From assembly GCA_017475265.1 (NCBI GenBank), contig JAFVFY010000047.1:1-63579 (forward strand): a DNA stretch of 63,579 bases, read 5' to 3'. The position numbers and the translations under genes were made by a program. Origin of the DNA: Prevotella sp. (lineage in GTDB: Bacteria > Bacteroidota > Bacteroidia > Bacteroidales > Bacteroidaceae). Within the stretch, counting starts at the first letter, position 1. Each line of letters starts with the position of its first letter. Shown here piece by piece: positions 1 to 63,579 of the stretch. The notes beneath the pieces were generated by a model. It was not told where the DNA came from. It did no database searches and worked only from the letters and a program-made list of their open reading frames with translations.

Positions 1-87
1 AAAGATATGGTCTTGTACTACAAAAGATATGGTCTTGTACTACAAAAGATATGGTCTTGTACTACAAAAGATATGGTCTTGTACTAC
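1..87. repeat. 22-bp tandem repeat at left edge
   Basis: Four head-to-tail copies of a 22-bp unit containing GATATGGTCTTGTACTAC; the first lacks one base because the window begins inside the array. Copies are identical. The true length of the array cannot be seen, and if this is a contig end an assembly artefact is possible. Confidence 0.9.
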
Positions 88-175
88 AAGACCACCTTTT
101 TCGGTAAAAACCGACTAAAACGAACCAGTTTTAGGGGGCAAGCAGCCCATAGCTGAGCAGTAGCGTGAAAAACGC
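74..175. other. Run of consecutive small hairpins, function unknown
   Basis: Four potential stem-loops follow the 22-bp array: 74-94 (10-bp arms TGGTCTTGTA, 1-nt loop), 101-114 (TCGGT/ACCGA), 115-134 (CTAAAAC/GTTTTAG) and 163-175 (GCGT/ACGC). The word AAACGAACC occurs at 118-126 and 178-186. No gene is visible in 1-315. The stretch could be a structured RNA, a recombination site or the terminator zone of the GH127 operon; I do not recognise a family. Confidence 0.4.
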
Positions 176-315
176 GGAAACGAACCCCGTCAAAACTGTC
201 CTATACGCATCCAACTAAAGAACTCATTCAAAAAATCGGAGTCTCAGAGGGGTCAATGTAAAGATTTTTCAGAACGAAGTACTGTCAGCCATTCCTTGGC
301 TCCTTAGTCCGTAAC

Positions 316-2916
316 TTACTGGGCAAGGGGACTGCCGTAGTTGACCTTCCATTCCAGGACCCCGCCGGACTGGCCTTGGCGCAGCTGGGCTACGATTTTC
401 AGCTCCTGAGTGGTGACGGGGCGGAAGTCGACAGAGTTGTAGCAGTCGCGGTGGACGGTGTAAGGGGAATGTTGTTCTACCTCGCGCCACTCTCCGCTGT
501 CGGTCTTGTAGTAGAGCGTCCAGGACTCGGGGGTGCGGAAGTCTCCGTCGTAGTGGTCGAGGTCGAGCCAGTAGACCATGACGTTGCTCACCTCGTAGGG
601 CTTGTCGAATTTGTAGGCGATGCTTTCCTTCGTGCCGCGTTTCAGCCACCAGTAGTGGTAGGGCTTGGAGTTGTCGCTAGAGCACTTGGGTTCCCACTGG
701 TCGTTCACGCCGCCAGCCCACCCGTCGGTGGGAGCGGTCTCGGGGGCGTCGTTCTGAATGGGGCCACGGTTGCTGAAGGTCATGGCGCGGCTGGCGATGG
801 TCTCAAGAGGGGTGGGGTGGGCGGCGAGGGGAGAGTTGGCTACCCAGACCTCCATCTGTTGCTGACCTCGGTTGTTCCAGGTGGAGTAGGGGATGGCGCG
901 GAAAGTGACATCGTTTATCGCAATATCGGTGTTCCCACGCTGGGAAGCGTGGGCTACTACTTCGTGGGCTACTAGTTCGTGGGCTACTATATCCAGCTGC
1001 TTGGCCTTGCCTTCGAGGACAACGACACCGCCGAGGAGGTCTTTCTCGAAGTGGGACGTTATCTCGGTGGAGTTAAGGATATACTTGTTGAACACGGTGT
1101 TGTCCTTCTGGTCGTTGCCCTCCAAGCAGAACACTACGGGTCCGCGCTCCAGTGCTACCTTACCGCGAAGGTCTTCGGCATTGTCGTTGGCCACGATGCG
1201 GCGAACGTCCATAGGCAGGTCGAGGATGACCTCGTCGCCCTTCTTCCACGAACGGCTGATGGTGATGTAGTCGCGGTTCTCGGGATAGAGCGACTGGCCG
1301 TTTACGCTGACACTGTAGGGTTTTGCTCTGTCGATGTAGGTGTAGAGGTTGTTGTTTGTGGGTGAGGTCTTGAGCCAAGAGGGCACACGTAGTTTCAGGG
1401 CGAACTTGCCGCCACCCTTGGTGACACGGATCTTTACCTTGCCGTCCCAGGGGTAGTCGGTTTCCTGTTCCAACTCCACCTTGCCTATCTTTGCCGTTCC
1501 CTGCACGTAGAGGTTCACGTAGATTTCAGAAGTAACGCCCCTTTCACTCCCTTTCACTCCCCCAAGAGCATAGACATACCCCGGAACGGAAGCCACGAAG
1601 CGGGTAACATTGCCAGGGCAGCAGGCACAGCCGAACCAGCGCTGGCGTGCGTGCTCGCCGCTGCTCTCCAGAGGGTTGTCGTAGAAGAAACGGTCGCCGG
1701 AAAGCGAGACACCACTCAACACATTATTATATAATGCACGCTCGACGATGTCCATGTACTTCGACTCGCCTGTGGCCAGGAACATGCGGTAGTTCCAATA
1801 GACATTGGCAATGGCAGCACAGGTTTCGCAGTAGGCGGTATGGGAGTTCAGTTCGTAGTTAGGGCCGAAGCCTTCGCCCTGCGGACGGCTGCCAATACCT
1901 CCTGTGATGAAGAGTTTTTTGCTTGACATGTTCTGCCAGATGCGCTGCAGGGCGTTTTGGTAGGCTGTGTCGCCAGTGAGGGCTGCCACGTCGGCAACGC
2001 CGCTGAAGAGATAGCCGGCACGGACGGCATGCCCCACAATCTCGTCCTGCTGCAGGATGGGCTTGTGGTCCTGGGAGTATTCGCTGGGATGGTGACCATC
2101 GGTGCAACGACCTGTCTCCTCGACAAAGTATTTCGCCCCTTCCAAGTACTTCCTTTCGCCGGTCACCTTGTAGAGCTTGCAAAGGGCCATCTCGATGATG
2201 GGGTGACCGCCGGGACGGTGTATCTGCCCCTCGTTGGGGCCGAAGGTCTTGCACACGAGGTCGGCGTTCTTGATGGCTACGTTGAGGAAGTTGCGCTTGC
2301 CCGTGGCGCGGAAGTGAGCCACGGCACTCTCGATGAGGTGACCGCTGTTATACAACTCGTGAGAGTTGATTTTCTCCCACTTCGACCGTCCCCACCAGCC
2401 GGAAAGCCGGTAACACTTGTTGGTGACGCAGGTGGTGAGGTAGCCGTCGGGTTCCTGAGCCTTGGCGATAAGGCTGATGACAGAGTCGAGATACTGGTCG
2501 AGACGGCGGTCGTAGTGCACGGCCAGCGAGTAGGACGCTCCCTCGATGACCTTGTAGGGGTCGGTGTCGTCGAAGGAGAAGTCGCCTTGATGCTCGGTAG
2601 GGCCTCCCCCAGCCCCTCCAAAGGAGGGGAGTTGGTACCCGTTGTTCTTAGCCGCGAGGGCGAAGTTGTCGAAACGTCCGGCTTTCTCACACTCACGGAA
2701 GGCAGAAGGGATGGATACTGTGCGGTTCACCTCTATGCGCGGTGCCCAGAAGCGGTCGGTTACGTGAACTTGCGTGAAAGAAACTTCGACGATGGAGGTG
2801 GAGGCCCCACCCCCAACCTCTCCCTTCGAAGGGAGAGGAGTTGCGTTTGCTACAAACACAGACGGGATGGCCATAAAGGCCACCCCGTACAGAGCTATGA
2901 TTCTATTTACGTTCAT
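316..2916 (-). CDS. GH127 beta-L-arabinofuranosidase (DUF1680 family)
   Basis: 866 aa, secreted. The GH127 zinc/thiol site is visible: E364-T-C366 and the pair C432-C433 (FGCACCPGN), matching the Glu, Cys, Cys, Cys set of the characterised Bifidobacterium enzyme HypBA1, in which the last-but-one cysteine is the nucleophile. It should release beta-L-arabinofuranose from side chains. Residues of about 720-866 look like a discoidin/F5-8C-type carbohydrate-binding domain (inference). It is the last gene of the SusC/SusD operon, 18 bp after susD, and its only glycosidase. Oddities: two GC-rich hairpin repeats run in frame through the signal-peptide exit (PLPSKGEVGGGA) and near residue 100 (FGGAGGGP), and a 15-bp repeat gives a VAHE/VAHA stretch at 643-656. 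The start at 2916 is followed directly by the hydrophobic signal. Confidence 0.9.
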   Translation of the reverse strand: MNVNRIIALYGVAFMAIPSVFVANATPLPSKGEVGGGASTSIVEVSFTQVHVTDRFWAPRIEVNRTVSIPSAFRECEKAGRFDNFALAAKNNGYQLPSFGGAGGGPTEHQGDFSFDDTDPYKVIEGASYSLAVHYDRRLDQYLDSVISLIAKAQEPDGYLTTCVTNKCYRLSGWWGRSKWEKINSHELYNSGHLIESAVAHFRATGKRNFLNVAIKNADLVCKTFGPNEGQIHRPGGHPIIEMALCKLYKVTGERKYLEGAKYFVEETGRCTDGHHPSEYSQDHKPILQQDEIVGHAVRAGYLFSGVADVAALTGDTAYQNALQRIWQNMSSKKLFITGGIGSRPQGEGFGPNYELNSHTAYCETCAAIANVYWNYRMFLATGESKYMDIVERALYNNVLSGVSLSGDRFFYDNPLESSGEHARQRWFGCACCPGNVTRFVASVPGYVYALGGVKGSERGVTSEIYVNLYVQGTAKIGKVELEQETDYPWDGKVKIRVTKGGGKFALKLRVPSWLKTSPTNNNLYTYIDRAKPYSVSVNGQSLYPENRDYITISRSWKKGDEVILDLPMDVRRIVANDNAEDLRGKVALERGPVVFCLEGNDQKDNTVFNKYILNSTEITSHFEKDLLGGVVVLEGKAKQLDIVAHELVAHEVVAHASQRGNTDIAINDVTFRAIPYSTWNNRGQQQMEVWVANSPLAAHPTPLETIASRAMTFSNRGPIQNDAPETAPTDGWAGGVNDQWEPKCSSDNSKPYHYWWLKRGTKESIAYKFDKPYEVSNVMVYWLDLDHYDGDFRTPESWTLYYKTDSGEWREVEQHSPYTVHRDCYNSVDFRPVTTQELKIVAQLRQGQSGGVLEWKVNYGSPLAQ
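948..992 (-). repeat. 15-bp tandem repeat inside GH127
   Basis: Three near-identical 15-bp units (TCGTGGGCTACTACT type) keep the frame and encode repeated VAHE-like pentapeptides in the C-terminal part of the GH127 protein. Expansion by slippage would not break the frame. Confidence 0.8.
2606..2630 (-). repeat. GC-rich hairpin repeat, copy 1 (in GH127)
   Basis: C-rich tail followed by a 7-bp inverted repeat CCCCTCC/GGAGGGG (2613-2629, loop AAA). Read in frame as FGGAGGGP in GH127. It belongs to a seven-copy family in this window. Confidence 0.75.
2804..2840 (-). repeat. GC-rich hairpin repeat, copy 2 (GH127 signal region)
   Basis: Tail CCCCACCCCCAA followed by perfect 10-bp arms CCTCTCCCTT/AAGGGAGAGG (2817-2838, loop CG). 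Encodes PLPSKGEVGGGA just after the hydrophobic core of the GH127 signal peptide. Confidence 0.8.
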
Positions 2917-2934
2917 CGGATGTTTTTCGATTAA

Positions 2935-4809
2935 TTACTTAAAGGGAAGATACCAGTTGTTGGGGTCTGCCAGGTCTTTTGCCGGGTTCTTGTAGGCAAG
3001 CTTGCGTGATAGCCAGAGTGAACCGAAGTTACTGCCATAGAGGCCGGCTTGGTTCTTGTGAGTGGCGATTCGCTTCAGGTCGTACCAGCGGCAACCCTCG
3101 AAGGATAGTTCGAGCGCCATCTCGTCGCAGATGAGGTCTTCCATGGCATTGATGGAGTCCTGCTTGGTGGTGCCGACGGCATAACCGTTGGCGGCAAGCT
3201 CGGCGAGCTTGAGGCCGATGATGGTGTCGCACTGGTAGGGCGACAGTCCAGGCTGATAGGTGGAGCCGGTATAGTCGCGGGTGTAGCCGCCACCATGCGT
3301 GTGGATGCCGAAACAGTTCTCATCGTTAGAGAATTTCGAAATGTTGTCGTCTGAAAGTAGTGGATAGGTGGTGGTAAGTGCCAGACGTGTCTCGGGCTTG
3401 ATGTACTGTGCACCGCCCTCCTCAATGACGAGGTACTTGTTGATGCCGTCTTTCAGGATGGCAAAGGCGGCGTCATACATGCCCAGACGGTTAAGGGCTT
3501 CAGCAAGATGGAGATAGACGGTGGACCGGCGATAAAGCACGACCTTTGGCGTAGTGTTCTTTGTAATCCAAACCTTTGTCTCATTGGTCTCGTCATCCTC
3601 ATCCTCGCGGATAATGCTCTTGTAGCGGGTGTCGCCAAGCTTTGCCGAACTGATATCCAGCGACACCTCGGTGGTGGCAGTCGTCACATAGCAAAAGTCG
3701 GAAGAGTTGGTCAGCTTCAGATAGTCATTACTGGGCGTAATCTGAATCTCATCGACATAGCTGCTAGAGTTGGCATAATAGTCGTAGCCGTAAGCAAGGG
3801 GAATCTCAGACGCCACACCCTCTAACTTGCTTTCTGCCAGCGGTATGTAGGTGATGTAGTCGAGTCCAGCGGAACTGGTGAATATCGAAGACCATAAGCT
3901 GCTATTCTGTAGCTGTCCGTTTCGCTGAGCGTTCCAGTTGCCGGGCAGCTCATCGTCGCCGAACGACGCACGACGCTGATTGCGTGTGTATGTCTGCATG
4001 AAGGCGGAATGATTCTCGGTGGTCGCATCGGTGAGGTAGGAAATGTAGTGGCGTGCAGCCTTGTCGTAGTTGCCTGTCTCAAGGTACAAATCTCCGAGCA
4101 CCACATCGACGGGTATGAAGAGATACTGCGGCAGTATGGAAGACGGAGCAACATTGCCAAAGGTCGGCGTTTGGTTGTAGTCCGTCGTCAGGTTCGGGTT
4201 ATAGGCGTGAGAATACTGCTCCAGGTCGGGTGTGAGCTGGCTGACGATGCCCGCCATGTCAAGTTCTGGGAAGTTGGCATCGTCAATCTGCGAAATTTGT
4301 GTCAAGGGCACGGTGTAGAAGGGAACCTTCTGATAGATGCGTGCCAGTTGCATATAGGCCCAGGCACGGATGGCCTTTACGGCGACATACTCCTTCATGG
4401 TCACGTAGGTGGCACCGGTGCGGAGCGTGGTGTCGCGGTGGGCGATGTAGTAGTTACAGTTGTTGATGACACGGTAGTAGACGTAGGCCGAGTCGTACTT
4501 GTTCTCCGTCGTTGCCGAGAAGTTAGCCAGCTGGCGGAGGTTGTTGTCGGTGTAGGTCGTTGTCTCCACGAGGTCGCCTTGCATCTCGCCTTGGAAAGCA
4601 TACTGGTCGGCAAGCTGCTGCATGCCCTGCAGGATGCCGAGGGCATAGAACACCGAGTCGGTCTTCTGGTCGAGGGATGGGTCAAAGACCTGGCGCGAGC
4701 TGTCGCTGTCGAGCATGTCCTCACACGCTACTGTTCCAATAACCAATAAACAATAACCAATAACCGTTATTGCATTGGTCATCTTCCTTATTATTGATAG
4801 CTTTTTCAT
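2935..4809 (-). CDS. SusD/RagB-family surface glycan-binding lipoprotein (SusD1)
   Basis: About 624 aa. A lipoprotein signal ends at C29 (VIGTVAC), followed by an alpha-helical TPR-type SusD body; the C-terminal segment with FEGCRWYDLKRI is typical of the family. It should cap the partner SusC1 barrel encoded immediately upstream in the operon and bind oligosaccharide at the cell surface. I chose ATG at 4809; an in-frame TTG lies 9 bp upstream. Start codon and signal peptide lie in a DNA cassette shared with three other genes of the operon, and residues VIGYCLLVIG are encoded by CCAATAA heptamers. The 75-bp gap to SusC1 is almost entirely TTATTGT/TTAACGT heptamers. Confidence 0.9.
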   Translation of the reverse strand: MKKLSIIRKMTNAITVIGYCLLVIGTVACEDMLDSDSSRQVFDPSLDQKTDSVFYALGILQGMQQLADQYAFQGEMQGDLVETTTYTDNNLRQLANFSATTENKYDSAYVYYRVINNCNYYIAHRDTTLRTGATYVTMKEYVAVKAIRAWAYMQLARIYQKVPFYTVPLTQISQIDDANFPELDMAGIVSQLTPDLEQYSHAYNPNLTTDYNQTPTFGNVAPSSILPQYLFIPVDVVLGDLYLETGNYDKAARHYISYLTDATTENHSAFMQTYTRNQRRASFGDDELPGNWNAQRNGQLQNSSLWSSIFTSSAGLDYITYIPLAESKLEGVASEIPLAYGYDYYANSSSYVDEIQITPSNDYLKLTNSSDFCYVTTATTEVSLDISSAKLGDTRYKSIIREDEDDETNETKVWITKNTTPKVVLYRRSTVYLHLAEALNRLGMYDAAFAILKDGINKYLVIEEGGAQYIKPETRLALTTTYPLLSDDNISKFSNDENCFGIHTHGGGYTRDYTGSTYQPGLSPYQCDTIIGLKLAELAANGYAVGTTKQDSINAMEDLICDEMALELSFEGCRWYDLKRIATHKNQAGLYGSNFGSLWLSRKLAYKNPAKDLADPNNWYLPFK

Positions 4810-4883
4810 TCTTTTCAATGTTTATTGTTTAACGTTAATTGTTTCTTTTCAATGTTTATTGTTTAACGTTTATTGTTTATTGT
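4736..4883 (-). repeat. Signal-peptide/start cassette, copy 1 (SusD1)
   Basis: Heptamer tract CCAATAA x4 (4736-4763), the 7-bp inverted repeat CAATAAC/GTTATTG, the start codon, then TTATTGT/TTAACGT heptamers upstream of the gene. Nearly the same DNA recurs at 8144, 12128 and 13942. In this copy the upstream tract is partly duplicated (TTTTCAATG occurs twice). Confidence 0.85.
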
Positions 4884-4884
4884 A

Positions 4885-7800
4885 TTAGAGGTTGATCTTC
4901 AGTCCTCCGAAGAAGGAGCGGCCCTGTGCGAGGTTGCCACAGTCGATGCCCTGATAGTAGACGTTGCTGTCGATGGAGAACTCGGGGTCGCTGCCCAGAT
5001 ACTTGGTGAAGGTGAGCAGGTTCTGAGCCTCAGCCCAGACGGTGAGACCCTGCAACCAAGTCCATGAACCAGGAACGGGCACGCGGTAGGAGAGTGAAAC
5101 GGTCTTCAGACGCAGGTAGCTGCCGTTCTCTATCCATCTGTCACTGAAGCGGTTGTTGCCCATAGGGTCACCAAATGTTGCACGTGGCAGGTCTGTCTGC
5201 TGACCCTCATAACGCCAGCGGTTTACGCTTGATACCTGCTGGTTGAAGAAGTTGCTGCCGCTATTGAGGATGGCACGCTGGTAGTTGTAGACATCGTTGC
5301 CAAGGGAATAGTTGAAGCCAATGTTAAGCGTGAGGTTCTTATAGTTCACCGTGGCGAAGATGTTGCCGTAGATGTCAGGATTGGGGTCACCAATGATGGT
5401 CTTGTCGGCCTCGCTAATCTTGCCGTCGCCGTTCAGGTCGAGGAAGTGCACATCGCCTGCCACGAAGTTGGTATTGTTTCCAGCGTTGTCCTGCATATAG
5501 AGATAGCCGTTCTTGCCGGCAGCGGCGGCCTCCGCATCGGTGGCGAAGATGCCGGCAGTCTTGTAACCGTAGAACATTGCCACGGGATTTCCAACAGAAG
5601 TGAGGATGTTGTTGTCACCATAGACAGAGCTGGTGTAATCACCGTCGGGAAGCTTAGTAACCTCATTCTTATAATGGCCTACTGATGCTCCCACCTCTAC
5701 TCGCCAGTCCTTTGCAACAATGGGCTTGGCCGTAACGGTGGCCTCGAAACCGGTGTTCTTAAGCGAACCACCGTTGCTCCAATAGCGGTTAATACCACCG
5801 ATGGGGTTCGAGAAGCTCTTTTGCGTAAGCAGGTTATTGGTCTTGTGGAAGAAGTAGTCGAAGCCAATGCCTACGCGGTTATTGAGCAGATAGGCTTGCA
5901 GACCCATGTTGAACTTGTTGGTCTTTTCCCACTGAATCTTGTCATTACCGATATTGGTGAGTTGGATGCCCATAGCCCTGTCGTAGTATTTCACGGCAGT
6001 GAAGCTGGTACGTGCGGCATAGTTGGAAATTCCGTCGTTGCCACTCATGTCGAAACCAGCGCTCAGTTTCAGGTAGTTGAGGAGGTGGGGATTTGAGGAG
6101 GTGAGTTTCTGGAACCAAGGCTCGTTGGTGAGTACCCATCCGAGCTGGACACTGGGGAAGATGGCCCATTTCACACCGAAGAGTCCCAGACCGTCGGCAT
6201 TCTCGCCAAAACGACTGTTGGCCTCGGCGGCAAGTGAGAGGGTGGCAAAGTAGCGGTTCATGTAGTTGTAGTCCACATTGCCGTACCACATAATAGTCTT
6301 CCATACATCGTTGGAACCGGCCACATTGGAGAAGAACGAACTGGAGAGCCCTGGGTTCTTGTCGTCTGTAACACCAGTGTATTCCGTTCCCAAGTCACTG
6401 TTGTCGAAGGAAAAATAGTTGTAGCGTGCGCCGACAAAGGCATCGATGGTGTGCTTACCAAACTGCTTGCCCCAGTCTAACTGCAGGCGACCCATGAAGT
6501 TCTGCTCCTTGGCAAACATTGACATAACCTTTGACGTCACCCGTCCCATCTCCTCTACCTCAAACTCAGGCACGCCGTTGTAGGGACGGAAGTAGCGCTG
6601 GGCATTGCGGTTGAGCAGATAGTTGAAGTCGGCAGTAAGCTTGAAGCCAGCAGCAAACTTCCATTCAGGCGTAACGTGAACGGTGAAATAGGTGTTCTCG
6701 GCCTTGTTCTTGTTGTCGCCCGTTCCATTTCCCAGGATAGAGAGCGGATTTGCCAGTGACTGGTTCTTCAGAGAGTTGCGAGGCTTCACGCTGCTGGCCA
6801 GAATATCATCGTAGCCACAGAGCAGGTTGGTGAACCGCTTTACGATGGCATTATACTCGTGGGGAGCCACCAACGGAGACTTGATAAGCGCCAGCGCGGT
6901 GGGCGACGTAACCGTAGCGGCTGAGAAGTCTTCGGGCATTCCATCGTCGTAAACATTGCTGTTGGTACGCGAGATGGCAATATCAAAGCGTGTCGTGAGA
7001 TTCCAGAGAATCTTGATGTCGGTGTTGAAACGCACGTTCATGCGGTTGAAGCCACTTTCCTTCAGTGTGTTCTTGGCATCGACATAGCCCACGGAGAGAT
7101 TGTACATGCCGATATCATCACCACCCTGCACGTTGATGCTGTAGTTCTGCGTCATGGCATTGCGGTAGACGTAGTCCTTCCAGTCGGTGTCGTTGTGGTA
7201 GGTGTGGTAGTAGTAACCGTTGGGGTCGTCGTTCAGGAAATAGAAACCCTTGTACTCGTCGATGTTGGGAATGGTGCCGAGCAGCTCCGAGGCATAGTTG
7301 CGGTACTGCGTGGCATTCATCATCGTGGGCAGTTTGGGAATGAGCTGCACGCCGGCCGAGATGTTGGCATCAATGCGGGTTGCCATGCTGTGTCCACGCT
7401 TTGTCTCAATGAGCACCACACCATTGGCACCACGTGCACCATAGAGGGCGGTGGCATTCTTCAACACGGTGACCTTCTCAATGTCATCGGGAGCAATGTT
7501 TGCCAGGATGTTATTAAACTGTCCGTCGTGGAGCGAGTAGCGGTCACGCTGCATGTCCTGCTCCACACCATCGATGACAATAAGTGGCTGTGCATCGCAG
7601 GTAATACTGTTCAGTCCGCGCACAAACATTGAAGCTCCACCCTCGGCAGTAGCAGAGCGCATGATGGAACGCATGTCGCCTCCCAGCTTGTTGGCAATCT
7701 CGTTGTCTACCGTGACGCCGAAGCGGTTTATCTCCGTTGTCTTACGGGCTGTATAAATCGTTCCATTGTCGTACATAGTCTGGAACTTGTCACTCAACAT

Positions 7801-8217
7801 TCGAATGGCAATCTGCTGGGTGCTGTCGCCAGCGACTATAGCAACCTGCTGTGCAAGAAACTCTGGAGCATGGACATAGAGCGACGTGGCAAAGACCGGA
7901 ACGGTGATGGCGAAGGAACCGTCATCATCGGTCATAGCCGTGTAACGCGGATAACCCAAGGCCTGTAGCTGTATACCGGATAGCGACTTGCCTGTAGCCT
8001 GGTCGGTGACCATGCCTTTAAGCGTCACGGTGGGATAATTAGCTTGCTTCAATTGCGAACGGCTGGGTTGCTTGATGGTGGTCTCTTCTTCCTCCTCCTC
8101 ATCATCTTCCGACTGGGCAAAGACTGTTGTCGGACAGAAAAGGCCAATAACCAATAAACAATAACCAATAACCGTTATTGTATGGGTCATCTTCCATATT
8201 ATTGATTGCTTTTTCAT
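4885..8217 (-). CDS. SusC/RagA-family TonB-dependent outer-membrane transporter (SusC1)
   Basis: About 1110 aa. Signal peptide to A34, then an acidic stretch (DDEEEEEE), a carboxypeptidase-regulatory-like beta-sandwich (about 60-135), a plug domain (PLIVIDGVEQDM, VLKNATALYGARGANGVV) and a 22-strand-type barrel to the end. It should import oligosaccharides captured by SusD1, using TonB energy. ATG at 8217 is preferred to the TTG 9 bp upstream. Residues VIGYCLLVIG of the signal are the shared cassette peptide. There is no N-terminal STN domain, so transport without its own anti-sigma signalling is likely. The next gene, susD1, follows after 75 bp. Confidence 0.95.
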   Translation of the reverse strand: MKKQSIIWKMTHTITVIGYCLLVIGLFCPTTVFAQSEDDEEEEEETTIKQPSRSQLKQANYPTVTLKGMVTDQATGKSLSGIQLQALGYPRYTAMTDDDGSFAITVPVFATSLYVHAPEFLAQQVAIVAGDSTQQIAIRMLSDKFQTMYDNGTIYTARKTTEINRFGVTVDNEIANKLGGDMRSIMRSATAEGGASMFVRGLNSITCDAQPLIVIDGVEQDMQRDRYSLHDGQFNNILANIAPDDIEKVTVLKNATALYGARGANGVVLIETKRGHSMATRIDANISAGVQLIPKLPTMMNATQYRNYASELLGTIPNIDEYKGFYFLNDDPNGYYYHTYHNDTDWKDYVYRNAMTQNYSINVQGGDDIGMYNLSVGYVDAKNTLKESGFNRMNVRFNTDIKILWNLTTRFDIAISRTNSNVYDDGMPEDFSAATVTSPTALALIKSPLVAPHEYNAIVKRFTNLLCGYDDILASSVKPRNSLKNQSLANPLSILGNGTGDNKNKAENTYFTVHVTPEWKFAAGFKLTADFNYLLNRNAQRYFRPYNGVPEFEVEEMGRVTSKVMSMFAKEQNFMGRLQLDWGKQFGKHTIDAFVGARYNYFSFDNSDLGTEYTGVTDDKNPGLSSSFFSNVAGSNDVWKTIMWYGNVDYNYMNRYFATLSLAAEANSRFGENADGLGLFGVKWAIFPSVQLGWVLTNEPWFQKLTSSNPHLLNYLKLSAGFDMSGNDGISNYAARTSFTAVKYYDRAMGIQLTNIGNDKIQWEKTNKFNMGLQAYLLNNRVGIGFDYFFHKTNNLLTQKSFSNPIGGINRYWSNGGSLKNTGFEATVTAKPIVAKDWRVEVGASVGHYKNEVTKLPDGDYTSSVYGDNNILTSVGNPVAMFYGYKTAGIFATDAEAAAAGKNGYLYMQDNAGNNTNFVAGDVHFLDLNGDGKISEADKTIIGDPNPDIYGNIFATVNYKNLTLNIGFNYSLGNDVYNYQRAILNSGSNFFNQQVSSVNRWRYEGQQTDLPRATFGDPMGNNRFSDRWIENGSYLRLKTVSLSYRVPVPGSWTWLQGLTVWAEAQNLLTFTKYLGSDPEFSIDSNVYYQGIDCGNLAQGRSFFGGLKINL

Positions 8218-8260
8218 TCTTTCCAATGTTTATTGTTTATTGTTTAACGTTTATTGTTCA
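8144..8260 (-). repeat. Signal-peptide/start cassette, copy 2 (SusC1)
   Basis: Same organisation as the copy at 4736: CCAATAA heptamers, CAATAAC/GTTATTG inverted repeat, MKK start, TTATTGT/TTAACGT tract. The tract reaches the stop codon of the upstream FAS1 gene, so the whole 33-bp gap is repeat. Confidence 0.85.
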
Positions 8261-10035
8261 TTGGCATCCATTTCCTTCGGTCTCAAGATGATGCTGGCAA
8301 TGCGTAGGTCACGTGTAAAGGCAGAGGTCAGATTCTTGTTGAACACGGAGAAAGGTGAGGTGATTTTGATGTTTGGACGGTAGTCGTTACCAAGTCCGGC
8401 GTAGCAAACTGGGAAAGTAAACTCGCCCACATATAACGTATCAATGCGTGTAGGGTTATTGGAGAACGCCCTGATAGTGGTGCGGTTGGAAGCGTTGTCG
8501 GGCAGGTTGAACCTCTCCTGGAAGGAACTGATGTTCTCCTCGCTCTCGTCGAGGAGCTCAACATCCTTCAGGTTGCCAGATGCATCGCAATAGTTGAGCG
8601 TGAAAATAACTCTGTTGGGAAGCAGTTCGGCGTTCAAATTATCAATGGGTGGCACGAATACACAATATATATCGTATGTAGTGCTTTGAACGTTTGGCAG
8701 GAGCAGGTCAAGCTCAGGACGTCCGAAACTACCGGAGGGAATGACGTGGAGGTAGGAGAAATCTTCCTGTTCGGAATTCTCCAGATGCACGCGAAACGTC
8801 TCAGTGGAACCTGTGACCACGCGTCCGATGTTGTCGGATGAAGCAGCTTGAGCAATACGTTCCGGTGAATAGGTCTCCCAGGGATACATGGCCAGTGAAT
8901 CTACGACCAGAGCCTTTCCGTTGCTAAATTCAACGGTGTGGCGAGCCTGCTGCATAATCTCCTTCGGGTTAGAGAGCTTGTTGCGCAAAGTGGTGCGTAG
9001 CGTATCTGACCCGTAAGGTGAGGGTGTCCCTTCCATCCAGGTGTTGTAAGCATCGTTGTTGCTGAAGAAGAGGTTGCGCATCAACTGCCGACACGTCAGT
9101 GAGTCCTGCCAGAAGGCTGGGTCGACGTTAATCGATGCCGGGTTGCTGGCGATAGAACCGTTCTCGAAAATCTGTGCCTTGGTCGTAGTGGCATACTTGT
9201 AACAATCCTTGATGCGGTTGTAGCCGTCAAGCCAGGCCTTGTTGTTGGGAAGAAGCACGGTATAGGTGCTGTCCTCGTTGTTCATTTGGATGTTCATGTC
9301 TCTCCAAAGCGAGTTGGATGTAACGATGACAGAATCGACGTAGGTCTGCATACCATCAACGATAGAACCAGGTACGGAGGCAGTTTCGTCGAGATAGGTC
9401 TGCTCGTAGGCCAGCACGTAGTGGCGAAGGGAGTCGATGTCTTTACCAATGGCGAGCAAGGAGTCGGTCACATACTCATAGATATTGGGATAGAAGACCA
9501 AGGAACCGTTGAGGGTGTGCATCAAACCATTGTTACTGGGTATGTTGGGTTGGGCAACCGTCCTGTCGCCAAAGGTGTATGACGATGTTCCCATGAAGTC
9601 ATACGTCTTTTCGTTGAGCATCTTCACATGCTCATCAATGGCTCCTAAGGCCGAGTGCCCATAGTCGGCAATGTGATTCTTCACGAACTGCCGCAGTAGG
9701 GCATTGTTGTTGAGTCCCTGGTATTGGGAGGCATCGAAGGTGCCGTTCAGCGGTGCCCATACCGTGTAGTAATGGCTCTGGCTCAGCTCGTCGTCAAAGC
9801 CGGCTTTCTTGAGCAAGGCGGCAAAGTCGCTTAGCTGCCCATTCTGCTGGATATTCTCCCACAACGTCTGGTTGGCCGAGGGCGTGGCATCGGCCACCTC
9901 CTTGTTGTAGTCGTCGAAGTCGGAACAGGAGACCAACAACCCACCCCCAACCCCTCCCCAAGGGAGGGGGGCTAAGATACCACAGAGCCAAAGAAACGAT
10001 GTTCTAATCTTCCTTATTAATAATTGTATATTCAT
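8251..10035 (-). CDS. Fasciclin (FAS1) domain surface lipoprotein, 594 aa
   Basis: A lipoprotein signal ends at C37 (LLVSC). One FAS1 domain is readable at about residues 45-190 (DFAALLKKAGFDDEL, YYTVWAPLNGTF, GLMHTLNGSLVFYP); a second, more diverged half extends to about 420, with a beta-rich C-terminus. FAS1 domains mediate adhesion or binding; beside SusC/SusD they probably act as accessory surface glycan-binding proteins (inference). The hydrophobic part of the signal peptide is interrupted by a GC-rich hairpin repeat read as PLPWGGVGGG. SusC1 follows after 33 bp of heptamer tract. Confidence 0.8.
   Translation of the reverse strand: MNIQLLIRKIRTSFLWLCGILAPLPWGGVGGGLLVSCSDFDDYNKEVADATPSANQTLWENIQQNGQLSDFAALLKKAGFDDELSQSHYYTVWAPLNGTFDASQYQGLNNNALLRQFVKNHIADYGHSALGAIDEHVKMLNEKTYDFMGTSSYTFGDRTVAQPNIPSNNGLMHTLNGSLVFYPNIYEYVTDSLLAIGKDIDSLRHYVLAYEQTYLDETASVPGSIVDGMQTYVDSVIVTSNSLWRDMNIQMNNEDSTYTVLLPNNKAWLDGYNRIKDCYKYATTTKAQIFENGSIASNPASINVDPAFWQDSLTCRQLMRNLFFSNNDAYNTWMEGTPSPYGSDTLRTTLRNKLSNPKEIMQQARHTVEFSNGKALVVDSLAMYPWETYSPERIAQAASSDNIGRVVTGSTETFRVHLENSEQEDFSYLHVIPSGSFGRPELDLLLPNVQSTTYDIYCVFVPPIDNLNAELLPNRVIFTLNYCDASGNLKDVELLDESEENISSFQERFNLPDNASNRTTIRAFSNNPTRIDTLYVGEFTFPVCYAGLGNDYRPNIKITSPFSVFNKNLTSAFTRDLRIASIILRPKEMDANEQ
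9941..9970 (-). repeat. GC-rich hairpin repeat, copy 3 (in FAS1 signal peptide)
   Basis: Tail CCCACCCCCAA followed by 8-bp arms CCCCTCCC/GGGAGGGG (9951-9969, 3-nt loop). The G strand has four G runs (GGGAGGGGTTGGGGGTGGG), a canonical G-quadruplex pattern. Encodes PLPWGGVGGG. Confidence 0.8.
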
Positions 10036-10083
10036 ATTTGTTATATGTCTTTTCGTGATTTTTATTGTAAATCTAACTAACCT

Positions 10084-10113
10084 CCCCTCCCCTCGGGAGG
10101 GGTAGGGGGTGGG
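10084..10113 (-). repeat. GC-rich hairpin repeat, copy 4 (intergenic)
   Basis: The only intergenic copy, directly after the stop of the upstream FAS1 gene: CCCCTCCC/GGGAGGGG arms (10084-10102), then a G-rich tail on the plus strand, giving GGGAGGGGTAGGGGGTGGG. It lies in the 81-bp gap between two operon genes and could alter downstream expression. Confidence 0.75.
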
Positions 10114-10116
10114 TTC

Positions 10117-12201
10117 TTAGTACCAGTCTTCGCTGTACTGCTGGTTGTCGACCACGCTGACGGGAGCCAGTTCGACGAAGTCGAGACCCACAGGATTGGT
10201 GTTCCTGTCGAAGTTGAGTGACTTGATGCGGAGCCAGTTCTCGTTGCCCTGTTGCAGTTCCACACGACCGAGGACGTAGCGAACTGTCATGCTGGCACCC
10301 CACTCGAAGCGGGCATTGTTCTCCTCGCTCCATCCGTTCTCGCCATGTCCGCAGTAGCTGTAGGGACCACGCATGTAGTTACGGTTGTGCATGGCAATGT
10401 CGGTGGCTATACCCATGTCATCCTCCTGCGTGGCATCGGTAAGACCTACTCGTGGGTCTTCCACAGGCACCGTAGCATCGAAGGGCAGGCCGATGGGGAG
10501 CATCGAAGAGAGGCTCGACGAGGTTCCAATGTAGTATTGCATGAACGAACCGTAGTTCATGGGAGCATAGACCACGCGGATTTCATAGAGGCCAGTGGGC
10601 ACCGATGGCAGACGGAAAGCCAGGTCGTACTTGCCCCAGAACTGCATCTGGTCGGCCTGGTAGCAGCGCCAGGCACCACGCAAACAGTAGCACAGGCAGA
10701 CATCCTCATTATAGAGCACCATGTTGTCGAAGTAATGCTTGGGAATGCCGCGGCGTGATGTGTCGTGGGTGCTGGGAATATTGCCGTCGCCCGTGGAGAA
10801 ATAGCGGAACTTGTTGTTAATCAGCTCTGGGAAGAGCGAGGTGCAGTTCACACGCATACGCTCGTTGAACACCTTTTTGGGCACGTCGGCATTATAGACC
10901 AGCATGGAGCCAATGGAATGGATATAGCCGTTGCCAGTGGAGATAGAGGCGTTGCGGTCAATGCTGACACCTGGGAGGATGAGCTCATGGTTGGTACCCA
11001 TAGAGCCGACCTCGTTGGTGAGTGTGTTGTAGGTCTGATAGCGGTTGATGTAAAGCCGCTTGCCAGTGGCTGATGGCTCCCATACCTTCAGCATGGTGTG
11101 GGGAAGCATGGTCTCGTAGTAGTCGTATTGGTCGGCGTTGGGAGCATAGTTCCAATACTTACTTGACCCCTTCTCGAAGACAAGCTGATTGATAGACATC
11201 GACGCATTCAGCAGGTGGTAGGCGACGAACATGTTCAGGGCATTGAAGCGTTCGGTATAGTCGTTGCCTGTGCTGACGGTAAGATTGTTCTCAGTCATGT
11301 AATCGTACCAATCGGGTGCATTGCCATAGACTTTGTTGGCGTATGCTATCAGGTCGTCAATGTTGTTGATGCCATTGAGACGCATCACGCTGTCGGTCTC
11401 GGCAAAGACGGTATAGCCTAGCTTGCACTCATCAGTGCCTGTGGTACCCACGCCCGACGAAGGATAGAGCTTGCCTGAGAAGTTATCGCGGGCAAGCTGT
11501 TTGAACTCAAACTCACCCTTCTTGAATCCCTGTAGGGAGTCGGCCAGTCCAGTCAGCTGGAGGGCCTTGCTGAAGATGGAGTACCGCTCTGAATTCTGTT
11601 CAAGAATGTCTGAAACAGGCTTGTCGACACGTGGAATGACGTTGTCGATGATATGCACCAGTCCGTTCACCGTGACATTGTCGGAACTGAGGATGGTCGC
11701 CTTTCCTGCAAGCACCGTCTGGCCAGTGGCCGAGGTGAAGGAGAACTCATAGCCTAAGAGCGTAAGAATCTCGTTGTCCTCGGTCATGGAGACGATATCC
11801 CGATACTGGTTGGTGATGTGATAGCGCACGATGTTGAGGCACAGACTATCAGTGAGTCCTTCCAGCGAGTTCGATGTTAATCCATTATGTGGTATGGAGG
11901 CCTGGCCATCATTGTAAAGGCTGTCGATATAGGCGGCTACGCCATCGTTGGTGGGTGCAAAGCAAGTGTAACTGCCGTATGCGGCAAGCATCTTGTCATA
12001 ACCCACACGTGATAAGATGTAGTTGAACGATGTCAGCGTGCTGTCCTTGGCAATGAACGACTCGATGGTCTCTCCCGTGAAGGTGTAGAGGTCCGACTCG
12101 TCGGGCTCGGGGTTGCAGGAAGCTGTTCCAATAACCAATAAACAATAACCAATAACCGTTATTGCATTGGTTTTCTTCCATATTGTTGATAACTTTTTCA
12201 T
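10117..12201 (-). CDS. Fasciclin (FAS1) domain surface lipoprotein, 694 aa
   Basis: Lipoprotein signal ending at C29 (VIGTASC). Two FAS1 domains: about residues 40-190 (SFNYILSRVGYDKML, YTCFAPTNDGVAAY, VNGLVHIIDNVI) and about 200-410. The remainder is a beta-rich region of unknown type. A surface-exposed accessory protein of the SusC/SusD system is the likely role. ATG at 12201 is chosen; TTG lies 9 bp upstream. Signal and start come from the shared cassette. It is 41 bp downstream of susD2 and 81 bp upstream of the next FAS1 gene, which holds a GC-rich hairpin. Confidence 0.8.
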   Translation of the reverse strand: MKKLSTIWKKTNAITVIGYCLLVIGTASCNPEPDESDLYTFTGETIESFIAKDSTLTSFNYILSRVGYDKMLAAYGSYTCFAPTNDGVAAYIDSLYNDGQASIPHNGLTSNSLEGLTDSLCLNIVRYHITNQYRDIVSMTEDNEILTLLGYEFSFTSATGQTVLAGKATILSSDNVTVNGLVHIIDNVIPRVDKPVSDILEQNSERYSIFSKALQLTGLADSLQGFKKGEFEFKQLARDNFSGKLYPSSGVGTTGTDECKLGYTVFAETDSVMRLNGINNIDDLIAYANKVYGNAPDWYDYMTENNLTVSTGNDYTERFNALNMFVAYHLLNASMSINQLVFEKGSSKYWNYAPNADQYDYYETMLPHTMLKVWEPSATGKRLYINRYQTYNTLTNEVGSMGTNHELILPGVSIDRNASISTGNGYIHSIGSMLVYNADVPKKVFNERMRVNCTSLFPELINNKFRYFSTGDGNIPSTHDTSRRGIPKHYFDNMVLYNEDVCLCYCLRGAWRCYQADQMQFWGKYDLAFRLPSVPTGLYEIRVVYAPMNYGSFMQYYIGTSSSLSSMLPIGLPFDATVPVEDPRVGLTDATQEDDMGIATDIAMHNRNYMRGPYSYCGHGENGWSEENNARFEWGASMTVRYVLGRVELQQGNENWLRIKSLNFDRNTNPVGLDFVELAPVSVVDNQQYSEDWY

Positions 12202-12243
12202 TCTTTCCAATGTTTATCGTTTAACGTTTATTGTCTATTGTAT
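12128..12243 (-). repeat. Signal-peptide/start cassette, copy 3 (FAS1, 694 aa)
   Basis: CCAATAA heptamers, CAATAAC/GTTATTG inverted repeat, start codon and TTATTGT-type tract, as at 4736. The tract abuts the stop codon of susD2. Confidence 0.85.
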
Positions 12244-14015
12244 TAGTAGTTCTTCGAATAAATATCGCTTGAGCTGTAGCCAGGGTTCTGCTTCAGCACA
12301 GGACAAATCTTTAGGTCGGCCAGGGGGACAGGCATGTAGAGGCGCGGCTCAGTATTGAGCTTGGCAGCCACGGCGTTGCCGTTGACAAACTTGCGCTTCA
12401 TCAGGTCGAGCATATCGGCATTGGTGGCCACATAGTTCTTCTGGTCGGCGAGTATGGTGTTGTAGTCCACGCCTTCGGAATGACGGTAGCCATAGCGCAG
12501 AAGGTCGTACCAACGCTTGCCTTCAAAGGCCAGCTCACGCAGGCGCTCGGCCAGAATGAGATTTTCTATGCCGGCAACGCCGCCTGACTTATAGTCGTCC
12601 CACTTCAGGCTGTCGCTTTCGGTCACCTTCGAGCGCGTGTTGACGGTCTGGGCGACGGTGAAAGCCTCGCGCAGGCGGGCCTCGTCGTCATCGTCTGTGG
12701 CCAGTGCGGCAAGGGCCTCGGCTTTCAGCAGCATGATGTCAGTAAGGCGGTAGAACACATAGTTCTGCTTGTACTGCGTGTAGGTGCGGTTGATGGAGGG
12801 ATCGGCAGCGACCTGTGCGTTAAGGATGTTTGTCTGCTGGGTCACGAACTTGCGGATGCGCACACAGTTGGACTCGCCTACGGGAACATCCTGCGAATAG
12901 GTGATGTTGTATCGGCGATAGTCGTTGGTGGCTGTTCCGTTCTCCTCCCAGATGGTGTTCACGGCAGTGGTGAAGAGCGGGGAGGCATAGAAATAGGGTA
13001 TTGAGTTGTTGTTGTTGGCATAGTGGCAATAGCTCTGGCAAATGCCCTGATTGCCGCGATAGTTGCTGCCGTCGTAGTTCTCCTGGCCATTGGCCTGTAA
13101 CTCAAAGATGGTCTCCTCGGCATTCTGTTCCACAAACAGCTCATAAAACGCCGTCTGCCCGTCGGCGATGGGGTATTCCTTCTCCTCGATCTCAAAGCGT
13201 CCTTTCACGTGCTGTGCTTTCTTCGCCTCTATGACCTTGTTGCAATAGTCCACGGCTTTCTGATAGTCGGCGGCATTGTGTGTGACGCTGCCCCGCCAGA
13301 GATAGATGTCGGCGAGGAGGGCGTCAATACCGTCGCGTGTGAGATAGCCCGTGCGTCGCCAGTCGGTAAAGGCACTAGCCGAGACAGCATTGCCTTCTGC
13401 CTCTTCCAAATCATTGATACAGCCCTGCAGCACAACGCTCGGTGCCGACTGCGGCACGTTGCGGTCTTGGTCGCTGCTCATGTAAGCCTGGGTGATATAG
13501 GGCACGTCGCGGTAGTTACGCACCAGGTAGAAATAGCAGAGGGCACGCAGGGCAAGCATCTGGGAGCAGTCGGCCAGATAGTCGCCGCGTGTGTATGACG
13601 GGTCTTCATCCATCACCTGCTCGGCCTTGGCGAGCACGATGTTACAATTATTGATGACACTATAGATGCTTCCCCACGTGGCAAACTCGTTGTCAGGCTG
13701 AGTGTTGGCCAAGTTTATCTCAATCATGTCCTCCATCCGGGTGCCTGTGATGTTCGAGGCGGGCATCAGCTCGTCGGAACGCAGGTCGCCCCAGACGACG
13801 AGACGCATGACGACTGCGTTGTTCATCATCGAGAGGTAGGCCCCGTTGACCATGAGTTGTACGTCGGCCTTTGACTTCCAGAAATCCTCGTCCACCGTCT
13901 TGTCCTCAGGAAGGATGATGGTGTCGACGCAGGAGGACATTCCAATAACCAATAAACAATAACCAATAACCGTTATTACATTGGTCATTCTCCTTATTAT
14001 TGATAGCATTTTCAT
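12243..14015 (-). CDS. SusD/RagB-family surface lipoprotein (SusD2)
   Basis: About 590 aa, lipobox cysteine C29 (IGMSSC). SusD body: N-terminal VDEDFWKSKADVQLMVNGAY, helical repeats, and the conserved C-terminal LRELAFEGKRWYDLLRYG motif. Partner of SusC2, which lies 41 bp upstream; the gap is heptamer tract. It probably binds the glycan imported by SusC2. ATG at 14015 is chosen over TTG 9 bp upstream. The protein differs from SusD1 beyond the signal peptide, so the shared first 29 codons are not explained by a whole-gene duplication. Confidence 0.92.
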   Translation of the reverse strand: MKMLSIIRRMTNVITVIGYCLLVIGMSSCVDTIILPEDKTVDEDFWKSKADVQLMVNGAYLSMMNNAVVMRLVVWGDLRSDELMPASNITGTRMEDMIEINLANTQPDNEFATWGSIYSVINNCNIVLAKAEQVMDEDPSYTRGDYLADCSQMLALRALCYFYLVRNYRDVPYITQAYMSSDQDRNVPQSAPSVVLQGCINDLEEAEGNAVSASAFTDWRRTGYLTRDGIDALLADIYLWRGSVTHNAADYQKAVDYCNKVIEAKKAQHVKGRFEIEEKEYPIADGQTAFYELFVEQNAEETIFELQANGQENYDGSNYRGNQGICQSYCHYANNNNSIPYFYASPLFTTAVNTIWEENGTATNDYRRYNITYSQDVPVGESNCVRIRKFVTQQTNILNAQVAADPSINRTYTQYKQNYVFYRLTDIMLLKAEALAALATDDDDEARLREAFTVAQTVNTRSKVTESDSLKWDDYKSGGVAGIENLILAERLRELAFEGKRWYDLLRYGYRHSEGVDYNTILADQKNYVATNADMLDLMKRKFVNGNAVAAKLNTEPRLYMPVPLADLKICPVLKQNPGYSSSDIYSKNY

Positions 14016-14056
14016 TCTTTTCAATGTTTATTGTTTAACGTTTATTGTTTATTGTT
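13942..14056 (-). repeat. Signal-peptide/start cassette, copy 4 (SusD2)
   Basis: CCAATAA heptamers (13942 on), inverted repeat, start codon, TTATTGT/TTAACGT tract reaching the stop of susC2. Closest in sequence to the copy at 4736. Confidence 0.85.
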
Positions 14057-17000
14057 TTAGAATCCCACGTTCAATGTTACGGTAAACTGTTTGGAGCGTG
14101 GTGTCTGCGACACGTCGCCAGCTACGCCATAGCCTGATGGTGACACCTCGGGATCTACGCCACTGTATTTTGTCCACACATACAGGTTGTTCATAGAACC
14201 GTATATCTGCAGCTGGTTCAGACCGAGCTTCTTGATAAGCTTCTTGTCGAAGTTGTAGGCTATCTGCAGGTTCTGGAATCGCACGAAACCACCGTCCTCA
14301 ACATAGCGGTCGGAGGGCTGGAAGTTGTACGACGTATTGTACATGGCACGAGGTATGGGTGTTACATCACCGTCCTTACGCCAGCGGTAGTTCACCGTTG
14401 CACACTGGTTGTACGTGGTGAACATGTTCTCCAGGTTCTGACGGGCCACGTTCACAATCTTGTTGCCGAAGCGGTACATGAAACGGGTCTTGATGCTCCA
14501 GGGACCATAGCGGAAAGTGAGGTTGAAGCCACCGTTGACCTTCGGAAGTGAGTTACCTAAGTAAACTATATCAAGCTCGTTAATCTGACCGTCGTGATTG
14601 ATGTCCTCATAGATGGCATCGCCACCGTCAAAGACGTAGGTTGTGCTTCCCTGACCGTTATTGTTCACGTAGTTGAATGCCAGCGGTGTAGGCTGTCCCA
14701 GACTGTTCATCAGCACTTGACCGTTATCCTTTAATGCGACGGGGAAGGTCTTGCCCTGTGCGAGCATCTTGTTAATCTCAGATTCGAAGGTCTCGGTATC
14801 CCATCCGTTCTCCTTCTGAAGGTTCTCCAGATAACCGTAGGTGTACTGGTATACGCCAAGATAGTGGTAACCGTAGATGGAACCAAGCGAGTTGTTCAGT
14901 TGCACGCGCAGTGGCCAGTTACCACGCTGGGTAATGGCCCAGGGATTTCCGGTCTTACCTGAGGAATAATTTGTGTAGTAGGTGTTCAGGGCGTCGAGCA
15001 CACTCTCGTCCATCGCTTTCAGCAGGTTCGAGTTCTGGGCAATGTTGAAGCCAACATCCATGGAGAACTTACCAACTTTCACCACCTTCTTAGCTGTAAA
15101 GTTCAATTCCCATCCGTCGTTGTCCATGCGGCCTACGTTCATGTATGCCAGCGTGCTATAGCCCACCATTGACGGGATGGCCACCGATGACATGAGCAGG
15201 TCCTTCGTCTCCTTGTGATAGTAGTCGAAGTCTATCTCTATCTTATCGTCCAGTAGTCCGAGGTTGAAGCCCAGGTTGTAACTGGTTGTCTTCTCCCAAC
15301 GCAGGTCGTCAAGCTTTAGTCCGCTAAGCGAGCCTGTAGGCTTTGAACTTCCTGATGAGTAGAGACCACCGTTGCCATAGAATCCTGATGAGGTGTTATA
15401 AGTGTTATAGAACAGGTAGTTGGCACTAGGAGCCTTACCGTTGACACCCCACGAAGCACGGAGACCCAGCATGGAGAGCCAGCCACCCTTGATAGACTTG
15501 AAGAAGGGCTCGTCGCTGATGTTGTAACGGGCAGATACACCGGGGAAGAGTGCCCACTTGTGTTCTGGGCCGAACTTTGAGTCACCGTCGGCACGCAACG
15601 AGAAACCTAGGCTGTAGCGTCCGTCCTTATAGCTGACGTGACCGTTGTAGAGCAGGTTCTGTGATGCAGAACGTGAGTTGCTGCTTCCCATGGACTGCAG
15701 AGAACCATAAACGGTAGGTGAAGTGATGCCGGTGGGCAGCTCGCTCATGGTGAGGCTCTGCTGGTTGTACTTCGATGTGCTCATCTCATAGCGGGCAAGC
15801 ATGGTGGCACTCCAGTCGTGGTTGCGGAAATAAGGTGTGAAAACCAGCTCCATGCGTCCACCAACCTTGAAGTTATTGGTCTCCTTGTTCGTACTCTGAT
15901 TATAACCCGACTCACTCCAACGTGCACTCGAAAGAGAGGCAGGATAGTAAGTGGGACTGCTGCTGGCATAGATATCGAAGTCGACGCGGCCATTGAACGT
16001 CAGGCGGCTTTTCTCGGCCTCTGTTCCTAACAGCTCATACTTGATGCTGAAGTCGGGGGTCAGGCGGTATGTGTTCTCACGTGACCAAGCCATGTTTGCA
16101 ATAGCCACAGGGTTACCAAGGCTCTTGATGTCACGCAGTTCATAGCTCGAATAGTTGCCATCGCTGGGATAGAGACCGTTCTGGTTCTCATTCATGATAT
16201 AAAAGTCGTTGGTATCGTTGCCATCAGGGTCTTGGCGGTAGATACTCATGTTGGGAGCTATCTTCTGGGCTATACCAAGAAGTCCTGCGTAGTTCTTGTC
16301 GTTGCCTGTATATGTCAGTGCGAAGTTTGTGGAGAAACGTATGCGGTCCGACACGTTGTAGTCGAGCACAAGGCGTGTAGTGAACTGCTGGAACTTCTGC
16401 TTGATGATAGAACCGGTCTGATGCTTGTATCCGGCGGAGATGCGGAAGGTGGCTTTCTGGCCGCCACCAGTAAGGTTTACGTTCCAGTCATGCATGGCTC
16501 CGAACTGCTTCACGGCATCCACCCAATCGGTGTTGTTGTCCCAGTTCTGTGCCTCTGCCCAACGGTCGCTGCCTAGGTAGTTCAGCTCCCAGATGTTTGT
16601 GGTGGCATCAGGCTGCTGCTGTGGGTTGTAGAACTCTTCCTTGAGCAGCATGGAGTAGCTGTCACCGTCGAGCAGCTTGTAGCCGTCAGGCTGCCAAGTG
16701 CCGGTGAACTTATAGGAGAAGTTCACACGTGGTTTGCCGCGCACACCATGCTTAGTAGTGATGAGCAGCACACCATTGGAACCTCGGGAACCCCAGACAG
16801 CAGTGGCGGCAGCATCCTTCAGTACCGTAATCGATGCAATATCATCGACGTTGACTGAAAGCAGCGAGGCATACTGTTCCTCTGTGGCGTTCTGGAAATC
16901 GAAGTTCTCGTCGGGATTGTCGAAAATCTTGTCATCGACGACAATCAGCGGGTTAGCATCACCCGTAATGGTAGTGACACCACGCAGACGCATCTGTGTA

Positions 17001-17509
17001 CCAGAGCCGAGGTTACCCGAGTTCGACACAATGTCGAGACCGGCAATCTCACCCTGCAGGGCCTCGTCAGCCGAGGTGAAGGCAAGACCTTCCACCTGCT
17101 CCATACTCATGGTCTGCGTTGAGACGGTCATCTCCTTCTTCTGGATGGTGAGACCGCCAGAGTTGGTACGCCGTCCCACAACCTTCACCTCTTTCAGCTG
17201 GGTGTTGGCGGGTTCGAGCTTCACCTTGAAGGTTGTCTGATTGCCAATAGTGATGATTTTCTCCTTGTCGCCCACGTAGGAAAAGACGAGCTTGTTCTTC
17301 GTGCTCTTCACCTGCATGGAGAAGTTTCCGTTGAAGTCGGTCTGTGTGGCCGACACGATACGGTTGTTGGCATCGCGTTCCGTGACGTTACCCATCATAA
17401 TGGGACCTTCGTTGTCGGATAGTGTTCCAGATATACGTATCCCCTGTGCCACCATCGCCTGACAGACGACAGCGAGTAGGGTAGTAAGCAATATTTTCTT
17501 GAGTATCAT
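14057..17509 (-). CDS. SusC/RagA-family TonB-dependent outer-membrane transporter (SusC2)
   Basis: 1150 aa. Signal peptide (MILKKILLTTLLAVVCQAMVA), carboxypeptidase-regulatory-like domain (about 22-105), plug (NPLIVVDDKIFDNP, VLKDAAATAVWGSRGSNGVL), large barrel ending in FTVTLNVGF with the usual terminal aromatic residue. It should import glycan fragments with SusD2. It starts 3 bp after the stop of the upstream FAS1 gene, so the two are translationally linked. Unlike the other four genes downstream it has an ordinary signal peptide, without the repeat cassette. Confidence 0.95.
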   Translation of the reverse strand: MILKKILLTTLLAVVCQAMVAQGIRISGTLSDNEGPIMMGNVTERDANNRIVSATQTDFNGNFSMQVKSTKNKLVFSYVGDKEKIITIGNQTTFKVKLEPANTQLKEVKVVGRRTNSGGLTIQKKEMTVSTQTMSMEQVEGLAFTSADEALQGEIAGLDIVSNSGNLGSGTQMRLRGVTTITGDANPLIVVDDKIFDNPDENFDFQNATEEQYASLLSVNVDDIASITVLKDAAATAVWGSRGSNGVLLITTKHGVRGKPRVNFSYKFTGTWQPDGYKLLDGDSYSMLLKEEFYNPQQQPDATTNIWELNYLGSDRWAEAQNWDNNTDWVDAVKQFGAMHDWNVNLTGGGQKATFRISAGYKHQTGSIIKQKFQQFTTRLVLDYNVSDRIRFSTNFALTYTGNDKNYAGLLGIAQKIAPNMSIYRQDPDGNDTNDFYIMNENQNGLYPSDGNYSSYELRDIKSLGNPVAIANMAWSRENTYRLTPDFSIKYELLGTEAEKSRLTFNGRVDFDIYASSSPTYYPASLSSARWSESGYNQSTNKETNNFKVGGRMELVFTPYFRNHDWSATMLARYEMSTSKYNQQSLTMSELPTGITSPTVYGSLQSMGSSNSRSASQNLLYNGHVSYKDGRYSLGFSLRADGDSKFGPEHKWALFPGVSARYNISDEPFFKSIKGGWLSMLGLRASWGVNGKAPSANYLFYNTYNTSSGFYGNGGLYSSGSSKPTGSLSGLKLDDLRWEKTTSYNLGFNLGLLDDKIEIDFDYYHKETKDLLMSSVAIPSMVGYSTLAYMNVGRMDNDGWELNFTAKKVVKVGKFSMDVGFNIAQNSNLLKAMDESVLDALNTYYTNYSSGKTGNPWAITQRGNWPLRVQLNNSLGSIYGYHYLGVYQYTYGYLENLQKENGWDTETFESEINKMLAQGKTFPVALKDNGQVLMNSLGQPTPLAFNYVNNNGQGSTTYVFDGGDAIYEDINHDGQINELDIVYLGNSLPKVNGGFNLTFRYGPWSIKTRFMYRFGNKIVNVARQNLENMFTTYNQCATVNYRWRKDGDVTPIPRAMYNTSYNFQPSDRYVEDGGFVRFQNLQIAYNFDKKLIKKLGLNQLQIYGSMNNLYVWTKYSGVDPEVSPSGYGVAGDVSQTPRSKQFTVTLNVGF

Positions 17510-17512
17510 ATC

Positions 17513-20245
17513 CTATTTGATGTTAAGTGGTTCAGTGAGCTCATGTATGACGCAGAACGACGAGGTGTAGATAGAGGAGGCTTCGGAGCGCTCCTTGTCG
17601 AACCAGTAGTCACGTGCCATCAGATTTGTGAGCGTCGATGTGTTGTTTGCGTCAATCACATGTTCGACACCAGCACCGTCGGTAACCTTCAGCTTACCGT
17701 CGCCACCGCTGACGCGTATCTCGATGGCAATACCCAGGTCATCGGTGCACATACTATTATAAATACGGGTGTCAACATTATTATCGGCATAGACCGATGT
17801 GCTCTGGAAGTGATAGCGGGCAAAGTCGCGCAGCTTTATAATCATCTCCTTGGCCTGCTTCTTGGCATTCTCTTCTGTTTCGCCTCCCTCGTCGAGGTGG
17901 TCTTCATAAAGTTTATGAATGGCCGACCAGCTTGGCAGTCCTGCTGCGTATGCTTTCTGCATGGCAGCGTTGTTGGGTGCATAGAGCGTGTAGTTATAGG
18001 TGTTGAAGAACTTCACGTTCTCGTCGAGACAGCAACGGTAGATGGTCTCATCCTTCGACACGCGGCGGTCGCTGGTGAAGATGACGTAGGCATCCTGCTC
18101 GGAGATGTTGAAGGTGTTGGGCTCGTTGCTGATGCCAGCCCAGGTGAGCAGTTCGTCGTTGGAGAAGCCGCCGCAGACCTCATAGAACTCTGAGAAGCGC
18201 TCATCGGAGAGCAGGGTTTTGCTGACACTGTTACGTGGGGCCTCGATGACGTGGTCGATACGGAAGGCGACGCCATTCTTCTCGTTGTAGACTTTTGTAA
18301 TGGTGGCCGGCTCTACGCCGTTGTCAATCTGCTGGCCGCTCATCACCTTGGCGCCCTCGGTGCTGCCAGTGATGTGTATCTCGCCGCCATGCTTGGTCTT
18401 ATAATAGTTGTTCACGCCAAACACCTCGGCAGAGTCGAGCACCACCGTGTGGTAGTTCAGTATGTCGACCATCAGCGACTTCCACTGTGCCACGGGCACC
18501 ACGGCACCGTTGTTCTGGGCCTCGCCCACGGTGTTCGTCTCCGGGTCGTAGTCGTAGGCCACAGCCTGCACGGAGGACGATGTGCCCTTCTTCACAAACG
18601 AGAACTTCAGGGCGCGGGGCTGGTCATGGCCAAGGAAGATGGGGTCTATGTAGTATTTCTCAAAGGCCGCATCGTCGGGGATGAAGAAGGCGAAGTTCGA
18701 CTTCATGGCCATCAGGTAGTAGTGGTGTGAGACGCCAAGCGTGTTGTCGTCATCTACCGCCCAGCCCATCACCTGCATGTCGGGATAGACCGACGACGGA
18801 GCCATGACGCTCTGATACTTGTCGGGGGCTATCAGTTCGGTCATCTTGTAAATGACGCCATTGTTGGCAAACTTGATGTCGTAGCGATTGTCGTTGTTGC
18901 GCTGAAGCTTATCGAGCGTGATACCCATGTATTCGCTGGCATCCGACAGTATCTCCGTGAACTTGCTGGGCACCGTTCCTACGAACGACGGACGCATCAG
19001 GTTCTTCAGGAAACTGGTCAGGATTTCTGGGCGTTTAGAGTGTAGCGAATCCAGGTTCTCGTTCAGGTTCTCCTCGGTGTTGGGCAGGTCGCCATAGAGG
19101 TCAATCAAGTAGGCACCGTCGCCACCTTCGAGGAAAAATTCCTTCATGGCCTTGTCGGTGGGTACGAACATAGCGCCCACGTCGCTGATGGTATAGTCCA
19201 CACCATCGCTCTTGGCACGCGGGCTGTATTCGTTCCATCCGGGGTCGAAGCTCAGCAAGGCGGCATCCACAATGTTACCATCGGGGTCAGTGGTTTGCTT
19301 GTGCTCCGTTTGGTCGTTCAGGTAGCGTATCTCGTATATCATGTCGATGGTGGGCTTGCCTGTCTCCAAGGCTGCAGCATTATACGAGTTGGTGGCAGTC
19401 TGATTGGCGTATGGGGCTGAAAAATAGTCCAGTAAACGGCTGAAGTAGTTCAGGTCGCTCTCGCTGCGTAGCACTTGGGTCATGTTGCCCGGTGGCACGA
19501 TGACGTTCTTCACCTGATGGATGTAGCCGTTCTGACAGGTAACGTCGCCCTTCACAATCTGGTCGTCGAAGATGTAGGCCATACCGTCCTCGTAGGGTGT
19601 GCCGGTAAGGATGGCGAAATCGCTCTGGTCACCCAGCGTGGTGATGTTATTGTTCAGCATGTGCTCGCGGGTGAAGTGCACCAGCATCTGGTTTGTGGCA
19701 TCGCTCACTACGTAGGCCTGTCCCACCTCGCGCAGCTTGTCCCAGTAATGATTGTTACGGGGCATCTCGTCAGCGCTGACAATGTATTGGATGGTGTCTG
19801 AGACGCTTAGACTCGTCTGGTGTTTCATGGCGATGCCCTTCATCACACCCGTGGAACCGCTTGTGTTACTCAGCATCCCTACGAGCAAGGCATTGTCGAG
19901 CATCGAGTTGTAGAGTAGCATCTTCTTCTGGGCGGTGGATAGTTGCTCATAGCGCGTCACGCCCCATTTGTTTGATTGGAAGAACCGTTGGAACGCCTCG
20001 TCGTTGGCAGGGAACACAGTCTTCGAACCGGTACGGTTGAGTGTCTCGGCATAGCCAAGGTCGTCGACCAACCGCAGATAGGTGGAGAAAGTGCCCTCTA
20101 GGTACGAAGGGTTCTTCAGTTCCTGATAGATGCTTCCGCCAAGCCACGAGGGCTTTTCTTCAGCATCGACCAGCTCGTTTTTGTCAACGCAGCCAGTCAT
20201 CAGTCCCGCAAGTGCGAGAGAGACACAGAAAAAGAATTTCTTCAT
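17513..20245 (-). CDS. Fasciclin (FAS1) domain surface lipoprotein, 910 aa; first gene of the operon
   Basis: Lipobox cysteine C19 (LAGLMTGC). Several FAS1-type units: about 40-265 (YLRLVDDLGYAETL, KTVFPANDEAFQRFF, NGYIHQVKNVIVPPG), about 265-500 (MFVPTDKAMKEFF), about 500-700 (FFIPDDAAFEKYY) and about 700-890 (YTLYAPNNAAMQKAY). Four units make it the largest of the three FAS1 proteins here. Probably a surface glycan-binding or adhesion component working with SusC2/SusD2, which follow at once. The 397-bp region upstream contains an array of four palindromic 21-bp units, a likely control region for the whole operon. Confidence 0.82.
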   Translation of the reverse strand: MKKFFFCVSLALAGLMTGCVDKNELVDAEEKPSWLGGSIYQELKNPSYLEGTFSTYLRLVDDLGYAETLNRTGSKTVFPANDEAFQRFFQSNKWGVTRYEQLSTAQKKMLLYNSMLDNALLVGMLSNTSGSTGVMKGIAMKHQTSLSVSDTIQYIVSADEMPRNNHYWDKLREVGQAYVVSDATNQMLVHFTREHMLNNNITTLGDQSDFAILTGTPYEDGMAYIFDDQIVKGDVTCQNGYIHQVKNVIVPPGNMTQVLRSESDLNYFSRLLDYFSAPYANQTATNSYNAAALETGKPTIDMIYEIRYLNDQTEHKQTTDPDGNIVDAALLSFDPGWNEYSPRAKSDGVDYTISDVGAMFVPTDKAMKEFFLEGGDGAYLIDLYGDLPNTEENLNENLDSLHSKRPEILTSFLKNLMRPSFVGTVPSKFTEILSDASEYMGITLDKLQRNNDNRYDIKFANNGVIYKMTELIAPDKYQSVMAPSSVYPDMQVMGWAVDDDNTLGVSHHYYLMAMKSNFAFFIPDDAAFEKYYIDPIFLGHDQPRALKFSFVKKGTSSSVQAVAYDYDPETNTVGEAQNNGAVVPVAQWKSLMVDILNYHTVVLDSAEVFGVNNYYKTKHGGEIHITGSTEGAKVMSGQQIDNGVEPATITKVYNEKNGVAFRIDHVIEAPRNSVSKTLLSDERFSEFYEVCGGFSNDELLTWAGISNEPNTFNISEQDAYVIFTSDRRVSKDETIYRCCLDENVKFFNTYNYTLYAPNNAAMQKAYAAGLPSWSAIHKLYEDHLDEGGETEENAKKQAKEMIIKLRDFARYHFQSTSVYADNNVDTRIYNSMCTDDLGIAIEIRVSGGDGKLKVTDGAGVEHVIDANNTSTLTNLMARDYWFDKERSEASSIYTSSFCVIHELTEPLNIK

Positions 20246-20449
20246 GTTGTTATTAGTAAATATTTATTGTTGTTTTCTTTTGAATGTGCAAAATAAACAA
20301 AAATAAATGAAACAGCCAAAAAAAAAGGTCACTTTTCTTGGGCTATGTCAAAAAAAGCAGTCAATGGGGCAGTTATTGGGGGTTGATTGCATACATTTTG
20401 TACCAACTCATTTTTTGCTTTGCTGCGGGATAGCCCGGAGCAAGAGCTA

Positions 20450-20533
20450 ATTCGCCGTCGATGAACGTTGATTCGCCGACGGTGAACGCTGAATCGCCGA
20501 CGGTGAAAGTTAATTCACCGTCGGTGAATTAAC
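20450..20533. promoter_or_regulatory. Array of four 21-bp palindromic units upstream of the SusC/SusD operon
   Basis: Units at 20450, 20471, 20492 and 20513, each exactly 21 bp, each centred on a dyad of the form TTCRCCGWCGGTGAA. The last unit extends to a perfect palindrome with 12-bp arms (GTTAATTCACCG, 20509-20533). A 21-bp spacing is two helical turns, so all dyads face the same side, as for a multimeric operator. The array lies 205-290 bp upstream of the first gene. A regulatory role is inference. Confidence 0.55.
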
Positions 20534-20594
20534 TTTTTTCTTCCACCAACACAAAATCTTGCAGAACCTTTTGTTGAATTAACAGCACAAAAAA

Positions 20595-20620
20595 TCCCCG
20601 GAGGCTGTTGCCACCGGGGA
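20595..20620 (-). terminator. Intrinsic terminator of the dockerin-like gene
   Basis: On the minus strand TCCCCGG and CCGGGGA form the stem around a 12-nt loop, followed at once by a run of T residues. It lies 22 bp after the stop codon of the gene at 20643. Confidence 0.8.
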
Positions 20621-20642
20621 ACTTTTGTGTGACTGCTGACAA

Positions 20643-23429
20643 TTATTTGTCAGTGCCAGCCATGATGCTGATGACATTCGAGATGTCGGCTACGTCAATG
20701 GTACCGTCGCCATTGACATCGGCTGCGGGAAACTGGGCAGTACCTGCCATGACGCTGATGATAGCTGAAATGTCTGCCACGTCAACAGTTCCGTCAGCGT
20801 TCACGTCACCCTTGATGGGTTCGCTGCCCTCGGTATGACGATACTTGTAGGCCTTCAGGTTGTCGAAGAACGAGCGGCGGTCAGCATTGTCGTAGGTCGA
20901 AGAGAGGACAAACTTGGCCACTTTCGTGTCGCTGATTTCCTGCATAGGCACATCTGCACCAATACAAGTGCCATTCGTGCCATTGACCACGTTACCCTTG
21001 ACGGTCTTTCTGTCATTATCGACAATAAGTTCAAACGATGACAAGTTGCTGTCTACACAAATCTGAGCATTGTCAACACCACTGCGTCCGATACCAGAGA
21101 CATAACCCAGAAGGTCAAGGCCAGTGTTCTCTTCGTTGTTGAAGTCGTTGTAGTCCACCACACCATTGTATCTGTTCAGCTTGAATCCGGCGATGCGCTC
21201 GCCAGCTGCGTTCTGCAGCTCAACGACCATAAAGCGGTTGTTGAGGTTACCTACCCACATATCGAAGCTTACACGTACCACTTCGTCATCAGCTATTTCG
21301 GGGAATTCAACGGTAGCATTGCTCTTACCTACGCGGAGCACACCGAAGTATTCACCGTTTACACCGATGGTATAGGTGGTGCCACCCTCGGCGTTGTCTT
21401 CGGTGACCTGGTCTGCCTCAAACGTCATCAAGCCAGGGTTACCCTCTACTACGTAGTTACTATTATCATCAGTAGAGAAGCCATCCTCGAAGTCAATGTC
21501 GATAATAGGAGTCAGATGAGCACTCTCCTTGAAGGCAGCCACGGCCTCGGCGATGGCGTCCACTTGTCCCTGCATGGTTTCTTGGTCGGCATCGCGGGTG
21601 TCATCCGTCGATGAGGCCTTCATAGAGTTGAGAATTACCTCTGCATCGTCAATAACTTTCTTAAAGGTTTCCTTGTCGCCATCCTGATAGAGGTCATCGG
21701 CAAGCACTTCCCTGGCAAAGGCAATACTATTCTCAAGGGTAGCAAAGATGGCGTTGGCAGCGATGACATTGTTCTTTGCACTGTTCAGTGCGCGTACTTG
21801 TGCAAGTAGGTCGGCAGCCATTTGCTTAAGTTGTTCAACACCCTCCTCAGTAACAGGTACAGAACTCTGGTCCTCGCCTGTCACTATTCCAACTGATTCC
21901 TCATAGATTGGCATCGCCTCGGCAATTGCCTCGTCAAGAATGTTCTTGGCCCACCAGTAACCAGCCACGTCGGCAGGATAGTTGTCTATACGCTTCTTTA
22001 GCTCGGTCTGCTGGGTATAGACTTCTTTGACCGAAGCCTCATAGCTAATCTGAAGCTCAGTCTTACCAAGCAAGCGGAATTCTGGATTACGGAGGCTAAC
22101 CTTACCACCACGCTTATCATCGTATGCAGGGAATATGAAGTTAGCCATCACGGTCTCACCTTCCTGAACTTCACCAATGTAATAGTAACGTTTCCAATAA
22201 TAGCCATTTAATGTGTCGTTCTCAAACACTTTAGTGTCACTACCAATGGTGATAGACGGGCCGATAAAAGGCAGATTATGGTTTTCTCCGTAAGGAGCTG
22301 AACTGTTTGCTGCTGCTACAGCCTGAGCTTCGATAGCGAAGAAATATTTACCGGGCTTCAAATTGGCGTTCTCAACCTTCACACCAATGGCGCCCAGATC
22401 AAAGCTTCTTTGGATACCTGCTGTAAGGATATAGCCTTCACCTTCCTTGCGCTCCAGGTCAGCCATGTCACCAGCACTATTACGTGCAAAGGGAGCATTG
22501 GGGAAGAATCCCCAGCGACCGCCCACCGTCCAGTAGCTTCCCACGAAATTGTTATCATTCAGGTTATTCCAGTTCCTACCAGAAACTGTGCTCCAGTCGC
22601 CAGAGTTAGTGTTACCACCGTTCTCGTTTAAGAAGGCATCAAAAGCCTCGTTGAAACCGCTAATGAGTGCCTCGGCATCATCCTTGTTCTCGATGTTTTC
22701 AGGATTGGCGATAGCCTCTTTCAGCAACTCCACAACACCTGCGAACTCGTCGCGACCATTGACCAGGTCGGGTTCCTGAAGCAGCTTCTCGGCATACTCA
22801 ATAAGACGGTCGATGGTACGGCTATCGTAAACCTCTTTGGCCTGATGTATTTCGAACTGCGAGAATCTGACGCCCACTGCAACGTTGTTGGCATTAAACA
22901 CAAGGAACTCCTGGTCGGTGTTCACGAAGATGGTGTCCACAACTTGTGTCCATTGCTCACCTTTCCAACTCTCTGCGCCGGAAATAGCACGCTCTACGGT
23001 GTCGTCACCTGTGATGTTGGCAAAAAAGTTCACATAGTTGGCACCACCCGTCGCAATCGAAGTAGTGATGTCCTCCGGTGCATAAACGCTGTAAGAGATG
23101 ACATAGACACCAGGTGTAAGTTGCCACTTATTAGCCAGCGTACCGTTAGCGTCGGTTGAGGCTCCCTGGCTCTCGACAGCATTGATGCCATCGCCAAGAC
23201 CTACGTCGGTCGTTACAACTTTCCATGATGCTGCTGACATGGCACTTCCGTCACCGTTCAGCCAACCCTCGGAACCATCGCCAACGTTGAAGTCACCATT
23301 TAGGACGACGTTCTCCCCAGTCACCTTGTACTTTGCAGTGTGCGAGTAGACGTAATCACCGACATTGATGGCGAAAGAACCTACTGTGCAAAACATTGCA
23401 AGTGCTGCAAAAAGTAATCTTTTCTTCAT
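20643..23429 (-). CDS. Secreted protein with C-terminal dockerin-like repeat pair, function unknown
   Basis: 928 aa. Sec signal peptide (MKKRLLFAALAMFCTVGSFA). The C-terminus has two dockerin type I-like calcium loops, DVNADGTVDVAD at about 875 and DVNGDGTIDVAD at about 904, each followed by an IS-I-S-MAG helix. The middle (about 200-270, 480-640) is helix-rich with FIVAR-like spacing, between beta-rich regions (about 30-190, 290-470, 650-860). No catalytic motif recognised. It could bind a large polymer at the surface. It has its own promoter (23474-23505) and terminator, so it is separate from the downstream operon. Confidence 0.7.
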   Translation of the reverse strand: MKKRLLFAALAMFCTVGSFAINVGDYVYSHTAKYKVTGENVVLNGDFNVGDGSEGWLNGDGSAMSAASWKVVTTDVGLGDGINAVESQGASTDANGTLANKWQLTPGVYVISYSVYAPEDITTSIATGGANYVNFFANITGDDTVERAISGAESWKGEQWTQVVDTIFVNTDQEFLVFNANNVAVGVRFSQFEIHQAKEVYDSRTIDRLIEYAEKLLQEPDLVNGRDEFAGVVELLKEAIANPENIENKDDAEALISGFNEAFDAFLNENGGNTNSGDWSTVSGRNWNNLNDNNFVGSYWTVGGRWGFFPNAPFARNSAGDMADLERKEGEGYILTAGIQRSFDLGAIGVKVENANLKPGKYFFAIEAQAVAAANSSAPYGENHNLPFIGPSITIGSDTKVFENDTLNGYYWKRYYYIGEVQEGETVMANFIFPAYDDKRGGKVSLRNPEFRLLGKTELQISYEASVKEVYTQQTELKKRIDNYPADVAGYWWAKNILDEAIAEAMPIYEESVGIVTGEDQSSVPVTEEGVEQLKQMAADLLAQVRALNSAKNNVIAANAIFATLENSIAFAREVLADDLYQDGDKETFKKVIDDAEVILNSMKASSTDDTRDADQETMQGQVDAIAEAVAAFKESAHLTPIIDIDFEDGFSTDDNSNYVVEGNPGLMTFEADQVTEDNAEGGTTYTIGVNGEYFGVLRVGKSNATVEFPEIADDEVVRVSFDMWVGNLNNRFMVVELQNAAGERIAGFKLNRYNGVVDYNDFNNEENTGLDLLGYVSGIGRSGVDNAQICVDSNLSSFELIVDNDRKTVKGNVVNGTNGTCIGADVPMQEISDTKVAKFVLSSTYDNADRRSFFDNLKAYKYRHTEGSEPIKGDVNADGTVDVADISAIISVMAGTAQFPAADVNGDGTIDVADISNVISIMAGTDK

Positions 23430-23473
23430 AGTAATTTTGTTTAGTTAATAAAAAAGTTTAGTGATTTTGGGTG

Positions 23474-23505
23474 CAAAGGTACTGAAATTATTGATATACC
23501 GCAAG
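23474..23505 (-). promoter_or_regulatory. Promoter of the dockerin-like gene
   Basis: Minus-strand -7 box TACCTTTG (23474-23481) and a weak -33 box (CTTG, 23502-23505) separated by 20 nt, in the Bacteroidota pattern. Confidence 0.6.
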
Positions 23506-23726
23506 AAATGGTAGTAATAATTTTTGCCAATTATCTTTAGTTTTTGATTTGAGGTCATGCGAACTGCATCGTTTTATTTATTTATAAGCCATATTATTAT
23601 AATAATTAATGTACGCGTATGTAATGTGAGATACCGTCAAAATGTACGACAGGAAAGGCACATTGCCTACAGCTAATCCGAAAATAACGCAAAATGGAGG
23701 ATGAAAGCAAAAAAAGAGACGAAAAA

Positions 23727-23758
23727 TTTGGTGGGTTGAAAAAAAAGTGCTACCTTTG
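23727..23758 (+). promoter_or_regulatory. Promoter of tRNA-Cys
   Basis: TTTG (23727-23730), 20 nt, TACCTTTG (23751-23758): a full match to the primary Bacteroidota sigma-factor promoter, 28 nt before the tRNA. Confidence 0.75.
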
Positions 23759-23786
23759 CAGCCGCAAAACACTCAAGCGTGATACT

Positions 23787-23858
23787 GGTGCGTTGGATGA
23801 GTGGCTTAGTCAACGGTCTGCAAAACCGTCTACGGCGGTTCGAATCCGCCACGCACCT
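23787..23858 (+). tRNA. tRNA-Cys (GCA)
   Basis: 72 nt. Acceptor stem GGTGCGT/ACGCACC with U discriminator, anticodon loop CTGCAAA giving GCA, T arm GGCGGTTCGAATCCGCC. CCA is not encoded. Confidence 0.95.
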
Positions 23859-23864
23859 CAAAAG

Positions 23865-23905
23865 AAACTCCCGGAATGCCGATGAAGAAAGGGTTCCGGG
23901 AGTTT
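23865..23905 (+). terminator. Terminator after tRNA-Cys
   Basis: 12-bp arms AAACTCCCGGAA and TTCCGGGAGTTT with a 17-nt loop, ending in a T-rich stretch. It starts 7 nt after the tRNA. Confidence 0.8.
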
Positions 23906-23963
23906 TAGTTTATGCGTTTATACAGAATTTTACGGGTATGGATTGAAAAAACGACAAAAAAGT

Positions 23964-23994
23964 TTTGTCATGTCATAAACTTTGTATAATTTTG
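23964..23994 (+). promoter_or_regulatory. Promoter of manC-gmd
   Basis: TTTG (23964-23967), 19 nt, TAATTTTG (23987-23994), 28 nt upstream of the manC start codon. Confidence 0.75.
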
Positions 23995-24022
23995 CCGATT
24001 ATTATCAAAAAACACCAAGATT

Positions 24023-25084
24023 ATGGGCAGAAGGAGTAATCATCTCGTTATCATGGCCGGCGGTGTAGGAAGCCGTTTCTGGCCCATGAGCACCGCCGAG
24101 CGGCCCAAGCAGTTTATCGATGTGCTGGGCACTGGCAAGTCTTTGCTACAACTCACCGTGGAGCGTTTCGGCAAACTGATAGACCCCAGCAAAGTCTGGG
24201 TAGTTACAAACCGTGCATACTTCGACATCGTGCACGAACAGCTGCCCGACATGCCCATAGGAAACATCCTGTGCGAGCCATGTCGTCGCAACACAGCACC
24301 CTGCATCGCCTACGTGTCATGGCGTATCAAGGCACAAGACCCGAAGGCAAACATCGTGGTGACACCCAGCGACCACGTGGTGATGAACGAACAGATGTTC
24401 CAGCGTGTCATTGCCGATGCCCTCGACTTCACGGCCGACAGCGACGCTATAGTCACCCTAGGCATGAAGCCCACACGACCAGAGACGGGTTATGGGTATA
24501 TCCAGGCCGACCTCTCGGTGTCGTCGCTCCGTAATAAGAACATATACCGTGTGGACAGCTTCCGCGAGAAGCCCGACCTGCAGACCGCCCAGCAGTACAT
24601 CAAGAAGAACTACTATTTCTGGAACGCCGGTATCTTCGTGTGGAATGTGAACACCATCGTCAACGCCTTCCGCATCTACCAGCCTAAGATGAGCAAAATC
24701 TTCGAGTCGATGCTGCCCGTCTACGGCACGCCACAGGAGCGTGAAGCCATCGACGAGAAGTTCCCCTTATGCGAGAATATCTCCGTGGACTATGCCATCA
24801 TGGAGAAGGCTGAGGAAATCTTCGTCTATCCAGCCGACTTCGGATGGAGCGATCTGGGCACCTGGGGCTCGCTGCAGACACATGTGCACCGTGACCTCTA
24901 TGGCAACGCCTGTATTGGCGAGAACATCAGCCTCTTTGAGAGCCACGACTGTATCATCCACACCACGCAGGAGCGCAAGGTCGTCGTGCAGGGTCTCGAT
25001 GGGTATATCGTGGCGGAGAACGATAATACATTATTAATATGTAAGCTGTCGGAGGAACAGCGCATAAAGCAGTTTCAAGAATGA
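24023..25084 (+). CDS. manC: Mannose-1-phosphate guanylyltransferase
   Basis: 353 aa, cytoplasmic. Makes GDP-mannose from mannose-1-phosphate and GTP. The nucleotidyltransferase signature [11 protein letters not shown] with PKQF runs at residues 13-30; the sugar-binding FREKP motif is near 180 and FWNAGIF near 210. The length fits the monofunctional form without the C-terminal isomerase domain found in bifunctional enzymes. Its stop overlaps the gmd start (ATGA), so the two are translationally coupled and form a two-step route to GDP-4-keto-6-deoxymannose, the precursor of GDP-fucose and related sugars for surface polysaccharide. Confidence 0.93.
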
Positions 25085-26148
25085 ATAAGATAGCACTTAT
25101 CACTGGTATCACCGGTCAGGACGGTTCGTTCCTGGCAGAGTTTCTGATAGAAAAAGGTTACGAGGTTCACGGCTTGATGCGCCGTTCCTCATCGTTCAAT
25201 ACTGGGCGCATAGAGCACCTCTACCTCGATGAGTGGGTGCGCGACATGAAAAAGAAGCGCCTCGTGGAGCTGCACTGGAGCGACATGACAGACTCTTCGT
25301 CGCTCATACGAATCATCGCCGAGGTGCGCCCCACGGAAATCTACAACCTGGCGGCACAGAGCCATGTGAAGGTGTCTTTCGACGTGCCTGAATACACTGC
25401 CGAGACCGATGCCGTAGGTGTGTTGAGACTGCTGGAGGCCGTGCGCATCTGCGGACTGGAGAAGACCTGCCGCATCTATCAGGCTTCGACATCCGAGCTA
25501 TTCGGACTCGTGCAGGAAGTGCCGCAGAGCGAGACGACACCCTTCTACCCACGCTCACCCTACGGCGTGGCCAAGCTCTACGGTTTCTGGATTATGAAGA
25601 ACTACCGTGAGTCATACGGCATGTACTGCTGCAACGGCATCCTCTTCAACCACGAATCGGAGCGCCGCGGCGAGACCTTCGTCACACGAAAGATTACACT
25701 TGCGGCAGCACGCATAGCCCAGGGACATCAGGACAAACTCTATCTGGGTAACCTCAATGCCCTTCGTGACTGGGGCTATGCCAAGGACTATGTGGAGTGC
25801 ATGTGGCTCATCCTGCAGCAACCCAAGCCCGACGATTTCGTTATTGCCACAGGTGAGTATCACACCGTGCGCGATTTTGCTACCAAGGCTTTCTCCGAGG
25901 TCGGCATCGACCTGGAGTGGCAGGGCGAGGGAGTTGACGAGAAGGGTATCGACAAGAATACAGGTCGTGTCATCGTAGAGGTAGACCCCAAGTATTTCCG
26001 TCCCGCTGAGGTGGAGCAATTGCTGGGCAACCCTGCCAAGGCTAAGGCACAGCTTGGTTGGAACCCCCGCAAGACCAGTTTCGACCAACTGGTGAAAATT
26101 ATGGTGGATCACGACATGAAGAAAGTCCGCAAACTCTTTGCACGTTAA
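25081..26148 (+). CDS. gmd: GDP-mannose 4,6-dehydratase
   Basis: 355 aa, NAD(P)-dependent extended short-chain dehydrogenase. Rossmann motif GITGQDG at 9-15, active-site STSE at about 142-145 and Y-x3-K (YGVAK) near 160, and the Gmd motif FNHESERRG. Converts GDP-mannose to GDP-4-keto-6-deoxymannose. Directly coupled to manC by a 4-bp overlap. No fucose synthase (fcl) follows here, so the next step must be encoded elsewhere. Downstream is the tRNA promoter, not another sugar gene. Confidence 0.95.
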
Positions 26149-26175
26149 GTTTTTTGCAAAAAAGTGTTTAAAAAT

Positions 26176-26206
26176 TTTGTCGGTTCTTTGAAAAGCATTA
26201 CCTTTG
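26176..26206 (+). promoter_or_regulatory. Promoter of the Gly-Leu-Leu-Gly tRNA cluster
   Basis: TTTG (26176-26179), 19 nt, TACCTTTG (26199-26206), 44 nt before the first tRNA. Confidence 0.72.
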
Positions 26207-26249
26207 CACCCGCAATCGAGAGAGATGGTCCTCGTAAGAGGTTTTGCAG

Positions 26250-26322
<73 letters not shown>

Positions 26323-26371
26323 CCACACATTGAACAAAAGAGCGACGAGAGGGTGGCCTCCGCCGGAAAAT

Positions 26372-26453
26372 GCCCAGGTGGCGGAATTGGTAGACGCGCA
26401 CGTTTCAGGTGCGTGTGCCGAAAGGTGTGCAGGTTCGAGTCCTGTTCTGGGCA
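26372..26453 (+). tRNA. tRNA-Leu (CAG)
   Basis: 82 nt class II tRNA with a variable arm, acceptor GCCCAGG paired to TCTGGGC (one G-U), anticodon CAG, A discriminator. Confidence 0.92.
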
Positions 26454-26484
26454 CTCTTTTTTCTTGCGTGTAAGAAATATTGTT

Positions 26485-26568
26485 GGAGAGGTGGCGGAAT
26501 TGGTAGACGCGCTACTTTGAGGGGGTAGTGTCAAGTGCGACGTGGGAGTTCGAGTCTCCTCCTCTTCA
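26485..26568 (+). tRNA. tRNA-Leu (GAG)
   Basis: 84 nt class II tRNA, acceptor GGAGAGG/CCTCTTC, anticodon loop TTGAGGG giving GAG, long variable arm, A discriminator. Confidence 0.9.
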
Positions 26569-26601
26569 CAAAAAGCGAGAACCTCTCGAAGATTGAAAGT
26601 T

Positions 26602-26674
<73 letters not shown>

Positions 26675-26722
26675 CTTTTTTTTGTGCTTTTTAGGAAAAC
26701 ATACACAACTCCATTTTACTAG

Positions 26723-27274
26723 ATGAATTTATATCTTAGGTATTTTGACGACGAGACACTTGTAACGAGTGTCGATGCCGCCATTGACTTTTTGAAGAGT
26801 CTTGAAGAGATTGACGTTGACCCGGCACTGGAGGCTGACATACGTGAATATGCCGCGAGTAATGTGCTCTATCCCAAGCGTTATAAGATTCGCTCACGTG
26901 TGTACTTTATTATCATAAAGACAGTGGCCAATAACATGCAGGAGTTCAAGGAACACCGCAATCAGAAGAAGGAAGGCAAAGACGGCGAAGAGGTAAAGGT
27001 ACGTCCGGCATCGGCTGAGATACTGAAACTCAACGAAGAGAGGCCCGGATGGTATGAGGGCGACATGCTCTTCAAACGTGTGAACTATGACCCTGCCAAG
27101 GGGAAGTATCGCTATCTGGACACTACGTTTGTGGCTCACGTGAAGGCCAATTCGGGCATGGATTGCTACAACCGCATTGTCAGCCACCTGCAGGAACGTG
27201 TAGACTCGCGCAGCCAGTTCCCTTCAGCAAAGGGAAAGAACTTCAAGTTCCGCTTCTTGGGATTGGCAAAGTAA
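26723..27274 (+). CDS. Conserved hypothetical protein upstream of ssb
   Basis: 183 aa, soluble, no signal or membrane segment. Charged, with a lysine/glutamate-rich stretch (HRNQKKEGKDGEE) in the middle and a basic C-terminus (KGKNFKFRFLGLAK). I do not recognise a domain. It lies 48 bp after tRNA-Gly and 14 bp before ssb, so it may be co-transcribed with ssb and read through from the tRNA promoter. A nucleic-acid-linked role would fit the neighbour but is only inference. Confidence 0.75.
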   Translation: MNLYLRYFDDETLVTSVDAAIDFLKSLEEIDVDPALEADIREYAASNVLYPKRYKIRSRVYFIIIKTVANNMQEFKEHRNQKKEGKDGEEVKVRPASAEILKLNEERPGWYEGDMLFKRVNYDPAKGKYRYLDTTFVAHVKANSGMDCYNRIVSHLQERVDSRSQFPSAKGKNFKFRFLGLAK

Positions 27275-27288
27275 GGCCTTAACACATT

Positions 27289-27636
27289 ATGAACAAGGTA
27301 ATGCTTATCGGAAATGTGGGTACCGACCCCGAAGTGCGCTACGTAGACCAAGGTGTCGCCGTGGCCCGTTTCCGCTTTGCCACCACCGAGAAGGGGTACA
27401 CTTTGCAGAATGGTACTCAGGTGCCCGACCATACCGACTGGCACAATATTATTATGTGGCGACGGCTGGCAGAAATCGTGGAACGATATGTACATAAGGG
27501 CGACAAGCTCTACATAGAGGGACGGCTACGCTATACTGCCTACGATGACAAGAAGGGACAGCGACAGTATGTCACAGAAATCTGGGCCGACAACATGGAG
27601 ATGCTGACACCAAAGCAGACGACCACCAACTCTTAA
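27289..27636 (+). CDS. ssb: Single-stranded DNA-binding protein
   Basis: 115 aa. An OB fold covers almost the whole protein: MNKVMLIGNVGTDPEVRY, WHNIIMWRRLAE, KGDKLYIEGRLRY, and the final strand YVTEIWADNMEML. The usual disordered tail with an acidic tip (DDDLPF-like), used to recruit repair proteins, is missing; the protein ends KQTTTNS, and the last codons run into a heptamer tract. It may be a second, short SSB paralogue, or the tail may have been lost when the tract formed. Confidence 0.9.
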   Translation: MNKVMLIGNVGTDPEVRYVDQGVAVARFRFATTEKGYTLQNGTQVPDHTDWHNIIMWRRLAEIVERYVHKGDKLYIEGRLRYTAYDDKKGQRQYVTEIWADNMEMLTPKQTTTNS

Positions 27637-27664
27637 CCCTAAACTCTCAACCCTCAACTCTCAA
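27630..27664 (+). repeat. Heptamer tract between ssb and gldE
   Basis: Five heptamers of CTCTCAA/CCCTCAA type that contain the ssb stop codon and reach to 8 nt before the GTG start of gldE. Confidence 0.85.
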
Positions 27665-27671
27665 CTCCCTA

Positions 27672-28991
27672 GTGGACTATCTTCAACAACTGTTCAGCGA
27701 AGTACAACTGAATCCCTTGGGGTTCGGCGAAATCTTTGCTGCTCTTTTGGCGTGCCTGCTTCTCTTCGCCTCTGGCTTTGCCTCTGGGTCTGAGATAGCG
27801 TTCTTCTCACTATCGCCCACCGACCTCAACGAGCTTGACGAGGACAAGAACCCTGCCGACGAGAAGATCGTGAAACTGCGTAAGGACAGCGAGCGCACAC
27901 TGGCCACTATACTTATCACCAACAACCTGGTGAACGTCACCATTATCATGCTGGCCAACTATTTCTTTGCCAGCTGGATAAACTTCGGTCATGCATTATG
28001 GCTGGAGTTCGTCGTGGTCACCATTCTCCTGACTTTCCTTCTCCTGCTCTTTGGTGAGATTATCCCCAAGGTGTACTGCGGACAGCATGCCCTGAAGGTA
28101 TGCCGCCGTTTTGCCTCACCCATCATGGCCCTGAGCAAATTGTTCCGTCCCTTGTCTGCCATCCTCATCAGCACGGGTGCACTGGCAGAGCGAGTGGTGC
28201 AGAAGGAGAACCGAGTGCTCAGTGTCGATGACCTGGAACAGGCTCTGGAGCTGACTGACAAGGAGGAGCTGAAGGACGAGCAGAACATGTTGGAAGGCAT
28301 CGTGCGCTTCGGCGATGAGACCGCAAAGGAAGTGATGACCAGTCGTCAGGACATCGTCGCCCTCGACTTCCACACACCTTTCCCAGAGGTCATGCGTTGC
28401 ATCGTGGAGAACAACTACTCGCGCATACCCGTCTACCAGGACTCCATTGACAACATCCGGGGCATCCTCTACATCAAGGACCTCCTGCCACACTTGGGTA
28501 AGCCCGCCTCCTTCCGGTGGCAGTCACTTATCCGTCCACCTTACTTTGTGCCCGAGACTAAAAAGATTGACGACCTGCTGCGTGAGTTCCAGGAGAACAA
28601 GGTGCACATCGCCATCGTCGTCGACGAGTTTGGCGGTACCAGTGGACTCATCACTCTGGAGGACATCCTCGAAGAGATTGTAGGAGAGATTAATGATGAA
28701 TATGATGAGGAGCAGAAAACATACGTCCGCGTCAATGCCAACACCTACATCTTCGAGGGAAAGACCCTTCTGGCCGACTTCTACAAGATTCTCCACCTCG
28801 ACGATGAAGTCTTTGAGGATGCCGAGGGCGATGCCGACACCCTTGCCGGACTGATGCTAGAATTGAAGGAAGACTTCCCTCGTCTGCACGAAAGGATTGA
28901 TTTCAAGGGCTTTAAGTTTGAGATTGTTGGTATCGATGGCCACCGTATCTCCCGCATCAAGGTGGTGCTCGACAACGCAGATAAGACTTAG
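27672..28991 (+). CDS. gldE: CBS-domain membrane protein GldE (CNNM/CorC-like)
   Basis: 439 aa. N-terminal DUF21/CNNM membrane domain with three to four transmembrane segments (about 15-165), a CBS pair (about 205-325, SRIPVYQDSIDNIRGILYIKDLL and VDEFGGTSGLITLEDILEEIVGEI), then a CorC_HlyC domain (about 345-430). In Flavobacteria GldE supports gliding and type IX secretion; in non-gliding Bacteroidales relatives it probably handles divalent cations or envelope functions. GTG at 27672 is the only good start after the heptamer tract. It converges on the receptor gene, 16 bp between stops. Confidence 0.85.
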   Translation: MDYLQQLFSEVQLNPLGFGEIFAALLACLLLFASGFASGSEIAFFSLSPTDLNELDEDKNPADEKIVKLRKDSERTLATILITNNLVNVTIIMLANYFFASWINFGHALWLEFVVVTILLTFLLLLFGEIIPKVYCGQHALKVCRRFASPIMALSKLFRPLSAILISTGALAERVVQKENRVLSVDDLEQALELTDKEELKDEQNMLEGIVRFGDETAKEVMTSRQDIVALDFHTPFPEVMRCIVENNYSRIPVYQDSIDNIRGILYIKDLLPHLGKPASFRWQSLIRPPYFVPETKKIDDLLREFQENKVHIAIVVDEFGGTSGLITLEDILEEIVGEINDEYDEEQKTYVRVNANTYIFEGKTLLADFYKILHLDDEVFEDAEGDADTLAGLMLELKEDFPRLHERIDFKGFKFEIVGIDGHRISRIKVVLDNADKT

Positions 28992-29007
28992 GTCTGCGAA
29001 GAACCTG

Positions 29008-32000
29008 TTACATTGGTCCTCCGAACCTTCCACCTCCAAAGCCTCCACCACCAAAGCCACCGCCTCCAAAGCCTCCACCTCCGCCGCCTCTACGGCCACC
29101 ACCGCGTCCTTCACGACCGAAGCCTTCGCGTCGGCCTTCACCACGGTTGGCTTCACCACCGCGTCCGCCGAAGAAGTTCATGCGATAGCTCACATGGACC
29201 ATAGCATAACTGGTGATGGCATTCACCTCTTGGTCGCGCCATCCGTTGGCGTTGACGGTGCGGTTGAAGTTGGTCTGCTCGTGCAGGATGTCGTACCACT
29301 GGAGCATGACGGTCATCTTCTTGCCACGCAGGAAACTGTGGGAAAGCTGCGCGTTCCATATCAGCTCATTGGTGTTGAGCGTGGCATCGGTATATCCGCG
29401 TTTGCTGTAGCAGTGGAAGTCGGTTGAGAGGTTTGAGCCCCAAGGGAAGGTGATGCGTGTGTTGCCGCCGTAGTTGTAGTTCCACGTTGTCTGGTTGCGG
29501 CTGGACTGCAGCTCGTTCTCAGTACGGGCGTAGGTGGCGCGACAGTTGAGCGAGACGTTGAGCCATTTGTTGCGGAAGCTGAGCGAGACGTTGGGTGCTA
29601 CGTTGTAGGAATGGGTCACATTGCGGTCGGGGATGGCCGTACGGTTCAGGTTCACGTAGCCAATGTGATGGCTGTAGCTACCGTCGATACCTCCGCTGAA
29701 ATCCCAGCGGTTCAGCGTGTCGAGGCCTATGTTAAACGATACTCCGGCACGGGTGTTCCAGTTGCCGTTGATGTTCTCCGGCCTTGAGATACGTCCGCCC
29801 GTCTCCTCGTTGTAGGTCACGATGTTGCCGATTGAGTTGGTCGTCAGCGACCAGTTGATGTTGGCGCTATAGCTCCAGTGGCGTTGGTTCTTAGGCACCT
29901 GAAAACCAAGGCTGTCCTCCACGAAGGTAGGCTTGCGCTGCTGCTGGTAGTTAGTGCTCAGGTTGTAGGTGAATGAGGGCTTCAGTCCTGGATTACCCAT
30001 TGATATGTTAAGCGGGTTGGTGTCATCGTAGATGTCGAGCAGCTGGGTGATGCTGGGTTGCTGCGTCTGTCCACGCATCTGCACCTGTAGGTTGGAGTAC
30101 TGGGTGAAGCGGTAGCGGAGGTTCAGCGTGGGCGAGAAGTTCGAGACGACGCGCACGGTATCAATGGGAACGCCCAGATACTGCTGGATGTAGTGCGAGC
30201 GTTGCGGCTGGATGGAGACACCCACGTTCATGTTGTATTTCTCGCGGTTCAGGCGCAGCTGTACGTCGATGTTATGTCCGTGTTCGGTGCGTTCGGAGAA
30301 GCGGCTCAGACGGTCGCTGAGATACATCTCCAAGGGGTTGTCCAGATAGCCGAACAGCGAACCCCAGTCGTGGTATTCGTTGAGCGCGTTGCTGAAAGCC
30401 TCGTAGCTGTAGTCAGGGAAGTCGTAGGTCGCGGGGTCATTCTTCTGGTGACTGTAGCTGTAGCGATACATCACCTGCAGGAAGATTCCTTCCTGGCCCA
30501 CCATGCGGCGCCCGCCGCCGTTGCGCCCTCGGCCAAAGGGTCCGCGTCCCTGCTGCTGCAGGGTGTCCTCGGGCGTGACCTTCTTTGGGAAGATATACAG
30601 TGGTTCGGTATATGTTACTCCCAGTGATAGGCTGAAGTTATCGTTCTTGGAATTGGTGTATCGGTTGGTCTGGTAGGTGGAGTCGTTGCCGAAGCGGTCT
30701 TTTGTCTGGTAGAGGTGTACAAAAGAGAGACTACCGTTCTGGTTGTTGCCGTCACGATAGCTAATGTTCGAGCTAATGGTCACATTACGTCCATTGCGGC
30801 CGAAGCGACGGTAGAGCTGTAGCTGCGAGCTGAGACTCTTGTTGTCGCCCTCGCCGAGCGACTTGTTCTGCCGACCGTTCACAATTATATCCTGGAGACT
30901 TGTGGATTGGGAGTTGAGAGAATCTCCTCTACTCATGTTACCAAAATCTAAACTCTCCACTCTAAACTCAGAATCATAGTCGAAGGGGTTGGCGTTGAAC
31001 GAAGCGGAGGTGGAGTAGGAGCGGTTGTCGCTGGTGGAGAAATTGATGTCGGGGCGGAAGGACAGCGTGGTCATCGAGTCGATGGTCCACTGTAGGTTCA
31101 TGTTTCCTGTCCAGTTGTTGTTGCGCGAGTAGCTCTGGCTCACGCTGTTGGAGAACGAACCGCTACGCGTGTTCACGTAGTTCTCGCTGCCCGTGCGGTT
31201 CCAGTTGTCGGCATCGCCACGGTTCCACGTCACACGGCCGCTCAACTTCAGGTCTTTATCATTCTCATAGCTGATGTCGAGTGCCGCAGTCTTTGTCTCG
31301 CGTTGTCCCTGATTGTTGCCTCGCCCACGTCCGCCACGGCCCGAGAAACCTCTGTCGTTCACGTTGTTGGCGTTGCCCATGAAGGTGTAGCGCATGGCTC
31401 CGAAGGGCTTCATGGCCGTCAGTCGTATACCGTAGCGTCCGTCAGTACCGTAGCCCACGTCGGGGTTGGCTTGCAGGCCGTTGCGGGCGCTGCGCTTTGT
31501 GACGAACTCCAAGACGAAGTCATCGTTGCCGTCGTCAACGCCCGTCAGGCGGCTTAGGTCGCTCTTCTCGTCGTAGGCCTTTACCTTGTCAATCACGTAG
31601 CTGGGCAGGTTCTTCATCACCGCGTCGTTGTTGCCAGTCATAAAGTCGCGGCCGTCCAACTTGAATCTCCTCACATTCTTGCCGTTGATGCTGATTTTCC
31701 CGTCGTCGTCAATCTTTGCGCCGGGCAGCACCTCCACCAGGGCCTCGATGACGCTTCCCTCAGGCACGCGGAAGGCATCGGCATTATAGACAACGGTGTC
31801 GTCCTTGATAACCATCTTCGGCACGTTACCCGTGACCACCGCCTCGTCGAGCACCACGGCATTAGGCTCCATGACGATATTGCCCAAGGTGAGATTGCGC
31901 CCTCGCACTTTGGTCAGGCTCCGAAGCACCTCCTTATAGCCCAGGTAGCTGATTTTCAATAGATAATTGCCCTCTCTGGTATTGCTAAAGGTGAAACGTC

Positions 32001-32187
32001 CTTGCTCATCGGAGATAACCCCGGCGGTAAACGTGGTGTCGGCCTTATTTATCTTGTAGAGCTGAAGGGTAGCGCTGACCAGTGCCTGTTGGCTTTCCTG
32101 GTCAACGATGCGACCCGTAATCTGGGCTGCTGTTTGTAGCACACCTAGAAGAAGTGCTGTCAGTAAGGCGGCATATCGGTGTTCCAT
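29008..32187 (-). CDS. Outer-membrane beta-barrel (TonB receptor-like) protein with glycine-rich tail
   Basis: 1059 aa. Signal peptide to about 22, carboxypeptidase-regulatory-like domain (about 23-105, ITGRIVDQESQQALVSATLQLY), plug (about 115-230), then a barrel of the outer-membrane beta-barrel 3 type. The last recognisable strand is SYAMVHVSYRMNFF; it is followed by about 50 residues rich in Gly and Arg (GGGGFGGGGFGGGRFGGPM at the very end). A second Gly/Arg patch (GRGGRGRGNNQGQR) sits near 290. No SusD partner, so it may take up a peptide, metal complex or small ligand. It faces GH105 across a 367-bp divergent region. Confidence 0.85.
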   Translation of the reverse strand: MEHRYAALLTALLLGVLQTAAQITGRIVDQESQQALVSATLQLYKINKADTTFTAGVISDEQGRFTFSNTREGNYLLKISYLGYKEVLRSLTKVRGRNLTLGNIVMEPNAVVLDEAVVTGNVPKMVIKDDTVVYNADAFRVPEGSVIEALVEVLPGAKIDDDGKISINGKNVRRFKLDGRDFMTGNNDAVMKNLPSYVIDKVKAYDEKSDLSRLTGVDDGNDDFVLEFVTKRSARNGLQANPDVGYGTDGRYGIRLTAMKPFGAMRYTFMGNANNVNDRGFSGRGGRGRGNNQGQRETKTAALDISYENDKDLKLSGRVTWNRGDADNWNRTGSENYVNTRSGSFSNSVSQSYSRNNNWTGNMNLQWTIDSMTTLSFRPDINFSTSDNRSYSTSASFNANPFDYDSEFRVESLDFGNMSRGDSLNSQSTSLQDIIVNGRQNKSLGEGDNKSLSSQLQLYRRFGRNGRNVTISSNISYRDGNNQNGSLSFVHLYQTKDRFGNDSTYQTNRYTNSKNDNFSLSLGVTYTEPLYIFPKKVTPEDTLQQQGRGPFGRGRNGGGRRMVGQEGIFLQVMYRYSYSHQKNDPATYDFPDYSYEAFSNALNEYHDWGSLFGYLDNPLEMYLSDRLSRFSERTEHGHNIDVQLRLNREKYNMNVGVSIQPQRSHYIQQYLGVPIDTVRVVSNFSPTLNLRYRFTQYSNLQVQMRGQTQQPSITQLLDIYDDTNPLNISMGNPGLKPSFTYNLSTNYQQQRKPTFVEDSLGFQVPKNQRHWSYSANINWSLTTNSIGNIVTYNEETGGRISRPENINGNWNTRAGVSFNIGLDTLNRWDFSGGIDGSYSHHIGYVNLNRTAIPDRNVTHSYNVAPNVSLSFRNKWLNVSLNCRATYARTENELQSSRNQTTWNYNYGGNTRITFPWGSNLSTDFHCYSKRGYTDATLNTNELIWNAQLSHSFLRGKKMTVMLQWYDILHEQTNFNRTVNANGWRDQEVNAITSYAMVHVSYRMNFFGGRGGEANRGEGRREGFGREGRGGGRRGGGGGGFGGGGFGGGGFGGGRFGGPM

Positions 32188-32300
32188 TGAAAAGGGTCTC
32201 TTTTTGTTTTTGTGCGTTACCTATTAGACGCCCATTTTCGGAAATGTTTAATTCGAAAGGAATAAATTAACATTCCTTTCGGTTTTCCCCAGGATCAGGT

Positions 32301-32375
32301 AATCAGTCATGCAAGCCTGACTTCTCAGGAGGCATACTTGTGGCCGCCTAAGAAGTCAGACTTGCATGACTGATT
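32301..32375. repeat. Large hairpin, 25-bp arms with one mismatch
   Basis: Left arm 32301-32325 and right arm 32351-32375 pair at 24 of 25 positions (both contain CAGTCATGCAAG or its complement). The inner 25 nt can add six more pairs (AGGAGGC/GCCGCCT). No T run follows, and both flanking genes point away, so it is not an ordinary terminator. Confidence 0.8.
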
Positions 32376-32505
32376 TAGTTACTGAGGATGTCTTCAAAAA
32401 GTTTGGAGGATAAAGAAAAAAACTATCTTTCCACTTTACAAGTGCGAAGTTTTTCGCTTTGCTCAAGGAAACTCCTCCGTCTCGGCATAAAAAAGATTAA
32501 AATCT

Positions 32506-32536
32506 TTTGTTCTGCTCTCGACTTTTCGTAACTTTG
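32506..32536 (+). promoter_or_regulatory. Promoter of GH105 (and possibly recA)
   Basis: TTTG (32506-32509), 19 nt, TAACTTTG (32529-32536), 18 nt before the GH105 start codon. Confidence 0.7.
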
Positions 32537-32554
32537 CGCCGTTAAAAGACAATT

Positions 32555-33718
32555 ATGAGTATGACGACCATTCAGAGACTACTATCCTTGGCACTCTTTT
32601 CCCTTTGTTCTCTCTTTGCCATCGCCCAGGCGACGGCTGACGACGTGCTGGCCACCGCCCGTTTGGTGAACGACTATTTCATGGCGAAGTATAAAGACCC
32701 GACCGTGCCGACTAACGTAAAGAAAATCCGTCCTAGCAGCCTTTGGACTCGCGCCGTCTATTACGAAGGACTGATGGCCCTGCAGCGCGTTGACCCGCAG
32801 AAACGCTATCTGGACTATGCTCTTACCTGGGCCGAGTTCCACAAGTGGACGCCGCGCAACGGCAATCAGACCTGCGATGCCGATGACCAGTGCTGCGGCC
32901 AGACTTATCTGGAACTTGGTCAGATGCAGAAGGGCGAGTGGTCAATGGTCGATGGTAAATATATAGATAATGTACGTGAGAACCTGGACTACCAGATGAA
33001 GACGCCCAATCCGAAGAACGGCTCGCTCTACGGTTGGTGGACTTGGATTGATGCCATACAGATGGCTATGCCGCTCTACGTGCAGATGTATAAGGTGACG
33101 GGCGATAAGAAATATCTTGACCACGCCATGAAGATGTACCGCTGGAGCCGCAATGAGTGTGGCGGCGGACTCTTCAATGTGAAGGAAGGTCTGTGGTGGC
33201 GCGATGCCGACTACGTGCCGCCCTACAAGGAGCCCGACGGACAACAGTGCTACTGGAGCCGTGGCAATGGATGGGTATATGCCGCGCTGGTGCGCTGTAT
33301 GGACCTGCTGCCTGAGAAATCGAAGGAGTACAAGGAGCTGAAGCGCGACTTCATGCTCATGAGCGAGGGCCTCTTGAAATGTCAGCGCGAGGACGGTTTC
33401 TGGCAGCCCAGTCTCGTCTCGTCGAACTATGCCATGCCTGAGACCAGCGGCACATCGCTCTTCCTTTATGGCTTCGCCTGGGGCATGCAGAAAGGCTATC
33501 TCAAGACGGAGACCTACCGTCCTGCTGCCGACCGTGCTTGGCAGGCAATGGTCAAAACATGCGTTCACCCCGACGGTTTCCTCGGATGGATGCAGGGCAC
33601 GGGCAAGGACCCCTCTGCCGGACAGCCGCTGAGCTACACCCGCATCCCCGACTTCGAGGACTACGGTACGGGCTGCTTCCTGCTGGGTGCGACGGAATAC
33701 TACAAACTGCTGAAATAA
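32555..33718 (+). CDS. GH105-type unsaturated glucuronyl/galacturonyl hydrolase, secreted
   Basis: 387 aa with signal peptide (LLSLALFSLCSLFAIAQA). (alpha/alpha)6-barrel features: RPSSLWTRAVYYEGLMAL, CDADDQCCGQTYLEL, YGWWTWIDAIQMAMPLYVQ with the probable catalytic Asp166, and YWSRGNGWVYAAL. Family members hydrate the 4,5-unsaturated uronic acid left by polysaccharide lyases on pectin (rhamnogalacturonan) fragments. No lyase is nearby, so the upstream steps are elsewhere. Residues EWSMVDGKY are encoded by two GTCAATG-like heptamers, resembling the QCSMVNG repeats of the fused ketosynthase. recA follows after 24 bp. Confidence 0.85.
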   Translation: MSMTTIQRLLSLALFSLCSLFAIAQATADDVLATARLVNDYFMAKYKDPTVPTNVKKIRPSSLWTRAVYYEGLMALQRVDPQKRYLDYALTWAEFHKWTPRNGNQTCDADDQCCGQTYLELGQMQKGEWSMVDGKYIDNVRENLDYQMKTPNPKNGSLYGWWTWIDAIQMAMPLYVQMYKVTGDKKYLDHAMKMYRWSRNECGGGLFNVKEGLWWRDADYVPPYKEPDGQQCYWSRGNGWVYAALVRCMDLLPEKSKEYKELKRDFMLMSEGLLKCQREDGFWQPSLVSSNYAMPETSGTSLFLYGFAWGMQKGYLKTETYRPAADRAWQAMVKTCVHPDGFLGWMQGTGKDPSAGQPLSYTRIPDFEDYGTGCFLLGATEYYKLLK

Positions 33719-33742
33719 CTCAAACTTTAAATACAGATTATT

Positions 33743-34774
33743 ATGGCAAAGAAAGAAGAAAACACAGAGGCCTTGAACCCTCAGCAGGAGAAGCTGAAGG
33801 CGCTTCAGGCTGCTATGTCAAAAATTGAAAAGGACTTTGGCAAGGGAAGCATCATGCGTATGGGCGACGAACAGGTGGAGCATGTGGATGTCATTCCGAC
33901 GGGTTCCATCGGACTGAACGCCGCACTCGGCGTGGGCGGCTACCCCAAGGGACGCATCATAGAAATCTACGGTCCGGAGTCAAGTGGTAAGACCACGCTG
34001 GCCATCCATGCCATTGCCGAGTGTCAGAGGGCTGGTGGCATCGCCGCATTCATCGATGCGGAGCATGCCTTCGACCGCTTCTATGCACAGAAGTTGGGTG
34101 TCGATGTGGACAACCTTTACATCTCGCAGCCCGACAACGGTGAACAGGCGCTGGAGATTGCCGACCAGCTGATTCGCTCGGCTGCCATCGACATCATCGT
34201 TATTGACTCCGTAGCTGCCCTGACACCGAAGAAGGAGATTGAGGGCGACATGGGCGACTCCGCTGTCGGTCTGCATGCCCGCTTGATGAGCCAGGCGCTG
34301 CGCAAGGTCACCTCGACCATCGCCAAGACCAACACCACCTGTATCTTCATCAATCAGTTGCGTGAGAAGATTGGCGTGATGTTCGGCAATCCTGAGACCA
34401 CCACCGGCGGTAATGCCCTGAAGTTCTATGCTTCCGTGCGCCTCGATATCCGTCGTGTGACGAGCATCAAGGACGGCGACAACGTCATCGGCAACCAGGT
34501 GCGCGTGAAGGTGGTGAAGAACAAGGTGGCCCCGCCATTCCGCAAGGCAGAGTTTGAGATTACCTTCGGCGAGGGCATATCGAAGATTGGCGAAATCATC
34601 GACCTCGGTGTGGAGTATGGCATCATCAAGAAGAGCGGCTCGTGGTTCAGCTATCAGGACTCCAAGCTGGCACAGGGACGCGATGCCACCAAACAGTTGC
34701 TGAAGGACAATCCTGAGCTGTGCGAAGAGCTGGAGGCGCAGATTATGCAAGCCATTGGCGACAGCCAAGAGTAA
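33743..34774 (+). CDS. recA: Recombinase RecA
   Basis: 343 aa. Walker A GPESSGKT at 77-84, Walker [11 protein letters not shown], loop 2 region [24 protein letters not shown], standard length. Filament-forming ATPase for strand exchange and SOS induction. It lies only 24 bp after GH105, an unusual neighbour, and no good Bacteroidota promoter is visible in that gap, so either an internal promoter in GH105 or co-transcription is likely. The stop codon lies inside a perfect heptamer tract shared with the stop of the convergent tolC-like gene. Confidence 0.97.
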
Positions 34775-34856
34775 GTCTAGGATCTGAAGTCTAAGGTCTG
34801 AAGTCTGAAGTCTAAAGTCTAAAGTCTAAGGTCTATAGTCAATGTTCTGAGGTCAA
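34773..34856. repeat. Twelve-heptamer tract between recA and the TolC-like gene
   Basis: 84 nt that divide cleanly into twelve heptamers of AAGTCTA/AGGTCTG type, with no gap. Both convergent stop codons (recA TAA at 34772-34774 and the TolC-like TGA at 34853-34855) lie in it. It does not form a terminator hairpin. Confidence 0.88.
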
Positions 34857-36178
34857 AGGGTTAGCGGCTGACCGCGATAGAATTTAAGCAGGGCGGTCTG
34901 ATATAGGTACTCATAACGAGCCTGTGTCAGGTCGCTTTCCGTTTTCATCAGGTTGTTCTTTGCCTCGTTGAACTCGGTGATGGTGGCCTTGCCGTTCTCG
35001 TACTTTGCCTGGGTGAGGCGGAAGGCATCATTACTGGCCTGACGGGCCTGTTGGCTGCTGTGCAGTTTCTCGCTGGCCGCAACGGTGTTGTACCAAGCCT
35101 GTTGTATCTCCTTGTAGAGCGACTTCTTCGCGTCATCCAGCGTGAGCTGTTGGTTCATGCGATCAAGCCGGGCGGAGCGGATGCTGTTGCGCGTTTGGAA
35201 GCGGTTGAAGATGGGGATGTTCAGGTTGAGGCCCAGATACTGGCTGAAGTTGTTCTTCAGCTGTCGGCCGAGGGGATCAGATTTGTAGCCCGACGTGGTG
35301 TAGTAGTTCGTGCCGAGGCCAGCGGAGAACGACAGGGTGGGGTAGAGACCAGCTTTGGCGATGTCGATGTTGCGCTCGGAGGCTTGCAGGCGAATCTGTT
35401 CGGAGCGAATCTCGGGCTTCGTAGCGAGGGCATCGGCGAGAATGATTTCAGGGGATAGATTTTCTAGAGATTCCAGATTCTCCAGAGATTTTAAAGGCTG
35501 TGCGATGGTGAATCCCTCTGGGCTTTCCAGCTCCAATAGCTGGGACAGCGAGAGCAGTTCCAACCGCAGGTTGTTGCTGGCCTGTGTGGCGGTGAGCTGA
35601 CTCTGTGCCATCGTGGCGCGTTGTTGCGACAATTCTGCCTCGCTGGTCTTACCTACGGCGAGCATGGCCTCCAGACGGGCCACCTGAGCGGAGTCGATGG
35701 AAATCTGACGATGGGCCACTTCAAGCAGCTCCATGTCGAAGAGCACTTGCACGTAGCTCTTTGCCACCTGCATGCGTATGTCGTTCTTCGCCTTCTCCAG
35801 GTCCTGGGTGGCAGCTTCAAGGTTCAGGCGGCTCAGCTTTATCTGGTTGGGGATTTCGAAGCCTGTGAAGAGCGGGACGCTCGTACCCAGCGAGAGCGAC
35901 GTGCTGCTGGTGTTCGTATTTGTATAGGTATTCTCGGCGGTGAGTCCTCGTCCGAAGGAGAAATTCTCATTGACGGAGCCGCTGAGGTCGGGCAGACGGC
36001 GGTTACGGGCGTTGCTCAGCTGTATCTCTTGCCGCTCCCGCTGGTGCTCCTTCTGGCGAATACCGATGTTGTGCTCCACGGCGTAGTCGCAGCACTTCTC
36101 CAGCGTCCAGGGGGTCTGCGCCCCTACGGGGCTAGATGATAAATGAAAAATGACAAATAATAAACCGAGGTGCTTCAT
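34853..36178 (-). CDS. TolC-family outer-membrane efflux channel
   Basis: 441 aa. Signal peptide to about 21; two homologous TolC halves with long coiled-coil segments (about 60-215 and 270-440). It should form the outer-membrane exit duct for the adaptor and MacB-like permeases encoded upstream; its start is 3 bp from the adaptor stop. Two repeat-derived stretches: the signal peptide (LLFVIFHLSSS) is encoded by an ATGAAAAATGACAAAT-type tract, and residues 227-240 (SLENLESLENLS) come from an 18-bp repeat inserted at the middle of the protein. Confidence 0.88.
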   Translation of the reverse strand: MKHLGLLFVIFHLSSSPVGAQTPWTLEKCCDYAVEHNIGIRQKEHQRERQEIQLSNARNRRLPDLSGSVNENFSFGRGLTAENTYTNTNTSSTSLSLGTSVPLFTGFEIPNQIKLSRLNLEAATQDLEKAKNDIRMQVAKSYVQVLFDMELLEVAHRQISIDSAQVARLEAMLAVGKTSEAELSQQRATMAQSQLTATQASNNLRLELLSLSQLLELESPEGFTIAQPLKSLENLESLENLSPEIILADALATKPEIRSEQIRLQASERNIDIAKAGLYPTLSFSAGLGTNYYTTSGYKSDPLGRQLKNNFSQYLGLNLNIPIFNRFQTRNSIRSARLDRMNQQLTLDDAKKSLYKEIQQAWYNTVAASEKLHSSQQARQASNDAFRLTQAKYENGKATITEFNEAKNNLMKTESDLTQARYEYLYQTALLKFYRGQPLTL

Positions 36179-36181
36179 GGC

Positions 36182-37321
36182 TTAGTTGTTTTGGGTTTCG
36201 TCGTCGGTGATGATTTGCGGGCTGCGTACCTTCTGGTCGGCAGTGAGGCCTTTCTTGATTTCGATGTTTACGCCGTCGCTGAGGCCGGTGTCCACGGCAG
36301 TACGCTCGTAGGTGGATTTGTCTCCGTCCTTGCCTTTGACCACGTAGACGAAGGTACTGTCGCCACTGAATTCTATGGCACTCTCAGGAACGGTGAGCAC
36401 CTGCTGCACCTCGTCAAGGACTATCTCGGCATTGGCGGAATAGCCTGAGCGTAGGGTATTGCTTCGCGACTCACGGGATTCGCTGGGCAATACCACGGCG
36501 GCCTTTATCTCAAACTGGTTGGCACCGTTGCTCTCGGTGGCCTTTGGCGAGATATATTCCAGCGAGGCATCGAACTGCAGGTCCTGCAGGGCACCGATGG
36601 TGATTTTCATCGGTATGCCGAGGTCGAGCTGTCCCACCTCCGTCTCGTCGATGTTACCACGGAAGATGAGGTCCTTCATGTTGGCCACAGTGGCGATGGT
36701 GGTACCGTCGTTGAAGGTGTTGGAGTTGATGACCGAGTTACCCACCTTGACGGGAATGTCGAGGATGATGCCGCTGATGGTGCTCCTGATGAGGGTCGAA
36801 GAGGCCGAAGCGTTCGACTTGCTCACACCATCGCGCACTACCTGGAGGGCATCCACGGCGGCAGCCTTCTCCTCCCGAGCCTGTTGCAGCTGCTGGCGGC
36901 TCTTCTCGAAGTCCTCGTCGCTGACGAGCTTCTGATTGTGCAGGCTTTCTGTGCGGGCATAGTCGGTCTCCACCTGCTTCAGGTTGATGTCGGCCAGGCG
37001 CACGCGGCTCTCGGCACTAGAGAGCTGGCTCATGTCGGGGATGACCTTCACTTTGGCGATGACATCACCCTGGTTGACATAGTCGCCCGGTTCTTTGAGC
37101 AGCTCGGCGATGATGCCACTAATCTGGGGCTTGATGTTCACCTCGTTGCGGGGCTCAATCTTGCCGGTGATGATGGTGGTCTTGCGGATGTCCTTCTTCT
37201 CGGGGGTGAACTCCTGATAGACAACTTCTTTAGGCTGGCTCTTCTGCCAGAGGAACACGAAGGTTCCGATGAAAATCAGCGCGATGATCGCGGCGATGAT
37301 AAGTTTTGAGTAGCGTTTCAT
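36182..37321 (-). CDS. HlyD/MacA-type periplasmic adaptor protein
   Basis: 379 aa. One N-terminal membrane anchor (LIIAAIIALIFIGTFVFLW), a biotinyl-lipoyl-like half motif (GIIAELLKEPGDYVNQGDVIAKV, about 68-92), a coiled-coil hairpin (about 95-170), the second lipoyl half and a beta-barrel, and a C-terminal membrane-proximal domain. Bridges the inner-membrane permeases to the TolC-like channel. It lies between them in operon order. The gap to the upstream permease is filled by an octamer tract. Confidence 0.9.
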   Translation of the reverse strand: MKRYSKLIIAAIIALIFIGTFVFLWQKSQPKEVVYQEFTPEKKDIRKTTIITGKIEPRNEVNIKPQISGIIAELLKEPGDYVNQGDVIAKVKVIPDMSQLSSAESRVRLADINLKQVETDYARTESLHNQKLVSDEDFEKSRQQLQQAREEKAAAVDALQVVRDGVSKSNASASSTLIRSTISGIILDIPVKVGNSVINSNTFNDGTTIATVANMKDLIFRGNIDETEVGQLDLGIPMKITIGALQDLQFDASLEYISPKATESNGANQFEIKAAVVLPSESRESRSNTLRSGYSANAEIVLDEVQQVLTVPESAIEFSGDSTFVYVVKGKDGDKSTYERTAVDTGLSDGVNIEIKKGLTADQKVRSPQIITDDETQNN

Positions 37322-37350
37322 TTTTTTCGTTATTTCGAGGTTTTGTTATG

Positions 37351-37430
37351 TCGTTATTTCGTTATCACGTTATCACGTTATTACGAGGCTCCGTTATAAC
37401 GTTATTTCGTTATAACGTTATTTCGCTTAT
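37351..37430. repeat. Octamer tract between permease and adaptor genes
   Basis: About ten octamers of GTTATTTC/GTTATCAC/GTTATAAC type, with one unit replaced by GAGGCTCC. Contains the palindrome CGTTATAACG twice. Same placement as the heptamer tracts but with period 8. Confidence 0.8.
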
Positions 37431-37437
37431 TCCGCCT

Positions 37438-38685
37438 TTATTCATCTCTCATGGCGTCGACGGGCTTGATGGCCATGGCGCGGGCGGCGGGGGCGAGGCC
37501 GGCGAGGACGCCCATGGTGGCGATGGCGACGGCAGCCATGATGGCCGTCCAGAAGCCCACCTGGAAGTGGGCGGCGAGGATGCCGTCCTCGGTGTTCGCT
37601 AACTCCAGCATCTGCAGGATGAGGACGGCAAAGAGGATGCCGCTCATGCCGGCTACCAAGGTGAGGACGATGCTCTCCGAGATAATCTGCGAGAGGATGT
37701 TGGTAGGCGTTGCACCGATGGCCCTTCTGATACCAATCTCTGTTGTACGCTCACGCACCGTCACCATCATGATGTTGGAGACACCGATGGCACCTGCCAG
37801 CAATGTGCCCAGACCAACAAGCCAGATGAGGAAGTTGACGCCCTTGAAAAGATTGTCGAGCATCTGGAAGAGCACCTCGGTGTTGAACACCATCGCTCCC
37901 TGCTCGTCGGCAGGGTCTACATAGTGCGCACGGGCGACGGTCTCGCGGATGCGGTCGGTGACGTTCGACATGACCACGCCCGGACGGCCTGTGACGGCAA
38001 TCATGTCGACGGCGTTGCCACGGTTGTAGGCCTGTTGCATGAACGTCAGGGGCAGCACGACGCCTGTTCCGTTCTCACCGCTGAAGCTGATGCCCTCGCC
38101 CATCTGGTAGTCCACGCCGACGATCTGGTAGTAGATGTTGTCGATGCGGATGCGCTTGCCACAAGGGTCGCCGCCACCAGGGAACAGCTCTTTGTAGGTC
38201 TTTTTCTGGATGACGCATACCTTGCGATGGTCGCGGACATCGGCCTCGTCGATATATCGGCCGTAGTACATCTTGGGCTGGTTGATGCGGGCGAACTCAG
38301 GCATGGCACCTGAGACGCCGACGGTGGCCTTGTGGTCGCCATAGTAGGCTGTGCCGCCATTGCTGAAGAGCATGGGGGTGACCACGTCAAGCTCGGGAAC
38401 GGCACGGCGGATGCGCTCCACATCCTTATAGTCCATGTACCAGTAACGGCCCTTGCGGAATCCTTTATATGCCTTGCTCGTGGGTTGTGCCCAGACCATG
38501 GCGGAGTTAGTGGCGAAGCCTGCGAAGTTCTGCTCGAGCAGCTCCTTCAGTCCTGCACCGCCACCCATGAGGGCAACGAGCATGAACACGCCCCAGAAGA
38601 CTCCGAAGCCTGTCAGGAAGGAGCGGCTCTTGTTACGGGTCAGGGTGTCGAGGACTTCGCGGTAGCTGTCTAGGTCTATTCTCAT
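37438..38685 (-). CDS. MacB/FtsX-type ABC permease (first of two, by position)
   Basis: 415 aa. One N-terminal membrane segment (about 22-42), a periplasmic MacB-PCD-like domain (about 45-260), then the FtsX core with three membrane segments (about 280-405; IRRAIGATPTNILSQI is the conserved coupling stretch). Works with the ATPase at 40168 and the sister permease at 38774, probably as a heterodimer. Export of a lipid, peptide or drug with the adaptor and TolC-like channel is likely; the substrate is not predictable. The glycine stretch VALMGGGAG follows the first membrane segment. Confidence 0.88.
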   Translation of the reverse strand: MRIDLDSYREVLDTLTRNKSRSFLTGFGVFWGVFMLVALMGGGAGLKELLEQNFAGFATNSAMVWAQPTSKAYKGFRKGRYWYMDYKDVERIRRAVPELDVVTPMLFSNGGTAYYGDHKATVGVSGAMPEFARINQPKMYYGRYIDEADVRDHRKVCVIQKKTYKELFPGGGDPCGKRIRIDNIYYQIVGVDYQMGEGISFSGENGTGVVLPLTFMQQAYNRGNAVDMIAVTGRPGVVMSNVTDRIRETVARAHYVDPADEQGAMVFNTEVLFQMLDNLFKGVNFLIWLVGLGTLLAGAIGVSNIMMVTVRERTTEIGIRRAIGATPTNILSQIISESIVLTLVAGMSGILFAVLILQMLELANTEDGILAAHFQVGFWTAIMAAVAIATMGVLAGLAPAARAMAIKPVDAMRDE

Positions 38686-38772
38686 GGGTTTTGTGGGGGT
38701 AATGGGTCTGATGGGTTTTATGGGTTTTATGGGTTTAATGGGTCTAATGGGTTTTATGGGGTTAATGGGGTG
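38686..38772. repeat. Nonamer tract between the two permease genes
   Basis: About nine 9-bp units of ATGGGTTTT type (variants GTCTA, TTAAT). It begins directly at the start codon of the downstream permease and ends at the stop of the upstream one, so it fills the whole gap. Confidence 0.85.
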
Positions 38773-38773
38773 G

Positions 38774-40051
38774 TTACTCTGCCCTCAGTGCTTCTATGGG
38801 ACGTATTCTGGAGGCCTTATATGCCGGGATGAGTCCGGCGATGGTGCCGGCGATGATCATCACCATGGTTGCTTCGATGCAGACATCGAGGCCTACGGTG
38901 GGGTCGAGGAACATGGTGGCCTTGAAGAGGCCGGTGTCGATGGTCTCGTGTCCGATGGTGGCGTCCATGTATTCGTTTGCCGCGATGCCAAGCACCATGC
39001 CGATGTAGCCAAAGAAAGTGGTGATGATGACGCTCTCGATGATAATCAGCTTCAGGATGCTCCAGGGCTTTGCGCCGATGGCCTTGCGGATGCCGAACTC
39101 ATGGGTGCGTTCCTTCACGGTGATAAGCATGATGTTTGAGACACCGACGATGCCAGAGAGCAACGTGAAGAGTCCGATAATCCAGAGGGCGGTACGTATG
39201 ATGCCGATGCCCTGCTCCATCTGCAGGTTCTGCGTGAAGCGGTTCCACATCCAGACAGCATCCTCGTCGTCGGGATGTGCCTGGTGCTCGGCATTGAGAC
39301 GACGGCGGTAGTCCTTCTCGAAGGCTTCGTTTTCCTCCTCCGTCGACAGGCCGTGGAAGGTGAACTCCATGCGTCCGATGTCGTCGGTGTTTGCACCGTA
39401 GATACGCTTGATGGTCGTGTAGCTGCTGAAGGCATCGGCGCGTCCGTTTTCGTTCTCCTTGAAGATTCCCACGACCTTGAAGGCGAAGCTCCCCACGTTC
39501 ACGAACTTCCCGACGAGACCGGCCTCACGGTTATTGTTTATTGTTTCACGGTTATTGTTCAGAAGTTCCTTTGCCTGCTTATTGCTTATGACGAGCACCT
39601 TGCGGCTCTCCCGGATGTCGATGTCGTTGACGAAGCGACCGTAGAGTAGCTCCACCTTATCTATGTTGATATGGTTGGGATAGACGCCGCTGATGGTGGT
39701 GCTGATGTATTGCTGCCCCAGGCTGATGGTGGCGCTGGCGTTATATTGTGCTCCCACCTCGTCAACATTCTTCTTGAACTCCGTAGCGGTGATTTCCATA
39801 TCGTGCTCATGGAGGTTGATGTCGCGTCCCTCCTTAAGGCCCTGATAAGGCTTCGACGTCCAACCGCCGAAGACCACCATCGAACTATTGAGGAAACGGT
39901 CGCTCTGCTTCAGGTTGGCATTGATAAGCCCATTGCCGGCACCCAGCAGCACAATGAGCATGAAGATGCCCCAGGCCACCGCGAAGCCCGTCAACCCTGT
40001 GCGCAGCTTATTGCGCCGGGCCGTCTGCCATATCTCATTCAATAACTCCAT
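38774..40051 (-). CDS. MacB/FtsX-type ABC permease (second)
   Basis: 425 aa, same architecture as its neighbour: N-terminal membrane segment, periplasmic domain (about 50-275), FtsX core (about 285-420) with IRKAIGAKPWSILKLIIIES. Partner subunit of the permease at 37438. Residues around 160-172 contain NNNRETI-NNNREAG, a 21-bp/7-residue repeat built from the heptamers TTATTGT and CACGG, in the periplasmic domain. The gap to the upstream ATPase holds a long hairpin made of repeats. Confidence 0.88.
   Translation of the reverse strand: MELLNEIWQTARRNKLRTGLTGFAVAWGIFMLIVLLGAGNGLINANLKQSDRFLNSSMVVFGGWTSKPYQGLKEGRDINLHEHDMEITATEFKKNVDEVGAQYNASATISLGQQYISTTISGVYPNHINIDKVELLYGRFVNDIDIRESRKVLVISNKQAKELLNNNRETINNNREAGLVGKFVNVGSFAFKVVGIFKENENGRADAFSSYTTIKRIYGANTDDIGRMEFTFHGLSTEEENEAFEKDYRRRLNAEHQAHPDDEDAVWMWNRFTQNLQMEQGIGIIRTALWIIGLFTLLSGIVGVSNIMLITVKERTHEFGIRKAIGAKPWSILKLIIIESVIITTFFGYIGMVLGIAANEYMDATIGHETIDTGLFKATMFLDPTVGLDVCIEATMVMIIAGTIAGLIPAYKASRIRPIEALRAE
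39535..39571 (-). repeat. 21-bp period repeat inside permease
   Basis: CACGGTTATTGTTTATTGTTT followed by a second CACGGTTATTGTT unit; in frame it gives NNNRETI and NNNREAG. Shares the TTATTGT word with the signal cassettes. Confidence 0.75.
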
Positions 40052-40066
40052 AACTTCATTTTGAGG

Positions 40067-40198
40067 AGTGAAAGGGGAGTGAATAGGGAGTGAAAGGGGA
40101 GTGAAAGGGACGTTAGTTTTAGTCTTTCATTTTGTGAAACAAGACTATCGTCCCTTTCACTCCTCTTTCACTCCTCCTTCACTTCACTTTCACTCCCT
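40067..40198. repeat. Ladder hairpin from GAGTGAAAGG repeats between ATPase and permease
   Basis: The left side carries about four GGAGTGAAAGGG-like words, the right side about four complementary CCTTTCACTCC words. The best pairing is a perfect 15-bp stem, 40098-40112 with 40149-40163, extended inside by TAGTCTT/AAGACTA. The right arm encodes the C-terminal residues of the ATPase. It could tune ATPase versus permease expression. Confidence 0.8.
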
Positions 40199-40857
40199 TC
40201 ATTAATCACTCCGTCTTTTATTCTGATTATCCGGTTTGTCTTTTCTGCCACCACGGGGTCGTGGGTGACGATGATTTGTGTGATGTGCTCCTCGGCATTG
40301 AGCTTCTTCAGCAGCTCCATCACCTCTACAGAGGTCTTTGAGTCGAGGGCACCCGTAGGCTCGTCGGCTAGGATGATTTGCGGACGGGTGATGAGCGCAC
40401 GGGCGATGGCCACACGCTGCCGCTGACCGCCCGACATCTCGTTGGGGTAGTGCGAGGCCCAGTCTAAGAGGCCTAAGTGTTCCAGGTATTCTAAAGCCAG
40501 GGCATGGCGCTTACGACGTGACACGCCCTGGTAGAACAGTGGCAGCTCCACGTTCTCCACGGCTGTCTTGAAGCCGATGAGGTTGAACGACTGGAAGATG
40601 AAGCCTATCATTCGGTTACGGTACTCTGCGGCTTTGCGCTCCGACAAGTCCCAGATTTTCACCCCCGCCAGCTCGTAGAGGCCTGAGTCGTAGTTGTCGA
40701 GGATGCCCAGGATATTCAATAAGGTGGACTTTCCCGACCCTGAAGCACCCATGATGGAGACGAACTCTCCTGCCTGGATGTCGAGGTTGATGCCCTTCAG
40801 TACGTGCAGCGGCTGTGCTCCCTGATAGGTCTTGTTGACGTCTTGAAGATGAATCAT
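40168..40857 (-). CDS. ABC transporter ATPase, MacB/LolD type
   Basis: 229 aa. Walker A GASGSGKS at 37-44, Q loop FQSFNLIGF, signature MSGGQRQRVAIARAL, Walker B IILADEPTGALD, H-loop VTHDPVVAE. Powers the two FtsX-type permeases downstream. The C-terminus (EGSESEVKEE) is encoded by the repeat arm of the adjoining hairpin. A partial promoter lies 58 bp upstream, so this may start its own transcript or be read through from the GntR gene. Confidence 0.93.
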   Translation of the reverse strand: MIHLQDVNKTYQGAQPLHVLKGINLDIQAGEFVSIMGASGSGKSTLLNILGILDNYDSGLYELAGVKIWDLSERKAAEYRNRMIGFIFQSFNLIGFKTAVENVELPLFYQGVSRRKRHALALEYLEHLGLLDWASHYPNEMSGGQRQRVAIARALITRPQIILADEPTGALDSKTSVEVMELLKKLNAEEHITQIIVTHDPVVAEKTNRIIRIKDGVINEGSESEVKEE

Positions 40858-40915
40858 CTTTATTTACTATTTGACGATTTACTATTTACGAATTGTTTGT
40901 TTGTCTGTTTGACGG

Positions 40916-40923
40916 CAAAGGTA
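40916..40923 (-). promoter_or_regulatory. Possible promoter of the MacB-like export operon
   Basis: Minus-strand -7 box TACCTTTG. No clear TTTG box at the expected 19-21 nt upstream, so this is tentative. Confidence 0.4.
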
Positions 40924-40985
40924 CGGAGAAAGTTGCAGCTTGTCGTTCTTTTTGGAAAGAAATTACATTTATTAGGATTAATTTG

Positions 40986-41345
40986 TTATCTGTTCTCATG
41001 CTGCCACTTCCCCACGATGTCCTCGATGCCCAGACCGAGGAGCTGCATCTGCCGGAACAGTTCGGGCAGTCGGGTGTCCAGGAACTCCTTGCGGCGCGTG
41101 GTGAGTATTTGCTTGCGTGCACCGGGCGTGACGAAGTATCCCAGGCCCCTCTTATTATATATAATGTCCGCGCGAGCCAGTTCATCGTAGGCCTTGACGG
41201 CGGTGTTCGAGTTTACTTCGAGCAGCACGGCATACTCGCGCACCGAGGGGATGCGGTCGTCGTCCTGATACTTGCCTGCCAGGATTTCGTCGCAGAGGCG
41301 GTCTGCCATCTGGACGTATATCGGTTTATCGGAATTGAAAGTCAT
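40986..41345 (-). CDS. GntR-family (YtrA-type) transcriptional regulator
   Basis: 119 aa. Winged helix at about 5-70 (DKPIYVQMADRLCDEILAGK, RIPSVREYAVLLEVNSNTAVKAYDEL, RGLGYFV), then a short helical tail of about 45 residues, as in the YtrA subgroup that controls ABC exporters. Last gene of the ATPase-membrane protein-GntR operon; its start overlaps the stop of the membrane protein (ATGA). A palindrome over the transcription start of that operon (43212-43233) is its probable operator, giving autorepression. Confidence 0.9.
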   Translation of the reverse strand: MTFNSDKPIYVQMADRLCDEILAGKYQDDDRIPSVREYAVLLEVNSNTAVKAYDELARADIIYNKRGLGYFVTPGARKQILTTRRKEFLDTRLPELFRQMQLLGLGIEDIVGKWQHENR

Positions 41346-42163
41346 AGGTTCACGAATTTATGGGTTACGACCTGCCAGCGGCAGAACAGACGATAGGCAA
41401 GCCAGTTGAAGAGCGAGATGGCGACGGCCTCAAAGACAATAAAGACGATGTCGATGGCTATGCGTGCCGTTTCACCGTTGTACTGATAAAGCCCCAGAGT
41501 GTTGAAGATACTGGCTATCACAGTAAAGGCCAGGACTACCAAGGCGGCGCAGACGATGAAGTGGTACTTCTTGAACAGCACACTTCCCATGAGGAAGAAG
41601 GCATGGATGGTAATCATCATGCCGTAGACGTTGATGGTGGTCATGAGTGGGTCATGTTCGCCTTGGTGTGGCAGCGTATGGAAGAAATAGGTCGTGGCGT
41701 CCTTCACGGGGTTCCCGGAAATCCAGAGGTAGGCCATGTGTAGTAAGTCGGCCAGGAAGAACATCAGCACGCCGCCTACCAAAGAGAATATCACCATGTA
41801 TATCCACCGCGAGAGGAACTTTTCCAGGTTCGTTGCCGGCAGCATCAGCCAGGCGATGCGCTGTCGTTTCTTCTGTTCGCTACGGTAGAGGATGCTGGCC
41901 GAAATGAGCCAATAGAAGAGCATAGCCACCGCACCGAAACCACCCACACCCTCACAAATGTTGGTGATGCGTAACTCAGTAGCATAAGGTTCGCTTACAT
42001 CATAGAATTCATCATGGAATACCAAGTTATGGGCAAACCAGAAGAAGAACAAATAGAGCAACAGCATGGCGAGTGCGCCCCATGATATGGCCTTGCGGCC
42101 TTCGGCAAAGTCGAGCTTCAGCACCTGGCCGAAGCGTTTACTATCAAAGTTTTTCATAATCAT
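41342..42163 (-). CDS. ABC-2-like membrane protein, GntR-linked
   Basis: 273 aa with about six membrane segments (about 35-52, 75-95, 115-140, 180-200, 210-230, 240-262). No recognised family motif; the position between the ATPase and a YtrA-type regulator suggests the permease half of the exporter. ATG at 42163 and a second ATG 6 bp later are both possible starts. A 4 x 21-bp array ends 21 bp before the start codon. Confidence 0.8.
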   Translation of the reverse strand: MIMKNFDSKRFGQVLKLDFAEGRKAISWGALAMLLLYLFFFWFAHNLVFHDEFYDVSEPYATELRITNICEGVGGFGAVAMLFYWLISASILYRSEQKKRQRIAWLMLPATNLEKFLSRWIYMVIFSLVGGVLMFFLADLLHMAYLWISGNPVKDATTYFFHTLPHQGEHDPLMTTINVYGMMITIHAFFLMGSVLFKKYHFIVCAALVVLAFTVIASIFNTLGLYQYNGETARIAIDIVFIVFEAVAISLFNWLAYRLFCRWQVVTHKFVNL

Positions 42164-42183
42164 TGGTTTTGTTTCAGAATAAT

Positions 42184-42267
42184 ATCAAATACCGACGTGA
42201 TTTTATCAAATTCCGACGGGATTTTATCAAACACCGACGTGATTTTATCAAATTCCGACGTGATTTT
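42184..42267. repeat. Array of four 21-bp units upstream of the membrane-protein gene
   Basis: Units at 42184, 42205, 42226 and 42247, all exactly 21 bp, of the form ATCAAA-NN-CCGACGTGATTTT, with alternating inner dinucleotides (TA, TT, CA, TT). It lies in the 196-bp gap between the ATPase and membrane-protein genes. A 12-bp direct repeat CCGTCCAAACTA follows at about 42300-42335. Confidence 0.85.
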
Positions 42268-42359
42268 AACTTTAGCTCCGTCCATTCCCGTCAAGACATC
42301 CGTCCAAACTATATGAAAGAACCGTCCAAACTACGAGAGAAGTCCGGGCTGTTTATGAT

Positions 42360-43175
42360 TCAAATCCGCTTATTCGCTACGGCATTAAAGAGCAGTTCCA
42401 GGTTCACCTGCGTCTCGGCCTGGCCTTCCTGCCGACGAGCCATCACGGCATTGCCTTGCAGTGTGGGTTCGGCATAGAGCACGCCCTCCATATCGTTGGG
42501 CTGTCTGTACTCGAAGACGTACTTCTCCGTAATCTCCTGCACCGAGGCGTTGAGCAGCAGCTCCCGCTGGTTCAGCATGAGGATATGGTCGAGCAGCGCC
42601 TCCACATCGTGTACCTGGTGGGTGGAGATGATGATAGTCTGGTCGTCGTTCATGTTCTGTGCTACCGTTTTGCGGAACTGGCTCTTGGAAGGAATATCCA
42701 GCCCGTTCGTCGGTTCGTCCATCAGCAGCAGCTTCGTGTTAGTGGCCAGGGCGAAAGACATGAAGACCTTCTTCTTCTGTCCCATCGACAGCGACTGTAA
42801 CTGCAGGTCGGTGTCCAGTTCGAAGTCTCGCAGACAGGCCTCTAAACGTTCCTGACTGAACCGAGGGTAGAACGGTGCATTCAGCTCTACGAACCGCTTC
42901 AGCGTCATCGACGGCAGGTCGAACTCCTCCGGCACAAGGAATATTTCCCTTAGCGTCTCCGCCTTTCTCGTGTAGGCGTCGTTTCCATCGACGCTAACGC
43001 AGCCCGATGTGGGCCGCAGCAGACCCGCCACCAAGTAGAGCAGGGTGGACTTGCCTGTCCCGTTCTTGCCCAACAGGCCGTAGATTTTGTTTTCCTCAAT
43101 CCGCAGATTGAAGTGGTCGAATACCAGGCTTTTCTGTCCGGCGTACCTGAAACTCATGTTTTTAATCTCTATCAT
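42360..43175 (-). CDS. ABC transporter ATPase, GntR-linked
   Basis: 271 aa. Walker A GKNGTGKS at 36-43, signature LSMGQKKKV, Walker B LLLMDEPTNGLD, H-loop STHQVHD. Resembles YtrB-type ATPases. I chose ATG at 43175 (MIEIKNMSFRY); a longer frame back to 43238 would cross the operator and promoter. First gene of the operon with the membrane protein and GntR regulator. The substrate is unknown; envelope-stress or antibiotic response would fit the YtrA-type regulator. Confidence 0.9.
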   Translation of the reverse strand: MIEIKNMSFRYAGQKSLVFDHFNLRIEENKIYGLLGKNGTGKSTLLYLVAGLLRPTSGCVSVDGNDAYTRKAETLREIFLVPEEFDLPSMTLKRFVELNAPFYPRFSQERLEACLRDFELDTDLQLQSLSMGQKKKVFMSFALATNTKLLLMDEPTNGLDIPSKSQFRKTVAQNMNDDQTIIISTHQVHDVEALLDHILMLNQRELLLNASVQEITEKYVFEYRQPNDMEGVLYAEPTLQGNAVMARRQEGQAETQVNLELLFNAVANKRI

Positions 43176-43211
43176 ATCTTCTTGTATTAGGAGGGTTTTA
43201 ATGTGCTTTTG

Positions 43212-43233
43212 GTGTACTAGTATGATAGTACAC
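43212..43233. promoter_or_regulatory. GntR operator palindrome
   Basis: GTGTACTA, 6-nt spacer, TAGTACAC: perfect 8-bp half-sites. It begins 3 bp downstream of the -7 box of the minus-strand promoter, so it covers the expected transcription start, a typical repression site. Assigning it to the GntR protein encoded in the same operon is inference. Confidence 0.75.
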
Positions 43234-43235
43234 TG

Positions 43236-43267
43236 CAAAAGTAGAAGTATTTCCCCTTGCAGCCAAA
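43236..43267 (-). promoter_or_regulatory. Promoter of the GntR-linked ABC operon
   Basis: Minus strand TTTG (43264-43267), 20 nt, TACTTTTG (43236-43243). Confidence 0.75.
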
Positions 43268-43345
43268 CTTATTCGCGCTTTTAACTCAACATTAACATAT
43301 ATGTGGTATATTTTGGGCACTTTGAGCACATTTCTGCTCTTATTG

Positions 43346-43376
43346 TTGGCTTTTCGGAAAATTTGCAGTAATTTTG
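43346..43376 (+). promoter_or_regulatory. Promoter of metH-metF
   Basis: TTG (43346-43348), 20 nt, TAATTTTG (43369-43376). Transcription should begin near 43382, which argues for the metH start at 43411. No cobalamin or SAM riboswitch fits in the short leader. Confidence 0.7.
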
Positions 43377-43410
43377 CAGCGTGTTAGCGCAACTTACCAG
43401 CACAAAGACT

Positions 43411-46400
43411 ATGAATATCCAAGAACTCCTTCGTGAGCGAATACTGATACTCGACGGGGCCATGGGCACCCGTCTGCAGGCTCTGGGTGTGAATCGTGAT
43501 GCTTTCCACAGGGGACGCTTCGCCCAGTGGGACGTGGAACTGACCGGCAACAACGACCTGCTCTGTCTCTCCTCACCCGACGTGGTGGCCACCGTTCACC
43601 GGCTCTATATCGATGCCGGTGCCGACATCATCTCTACCAATACGTTTTCCTCCAACCGCATCAGCCAGCATGAATACCACTGTGAGGACTTTGCCCGTGA
43701 GATGGCCCTGGAGGGTGCGCGGATAGCCCGCCGTGTGGCCGACGAATGTAAGGAGCGTCACGTGTTCGTTGCCGGGTCGATGGGACCGACGGCGAAGTCA
43801 CTTTCCCTGCCGTCGGACATGGGCGACGCCGCACGTCGTGCCGTCAGCTTCGACGAGATGGCTGCGGCCTACGGCGAACAGGCAGAGGCTTTGCTCGAAG
43901 GTGGTGCCGACGTGCTGTTGCTGGAGACCTGCTACGACGCGCTGAACACCAAGGCTGCGCTCTACGCTATCTCGCTACTTGGCGAACGCCTCGGCAGGGA
44001 GATTCCTGTTATGGTCTCCGTAACCATCAACGACCGTAGCGGGCGCACGCTCACAGGACAGACGCTGGAGGCGTTCTACACCAGCATCTCCCACTATCCT
44101 CATCTGCTTAGCTTCGGACTGAACTGCTCCTTTGGCGTGACCGACCTGCGCCCCTTCGTGGAGCAGCTCTCCGCCACCGTTCCTGTATATATCTCCCTGC
44201 ATCCCAATGCCGGACTGCCCAACGAGATGGGCGAGTACGACGAGCTACCAGCCTTCACGGCCAGTCATCTCAGACAGATGGCTGCCGACGGACTGATTAA
44301 TATTGCCGGCGGCTGCTGCGGAACCAACGAAAACCACATTCGTGCCATTAGTGAGGCACTGCGAGGACTGAAGCCTAGACAGGTGCCACAGCTGGATGAC
44401 AACTGTCTGAAGCTTTCTGGGCTGGAGGCTCTGACAATGGGTAGCCTCAAATCTCAAACCTCGAATCTCAAATCTCAAACCTTCACCTCCATCGGCGAAC
44501 GTACTAACGTTGCCGGCTCCCGACGCTTTGCCCGTCTTATCGCCGAGAAGAAATACGACGAGGCCCTTGCCGTGGCCCGTCAGCAGATAGAGGGCGGCGC
44601 CACTATCATTGACATTAACATGGACGATGCCATGCTCGACAGTCGCCGGGAGATGGAGACCTTTGTGCGCCACATCAGCGGCGACCCTGCCGTAGCACGT
44701 ACCGTATTGATGATAGACAGTAGCGACTGGCCGACGGTGCTTGCCGGACTGAAGAACGCACAGGGAAAGTGCATCGTCAATAGCATCAGCTTGAAGGGTG
44801 GCGAGGAGGAGTTCCTGAAGAAAGCCCGTGAGCTACGCCGGTTGGGTGCCGCCGTGGTGGTCATGGCCTTCGACGAAGAGGGACAGGCCACGACTTACGA
44901 ACGTAAGATTGCTATCGCAGAGAGGGCCTATCGGTTGCTTACCGGAGGTTCGGAGGGTTTTGTAAGTCGCTCGGAGGGATTTGTAAGCCGTTCGCAGGGA
45001 TTAATCCCTCCCCAAGACATCATCTTCGACGTGAATATCCTTTCCGTGGGTACGGGTATTGTCGAGCATCAGGACTACGCCCGCGACTTTATCCGTGCCG
45101 TGGCCTGGATTAAGGAGCACCTGCCCATGGCCAAGACCAGCGGTGGCGTGAGCAACCTCTCCTTTGCCTTCCGTGGGAACAATACCGTGCGCGAGGCCAT
45201 GCACTCCGCCTTCCTCTACCACGCCATACGCGCCGGCCTCGACATGGCTATTGTCAATCCCGCCATGCTTCAGGTCTACGACGATATAGAACCTACGCTG
45301 TTGAAAGCTGTCGAGGATGTTATCCTCAACACCGACGACGGCGCCACCGAGCGTCTCATCCATATTATTAATGTAATGGGTGAAGCCTCCAAGCTTTCCA
45401 CCAATACAGTAGGCAGTACTCAGCAGCCGCAAAGCCTGGAAGCTTCATCCACCACGGTGGAGGAGAGACTGAAACGGGCCTTGAGTAGGGGTAATACCGA
45501 GCATCTTTCTGAAGACATCACCGAAGCCTTGCAGCAGTACGAAGACCCCATCCGGGTGATAGAAGGTCCGTTGATGGAGGCTATGGAACACGTGGGAAAG
45601 CTCTTCGGCGAGGGCAAGATGTTCCTGCCGCAGGTGGTGAAGGCCGCCAAGGTGATGCGTGATGCCGTTGTCCTCTTGCAGCCTTATATCGAGGCTGCCA
45701 GCACGGAGCGCACGGAGCGTCCGCTCGTCATTACTGCCACCGCCAACGGCGATGTGCACGACATCGGCAAGAACATCGTTGACATCGTCCTGCGTTGTAA
45801 CGGTTTTGACGTTCACGACCTCGGCGTGATGGTGCCCAACGAGAAGATTCTGGAGGAGACATTACGGTTGAAACCTTGCTTCGTGGGTGTTAGTGGACTC
45901 ATCACTCCGTCATTGAAGGAGATGGAAAAGCTCTGCCAACTGTTCCAACGGGAAGGCCTGACGGTGCCCATCAATGTGGGTGGCGCCACCACGTCGGCCC
46001 TTCATACCGCCGTCAAGCTCGCTCCGCTCTATCCCGGTGGCTGCGTTGTCTATGGCGGCGATGCTTCCCGAACTGCCGTTCTGGCCAAGCGTCTGCAGAT
46101 GAACGCCGCAGAGACCATTACCGAGATAAAGACCGAGCAGCAGGAACTGCGCGAGGCTTACGACGACCATCACAAGACCCCTCTCACGCCCTACGCCGAG
46201 GCCAATGCCAAGGCTCCGCAACTGGAATATGACGACAGCTACCCCACTGTGGAGGATATGGAGAAGGCCGTCGCAGCCCTGCCCTTGCCCTGCCTGTCTG
46301 ATGTTGCCGAGCTGATCGATTGGCGCATGTTTCTTCTCTTCTGGGGATTCAAGGGCGAAACACTCCCACAGCTCCTTGTAAACCCCGAAGCTGCCAAGAC

Positions 46401-47112
46401 CCTCCAAGAAGGCAAGCAGTGGCTGGCCGATGCCATCGCCGCTACGCCGATGGGAGCGCGGCCGTCCTCGTCCGCATCAATAGCCTCCGACCGTGTGCAG
46501 CTCCAACTGCTGGCGAAGGTAGAGGCTGCTACCCGCCGTAACAATGACATCGTTCTTGCCGACGGAACCATACTGCCCATGCTGCGTAGTCAGAGCGAGA
46601 CCATCGGACATTATCATTGCCTCTCCGACTTCTTCGACGAGCAGCAACCCCGTCCACTGACCCTCTTCACCATCGTGGCCGCCCCCAAGGAACAACCCTC
46701 CGACGAGCAACAGCGTCTCATGTCCCATGCTATCTGCTCCCGTCTTGCCGAGGCTGCCGCTGAGTGGCTCCAGCAGTTCGTTTCCTCCCGTCCCGTAAGC
46801 TGTCCTTGCTGCGCTCACCCCCTCAAGTTCCTCCGTCCTGCCTTCGGCTATGCCTCCTGCCCTGACCACTCCCTAAAGCGCATCGTCTTCGACCGCTTGC
46901 AGGCCGAGGAGCGTCTCGGCGTCACCCTTACCGACCATTATTCTATACAGCCCTCCACCTCTATCTGTGGTATGCTCCTCGCTCATCCTGCCGCCCGCTA
47001 TTATCCTGTGGGTCGCATCGACCGCGAACAACTGGCCGACTACTGCCGCCGTCGTGGCATCAACGAGGTTGAGGGCGAACAATTACTCTCGAAATACATC
47101 ACACAGCCATGA
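43411..47112 (+). CDS. metH: Cobalamin-dependent methionine synthase
   Basis: 1233 aa, full four-module enzyme. Homocysteine domain with zinc ligands C239, C302, C303; pterin-binding domain (about 360-620, TSIGERTNVAGSRRF); cobalamin domain with DVHDIG, His783 as lower axial ligand; SAM reactivation domain to the end. Transfers methyl from methyltetrahydrofolate to homocysteine. I chose ATG at 43411; the upstream GTG at 43381 sits at the predicted transcription start. Two repeat-derived insertions lie between domains or in loops: LKSQTSNLKSQT at about 347-358 and GFVSRSE repeats at about 514-530. Overlaps metF (ATGA). Confidence 0.96.
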   Translation: MNIQELLRERILILDGAMGTRLQALGVNRDAFHRGRFAQWDVELTGNNDLLCLSSPDVVATVHRLYIDAGADIISTNTFSSNRISQHEYHCEDFAREMALEGARIARRVADECKERHVFVAGSMGPTAKSLSLPSDMGDAARRAVSFDEMAAAYGEQAEALLEGGADVLLLETCYDALNTKAALYAISLLGERLGREIPVMVSVTINDRSGRTLTGQTLEAFYTSISHYPHLLSFGLNCSFGVTDLRPFVEQLSATVPVYISLHPNAGLPNEMGEYDELPAFTASHLRQMAADGLINIAGGCCGTNENHIRAISEALRGLKPRQVPQLDDNCLKLSGLEALTMGSLKSQTSNLKSQTFTSIGERTNVAGSRRFARLIAEKKYDEALAVARQQIEGGATIIDINMDDAMLDSRREMETFVRHISGDPAVARTVLMIDSSDWPTVLAGLKNAQGKCIVNSISLKGGEEEFLKKARELRRLGAAVVVMAFDEEGQATTYERKIAIAERAYRLLTGGSEGFVSRSEGFVSRSQGLIPPQDIIFDVNILSVGTGIVEHQDYARDFIRAVAWIKEHLPMAKTSGGVSNLSFAFRGNNTVREAMHSAFLYHAIRAGLDMAIVNPAMLQVYDDIEPTLLKAVEDVILNTDDGATERLIHIINVMGEASKLSTNTVGSTQQPQSLEASSTTVEERLKRALSRGNTEHLSEDITEALQQYEDPIRVIEGPLMEAMEHVGKLFGEGKMFLPQVVKAAKVMRDAVVLLQPYIEAASTERTERPLVITATANGDVHDIGKNIVDIVLRCNGFDVHDLGVMVPNEKILEETLRLKPCFVGVSGLITPSLKEMEKLCQLFQREGLTVPINVGGATTSALHTAVKLAPLYPGGCVVYGGDASRTAVLAKRLQMNAAETITEIKTEQQELREAYDDHHKTPLTPYAEANAKAPQLEYDDSYPTVEDMEKAVAALPLPCLSDVAELIDWRMFLLFWGFKGETLPQLLVNPEAAKTLQEGKQWLADAIAATPMGARPSSSASIASDRVQLQLLAKVEAATRRNNDIVLADGTILPMLRSQSETIGHYHCLSDFFDEQQPRPLTLFTIVAAPKEQPSDEQQRLMSHAICSRLAEAAAEWLQQFVSSRPVSCPCCAHPLKFLRPAFGYASCPDHSLKRIVFDRLQAEERLGVTLTDHYSIQPSTSICGMLLAHPAARYYPVGRIDREQLADYCRRRGINEVEGEQLLSKYITQP
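44446..44480 (+). repeat. Five-heptamer tract inside metH
   Basis: Exactly five heptamers CTCAAAT, CTCAAAC, CTCGAAT, CTCAAAT, CTCAAAC at the linker between the homocysteine and pterin domains. Confidence 0.88.
44950..45004 (+). repeat. 21-bp repeat inside metH
   Basis: Two full 21-bp units (44950-44970, 44971-44991) and a partial third encode the 7-residue unit SEGFVSR before the conserved PQDIIFDVNILSVGTGI segment of the pterin domain. Confidence 0.85.
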
Positions 47113-48071
47113 GCAAAGTAATAGACATCCTGAAAGGCTCCTCAAAGCCCTTCGCCTCTTTCGAACTGGTGCCGCCCCTGAAGGGCAGCGACGTGAGCCG
47201 TCTCTATGACAGCATCGACCCGCTGATGGAGTTCCATCCGCCGTTTATCAACGTCACGTGTCATCGCGACGAGGTGGAGTACGTGCCCAACGGCGACGGC
47301 ACTTACACGAAAATGACGGTGGCCAAGCGTCCCGGAACGGTGGCTATCGTGGCCGCCATTATGCGCCGTTACCCTGAACTGGAGATTGTTCCCCACGTCA
47401 TCTGCGGCGGTGCCTCGTGTTCGAAAGTGGAGAGCGAACTGCTCGACCTTCATTTCCTCGGCATACGTAACGTGGTAGCCCTGCGTGGCGATGCCATCCC
47501 TGGGCAACGTTTCTTCATTCCAGAGAAGGACGGTTTCAGTCATTCCGACGAGCTGGTGGCGATGATTAACAACCTGAACAAGGGACAGTATCTTGACCCT
47601 ACGGTAAAGAACGGCCTTCCCACCGACTTCTGTGTCGGCGTGGCTGCCTATCCTGAGAAGCACTACGAGGCTGCCAATCTCGACACCGACATCCAGCACC
47701 TGAAGCGTAAGGTGGAGGCAGGGGCCGACTATATCGTTACCCAGATGTTCTTTGACAACGAGCGTTATTTCCGTTTCGTAGACCGTTGTCAGCAGGCGGG
47801 TATTGATGTTCCCATCATCCCAGGCCTGAAGCCCATGTCGGCAAAGCGGCAGATAGACCTGCTGCCACGTTCATTCAGCATCGACATCCCGCAGCCGTTG
47901 GTCGACATGATGCAAAAAGCCCGGACAGCCGACGAGGCCTACCGGGCGGGAATAGAATGGTGTGTAGCTCAGAGCCGTGAACTGTTGGAGCACGGCGCCC
48001 CGGCTATACATTATTATACCATGGCAAAGACCGACAATGTCTGCCAGATAGTTCGCGAGGTGTTCTGCTAG
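47109..48071 (+). CDS. metF: Methylenetetrahydrofolate reductase
   Basis: 320 aa TIM barrel. Contains FELVPPLKG, the CGGASCSKVESELLDL and NVVALRGD segments, and ADYIVTQMFFDNERYFRFV, all typical of MetF. Reduces methylene-THF to methyl-THF, the methyl donor for MetH; coupled to metH by a 4-bp overlap. Its TAG stop shares the palindrome CTAG with the TAG stop of the convergent lipoprotein gene, leaving no room for a terminator between them. Confidence 0.95.
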   Translation: MSKVIDILKGSSKPFASFELVPPLKGSDVSRLYDSIDPLMEFHPPFINVTCHRDEVEYVPNGDGTYTKMTVAKRPGTVAIVAAIMRRYPELEIVPHVICGGASCSKVESELLDLHFLGIRNVVALRGDAIPGQRFFIPEKDGFSHSDELVAMINNLNKGQYLDPTVKNGLPTDFCVGVAAYPEKHYEAANLDTDIQHLKRKVEAGADYIVTQMFFDNERYFRFVDRCQQAGIDVPIIPGLKPMSAKRQIDLLPRSFSIDIPQPLVDMMQKARTADEAYRAGIEWCVAQSRELLEHGAPAIHYYTMAKTDNVCQIVREVFC

Positions 48072-48907
48072 TAGCTCCTGCTGACCAGGTTGGCCTTCGA
48101 GACGATGACGTGGAATCCGTTGACGAAGAGTCCCTTTTCCTTCAGGTTGGCCACGTCGTTGGCCGTGAGCCTGATGCGGTAAACGGTGGCGTCGGGGCCT
48201 ACGTAGGCGCAGCCCCAGTTGTTCAGCTCATTCTCATTACCTTCCAGTGTCGTCGATGTGTCGTCGTAGATGGTCTTGAAGAGCCAATAGGTTATTTCGG
48301 GGTTGCTCGTGTCAGACTTGAAGATGAACTCCAGCTGGTCGCCTTCCTCAGCATTCTCAAACTTATCGGCTTTCACGACGAATCCGTTCTCCCAGTCGCC
48401 GAAGTCACATTCACCCTCCCAGATATTGGTCGATACCCATGTGACGTCGTTGGGCATGAGGAAAGCCTTCTTGATGGTGAGCGTGCAGGTGTCGCCCGTC
48501 TGCAGCAAGATCTTGTCCACCGCCGTGACATCCTGTCCGTCAAAGTAGCACGTCAGTTTCTGTATGCCTTCCTTGCCCCAAGTCTTGAACCTGTCGGCCA
48601 CCACAATCTGTGTAGGCACCGTTGTCGGCTCAGCAAACTCGAAGGTTATCGACTCGTAGGCCGATAAATCGACAGGCAAGTTTTTGTCCAGGAAATTGCC
48701 AACCAGGCCACCCCATTCCACTGCTTTGTAGGTGATGGTCCCATCGTCGTTCATCTGGCATCTCTCATGAATGTTCCATGTGCTGTTAAATTTCGAGATG
48801 ACGTTCGAGTCGTCCTCTTTAGCCTTCCTCTCCTCCATACAGGAGAAAAGCTGGACGGCAGCAACCACGACGATGAATTGTTTCAAGGTTTTTGAGTAAT
48901 GTATCAT
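48068..48907 (-). CDS. Predicted lipoprotein, beta-rich, possible glycan-binding
   Basis: 279 aa from ATG 48907. Lipobox cysteine C23 (AVQLFSC). Two similar beta-sandwich-like halves: about 50-140 (LPVDLSAYESITFEFAEP) and about 160-270 (ENGFVVKADKFENAEEGDQLEFIF), the second ending NGFHVIVSKANLVS. The layout resembles non-catalytic carbohydrate-binding modules but I do not recognise a family. The longer upstream frame would start inside the promoter. It has its own promoter, separate from the ketosynthase operon. Confidence 0.7.
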   Translation of the reverse strand: MIHYSKTLKQFIVVVAAVQLFSCMEERKAKEDDSNVISKFNSTWNIHERCQMNDDGTITYKAVEWGGLVGNFLDKNLPVDLSAYESITFEFAEPTTVPTQIVVADRFKTWGKEGIQKLTCYFDGQDVTAVDKILLQTGDTCTLTIKKAFLMPNDVTWVSTNIWEGECDFGDWENGFVVKADKFENAEEGDQLEFIFKSDTSNPEITYWLFKTIYDDTSTTLEGNENELNNWGCAYVGPDATVYRIRLTANDVANLKEKGLFVNGFHVIVSKANLVSRSY

Positions 48908-48939
48908 TGTGCTTATGGTTATTAGTATTGTTTGCGCGG

Positions 48940-48971
48940 CAAAGGTACAAAAATTATAGTTAATTGCCAAA
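48940..48971 (-). promoter_or_regulatory. Promoter of the lipoprotein gene
   Basis: Minus strand TTTG (48968-48971), 20 nt, TACCTTTG (48940-48947). It starts 22 bp after the end of the upstream ketosynthase operon and fixes the lipoprotein start at 48907. Confidence 0.75.
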
Positions 48972-48992
48972 TTTTCTGCTTTATTTCTACAT

Positions 48993-50801
48993 TTAGGACT
49001 GCAAATTACTGATGATGACGAGCTCAGCCCCGTAGTCGGAGTCGCTGTAGTAGTCCACCCACCCGGTAATCAAGCTCTTGACGGCTTTGTCCTGAAAGGT
49101 GGATTTTATAATCTGTTGCATTATTTCCTCATTACGTTCTGGCAGTATGAAAAAGGAGGTCTCACCGTGGTAGCCGTTGCGCATGGCAATCTCGCCAGTC
49201 ACGATGTTGGGCAGGGTGTAGACAAAGATGGAAGGGCTGGGGAAGAAATCGTCATCGGCGATGGTCTCCAGGTATTTCTTGTCGGCGGCGATGGATGAGG
49301 ACTGGTTGAAGAGGACAATGGCGCGAGAGGCATTGACCATTGAGCATTGACCATTGACCATTGAGCATTGACCATTGACCATTGAGCATTGACCATTGAC
49401 CATTGAGCATTGAGCATTGCCAGTTTTGGCTTTCTCGGCCTGAAGCAGTAGTTCGGAGGCAATGAAGCCCAGGCGGCTAAGGCCGTCCATCTTGTAGAAT
49501 TTGGGGTAGTCGCCGACATAGCGCTTGTAGAGAGAGGTGAGCGTCGGTGGGTCAGGGAGGGGATGACCGTCAACGATGGCCGCCGTGGGGGTAAGGGTGA
49601 CGCGGTGAGTGGGGCATTGAAGGTCGAAGGTCGAAGGTCGAGGGTCAAGGGGCAAATGGCTGTCGACGGTGACGGTGATGGCGGCGTTGCCCCCGCCGAA
49701 ACCGGAAATCATCTTCACGAAAGAATTCTTTTCGGTGGTGGAATTGTCGGTGGTGACCTTTATCTTTCCCGATACGCCCCGCTCCTCGAAGCCTCGGGTG
49801 GCAAGGATGGTGTGGTCGTTCAAGGCAGCGAGGGAGATAACTGTCTCGAGGGTGCCAGCGGCACCAAGTGTGTGGCCATAGTAGCCTTTCAGTCCGTTCA
49901 CAGGGATGTCTGTGAGCCCGGCACGCTCTATGGCCACCGATTCCATCTGGTCGTTGAACATTGTGGCTGTTCCGTGAGCGTTGATAAAGGCGAGGTGTTG
50001 GGTGCTGGGTGCTGCTCCTACAACGGCATTGAGGGCGAGCCATGCCCCTTCGCCGTTCTTCGATGGGGAGCTGATGTGGAAGGCATCGTTGCGGATGAGG
50101 CCATTCCCCATTGACCATTGACCATTGACCATTCTGGAAAGCACCATCGTAGCGGCTGCTTCGCCGAGGTTGAGTCCCATGCGCTCCATGTCGAAGGGAC
50201 GGCAGTCATCTTCTGATACGGCCTTCAACGACTGGAAGCCGGAGACGGTGAAGCGGTTCTGCACGTCGGCTCCGCACACCACGGCATAGTCGTAATGCCC
50301 ACCATCGAGCAATCTCTGAGCAAGGATGATAGCGGCCACACCGGAAATACAGGCGTTGCAGACAACGATGGGTTCCGTGGTAAAGCCGAGGTGGGTGGCG
50401 ATGCGACGTGCTGCCTCGCCGGGGAGAACTTGGGAGCGCAGTCGTCCCGCCTGCATCAAGGCGGACGAGACGTCCGCGCTCCCAGGGAGCAACAGTTCGA
50501 TGTTGGCCTTTGTGGTGCTGAGGATGAAGATGACGTTCTTGGCGGTGATGTCTATGTCGGGCAGCTGTTCCAATGCCTGGCTCACCGAGTGTACGGCCAG
50601 CGACTCAAAACGGGTGAGTCCGTCGATGGCCAAGGCATGTTGTTGTTCATCGGTGAACAGCGAGGCGGTGAACGGCTCTGACAACCCCCATTGTCCCTCG
50701 TAGCGGTGCAGAGCAGAGCAGCCGGACTTGACGGCTTGATAATTCTCCGCTGTCGTCATGCCCAGGGGCGACGTGATGTTGGTTGCTAGGATGTGTGTCA
50801 T
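48993..50801 (-). CDS. Beta-ketoacyl-ACP synthase fused to a second domain, with three repeat insertions
   Basis: 602 aa. KS domain to about 381 with the full triad C151 (CNACISG), H276 (NAHGTAT), H310 (KGYYGHTLGAAG). Residues about 396-602 form a second domain (DYPKFYKMDGLSRLGF, AIVLFNQSSSIAADKKY, IFVYTLPNIVTGEIAMR) which, to my knowledge, is usually a separate protein of about 190 aa next to such KS genes in Bacteroidales. Heptamer tracts encode residues 224-234 (MVNGQWSMGNG), 383-395 (exactly at the joint) and 462-490 (four QCSMVNG units). It probably extends the polyene-like acyl chain. Last gene of the operon; start overlaps the upstream stop (ATGA). Confidence 0.85.
   Translation of the reverse strand: MTHILATNITSPLGMTTAENYQAVKSGCSALHRYEGQWGLSEPFTASLFTDEQQHALAIDGLTRFESLAVHSVSQALEQLPDIDITAKNVIFILSTTKANIELLLPGSADVSSALMQAGRLRSQVLPGEAARRIATHLGFTTEPIVVCNACISGVAAIILAQRLLDGGHYDYAVVCGADVQNRFTVSGFQSLKAVSEDDCRPFDMERMGLNLGEAAATMVLSRMVNGQWSMGNGLIRNDAFHISSPSKNGEGAWLALNAVVGAAPSTQHLAFINAHGTATMFNDQMESVAIERAGLTDIPVNGLKGYYGHTLGAAGTLETVISLAALNDHTILATRGFEERGVSGKIKVTTDNSTTEKNSFVKMISGFGGGNAAITVTVDSHLPLDPRPSTFDLQCPTHRVTLTPTAAIVDGHPLPDPPTLTSLYKRYVGDYPKFYKMDGLSRLGFIASELLLQAEKAKTGNAQCSMVNGQCSMVNGQCSMVNGQCSMVNASRAIVLFNQSSSIAADKKYLETIADDDFFPSPSIFVYTLPNIVTGEIAMRNGYHGETSFFILPERNEEIMQQIIKSTFQDKAVKSLITGWVDYYSDSDYGAELVIISNLQS
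49331..49421 (-). repeat. Thirteen-heptamer tract in fused ketosynthase
   Basis: Twelve CATTGAC/CATTGAG heptamers plus CATTGCC, in the order C,G,C repeated, giving a strict 21-bp higher-order unit and four 7-residue NGQCSMV repeats. Confidence 0.93.
49620..49654 (-). repeat. Five-heptamer tract at the domain joint of fused ketosynthase
   Basis: AAGGTCG x3, AGGGTCA, AGGGGCA. Encodes LPLDPRPSTFDLQ between the KS domain and the second domain. Confidence 0.88.
50102..50136 (-). repeat. Five-heptamer tract in the KS domain
   Basis: CATTCCC, CATTGAC x3, CATTCTG. Same CATTGAC word as the tract 680 bp away in the same gene. Encodes MVNGQWSMGNG in a loop after the conserved GEAAATMVLSR segment. Confidence 0.88.
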
Positions 50802-51175
50802 AGACTATTCTCTTGGAATTTGAAAATCACTGAGAATTTCGTTGCCACCTGCTCATTGGCCGTGATGATGCCCTTGGCACAGATAGTGTCTAGGGGAGGG
50901 AAAGTTTCCAGGGAGTCGAAGACAACGGTCAGTAGTGGCGATTCTTCAGGGGAGAGGGGACGTATGAATTTCAGGTTCACGATTTTCTTCAGCTCTAGCT
51001 TGTGGCCCACCTTCCTCTCCAGCAGTTCGCCAAGCATCTGTACCAGGCACGTGCCGGGTGTGATGGGTGTACCGGGGAAGTGCATCTGGAAGATGGGATG
51101 GGAAGGATTCAACCGCAATATCACCTGACGGTCATCATCGCTCACTAATATGAACATTTTATCTAATAGTCTCAT
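50798..51175 (-). CDS. Hotdog-fold beta-hydroxyacyl-ACP dehydratase (ApeI-like)
   Basis: 125 aa. The signature HPIFQMHFPGTPITPGTCLVQM has the catalytic-His/FPG context of FabA/FabZ-type dehydratases. Removes water from 3-hydroxyacyl-ACP to give the conjugated double bond in each extension cycle (family knowledge). Overlaps the fused ketosynthase by 4 bp. The 180-bp gap upstream contains a ladder hairpin that could separate expression of this pair from the rest of the operon. Confidence 0.85.
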   Translation of the reverse strand: MRLLDKMFILVSDDDRQVILRLNPSHPIFQMHFPGTPITPGTCLVQMLGELLERKVGHKLELKKIVNLKFIRPLSPEESPLLTVVFDSLETFPPLDTICAKGIITANEQVATKFSVIFKFQENSL

Positions 51176-51204
51176 TTAGCTTGGATTATTCATACTCTTT
51201 TCAA

Positions 51205-51327
51205 CAACGGATTTTACGGATTACACGGATTATACAGATTATAATTGATTTCACAGATTTCTTCCAGATCCGATGGGGAGAAAATAAATAATCCGTGAAA
51301 ATCCGTGAAATCAGTTTTAATCCGTTG
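51205..51327. repeat. Ladder hairpin of ACGGATT repeats
   Basis: Left side carries ACGGATT-like words (51208-51240), right side the complementary AATCCGT words (51290-51327); the outer arms CAACGGATT and AATCCGTTG pair exactly. It lies in the 180-bp gap inside the ketosynthase operon. Confidence 0.7.
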
Positions 51328-51355
51328 TTTATCCATATTGTCGTGAATAATGTAG

Positions 51356-52357
51356 TTAGGATTTGATATTTGAGAGTTGAGATTTGAGGTTTGAGATTTG
51401 TGTGTAGCTGAAGCAGTTGCCGTCGCTATGGTTCACAACGAGCAGGCGGCTGACGGGCAAAGGTTCGTTGATGCCGTCGCAGCGCATGAGGGCCGGGGCT
51501 TCTCCGTTGCTGACGATGTGGGTTGCGGCATAAAGACCCAGAGCGGAGGAAGAGTAGCCTTCGCCAAAGAGGTGCTTGTAGTGGAGTAGGGGAGCGGAGG
51601 GCAGACGAGCGATGAGGGCGTCATAAATGCTGTCGTTGGACTCGCAGCCATTCGTTCCTATGAGGATGGCATCGGGCTTCATGATTTCGGTTGGGAGGGA
51701 GGTGCCGTAGCTCATCCTGATGTCTTGAAGTTCGCAGAGTGCGCCATCGGCGTCGGTGCTGAGCATCATGGCTACGGAAGTCTCGGTAGCGGGCACCTGC
51801 CCCGTCTGTCCCAGGTATCCAGCACGATGAAGGATGGTGAAGTAGGAAGGGGTCATCTCGTCGTTGCCCGTTACAAGTGCCGTGCTGATATCGCCGAGAC
51901 GCAGTTGGAGGAACGCATCGAGCAAGGCACTGTCAAAAGAAACGGCCTTGTGGCTGTAAGTGCTGTTGTAGCCGTGACAATGGCTGTTGATGGCGATGAG
52001 CGAACTGATGGTGTTGTGGGTGGACTGCATAAAGTTGGTGGGCTTGAGCGTGTCGTCGCCCTCGCGGCACATCTGGTTGAGCAGCAGTTCCGTGTTCTCT
52101 ATGCATCCCAGCCCCGTGCCGGTGATGATGGCGTCGGGCTGTGATATGTCGGCTTTTGACATGGCTTCTGTGGCCGTCACAAGTGCACGCTTCAGCAGTC
52201 GTCCCAGGCGGCGCGACTCCATGGGACTTAGCCAATCCCGGAATGTCGGGTCCAGGCTGCGCACGTATGACCCTTCGAGCGTCTGAGGTGCTGTCATCCA
52301 GCTCTCTGATAAGGGTTGCTGGGCAGAGATTTGCGTGGCCGACTTTATAAAAACCAT
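51356..52357 (-). CDS. Ketosynthase-like chain-length factor, no active cysteine
   Basis: 333 aa. KS N-terminal-type fold (IITGTGLGCIENTELLLNQM, FMQSTHNTISSLIAI); the position where active KS proteins have Cys reads STHNTISS, and no second-half His motifs are present. It should pair with the active KS at 52364 to set chain length, as in type II polyketide and aryl-polyene systems. The C-terminal tail ISNLKSQLSNIKS is encoded by a heptamer tract (GATTTGA type, 51357-51400). Starts 6 bp after the upstream KS stop. Confidence 0.85.
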   Translation of the reverse strand: MVFIKSATQISAQQPLSESWMTAPQTLEGSYVRSLDPTFRDWLSPMESRRLGRLLKRALVTATEAMSKADISQPDAIITGTGLGCIENTELLLNQMCREGDDTLKPTNFMQSTHNTISSLIAINSHCHGYNSTYSHKAVSFDSALLDAFLQLRLGDISTALVTGNDEMTPSYFTILHRAGYLGQTGQVPATETSVAMMLSTDADGALCELQDIRMSYGTSLPTEIMKPDAILIGTNGCESNDSIYDALIARLPSAPLLHYKHLFGEGYSSSALGLYAATHIVSNGEAPALMRCDGINEPLPVSRLLVVNHSDGNCFSYTQISNLKSQLSNIKS

Positions 52358-52363
52358 TTGGAT

Positions 52364-53572
52364 TTACGATTTACGATTTGATAGTATGAGGCTGGTGTCG
52401 TTGCCGCCGAAGCCGAAGGAGTTACACATGACATGGCGGAGTTGCCGTCCTGTCTTGACGTGGGCGACAGGCGTGATGCCATCGGGCATGGGAGTGGTAA
52501 AACCATAGTTGGCGGGGAGGAAAGCGTGTTGCAGGGCCAGCAGACAGATGACGGTCTCTATGGAACCAGAGGCACTGGTGGTGTGGCCTGTCATGCCCTT
52601 GGTCGACGATATGGGTGGTAAGGCGTTGCTGAAGAGACGCTTGATGGCCTGGCTCTCCGAGACATCGTTGTTGGGCGTTCCGGTGCCATGGGCGTTCACG
52701 TAGTTTATGTCCGAAGGTTGCAGGCCAGCCATGCCTAGCGCTTTCTGCATGGCGAGGAAAGCCCCTTCGCCGTTGTCGCTCGAGGCCGTCTGGTGGAAGG
52801 CGTCGCAGGCATTGCCATAACCAGCTAGGCGAGCTAGCGGTTGTGCACCGCGTTGACGGGCATGGTCTTCGGTCTCCAGCACCAGATAGGCAGCACCCTC
52901 GCCGAGGTTCAGTCCGGCGCGGTCGGCGTCGAAGGGTCGGCACTGGTTGGGATCGAGAATCATCAGCGAGTTGAAACCGTTGAGGTGGAAGCGGCTGATG
53001 CACTCCGAGCCTCCCACTACTGCCACGTCGGTCATGCGGCTGCGCAGGAGGTTCGCCCCCATGACAATGGCGTTGGCTGCCGATGAACAGGCCGTGGAGG
53101 AAGTTGTCACCAGGGAGAACACACCAGGGAAATGGCGGGCTATCTGCTCCGTGGTGGAGCCGCAGTCATGGGTGCGTATGTAGTCGTTTCGCGAGTCGTC
53201 GGCAAGGAAGTCCAGATAGTACTGCTCGCTCTTGTCCATACCGCCGACGGTGGTGCCGGAGATGAGGGCGATGCGCCCTGGAGTATCCCCCCTCGGGGGG
53301 ACAGAAAGGGGGGCCGCTTCACTGAGTGCTTCCTTCAAGGCCATCATGCCCATGAGGCTGGTTCTGGTGGTGGGCTCGCTGTCTATGCCCAGCCGCTGTT
53401 TCATCTCCTCGTCGCTGAGTTTCACCTCACCGGCAAGGAAGTCGCGGTGGTCGGTATGCAGGTAGCGCAGCGGTGCTATGCCCGTGTGCTCCTCCAACAG
53501 CGACTGCAGCGTCTCTGTCTTTCCAATACCTATCGCGGAGACAATTCCCGCGCCAGTAATCACGATGTTCAT
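52364..53572 (-). CDS. Beta-ketoacyl-ACP synthase II-like, active triad
   Basis: 402 aa, FabF-like. C162 (SSTACSSA), H295 (NAHGTGTP), H330 (KGMTGHTTSASG), and the C-terminal NSFGFGGND. Condenses malonyl-ACP with the growing chain. Residues 91-98 (VPPRGDTP) come from a GC-rich hairpin repeat in a loop before the IALISGTTVGG strand. The last residues (NRKS) and stop come from a GATTTAC heptamer tract. Starts within the ACP stop (ATGA), so it is coupled to it. Confidence 0.93.
   Translation of the reverse strand: MNIVITGAGIVSAIGIGKTETLQSLLEEHTGIAPLRYLHTDHRDFLAGEVKLSDEEMKQRLGIDSEPTTRTSLMGMMALKEALSEAAPLSVPPRGDTPGRIALISGTTVGGMDKSEQYYLDFLADDSRNDYIRTHDCGSTTEQIARHFPGVFSLVTTSSTACSSAANAIVMGANLLRSRMTDVAVVGGSECISRFHLNGFNSLMILDPNQCRPFDADRAGLNLGEGAAYLVLETEDHARQRGAQPLARLAGYGNACDAFHQTASSDNGEGAFLAMQKALGMAGLQPSDINYVNAHGTGTPNNDVSESQAIKRLFSNALPPISSTKGMTGHTTSASGSIETVICLLALQHAFLPANYGFTTPMPDGITPVAHVKTGRQLRHVMCNSFGFGGNDTSLILSNRKS
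53287..53313 (-). repeat. GC-rich hairpin repeat, copy 5 (in ketosynthase)
   Basis: CCCCCC/GGGGGG arms (53287-53300, 2-nt loop) and a G-rich tail ACAGAAAGGGGGG on the plus strand. Read in frame as VPPRGDTP. The most diverged copy. Confidence 0.6.
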
Positions 53573-53826
53573 TTCTTGCGGTTGAGCGATATGTATTCTG
53601 CCATTGTGGCGACGCTCTTGAATATCTCCTTGCCTTCCTTGGGGTCTTTGAGCTTGATGCCATACTGCTTCTCCATCATGACGATGAGCTCCAGTGCATC
53701 GATGGAGTCGAGCCCCAGACCCTCTCCGAAGAGCGGTGCCTCGGCATCGATGTCCTCAGGCTGCATCTCCTCAAGGTTGAGCACCTCGATAATCTGTTTC
53801 TTCAGTTCTAAAATCAGTTCTTCCAT
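53569..53826 (-). CDS. Acyl carrier protein (second of two)
   Basis: 85 aa from ATG 53826. Phosphopantetheine site at S41 in GLGLDSIDALELI. Start chosen because the ATG overlaps the thioesterase stop by one base (TAATG) and gives a normal ACP length. Carries the growing chain for the KS/chain-length-factor pair that follows. Confidence 0.93.
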   Translation of the reverse strand: MEELILELKKQIIEVLNLEEMQPEDIDAEAPLFGEGLGLDSIDALELIVMMEKQYGIKLKDPKEGKEIFKSVATMAEYISLNRKK

Positions 53827-54269
53827 TATTCTATCCTTATTCCCCACAGCTGTTTCCAGTCCTCGTAGAACTGTGGGGAAGTCCATACGAGCTGGTAGTT
53901 CTTGTCCATGAACACCTGCACGCTGCGGCCCGAGGCCATCACGTCGTCCGTGACAGCATCGTGAATCTCGTAGTCAAAGACTATCTTTGCCGACAGCGTG
54001 GGTCTGTAGATAATGTCTATGCGGTATCGTTTCTCGTAGAGCAACGGCTTGCGGAAATGAAATTCCATGTCTACGAGCGGGGCGAAGTAGCCCTCGTCAC
54101 TCATCCGCATGTACTCCAGGTGGTATTTCCGCCCAAACTCCTCGCGGGCATCTTCAAAGTAGAGCATGTACGAACCGTGCCACACTACCTTCATCGAGTC
54201 GACCTCGCTGAAGCGGATGTCAAACTCCTTGCTTGCCTTTAGCTCTATGTCAGTCTTTATAAAGTTCAT
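53826..54269 (-). CDS. Hotdog-fold acyl-CoA/ACP thioesterase (4HBT type)
   Basis: 147 aa. The FSEVDSMKVVWHGSYMLYFE motif has D24 in the position of the catalytic Asp of 4-hydroxybenzoyl-CoA thioesterase-like enzymes. Could release or edit the acyl chain. ATG 54269 is chosen over a TTG 12 bp upstream that lies in the heptamer tract. Confidence 0.88.
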   Translation of the reverse strand: MNFIKTDIELKASKEFDIRFSEVDSMKVVWHGSYMLYFEDAREEFGRKYHLEYMRMSDEGYFAPLVDMEFHFRKPLLYEKRYRIDIIYRPTLSAKIVFDYEIHDAVTDDVMASGRSVQVFMDKNYQLVWTSPQFYEDWKQLWGIRIE

Positions 54270-54273
54270 ATCT

Positions 54274-54315
54274 CTCAACACTTAACACTCAACACTCAAC
54301 TCTCAATTCTCAACG
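54274..54315 (-). repeat. Six-heptamer tract, dehydratase to thioesterase
   Basis: CTCAACA, CTTAACA, CTCAACA, CTCAACT, CTCAATT, CTCAACG. Contains the dehydratase stop codon and its last residues. Confidence 0.87.
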
Positions 54316-54737
54316 CTTACCGCTATTTTCATTTCCGCTGTGCATACGGTCTCTTCGCCCACTTGGACGATGGCGTCTACAAGTGTGAGCTGCATCACCT
54401 CCTCGCGTACAGTGATGGTCGTGGTGAGTTTTTCACCTACATGGGCACTACGGAGGACGACGAGGTTACGTACTGCCCCGATGAAGCCTATGCACACATC
54501 GCGGTGATAGATGTACTTGTTGATGTAGCCCAGGCGTGCTGCGCAGGTCTGTGCGATGTTCTCCACGTAGGCACAGGGGTTGAGCTGTCCGTCCTCCACG
54601 AACATGTTTTCCTCACGCACCTGTAGCGAGGTGGTAGTTGTCTTTTCTTCGTACTGCAACAGGTGGTCTATCAGTACGAAAGGTGGCTGCTGGGGCAGCA
54701 ACGTCGTTACATCAATTTGTTCAAAGTTCATTGTCAT
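54303..54737 (-). CDS. FabZ-like beta-hydroxyacyl-ACP dehydratase (ApeP-like)
   Basis: About 144 aa. LLPQQPPFVLIDHLLQYEE at the N-terminus is typical of FabZ-related hotdog proteins, followed by CAYVENIAQTCAARLGY. The canonical catalytic His of FabZ is not obvious; the ApeP group is similar in this respect (from memory). Start at ATG 54737 or 54731. Both ends of the gene are bounded by CTCAACT tracts. Confidence 0.8.
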   Translation of the reverse strand: MTMNFEQIDVTTLLPQQPPFVLIDHLLQYEEKTTTTSLQVREENMFVEDGQLNPCAYVENIAQTCAARLGYINKYIYHRDVCIGFIGAVRNLVVLRSAHVGEKLTTTITVREEVMQLTLVDAIVQVGEETVCTAEMKIAVSVEN

Positions 54738-54739
54738 TT

Positions 54740-54804
<65 letters not shown>

Positions 54805-54807
54805 CTT

Positions 54808-55701
54808 CTAGTCCCAGAACTCATAGTAGTTATACCATTGTTCGGGGTACTTCTTCAGTATCGTTTCCATCTCCGTGGCAAAGGCCTGGGCCAGTGCGGC
54901 TGTGCGCTCGTTTCTCTTCAGTTGTGGGTCAGCTTGTACGGGGCGTACATAGACCGTATAGCGGTAGGCCGACTCTTTCATCACGAAGATGGCGATGGTC
55001 TTTGCCTCACGTTGCGTGGCCAGGGCGAAGGGGCCTAGCGGGAGGTTTGCCTTCGCTCCCAGCAGCTGGCACTCCACGGTTCGCGTTGACCCGAATATCC
55101 GGTCGGCAGGGATGCTCACTATCTGTCCGTTGGCCAGTGCGTTGTTCATTTCGAAGATGTGGCTCATGTCGTCGCTCGTGGTTATCATCCTGATGTTGTG
55201 CATGGCGAACAACCTTCTTCGGTTTTCCATAACCGATTGCGTCTCACCGCCATAGACCAATGTGTTGTAGGGTTTCTGGGTAGCAGTGAAGGTGTAGCCA
55301 GCCATCTCGTAGCAGCCCACGTGGCAGCTCAGAATGACGAAGCCCTCGTCGCCGTTGCTCAGTTCGGTGAACAGCTCGTTGTTCACCCTGTCGAGCTGGA
55401 ACTTGATGCCGGCATACATTGCGAAGCGGTCGAGCACTACCTGTCCGAAACGGTAGTGGTTGAGGTAGGCCATGCGAAACGACTTCCATCGTCCGAAGCC
55501 TTGCCTCTGGCGCATGTAGTGCCAGATGGCCATGAATGCCTTACGGCGCAGTACGATATAGAACGGAACCACGAAAACAGCCATCACAGCATACATAGGG
55601 CGCAAACCCATGAACCGGAGTACGCTTATCAGCGCACGATGCATCCCCTGCGTACCGTCAGTACCGTGAACTATCGACTGTGAACTCTCAGCACTCAACA
55701 C
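54808..55701 (-). CDS. LpxL/HtrB-like lysophospholipid acyltransferase
   Basis: 297 aa. H127-x4-E132 (CHVGCYEM) is the acyltransferase signature; one N-terminal membrane segment (about 34-52). Would move the finished acyl chain onto a lipid acceptor, as the acyltransferases of aryl-polyene clusters are thought to do. The start is unusual: the frame opens with GTG/TTG codons inside a CTCAACT tract, and the first ATG (55644) would drop residues HGTDGTQG that look conserved in this family. So a repeat-derived start codon is likely. Confidence 0.83.
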   Translation of the reverse strand: MLSAESSQSIVHGTDGTQGMHRALISVLRFMGLRPMYAVMAVFVVPFYIVLRRKAFMAIWHYMRQRQGFGRWKSFRMAYLNHYRFGQVVLDRFAMYAGIKFQLDRVNNELFTELSNGDEGFVILSCHVGCYEMAGYTFTATQKPYNTLVYGGETQSVMENRRRLFAMHNIRMITTSDDMSHIFEMNNALANGQIVSIPADRIFGSTRTVECQLLGAKANLPLGPFALATQREAKTIAIFVMKESAYRYTVYVRPVQADPQLKRNERTAALAQAFATEMETILKKYPEQWYNYYEFWD

Positions 55702-55788
55702 TCAACTCTAAACTCTCAACTCTCAACTCTCAACACTCAACTCTTAACCCTCAACTCTTAACCCTCAACCCTCAACTCTTAACCCTGC
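55686..55788 (-). repeat. CTCAACT-type heptamer tract, ACP to acyltransferase
   Basis: About fourteen heptamers (CTCAACA, CTCAACT, CTCTTAA, CCCTCAA variants). Includes the ACP stop region and the likely GTG start of the acyltransferase. Confidence 0.88.
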
Positions 55789-56017
55789 TCTCGATATAGT
55801 CGCAGAACTGGTGGAGCGTGGTCACTCCAGCCATGTCTTCGGGCTTGATCTTGAATCCGAACTTACGCTCGACAATCACCACGATGTCCACGAAGTCGAG
55901 GCTGTCGATGCCTAGGTCATCCTTGAGCAGGGCCTCGTCGCTGATTTTCTCTTCGTCAATCTCCAGGTCGTCGACGAGGAATTCCCTTACCTTCTCTTCA
56001 ATTTCTGTTCTTGTCAT
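55772..56017 (-). CDS. Acyl carrier protein (first of two)
   Basis: 81 aa. Phosphopantetheine serine S39 in LGIDSLDFVDIVV. Acidic helical protein of normal length. Differs clearly from the second ACP of the operon, so the two may serve different steps (priming versus elongation, inference). The last codons (SRVKS) lie in the heptamer tract. Confidence 0.93.
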   Translation of the reverse strand: MTRTEIEEKVREFLVDDLEIDEEKISDEALLKDDLGIDSLDFVDIVVIVERKFGFKIKPEDMAGVTTLHQFCDYIESRVKS

Positions 56018-56025
56018 CTGTATTT

Positions 56026-56116
56026 ATTTACGATTTACGATTTTACGATTTACGATTTGTTACCACTGCGGTAGCAAATTATTCACTCATCACTCTTCAC
56101 TCATCACTCTTCACTA
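56026..56116 (-). repeat. GATTTAC and CATCACT tracts, methyltransferase to ACP
   Basis: Two tracts with different words, 56026-56058 (GATTTAC) and 56082-56116 (CTCATCACTCTTCA), separated by unrelated DNA. The second contains the methyltransferase stop and its last residues VKSDE. Confidence 0.82.
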
Positions 56117-57260
56117 CCATCACGCTGTGTCCCAGTCCCAGCCCGTCGTAGATGTGCTCAATGTGTAGTCCTGCCTTCTCTATGCACGCCTTCATGTCCT
56201 CGGTGTTGTACATCTTTGAGTTACCATTGGCTATGGCCGTAAAGTAGAGGCTTGTCATGGTGAGGCAGAAGGCCGCAGTGTCAAAGCGCTGGCGGTCCCA
56301 GAGCGTCTCCATAATGAATATACGCGTGTGCGAGGCCATGGCCTCCCGAGCGCGGCTGAGAATACCCACTATTTCGTCCATGGAGAAGCAGTCGAGGAAC
56401 TGGCTCATCCAGATGGCATCGGGCCCTTCCTGACTCCCCTCCACAGGATCTTCCTTGCTCCCCTCCCCTCTGAGGGGAGGGGCTTGGTGTGGGGTAGGGA
56501 ACTTTGCCTCGGGGTCTAGCAGGTTGATGGCATATCCGCTGATGCGGTCGGCTCCTTCCTGTCCCTTGATGTTCTCTCGCATCATCTCTATCTGCTGGGG
56601 CAGGTCGAGGATAGTGACGCGCACCTCCGGGTCGTAGGCCACGCATTGCAATGCCCACTTGCCCGTGTTGCCCCCCACGTCGTAGAGCGAGCGCACATGG
56701 TGCTCGTCAAAGATAATCTTCAAGGCATCGGGAAATGAGGAGTCGCTATAGAAGTGGTCGAAGGCAAACCAGCTGCGCTGCACCTCCGGGGGCAGGCTTG
56801 ACAGTCCCTCGTAGACCGTGGGCCAGTCGCCGAAATGCTTCAGCCCCTCCGGCTTTCCGTTCTTCAGCGACTCTTCCAGATGGAACCACCCCTGGTAGTT
56901 CACGTCGTGTACGAAGTCCATGTTCACCCTGCTTGCCTGGTCATTGAGCAGGAACCATCCCGTCTTAGAGAGCGAATAGCGGTCGGTGGCCGTGTCGACG
57001 AGCACCGTCCCTATGCACAGCGAAGCCTCCAGGAGACACTTTGCGGCATAGTCGCTGAGGCCTGTCTCACGGCATATCTCCTCACGTGTGAGGCCGTCTT
57101 TGCAGTCATGTAAAAGGTCTAGGATACCCAGCTTCACCATCAATCGCGATGCTTGAAACACCACCGGCCCCCAGGCTATCCATTCTGCCCTCTGCTGGGC
57201 CTCTCGGGCAGACAGTTGTTCTATCGTGTAAACCTTCTCTAAAGCAGGCGACAATTCCAT
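56097..57260 (-). CDS. SAM-dependent O-methyltransferase (acetylserotonin/hydroxyneurosporene type)
   Basis: 387 aa from ATG 57260. N-terminal dimerisation winged helix (about 30-105), SAM-binding loop YDVGGNTGKWAL at 193-204, C-terminal Rossmann fold. Probably methylates a phenolic hydroxyl on the head group of the product. First gene of the operon, directly after a strong promoter. A GC-rich hairpin repeat adds residues of about 255-279 (PTPHQAPPLRGEG, then SKEDPVEGSQEGP) before the conserved DAIWMSQFLDCF. A longer frame to 57440 would run into the GH97-GH31 gene and is rejected. Confidence 0.88.
   Translation of the reverse strand: MELSPALEKVYTIEQLSAREAQQRAEWIAWGPVVFQASRLMVKLGILDLLHDCKDGLTREEICRETGLSDYAAKCLLEASLCIGTVLVDTATDRYSLSKTGWFLLNDQASRVNMDFVHDVNYQGWFHLEESLKNGKPEGLKHFGDWPTVYEGLSSLPPEVQRSWFAFDHFYSDSSFPDALKIIFDEHHVRSLYDVGGNTGKWALQCVAYDPEVRVTILDLPQQIEMMRENIKGQEGADRISGYAINLLDPEAKFPTPHQAPPLRGEGSKEDPVEGSQEGPDAIWMSQFLDCFSMDEIVGILSRAREAMASHTRIFIMETLWDRQRFDTAAFCLTMTSLYFTAIANGNSKMYNTEDMKACIEKAGLHIEHIYDGLGLGHSVMVVKSDE
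56460..56500 (-). repeat. GC-rich hairpin repeat, copy 6 (in methyltransferase)
   Basis: Perfect 11-bp arms CCCCTCCCCTC/GAGGGGAGGGG (56460-56482, 1-nt loop), then CTTGGTGTGGGGTAGGG. The longest stem of the family. Confidence 0.82.
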
Positions 57261-57278
57261 GTTTTTAAAATTTGGCTG

Positions 57279-57310
57279 CAAAGGTACGTCTTTTTTCTGA
57301 ACTAGCCAAA
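57279..57310 (-). promoter_or_regulatory. Promoter of the polyketide/fatty-acid-like operon
   Basis: Minus strand TTTG (57307-57310), 20 nt, TACCTTTG (57279-57286). The -33 box directly abuts the stop codon of the GH97-GH31 gene. No other promoter of this quality was found within the operon down to 48993. Confidence 0.78.
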
Positions 57311-60300
57311 TTATTTCCTTACGAATACAGGTATGTAGGCTTTTGTTACGGGTGTTGTGACGTACTGTCCTCCCTTGTAGCGCTTGCCTGTGCGCTGGTC
57401 TTTCCAGCCGCCTTTGTTGCGTGGCAGGTAGGTGCGCCACTCGGTGACGCCAGGCTCCGTGACGGGGCTTACAAGGAGGTCGGGGCCGAACATGTATTCG
57501 TATTTCTGTCGGAGGGCCTCAGGGTCGTCGGCAAAGTCGAACACCAGCGGTCGCATCAGCGTATAGCCCTCGTCGGCGATGCGACGGGCACACTCCTCCA
57601 GATAGGGGCGCATCTTCTCCCGCTCCCTTATGCAATTGGTAATGATGGCCTGGGCCTCCTCGCCGTAGTTCCACGGTTCGGTGTTGCTCATATAGCCATG
57701 TACTCGCATCAGGGGCAGATAGACCGAGGTCTCTATCCAGCGGAGCATACGCTCGATGTAGTCCTGGTTGGTGTATTGGTCGCCGGGACGGAAGAAACCA
57801 CCGGCATCATACGTCCACCAGGGAATGCCGGCAGCCTGCACGCCAAGCCCTGCAACGATTTGTCGGCGCAGCGTCTCCCAGTCGTTGCCCACGTCGCCGC
57901 TCCAGAGGGCAGAGCCGTATCGCTGTATGCCGGGAAAACCGCTGCGGGTGAGAATCATAGGTTCACGGCCGGCTGCAACCAACCCTTCATAGACCGTCTT
58001 GTTAACCAGCAGAGGATAGACGTTACGTACCAGCTCGCCAGCCCAGAGTCCATTGTTCACCCGGCGGCCACGGAGGTCGTCGTTCTCCGGCTCGGTGGCA
58101 TCCTGCCACCAGGCATCGATGCCCAGGGGAACGAGCCGCTGGCTGAAGTTCCGCCAGTAGGCCTTGGCGGCGTCGGCGTTGAAGAAGTCTATCCAGTCGG
58201 TGCCGGGTATGTAGTAGTTGTCGGCAAGCATCTGTCGGCCCACCTCCGAGTTCTTGTCAATCTTCGACCACACGGAGAGCATCAGCCTCACGTCCATCTT
58301 GTGGAGGCTGTCTGTAAGGGCTTTGGGGGCGGGGTAGAACTCTTCGTCGAACTTCATGGAGTTCCAGCCGTACTTGCCCCAGTACTGCCAGTCCTGCACA
58401 ATCATGTCGAGGGGGATCTGCTCGTTGCGGAATCGGTTGGCGGTTTCCAGGATTTCCTGTGAGGAATGGAAGCGCTCGCGGCAATGTATATAGCCCAGTG
58501 CCCACGAAGGCATCAGCGGACATTTGCCCGTCAGTTCCCGGTAGGCGGCGATGATCTCGTCGGGCGACCCCACGAAAACGGTATAGTCGACGGCCTTGGC
58601 CACCGGCGAACGGAACACCGTCTCGTTCTCCACATTATTATAATATACTGTGGGAGCATCGCCCTTGGCTAGTTCTGCCGTGAGTGTGTGCTTACCGGCC
58701 TCCAGGCTGACGATGACCGAAGCGGTGGGTGGCAGCCAGAGGTTTTGCATTTCGATGACCGTTTGGCCGTCTATCTTCAAGTTGTGGCGTCGTGCCATTG
58801 TCTGTCCCACGTCGAGGAGCAGGGTGTAGTCACCGCCCTCGGCAATGTCGATGGTGCCCTCAAAAAGGTTGGTTCGGCGTACCTCCTGCTTTCCCCCTTC
58901 GGTGGAAGTGACATTCACCACTTCAGTGGTTTGAGAGTTGGGATTTGAGCTTTGAGGGTTGAGCACCACCTGCTGGCGGCAGGGGTTGAACTCCGTCAGG
59001 CCGTAGTTGTTCCAAAGTATTCCGTAGCCCTTGCTCGAGATGAGCATGGGTAGCGCAATCTGCGTGTTCACCTGTGTCAGCCTGCGACTCAGTCCTCTCA
59101 CGTTGCTGTAGCCGTCCTGGAACTGTCCGAGGCCGAAGAGGAACTCGTCGTCGGGTGAGGTGAAGGTCAGCGTGGCCTCGGTGCCGTCCATCTGGTGGCG
59201 GCCGTCGAAGAGCACGCGCCCCTCCTTGTCTTTTATCTTCACGGTGTACTGCTCATCGTCCACTTCCACGGTCAGGCCGTTGCTCTCTGCCGCCTCGTCC
59301 TTCACATAGATCCATTCTGGCAACGGGGCCAGCTGGCTTTGTCCTTCCTCATACCTGATCCTCACGGCGTTGGGGGCAACGCTGCGTGTAGAGACTGAAG
59401 CCGACGGATGAACGACGGCAACGAAACCGCCTCGTGGCCTGCATGTTATGCTCTTCGGTACGCTCTTTTCCTGTGACAAAGCCCACGCACGCTCTCCGCT
59501 GTCCTGGAAGAGTTCCACCCGTCCGTGCTTGCCGATGAAGGCCGTCGGCACATCGAGGGTTTTCTCCTGGTCGGTGCCGTTGATGCCGGCGATGTACCAT
59601 GTCTGTCCGCTGCGGCGTGCCATGACGACACGCTCGCCGGGATAGCCGTCCAAGAGCCGTGTCTCGTCCCAGGCCACGGGCAGCCGTGAGAGGAACTGCT
59701 GTACGGCCTCTGGCTGCGTCAGGTAGCTCTCGGGGCGGTCGGCCAGATGCTGCAAGCCACTCTCGAAGAGCACTGTCAGGGCCAGCTCGTGGGCATGGGA
59801 GGTGATGTGAGGGTGCTGAGAGTCGCTGAAGGTGCAGGGCGTATAGTCCATGGGTCCTATGACGTTGCGGGTGAAGGGCAGGGTGGCGTTGTGGCTTGCC
59901 GCCCGGTCGGTGAAGGTGGGCACGTTGTTGTACCACTCAGCCCCGTAGACGCCCTCGGTGCTCATCAGGTTAGGCCATGTGCGCTGCCATCCACGTGGGA
60001 TGGTGGCCCCATGGAAGTTGACGAGCAGGTGATGGCGTGCGGCACTCTCCAGCAGGTCTTGGCAGTAGTCCATGTTGAGCTGGGTGTCGCCAGAGAAGAA
60101 GTCGATTTTCACGCCCGCCACGCCGAGCCGCTCACACCAGGCGAACTCCTTCTCCCGGTCTTCGGGCTTGTTCAGACGGTACTTCGGCCCCGGTGCACCG
60201 TTGACCCAGCCCACGCTGGAGTTGTACCATATCATGGGCTTCACGCCCCTGCTGCGGGCGTAGGCGATGGCATCCTCCACGGTGTGGCCGTCCTTCATCT

Positions 60301-61243
60301 CGTCCCACTCGGCATCGATGAGCACGTAGGGCAGCCGCAGCGTGACCGCCATGTCGGTGTATTTCTTGATGATGTTGTAGTCGTTGCTGCCGTGGTTGTA
60401 GGCCCAGTACACCCACGAGACGGCACCGGGGCTTATCCACCCCGTATCGTCGATCTTCGACGGGTCGCTCACATCGGTGACGAGGGTCGACTGCACCACC
60501 TCGGCCAGCGTTCCGGCGATGACCACGCGCCAGGGACTGTGGCCGCAGGGCGTGCCGTCGGGGGTTGTCTGGTCGGGCACCACGCGGTAGACCTCGCCGT
60601 CGTTATACAGGCACGAGGCACTCTGTCCGCGCTCAATGTTCGCCTCGGTAATCAGGACGAAGAGCCCGTCGGAGGGTTCCAGCAGCGAGGGATAGCCCCA
60701 GCGGTTGTTCCATCCCTCGGCCGACTTGAACGTACCGCTGTAGGAATGTACCGGCTCCACCTTATAGGTCGTGGAGAGCGGGAAGAAGCCCTCGTAGCTG
60801 TCGGCCCACTGCTGCATCCACCGCTTCGTCCCCTCCGGAATAATATAAGCCGTTGCTTCTGGCTCTTTCACCCCTCCTTCGGAGGGGCCGGGGGAGGTTT
60901 CGGGGGAGGTCCTGAATACAAGGCCGTCGTTATAGACTCGGAAGGTCATGCCTGCCGTCTGGTACTCGTTGGCCTCGTTGGTGCAATGCAGCCGCTTTCC
61001 GGTCAGCATCTGGTAGTCGGCGGTGATGCGTTTTCCTTCCTTGGCGTTGGCGGAGGCCGTTTCGTCGACCATGATTTGCAGCGCCTGGCGGTTCTCGCAG
61101 CTCAGGGTGCAGCGCCCGTTATTCACTTCAATTTTCAGCCTGCCGTTGGGCGAGGTGCCTTCCCAGGCGAGTGCCGGCGCAGAAAGCAGCAGCCCTGCGG
61201 CCAGCAAGCAAATACAATGGTTCTTCATGTTTCCAATTGTCAT
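57311..61243 (-). CDS. GH97-GH31 fusion glycosidase with PA14-like insert
   Basis: 1310 aa, secreted (signal ending about A26). Residues about 27-650 are a complete GH97: beta-sandwich, barrel with VLIDAEWDEM, VKIDFF with D381 at the nucleophile position of retaining GH97 alpha-galactosidases, and MSTEGVYGAEW. Residues about 660-1310 are a GH31 with a PA14-like insert (about 775-875), nucleophile D1048 in WWQDATEPEND, and RSGFPGIQRYG. GH31 members with PA14 inserts include alpha-xylosidases. So one chain could remove two kinds of alpha-linked sugar. Repeat-derived stretches: SPGPSEGGVKEP near 122 (GC-rich hairpin) and LNPQSSNPNSQTT near 760 (heptamers). ATG 61243 or 61228. Confidence 0.87.
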   Translation of the reverse strand: MTIGNMKNHCICLLAAGLLLSAPALAWEGTSPNGRLKIEVNNGRCTLSCENRQALQIMVDETASANAKEGKRITADYQMLTGKRLHCTNEANEYQTAGMTFRVYNDGLVFRTSPETSPGPSEGGVKEPEATAYIIPEGTKRWMQQWADSYEGFFPLSTTYKVEPVHSYSGTFKSAEGWNNRWGYPSLLEPSDGLFVLITEANIERGQSASCLYNDGEVYRVVPDQTTPDGTPCGHSPWRVVIAGTLAEVVQSTLVTDVSDPSKIDDTGWISPGAVSWVYWAYNHGSNDYNIIKKYTDMAVTLRLPYVLIDAEWDEMKDGHTVEDAIAYARSRGVKPMIWYNSSVGWVNGAPGPKYRLNKPEDREKEFAWCERLGVAGVKIDFFSGDTQLNMDYCQDLLESAARHHLLVNFHGATIPRGWQRTWPNLMSTEGVYGAEWYNNVPTFTDRAASHNATLPFTRNVIGPMDYTPCTFSDSQHPHITSHAHELALTVLFESGLQHLADRPESYLTQPEAVQQFLSRLPVAWDETRLLDGYPGERVVMARRSGQTWYIAGINGTDQEKTLDVPTAFIGKHGRVELFQDSGERAWALSQEKSVPKSITCRPRGGFVAVVHPSASVSTRSVAPNAVRIRYEEGQSQLAPLPEWIYVKDEAAESNGLTVEVDDEQYTVKIKDKEGRVLFDGRHQMDGTEATLTFTSPDDEFLFGLGQFQDGYSNVRGLSRRLTQVNTQIALPMLISSKGYGILWNNYGLTEFNPCRQQVVLNPQSSNPNSQTTEVVNVTSTEGGKQEVRRTNLFEGTIDIAEGGDYTLLLDVGQTMARRHNLKIDGQTVIEMQNLWLPPTASVIVSLEAGKHTLTAELAKGDAPTVYYNNVENETVFRSPVAKAVDYTVFVGSPDEIIAAYRELTGKCPLMPSWALGYIHCRERFHSSQEILETANRFRNEQIPLDMIVQDWQYWGKYGWNSMKFDEEFYPAPKALTDSLHKMDVRLMLSVWSKIDKNSEVGRQMLADNYYIPGTDWIDFFNADAAKAYWRNFSQRLVPLGIDAWWQDATEPENDDLRGRRVNNGLWAGELVRNVYPLLVNKTVYEGLVAAGREPMILTRSGFPGIQRYGSALWSGDVGNDWETLRRQIVAGLGVQAAGIPWWTYDAGGFFRPGDQYTNQDYIERMLRWIETSVYLPLMRVHGYMSNTEPWNYGEEAQAIITNCIREREKMRPYLEECARRIADEGYTLMRPLVFDFADDPEALRQKYEYMFGPDLLVSPVTEPGVTEWRTYLPRNKGGWKDQRTGKRYKGGQYVTTPVTKAYIPVFVRK
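58936..58967 (-). repeat. Heptamer-like tract inside GH31 part
   Basis: TTTGAGAGTTGGGATTTGAG-type heptamers encode LNPQSSNPNSQ before the PA14-like insert. Confidence 0.7.
60870..60899 (-). repeat. GC-rich hairpin repeat, copy 7 (in GH97)
   Basis: CCCCTCC/GGAGGGG arms (60870-60886, loop TTC) with tail CCGGGGGAGGTTT on the plus strand. Encodes SPGPSEGGVKEP in the GH97 N-terminal domain. Confidence 0.75.
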
Positions 61244-61347
61244 CTTTATTTAGTGTCTGTTCCTTAGGAAATGTGATTTAATTAAGTAGTCAAATGGTTT
61301 TCACTTTTGTTTTTTAGAAATACAGGAAAAGTTTCCAATTGTCATCC
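61228..61347. repeat. 16-bp direct repeat flanking the GH97-GH31 leader
   Basis: GTTTCCAATTGTCATC occurs at 61228-61243 (over the first codons of the fusion gene) and at 61332-61347 (up to the stop codon of the membrane-protein gene). The 88 bp between hold no clear promoter. Confidence 0.85.
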
Positions 61348-63228
61348 TTAGTACTGCGGGAGGTTGTCCATCAGGTAATAATCATAGTAGTAGGTATGTC
61401 CGAATTCCGCTGCCAGCGCCTTGCGTATCAGTCCTGCTTCCATGTTGTTGTAGCGCGGTGTCACCTCTAGGAAACGCTGGAAGTTCTTCTTCACGTTCTC
61501 GTCGAAAGGCCAGGTGTCAAGACCCGGGCGTTCCTCGATCGTGCCGAAGTGTATGGCTGCCTCCTGCACGTGGGTGGGGATATGCTTGTTGGGGTGCAGC
61601 TTGACGTAGTTTCCGAAGTGGCGCCAGAACTGCCTTGCGTCCCTGTTGAAGAGCGATGCCAGCAGGGCTTGTTCCTGGAAGATGGGGTCGTCGGCATATT
61701 TGCTGTAGGTCAGCTGGTTCATGGTGAACACCTCGACATAGCCATTGTCGCCCCGCAGCTCGTCATCGTAGTGCATCATGTGAGTGATGAATTCCATTTC
61801 AGGCGCGTTTGGCTCCGGCTGCAGGTCGTTGGCCGTGACTTTGCAGCGCTGCTCCAGCTCTGTGGCCCATTCCTTGAAGAAGGTGGTTCTCTTCAGCTGG
61901 TTGATGTATTTCTGTGCCATCCTTTTCTCACCGTTAAGGATGGTGCAACGGGCCATGAACTTCAGCTGTTCTACTCTCCATCCGAACTCCACGCCCATCT
62001 CCATGCACAGTCGGAAGCAGTTGTTGATCAGACCGTAGTGGTAGTATACGAGGGTGCCGTTGACCATCATCATGCGCATGTCGAAGGGCGCGTTGATGCG
62101 TTTCGAGCCGTTAGGGTAGCGATACATCTCGTCGCCCTGTCGGCCCAGTCGGGCCAGGGCAATGTTTCTCATCACGACGATGGCGCGTGTCGGCTCGTCC
62201 TTTTGTGCGGCTGCCTCGCGGAGCACGCCCTCCCAGTCGAGTTGCTCGATGCAGTGCTCCATGACCAGTTCGTGCTGGAAGTTCTCATCGCGATACCAGG
62301 AGCTGCCCGCGTAGGCAATGGCGGCCATGAGCAGGACGACAATGCCCAGCACTTTCAGAAGGGCAGGGAGCAGGGATGACTTCTTGGTCGAAGGCTGCGG
62401 CTCTTTCTGCTTGGTGCGGGAGAAGATACCGGAGAAGACCACCATAGCCACGAAGAAGAGCAGCAACAGGTAGTAAGGGACATAGTACTCCTTATAGTCG
62501 CCTTGTATGCGAAACAGCGGCACGGCGGCGTAGTATAGATTCACCATGTTTGTCTGGTAGAACACATGCCGATAGTATAGCAGGGGCATCGCGATGATGC
62601 TGATCACGGCTACGGCGCTGACCGTCAGGGCTACCGTGCGGCTCTTCACCAGCCACCACACCCAGAGGCCCATGAGCAGGGCGGCACACAGGGCGTAGCT
62701 ACCCATCAGCGGATAGCCTACGGCACACGTGAGGAGGGGGAGGAGGATGGGGATGACGGCTTTGCGGTTGGACGTCTTCCTGAAGAGCCATAGCAGGGCG
62801 GTGACCGCCGTCGTGGCAATGGTGGTGAGGAAGAAATGGCCGCGCAGCTTCAGGATGTACACCCAGTAGCCCATGTCGACGATGGTGACGAGGATGAAAA
62901 GCACGGGGATGACGGAAAGCATGCACCACGCCCCCCGGAGTTGGAACGTCTGCTTTACCAGCCATGCCAGCAACAGCCACCACGCCGCCAGCAGCACCAC
63001 TCCCAGCCAGGGATAGTAGAAATACTGTGTGAAGTACGCGCCCAGCCATGAGAGCAGGCCGCCCGGCACCACCATCTGCTCCTTGAAGAAAACGCCCGAG
63101 CTCAGGAAGAGGTTCATTTCCTGAGCCTTCCAGAGGAATTCTTTCTCGAGGATGAGGAGCAGACACGCTATTGCAACAATAGCCAAATAGGGAATCGTCC
63201 CCGCCACAATTCTTGTCAGTTTATTCAT
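61348..63228 (-). CDS. Large membrane protein, DUF6057-like, function unknown
   Basis: 626 aa. About ten membrane segments in the first 300 residues (LAIVAIACLLLIL, WLGVVLLAAWWLLLAWLV, VLGIVVLLMAAIAYAG), then about 320 residues of soluble helical repeats (ALARLGRQGDEMYRY, LEQRCKVTANDLQPE) that look TPR-like. I believe this matches an uncharacterised Bacteroidales family (DUF6057), from memory. Own promoter upstream; the GH97-GH31 gene follows after 104 bp and may be co-transcribed. Confidence 0.72.
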   Translation of the reverse strand: MNKLTRIVAGTIPYLAIVAIACLLLILEKEFLWKAQEMNLFLSSGVFFKEQMVVPGGLLSWLGAYFTQYFYYPWLGVVLLAAWWLLLAWLVKQTFQLRGAWCMLSVIPVLFILVTIVDMGYWVYILKLRGHFFLTTIATTAVTALLWLFRKTSNRKAVIPILLPLLTCAVGYPLMGSYALCAALLMGLWVWWLVKSRTVALTVSAVAVISIIAMPLLYYRHVFYQTNMVNLYYAAVPLFRIQGDYKEYYVPYYLLLLFFVAMVVFSGIFSRTKQKEPQPSTKKSSLLPALLKVLGIVVLLMAAIAYAGSSWYRDENFQHELVMEHCIEQLDWEGVLREAAAQKDEPTRAIVVMRNIALARLGRQGDEMYRYPNGSKRINAPFDMRMMMVNGTLVYYHYGLINNCFRLCMEMGVEFGWRVEQLKFMARCTILNGEKRMAQKYINQLKRTTFFKEWATELEQRCKVTANDLQPEPNAPEMEFITHMMHYDDELRGDNGYVEVFTMNQLTYSKYADDPIFQEQALLASLFNRDARQFWRHFGNYVKLHPNKHIPTHVQEAAIHFGTIEERPGLDTWPFDENVKKNFQRFLEVTPRYNNMEAGLIRKALAAEFGHTYYYDYYLMDNLPQY

Positions 63229-63258
63229 GTAGGAAGTGCAATGATTCTAAATTGGCTG

Positions 63259-63290
63259 CAAAGATACTGCTTTTTCAGCTTATAACTAAA
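63259..63290 (-). promoter_or_regulatory. Promoter of the large membrane protein
   Basis: Minus-strand -7 box TATCTTTG (63259-63266) with TTTA 20 nt upstream as a weak -33 box. Confidence 0.55.
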
Positions 63291-63334
63291 TGTTTTTAAC
63301 TATATTTTTAAATATACTATCATTAAGTAAATAT

Positions 63335-63398
63335 TCTAAGGAGTCAAGGAGTCAAGGAGTGGCTGCGCGCAGCTTCCTAAATTCCTAAATTCCTTAGA
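63335..63398. repeat. Ladder hairpin from octamers around a GC palindrome
   Basis: Left arm has AAGGA three times at 8-bp spacing (63338, 63346, 63354), right arm TTCCT three times at 8-bp spacing (63374, 63382, 63390); the centre is the perfect palindrome GCTGCGCGCAGC (63362-63373). Outer ends TCTAAGGA/TCCTTAGA pair exactly. Confidence 0.8.
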
Positions 63399-63579
63399 CA
63401 AGAACCTCCGCAGAAGATATGCTCTAAGGTCACACAGAAATGGCGCAGTTCAATTCTTCCGTGGATGCCTACCCTGTGACAACTATCCGAAAATAGTGCA
63501 CAGACGATACATGAAGAATGGGACATCAGCTACCCCATGTACCTGTGCCCTAAAGCCTTTGATCTTCGAGTTCAGAGAT

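What the first reader, a model, noticed from the sequence alone, without database searches (positions are those of the whole stretch)
27630..56116. Tandem tracts conserved in period (7 nt) but not in sequence
Many gaps, gene ends and some coding stretches consist of perfect or near-perfect heptamers, and the heptamer differs between tracts: CTCTCAA (27630), AAGTCTA (34773), CTCAAAT (44446), CATTGAC (49331, 50102), AAGGTCG (49620), CTCAACT (54274, 54742, 55686), GATTTAC (56026), TTATTGT (4816-14056). Each strand of most tracts lacks or nearly lacks one base. What is shared is the period, not the word, which ordinary duplication of one element does not give. A process that makes or expands 7-nt steps (slippage, or a templated polymerase) would explain it. 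The tracts hold start and stop codons, so they reshape gene ends. I know of no named element that fits.
Basis: partly seen in the sequence, partly recalled or inferred. Interest (0 to 1): 0.8.

Follow-up and report, generated by a model that had tools for sequence, protein, structure and literature searches.

The report
Species-specific seven-base repeat tracts in genes
This gut-type bacterium and several relatives carry many short stretches made of a repeated seven-letter DNA word, in gene gaps and also inside conserved enzyme genes; the period of seven stays the same while the word can differ between species at the same place, which looks like a new form of a repeat class already known in bacteria.

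Summary
The tracts are real. A 374 kb sample of the window's genome holds 68 approximate tandem tracts at period 7, against 2, 13 and 18 at periods 6, 8 and 9, and none in shuffled DNA. Eighty loci of related MAGs peak at 7 too. Two sub-claims fail: lack of one base is not clearly above chance, and words do recur within a genome. Genomes differ in their word pools. Of 91 tracts, 53 lie at ORF ends or gaps and 38 inside ORFs, in frame. Four conserved proteins carry them where solved relatives have a gap or break. Most orthologues have no tract at these loops; of 7 seen in relatives, 5 use a different heptamer. On average, in-ORF tracts show a 21-nt higher-order period that gap tracts lack, a mark of translation. 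Some come as inverted pairs and fold as hairpins. Best reading: known heptanucleotide simple repeats, slippage-driven, re-copied within each genome and sieved by reading frame. Several tract-rich drafts lack reverse transcriptase or Y1 transposase matches. New variant of a known kind.

The parts
4736..4883 (.). CCAATAA tract plus inverted TGTTTAT tract around the 5' end of the minus-strand SusD-family gene 2935-4818; the first encodes TVIGYCLLVIG, by eye the core of a signal peptide
8144..8263 (.). same inverted pair at the 5' end of the TonB-dependent receptor gene 4885-8226
12128..12241 (.). same inverted pair at the 5' end of the fasciclin-domain gene 10117-12210
13942..14057 (.). same inverted pair at the 5' end of the SusD-family gene 12243-14024
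27627..27667 (.). CTCAACT/CTCAACC tract at the junction of the SSB gene (27289-27636) and the CNNM/CBS gene (27672-28991)
34773..34843 (.). TCTAAAG/TCTGAAG tract after the recA stop; none of 28 relatives' recA 3' flanks has it, one (L050) has a CTCAACA-type tract there
44446..44482 (+). in-frame CTCAAAT tract in metH, read SLKSQTSNLKSQT, between the homocysteine- and pterin-binding domains
49331..49419 (-). in-frame TCAATGG/TCAATGC tract in the ketoacyl synthase-like gene 48993-50801; 21-nt higher-order period; modelled with pLDDT below 50 at residues 462-489
49619..49655 (-). in-frame GAAGGTC tract (read RPSTFDL) in the same gene; L097 and L098 have an AACCCTC tract in this loop
50101..50133 (-). 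in-frame CCATTGA-family tract (read MVNGQWSMGNG) in the same gene, at a modelled strand-turn-strand, running into the second strand
51361..51400 (.). ATTTGAG tract at the 3' end of gene 51356-52357
52361..52379 (.). GATTTAC tract at the junction of two ketoacyl synthase genes
54274..54324 (.). CTCAACA/CTCAACT tract filling the junction 54281/54303; L103 has about 15 nt of other sequence there
54740..54806 (.). CTCAACT tract filling the junction 54746/54808; none in the 8 orthologous junctions printed
55687..55786 (.). CTCAACT tract between the acyl-carrier gene (PP-binding) and 54808-55701; L103 has a CACTCTT tract in the same gap
56026..56058 (.). GATTTAC tract just upstream of the acyl-carrier gene
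56083..56115 (.). TCACTCA/TCACTCT tract at the 3' end of gene 56097-57440

Best explanation
The tracts belong to a genome-wide population of heptanucleotide tandem repeats (long simple sequence repeats) in a Prevotella-like Bacteroidales genome. Shown: strong period-7 excess in samples of this and related species; word pools that differ between genomes; concentration at gene ends, gaps and variable loops; in-frame presence inside conserved genes; different words at the same site in some relatives and in one paralogue pair; a 21-nt higher order, on average, only in in-ORF tracts. Inferred: replication slippage in 7-nt steps grows and shrinks tracts, and ectopic template switching or recombination between tracts copies a genome's current words to other weakly constrained sites. 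Occasional fold-back copying makes inverted arms. Selection then removes tracts that break reading frames. Because 7 is coprime to 3, a heptamer array encodes the same heptapeptide repeat in whichever frame it is read, so a stop-free word can enter any frame and only total length matters. I infer no dedicated function for most tracts; some are co-opted as signal-peptide cores, linkers, spacers or stop-codon donors.
For: Period peak. Word pools, as overlapping 20-mer hits per genome: CTCAACT G000 64, G035 45, G018 22, G033 0, G034 0; CTCACCT G035 23, G033 22, G018 18, G009 16, G000 0; CTCTCCT G034 44, G022 16, G000 0. Heptad inserts in relatives at the four loops examined: 7, by tract score in 28, 28, 29 and 27 loci. 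Five have a word differing from ours (G018 ThrC twice, G022 RsmH, G034 and G033 MetH); two share ours (G035 ThrC site 2, G018 RsmH). The words of G018 ThrC, G034 and G033 MetH and G035 ThrC are abundant in the same genome (3 of G018's 18 hits and 1 of G034's 44 are these inserts themselves). Paralogues L182 and L208, with 96% and 82% identical flanks, hold different words at one site. A gap with another word in L103 and after recA in L050. Frame: lag-21 identity excess in ORF tracts versus gap tracts, permutation p 0.00025 (38 and 35 tracts); 0.0014 without stop-bearing words (33 and 35). Of 130 in-ORF tracts, unbiased and targeted together, the sense word is stop-free in 111 while the antisense word has a stop in 104. 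Solved-structure alignments put tracts between conserved blocks of ThrC, an ABC transporter, MetH and RsmH.
Against: Slippage and template switching were not observed: no pair of strains of one species was available. Slippage alone does not explain words shared between loci or inverted arms (inverted 9-mer within 120 nt for 17 of 91 unbiased tracts versus 4 of 91 in each of two controls). The in-ORF set is defined by an open frame, so absence of in-frame stops is partly circular. The lag-21 excess is an average: 5 of 38 in-ORF tracts go the other way and 7 of 35 gap tracts show it. Two relatives' inserts share our word and may be inherited. Word sharing is statistical: 56% of own pairs differ at 3 or more positions. 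Low model confidence is not special to the tract: 145 of 602 residues are below 50.
Confidence: 0.6

Rival explanations
1. The in-gene tracts are a mobile, protein-coding palindromic element, like Rickettsia palindromic elements: heptad arms around a variable loop, inserted in frame by a transposition-like process; single tracts are decayed halves.
For: Dispersed similar peptides with inverted arms: family B [IDHSPLT]n-loop-[NGQWSMV]n in L181, L189, L190, L194, L198, L205, L209; family A EFRVESSELRDV-loop-KVKSLNSQLSTLN in L016, L167, L172, L187. Six examples chosen for their arms fold with z -6.05 to -9.35.
Against: 74 of 91 unbiased tracts have no inverted 9-mer within 120 nt. Arm length and loop sequence vary; no target-site duplication was looked for. 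The family A core pattern gives 8 hits at 6 places in the genome with 1 mismatch allowed. At the KS loops L103 and others hold unrelated sequence, in part of similar length, more like overwriting than insertion of a unit.
Confidence: 0.2
2. The tracts are functional sites (binding or translation-control sequences kept by selection at gene starts and ends), as proposed for TAACTGA repeats in Beggiatoaceae.
For: Among 53 end/gap tracts, 17 tract-ORF pairs have the ORF's first ATG 0-25 nt downstream of the tract and 16 tracts hold a stop codon (no control was run for the ATG count). Precedent: abstract and passages of PMC4679880.
Against: Words and tract presence differ between relatives at the same gap; 38 of 91 tracts lie inside ORFs.
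Confidence: 0.1
3. A templated polymerase, such as a telomerase-like or retron-like reverse transcriptase, writes heptads.
For: Fixed step with changing word; G000 has 4 PF00078 matches.
Against: PF00078 matches in 16 of 40 genomes, none in tract-rich drafts G018, G022, G033, G035; many words per genome would need many templates.
Confidence: 0.04
4. Assembly or binning artefact of a metagenome-assembled genome.
For: A contig ends in a tract (C11) and the window starts in a 22-mer array.
Against: Tracts sit inside intact reading frames and recur in many separate genomes, including the 3-contig G010.
Confidence: 0.02

Closest known systems
Heptanucleotide long simple sequence repeats (Mrazek et al. 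2007, known here only as cited in PMC4679880 and PMC4692102)
   Same: Unit of 7 nt the commonest long repeat class in most genomes rich in them; slippage proposed, with 7 nt as a polymerase contact length.
   Different: Here a large share lies inside conserved genes, in frame; words can differ between species at the same site; inverted pairs; 21-nt higher order in genes.
Cyanobacterial tandem heptamers (Calothrix, mentioned in PMC4692102; the name STRR is recalled) and GGGAATC / GGGGACT-type repeats of Xanthomonas and Nostoc (PMC4692102, passages)
   Same: Heptamers dispersed through the genome, preferentially near start and stop codons.
   Different: [quoted passage not shown] ours are mostly not G-run words and are often coding.
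TAACTGA repeats of Beggiatoaceae (PMC4679880, passages and introduction)
   Same: Heptamer direct repeats just upstream of start codons.
   Different: One word, with related heptamers rare as repeats; ours are many words and also intragenic.
Rickettsia palindromic elements (PMC10969869, passages)
   Same: Dispersed palindromes inserted in frame into unrelated metabolic genes.
   Different: RPEs are about 150 bp with a conserved peptide; ours have variable-length heptad arms, variable loops, and many single-armed tracts.
PARCELs (PMC2996958, abstract)
   Same: Palindromic repeat DNA that is coding.
   Different: 25-residue amphipathic domains in ORFs lacking assigned functions; ours are 7-nt units in conserved enzymes.

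Membership tests
Heptanucleotide long simple sequence repeats | Tandem arrays of a 7-nt unit longer than expected by chance | tested here: met
Heptanucleotide long simple sequence repeats | Heptanucleotides more abundant than neighbouring unit lengths | tested here: met
   68 versus 2, 13, 18 at 6, 8, 9; 138 versus 12, 50, 38 in 80 relatives' loci
Heptanucleotide long simple sequence repeats | Length change by slippage in unit steps | not testable with these tools
   no strains of one species; indirect 21-nt signature only
Cyanobacterial-type dispersed heptamer families | Same heptamer dispersed at many loci of one genome | tested here: met
   CTCAACT 64 and CCATTGA 49 overlapping 20-mer hits over many contigs
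Rickettsia palindromic elements | In-frame presence in unrelated protein genes, absent from homologues | tested here: met
Rickettsia palindromic elements | Unit of roughly constant length with conserved sequence and palindromic structure | tested here: not met
   inverted partner in 17 of 91 unbiased tracts; loops and arm lengths vary
REP/RAYT elements | Associated Y1 transposase in genomes that carry them | tested here: inconclusive
   PF01797 matches in 23 of 40 genomes, own included; none in tract-rich draft G035
Templated reverse-transcriptase addition | Reverse transcriptase in tract-rich genomes | tested here: inconclusive
   own genome has 4 matches; none in drafts G018, G022, G033, G035

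The most novel reading that the evidence does not exclude
A dedicated or biased DNA-copying activity in these Bacteroidales keeps rewriting weakly constrained DNA, including protein loops and signal peptides, as arrays of the species' current heptamer words, partly as palindromes, so that loops of conserved enzymes are recoded with species-specific heptapeptide repeats while the 7-nt step stays fixed.
Probability: 0.15. Interest if true: 0.85.

Novelty: new variant of a known kind. Interest (0 to 1): 0.6.

Why it matters
It makes an old question, why bacterial long repeats prefer seven bases, testable in one clade with several word pools and orthologous sites. It also shows repeat DNA entering conserved enzymes as in-frame peptides more than once, a route by which protein loops, linkers and signal peptides could change quickly, and a possible source of assembly breaks and mis-annotation in gut metagenome-assembled genomes.

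Tried and rejected
Lack of one base as a defining trait: not clearly above an AT-matched control (an unmatched control gave 52% against 59 of 91). Reverse transcriptase and Y1 transposase as drivers: missing from some tract-rich drafts, no formal correlation computed. Synteny of the window with sampled relatives: only recA, short pieces and one tract align, so a gene-by-gene comparison was used. Bypassing or splicing of the in-gene tracts: disfavoured, because where the sense word carries a stop (19 of 130) the arrays carry changes that leave the frame open, and because of the 21-nt signature; ORF selection makes the first point partly circular. An 8-mer count beside tracts gave GC-rich motifs such as GCGCAGCC and a CTCGGCC..GGACGCTTGC unit, not explained further. 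My first look after recA printed the wrong side for loci on the minus strand; one search repeated it with each locus turned, for 28 of 29. Literature searches for heptamer tracts or palindromic coding elements in Prevotella or Bacteroidetes (listings only, 20 of 127 shown) showed no such description; the library is open-access only. Searches were general searches. The structure model of the ketoacyl synthase-like protein (13 sequences, mean pLDDT 71.6) was used only for loop positions; no fold search was run. Signal peptides were read by eye. Whether the copying is by slippage, template switching or recombination was not separable here.
Full report
What is there. Counting exact runs, the window has 18 at period 7 and 4, 2 and 0 at periods 8, 9 and 6; shuffles give about 0.03. 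In 20 further loci of the same genome (373,715 bp; contig starts or fixed inner positions, on contigs mostly known from earlier hits, one of which, L026, covered a known hit) there are 54 exact period-7 arrays against 11 and 10 at periods 8 and 9, and 68 approximate tracts against 2, 13 and 18 at periods 6, 8 and 9, with none in a Markov shuffle for periods 5-12. Eighty loci of named MAGs, mostly Prevotella and other Bacteroidales from herbivore guts, show 138 period-7 tracts against 12, 50 and 38 at 6, 8 and 9; 46 of the 80 loci have at least one. So smaller families at other periods exist too.

Words. The CTCAACT 20-mer has 64 overlapping hits in this genome and occurs in 11 of 60 genomes, own included, all of the same genus; 0 of 24 from other families. 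CCATTGA has 49 hits here and occurs in 5 of 60, own included. CTCACCT is absent here but has 23, 22, 18 and 16 hits in G035, G033, G018 and G009 (9 of 40 genomes). CTCTCCT is absent here but has 44 hits in G034 and 16 in G022 (3 of 40). So genomes differ in their pools, with overlap (G018 and G035 have both CTCAACT and CTCACCT). Identical consensus words make up 4.65% of 3676 pairs from different loci of this genome, 1.0% of 12558 pairs with the 80 loci of other species and 0.19% of random-word pairs; among the 80 loci, 7.1% of 281 same-locus pairs and 1.35% of 9172 different-locus pairs. Of 40 tracts of 35 nt or more, 22 vary in only one or two heptad columns.

Place. Of 91 tracts in the sample plus window, 38 are internal to an ORF, 16 at an ORF end, 30 straddle an ORF end and 7 are in gaps, while ORFs cover 92.7% of bases (ORFs are stop-to-stop, 100 codons or more, not gene calls). 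Sixteen of the 91 contain an ORF's stop codon, against 2.6% of random placements. In the window, four minus-strand genes (two SusD-family, one TonB-dependent receptor, one fasciclin) share ITVIGYCLLVIG near the N terminus, by eye a signal-peptide core, written by a CCAATAA-type tract with an inverted tract upstream.

In genes. Because 7 is coprime to 3, a heptamer array gives one heptapeptide whichever frame is used: CTCAACT gives STLNSQL and TCAATGG gives SMVNGQW. In 130 in-ORF tracts of this genome, unbiased and targeted, the sense word is stop-free in 111 and the antisense word has a stop in 104; in the other 19 the arrays carry changes that keep the frame open. Since ORFs were chosen as open, this is partly circular. 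A less circular sign: in tracts of 42 nt or more, mean identity at lag 21 exceeds that at lags 7 and 14 inside ORFs but not in gaps (38 and 35 tracts, permutation p 0.00025; p 0.0014 after dropping stop-bearing words, 33 and 35). It is an average; 5 of 38 and 7 of 35 go against it. Alignments to solved structures put the tracts between conserved blocks of threonine synthase (two sites), an ABC transporter related to MsbA, MetH and RsmH. In the model of the ketoacyl synthase-like protein 48993-50801, the 89-nt tract falls on residues with pLDDT below 50, as do other segments (145 of 602 residues); the 50101-50133 tract lies at a strand-turn-strand and runs into the second strand.

Same site, other word. 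Among same-genus orthologues, tract scoring finds heptad tracts at ThrC site 1 in 1 of 28, ThrC site 2 in 2 of 28, RsmH in 2 of 29 and MetH in 2 of 27 loci (alignments; DNA). Many of the MetH loci are only about 52% identical. Of these 7, 5 have a word differing from ours (G018 ThrC twice with CTCACCT, G022 RsmH, G034 MetH with CTCTCCT, G033 MetH with CTCACCT some residues upstream of our site). Two share ours (G035 ThrC site 2, G018 RsmH) and could be inherited. The ketoacyl synthase loop at window 49619-49655 (GAAGGTC) is AACCCTC in L097 and L098, a different peptide repeat in L087, and non-repeat in L103. The gap before 54808-55701 is CTCAACT here and CACTCTT in L103; the junction 54746/54808 has a 67-nt tract here and none in the 8 relatives printed, out of 75 loci with the gene. 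Paralogues L182 and L208, with flanks 96% and 82% identical, hold different words at the same site. After recA, none of 28 relatives has our tract and one has a CTCAACA-type tract; G034, whose RecA is 96% identical, has none.

Inverted arms. A 9-mer of inverted sequence within 120 nt was found for 17 of 91 unbiased tracts (controls 4 and 4; direct 14) and 27 of 136 targeted tracts (controls 6 and 3; direct 16) (both members of a pair count). By class, 8 of 38 internal and 9 of 53 other tracts. Several in-gene pairs flank a short variable loop coding for mostly hydrophilic residues, by eye. Six examples chosen for their arms fold as hairpins with z from -6.05 to -9.35; two single-arm window tracts give -2.67 and 0.68. 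This resembles Rickettsia palindromic elements in effect, but a unit of constant length is lacking.

How it most likely works. Shown: period bias, word pools, site preference, in-frame occurrence, word differences at shared sites. Inferred: 7-nt slippage makes and resizes tracts; copying from existing tracts (template switching or ectopic recombination) gives each genome its own words and, by fold-back, inverted arms; purifying selection leaves tracts at gene ends and tolerant loops, in stop-free orientation and frame-neutral length. Reverse transcriptase and Y1 transposase matches are missing from several tract-rich drafts.

Relation to known things. Heptanucleotides as the commonest long-repeat class in most genomes, and a polymerase-contact explanation for the seven, are in print (Mrazek et al. 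2007, seen only as cited in PMC4679880, introduction read, and in passages of PMC4692102). Tandem heptamers in Calothrix are mentioned in the latter; the name STRR is from memory. Rickettsia elements were read in passages of PMC10969869, PARCELs in the abstract of PMC2996958. PMC4060949 (passages) reports longer repeats as generally normal or weakly over-represented. Searches for the phenomenon in Prevotella or Bacteroidetes listed no such paper. I therefore file it as a new variant of the heptanucleotide repeat class.

Noticed in passing
1-89: Four perfect copies of a 22-nt unit (AAAGATATGGTCTTGTACTACA) at the very start of the contig; three arrays of this unit were counted in the own-genome sample. 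Contig C11 ends in a heptamer tract.
   Followed up: no
L164, L171, L179, L183; also L280 (G018): A dispersed unit of roughly 35 nt (CCGCTCGGCC..GGACGCTTGC..) lies next to heptamer tracts in several loci and also in the RsmH insert of another species.
   Followed up: partly
40065-40109 and 40154-40196: Period-11 arrays GGAGTGAAAGG and CTTTCACTCCT, an inverted pair in and beside the gap between a MacB-like and an ABC ATPase gene.
   Followed up: no
37341-37430; 38684-38770; 51207-51310: Other short-period arrays: period 8/16 around GTTATAACG, period 9 ATGGGTTTA, and AATCCGTGAA-like units of period 9-10.
   Followed up: no
G008, G009, G010: Strand and position oddities: CTCAACT hits in G008 are 19 of 19 on minus, CTCACCT hits in G009 15 of 16 on minus, and 16 of 23 CTCAACT hits in G010 lie at C3:1599737-1682814.
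   Followed up: no
57311-61243: One 1310-aa ORF matches GH97 (N, catalytic and C parts) followed by GH31 domains, an apparent fusion.
   Followed up: no
44950-45002: MetH also carries a 21-nt repeat (2.5 copies, read GFVSRSE) where the solved relative has a gap.
   Followed up: no
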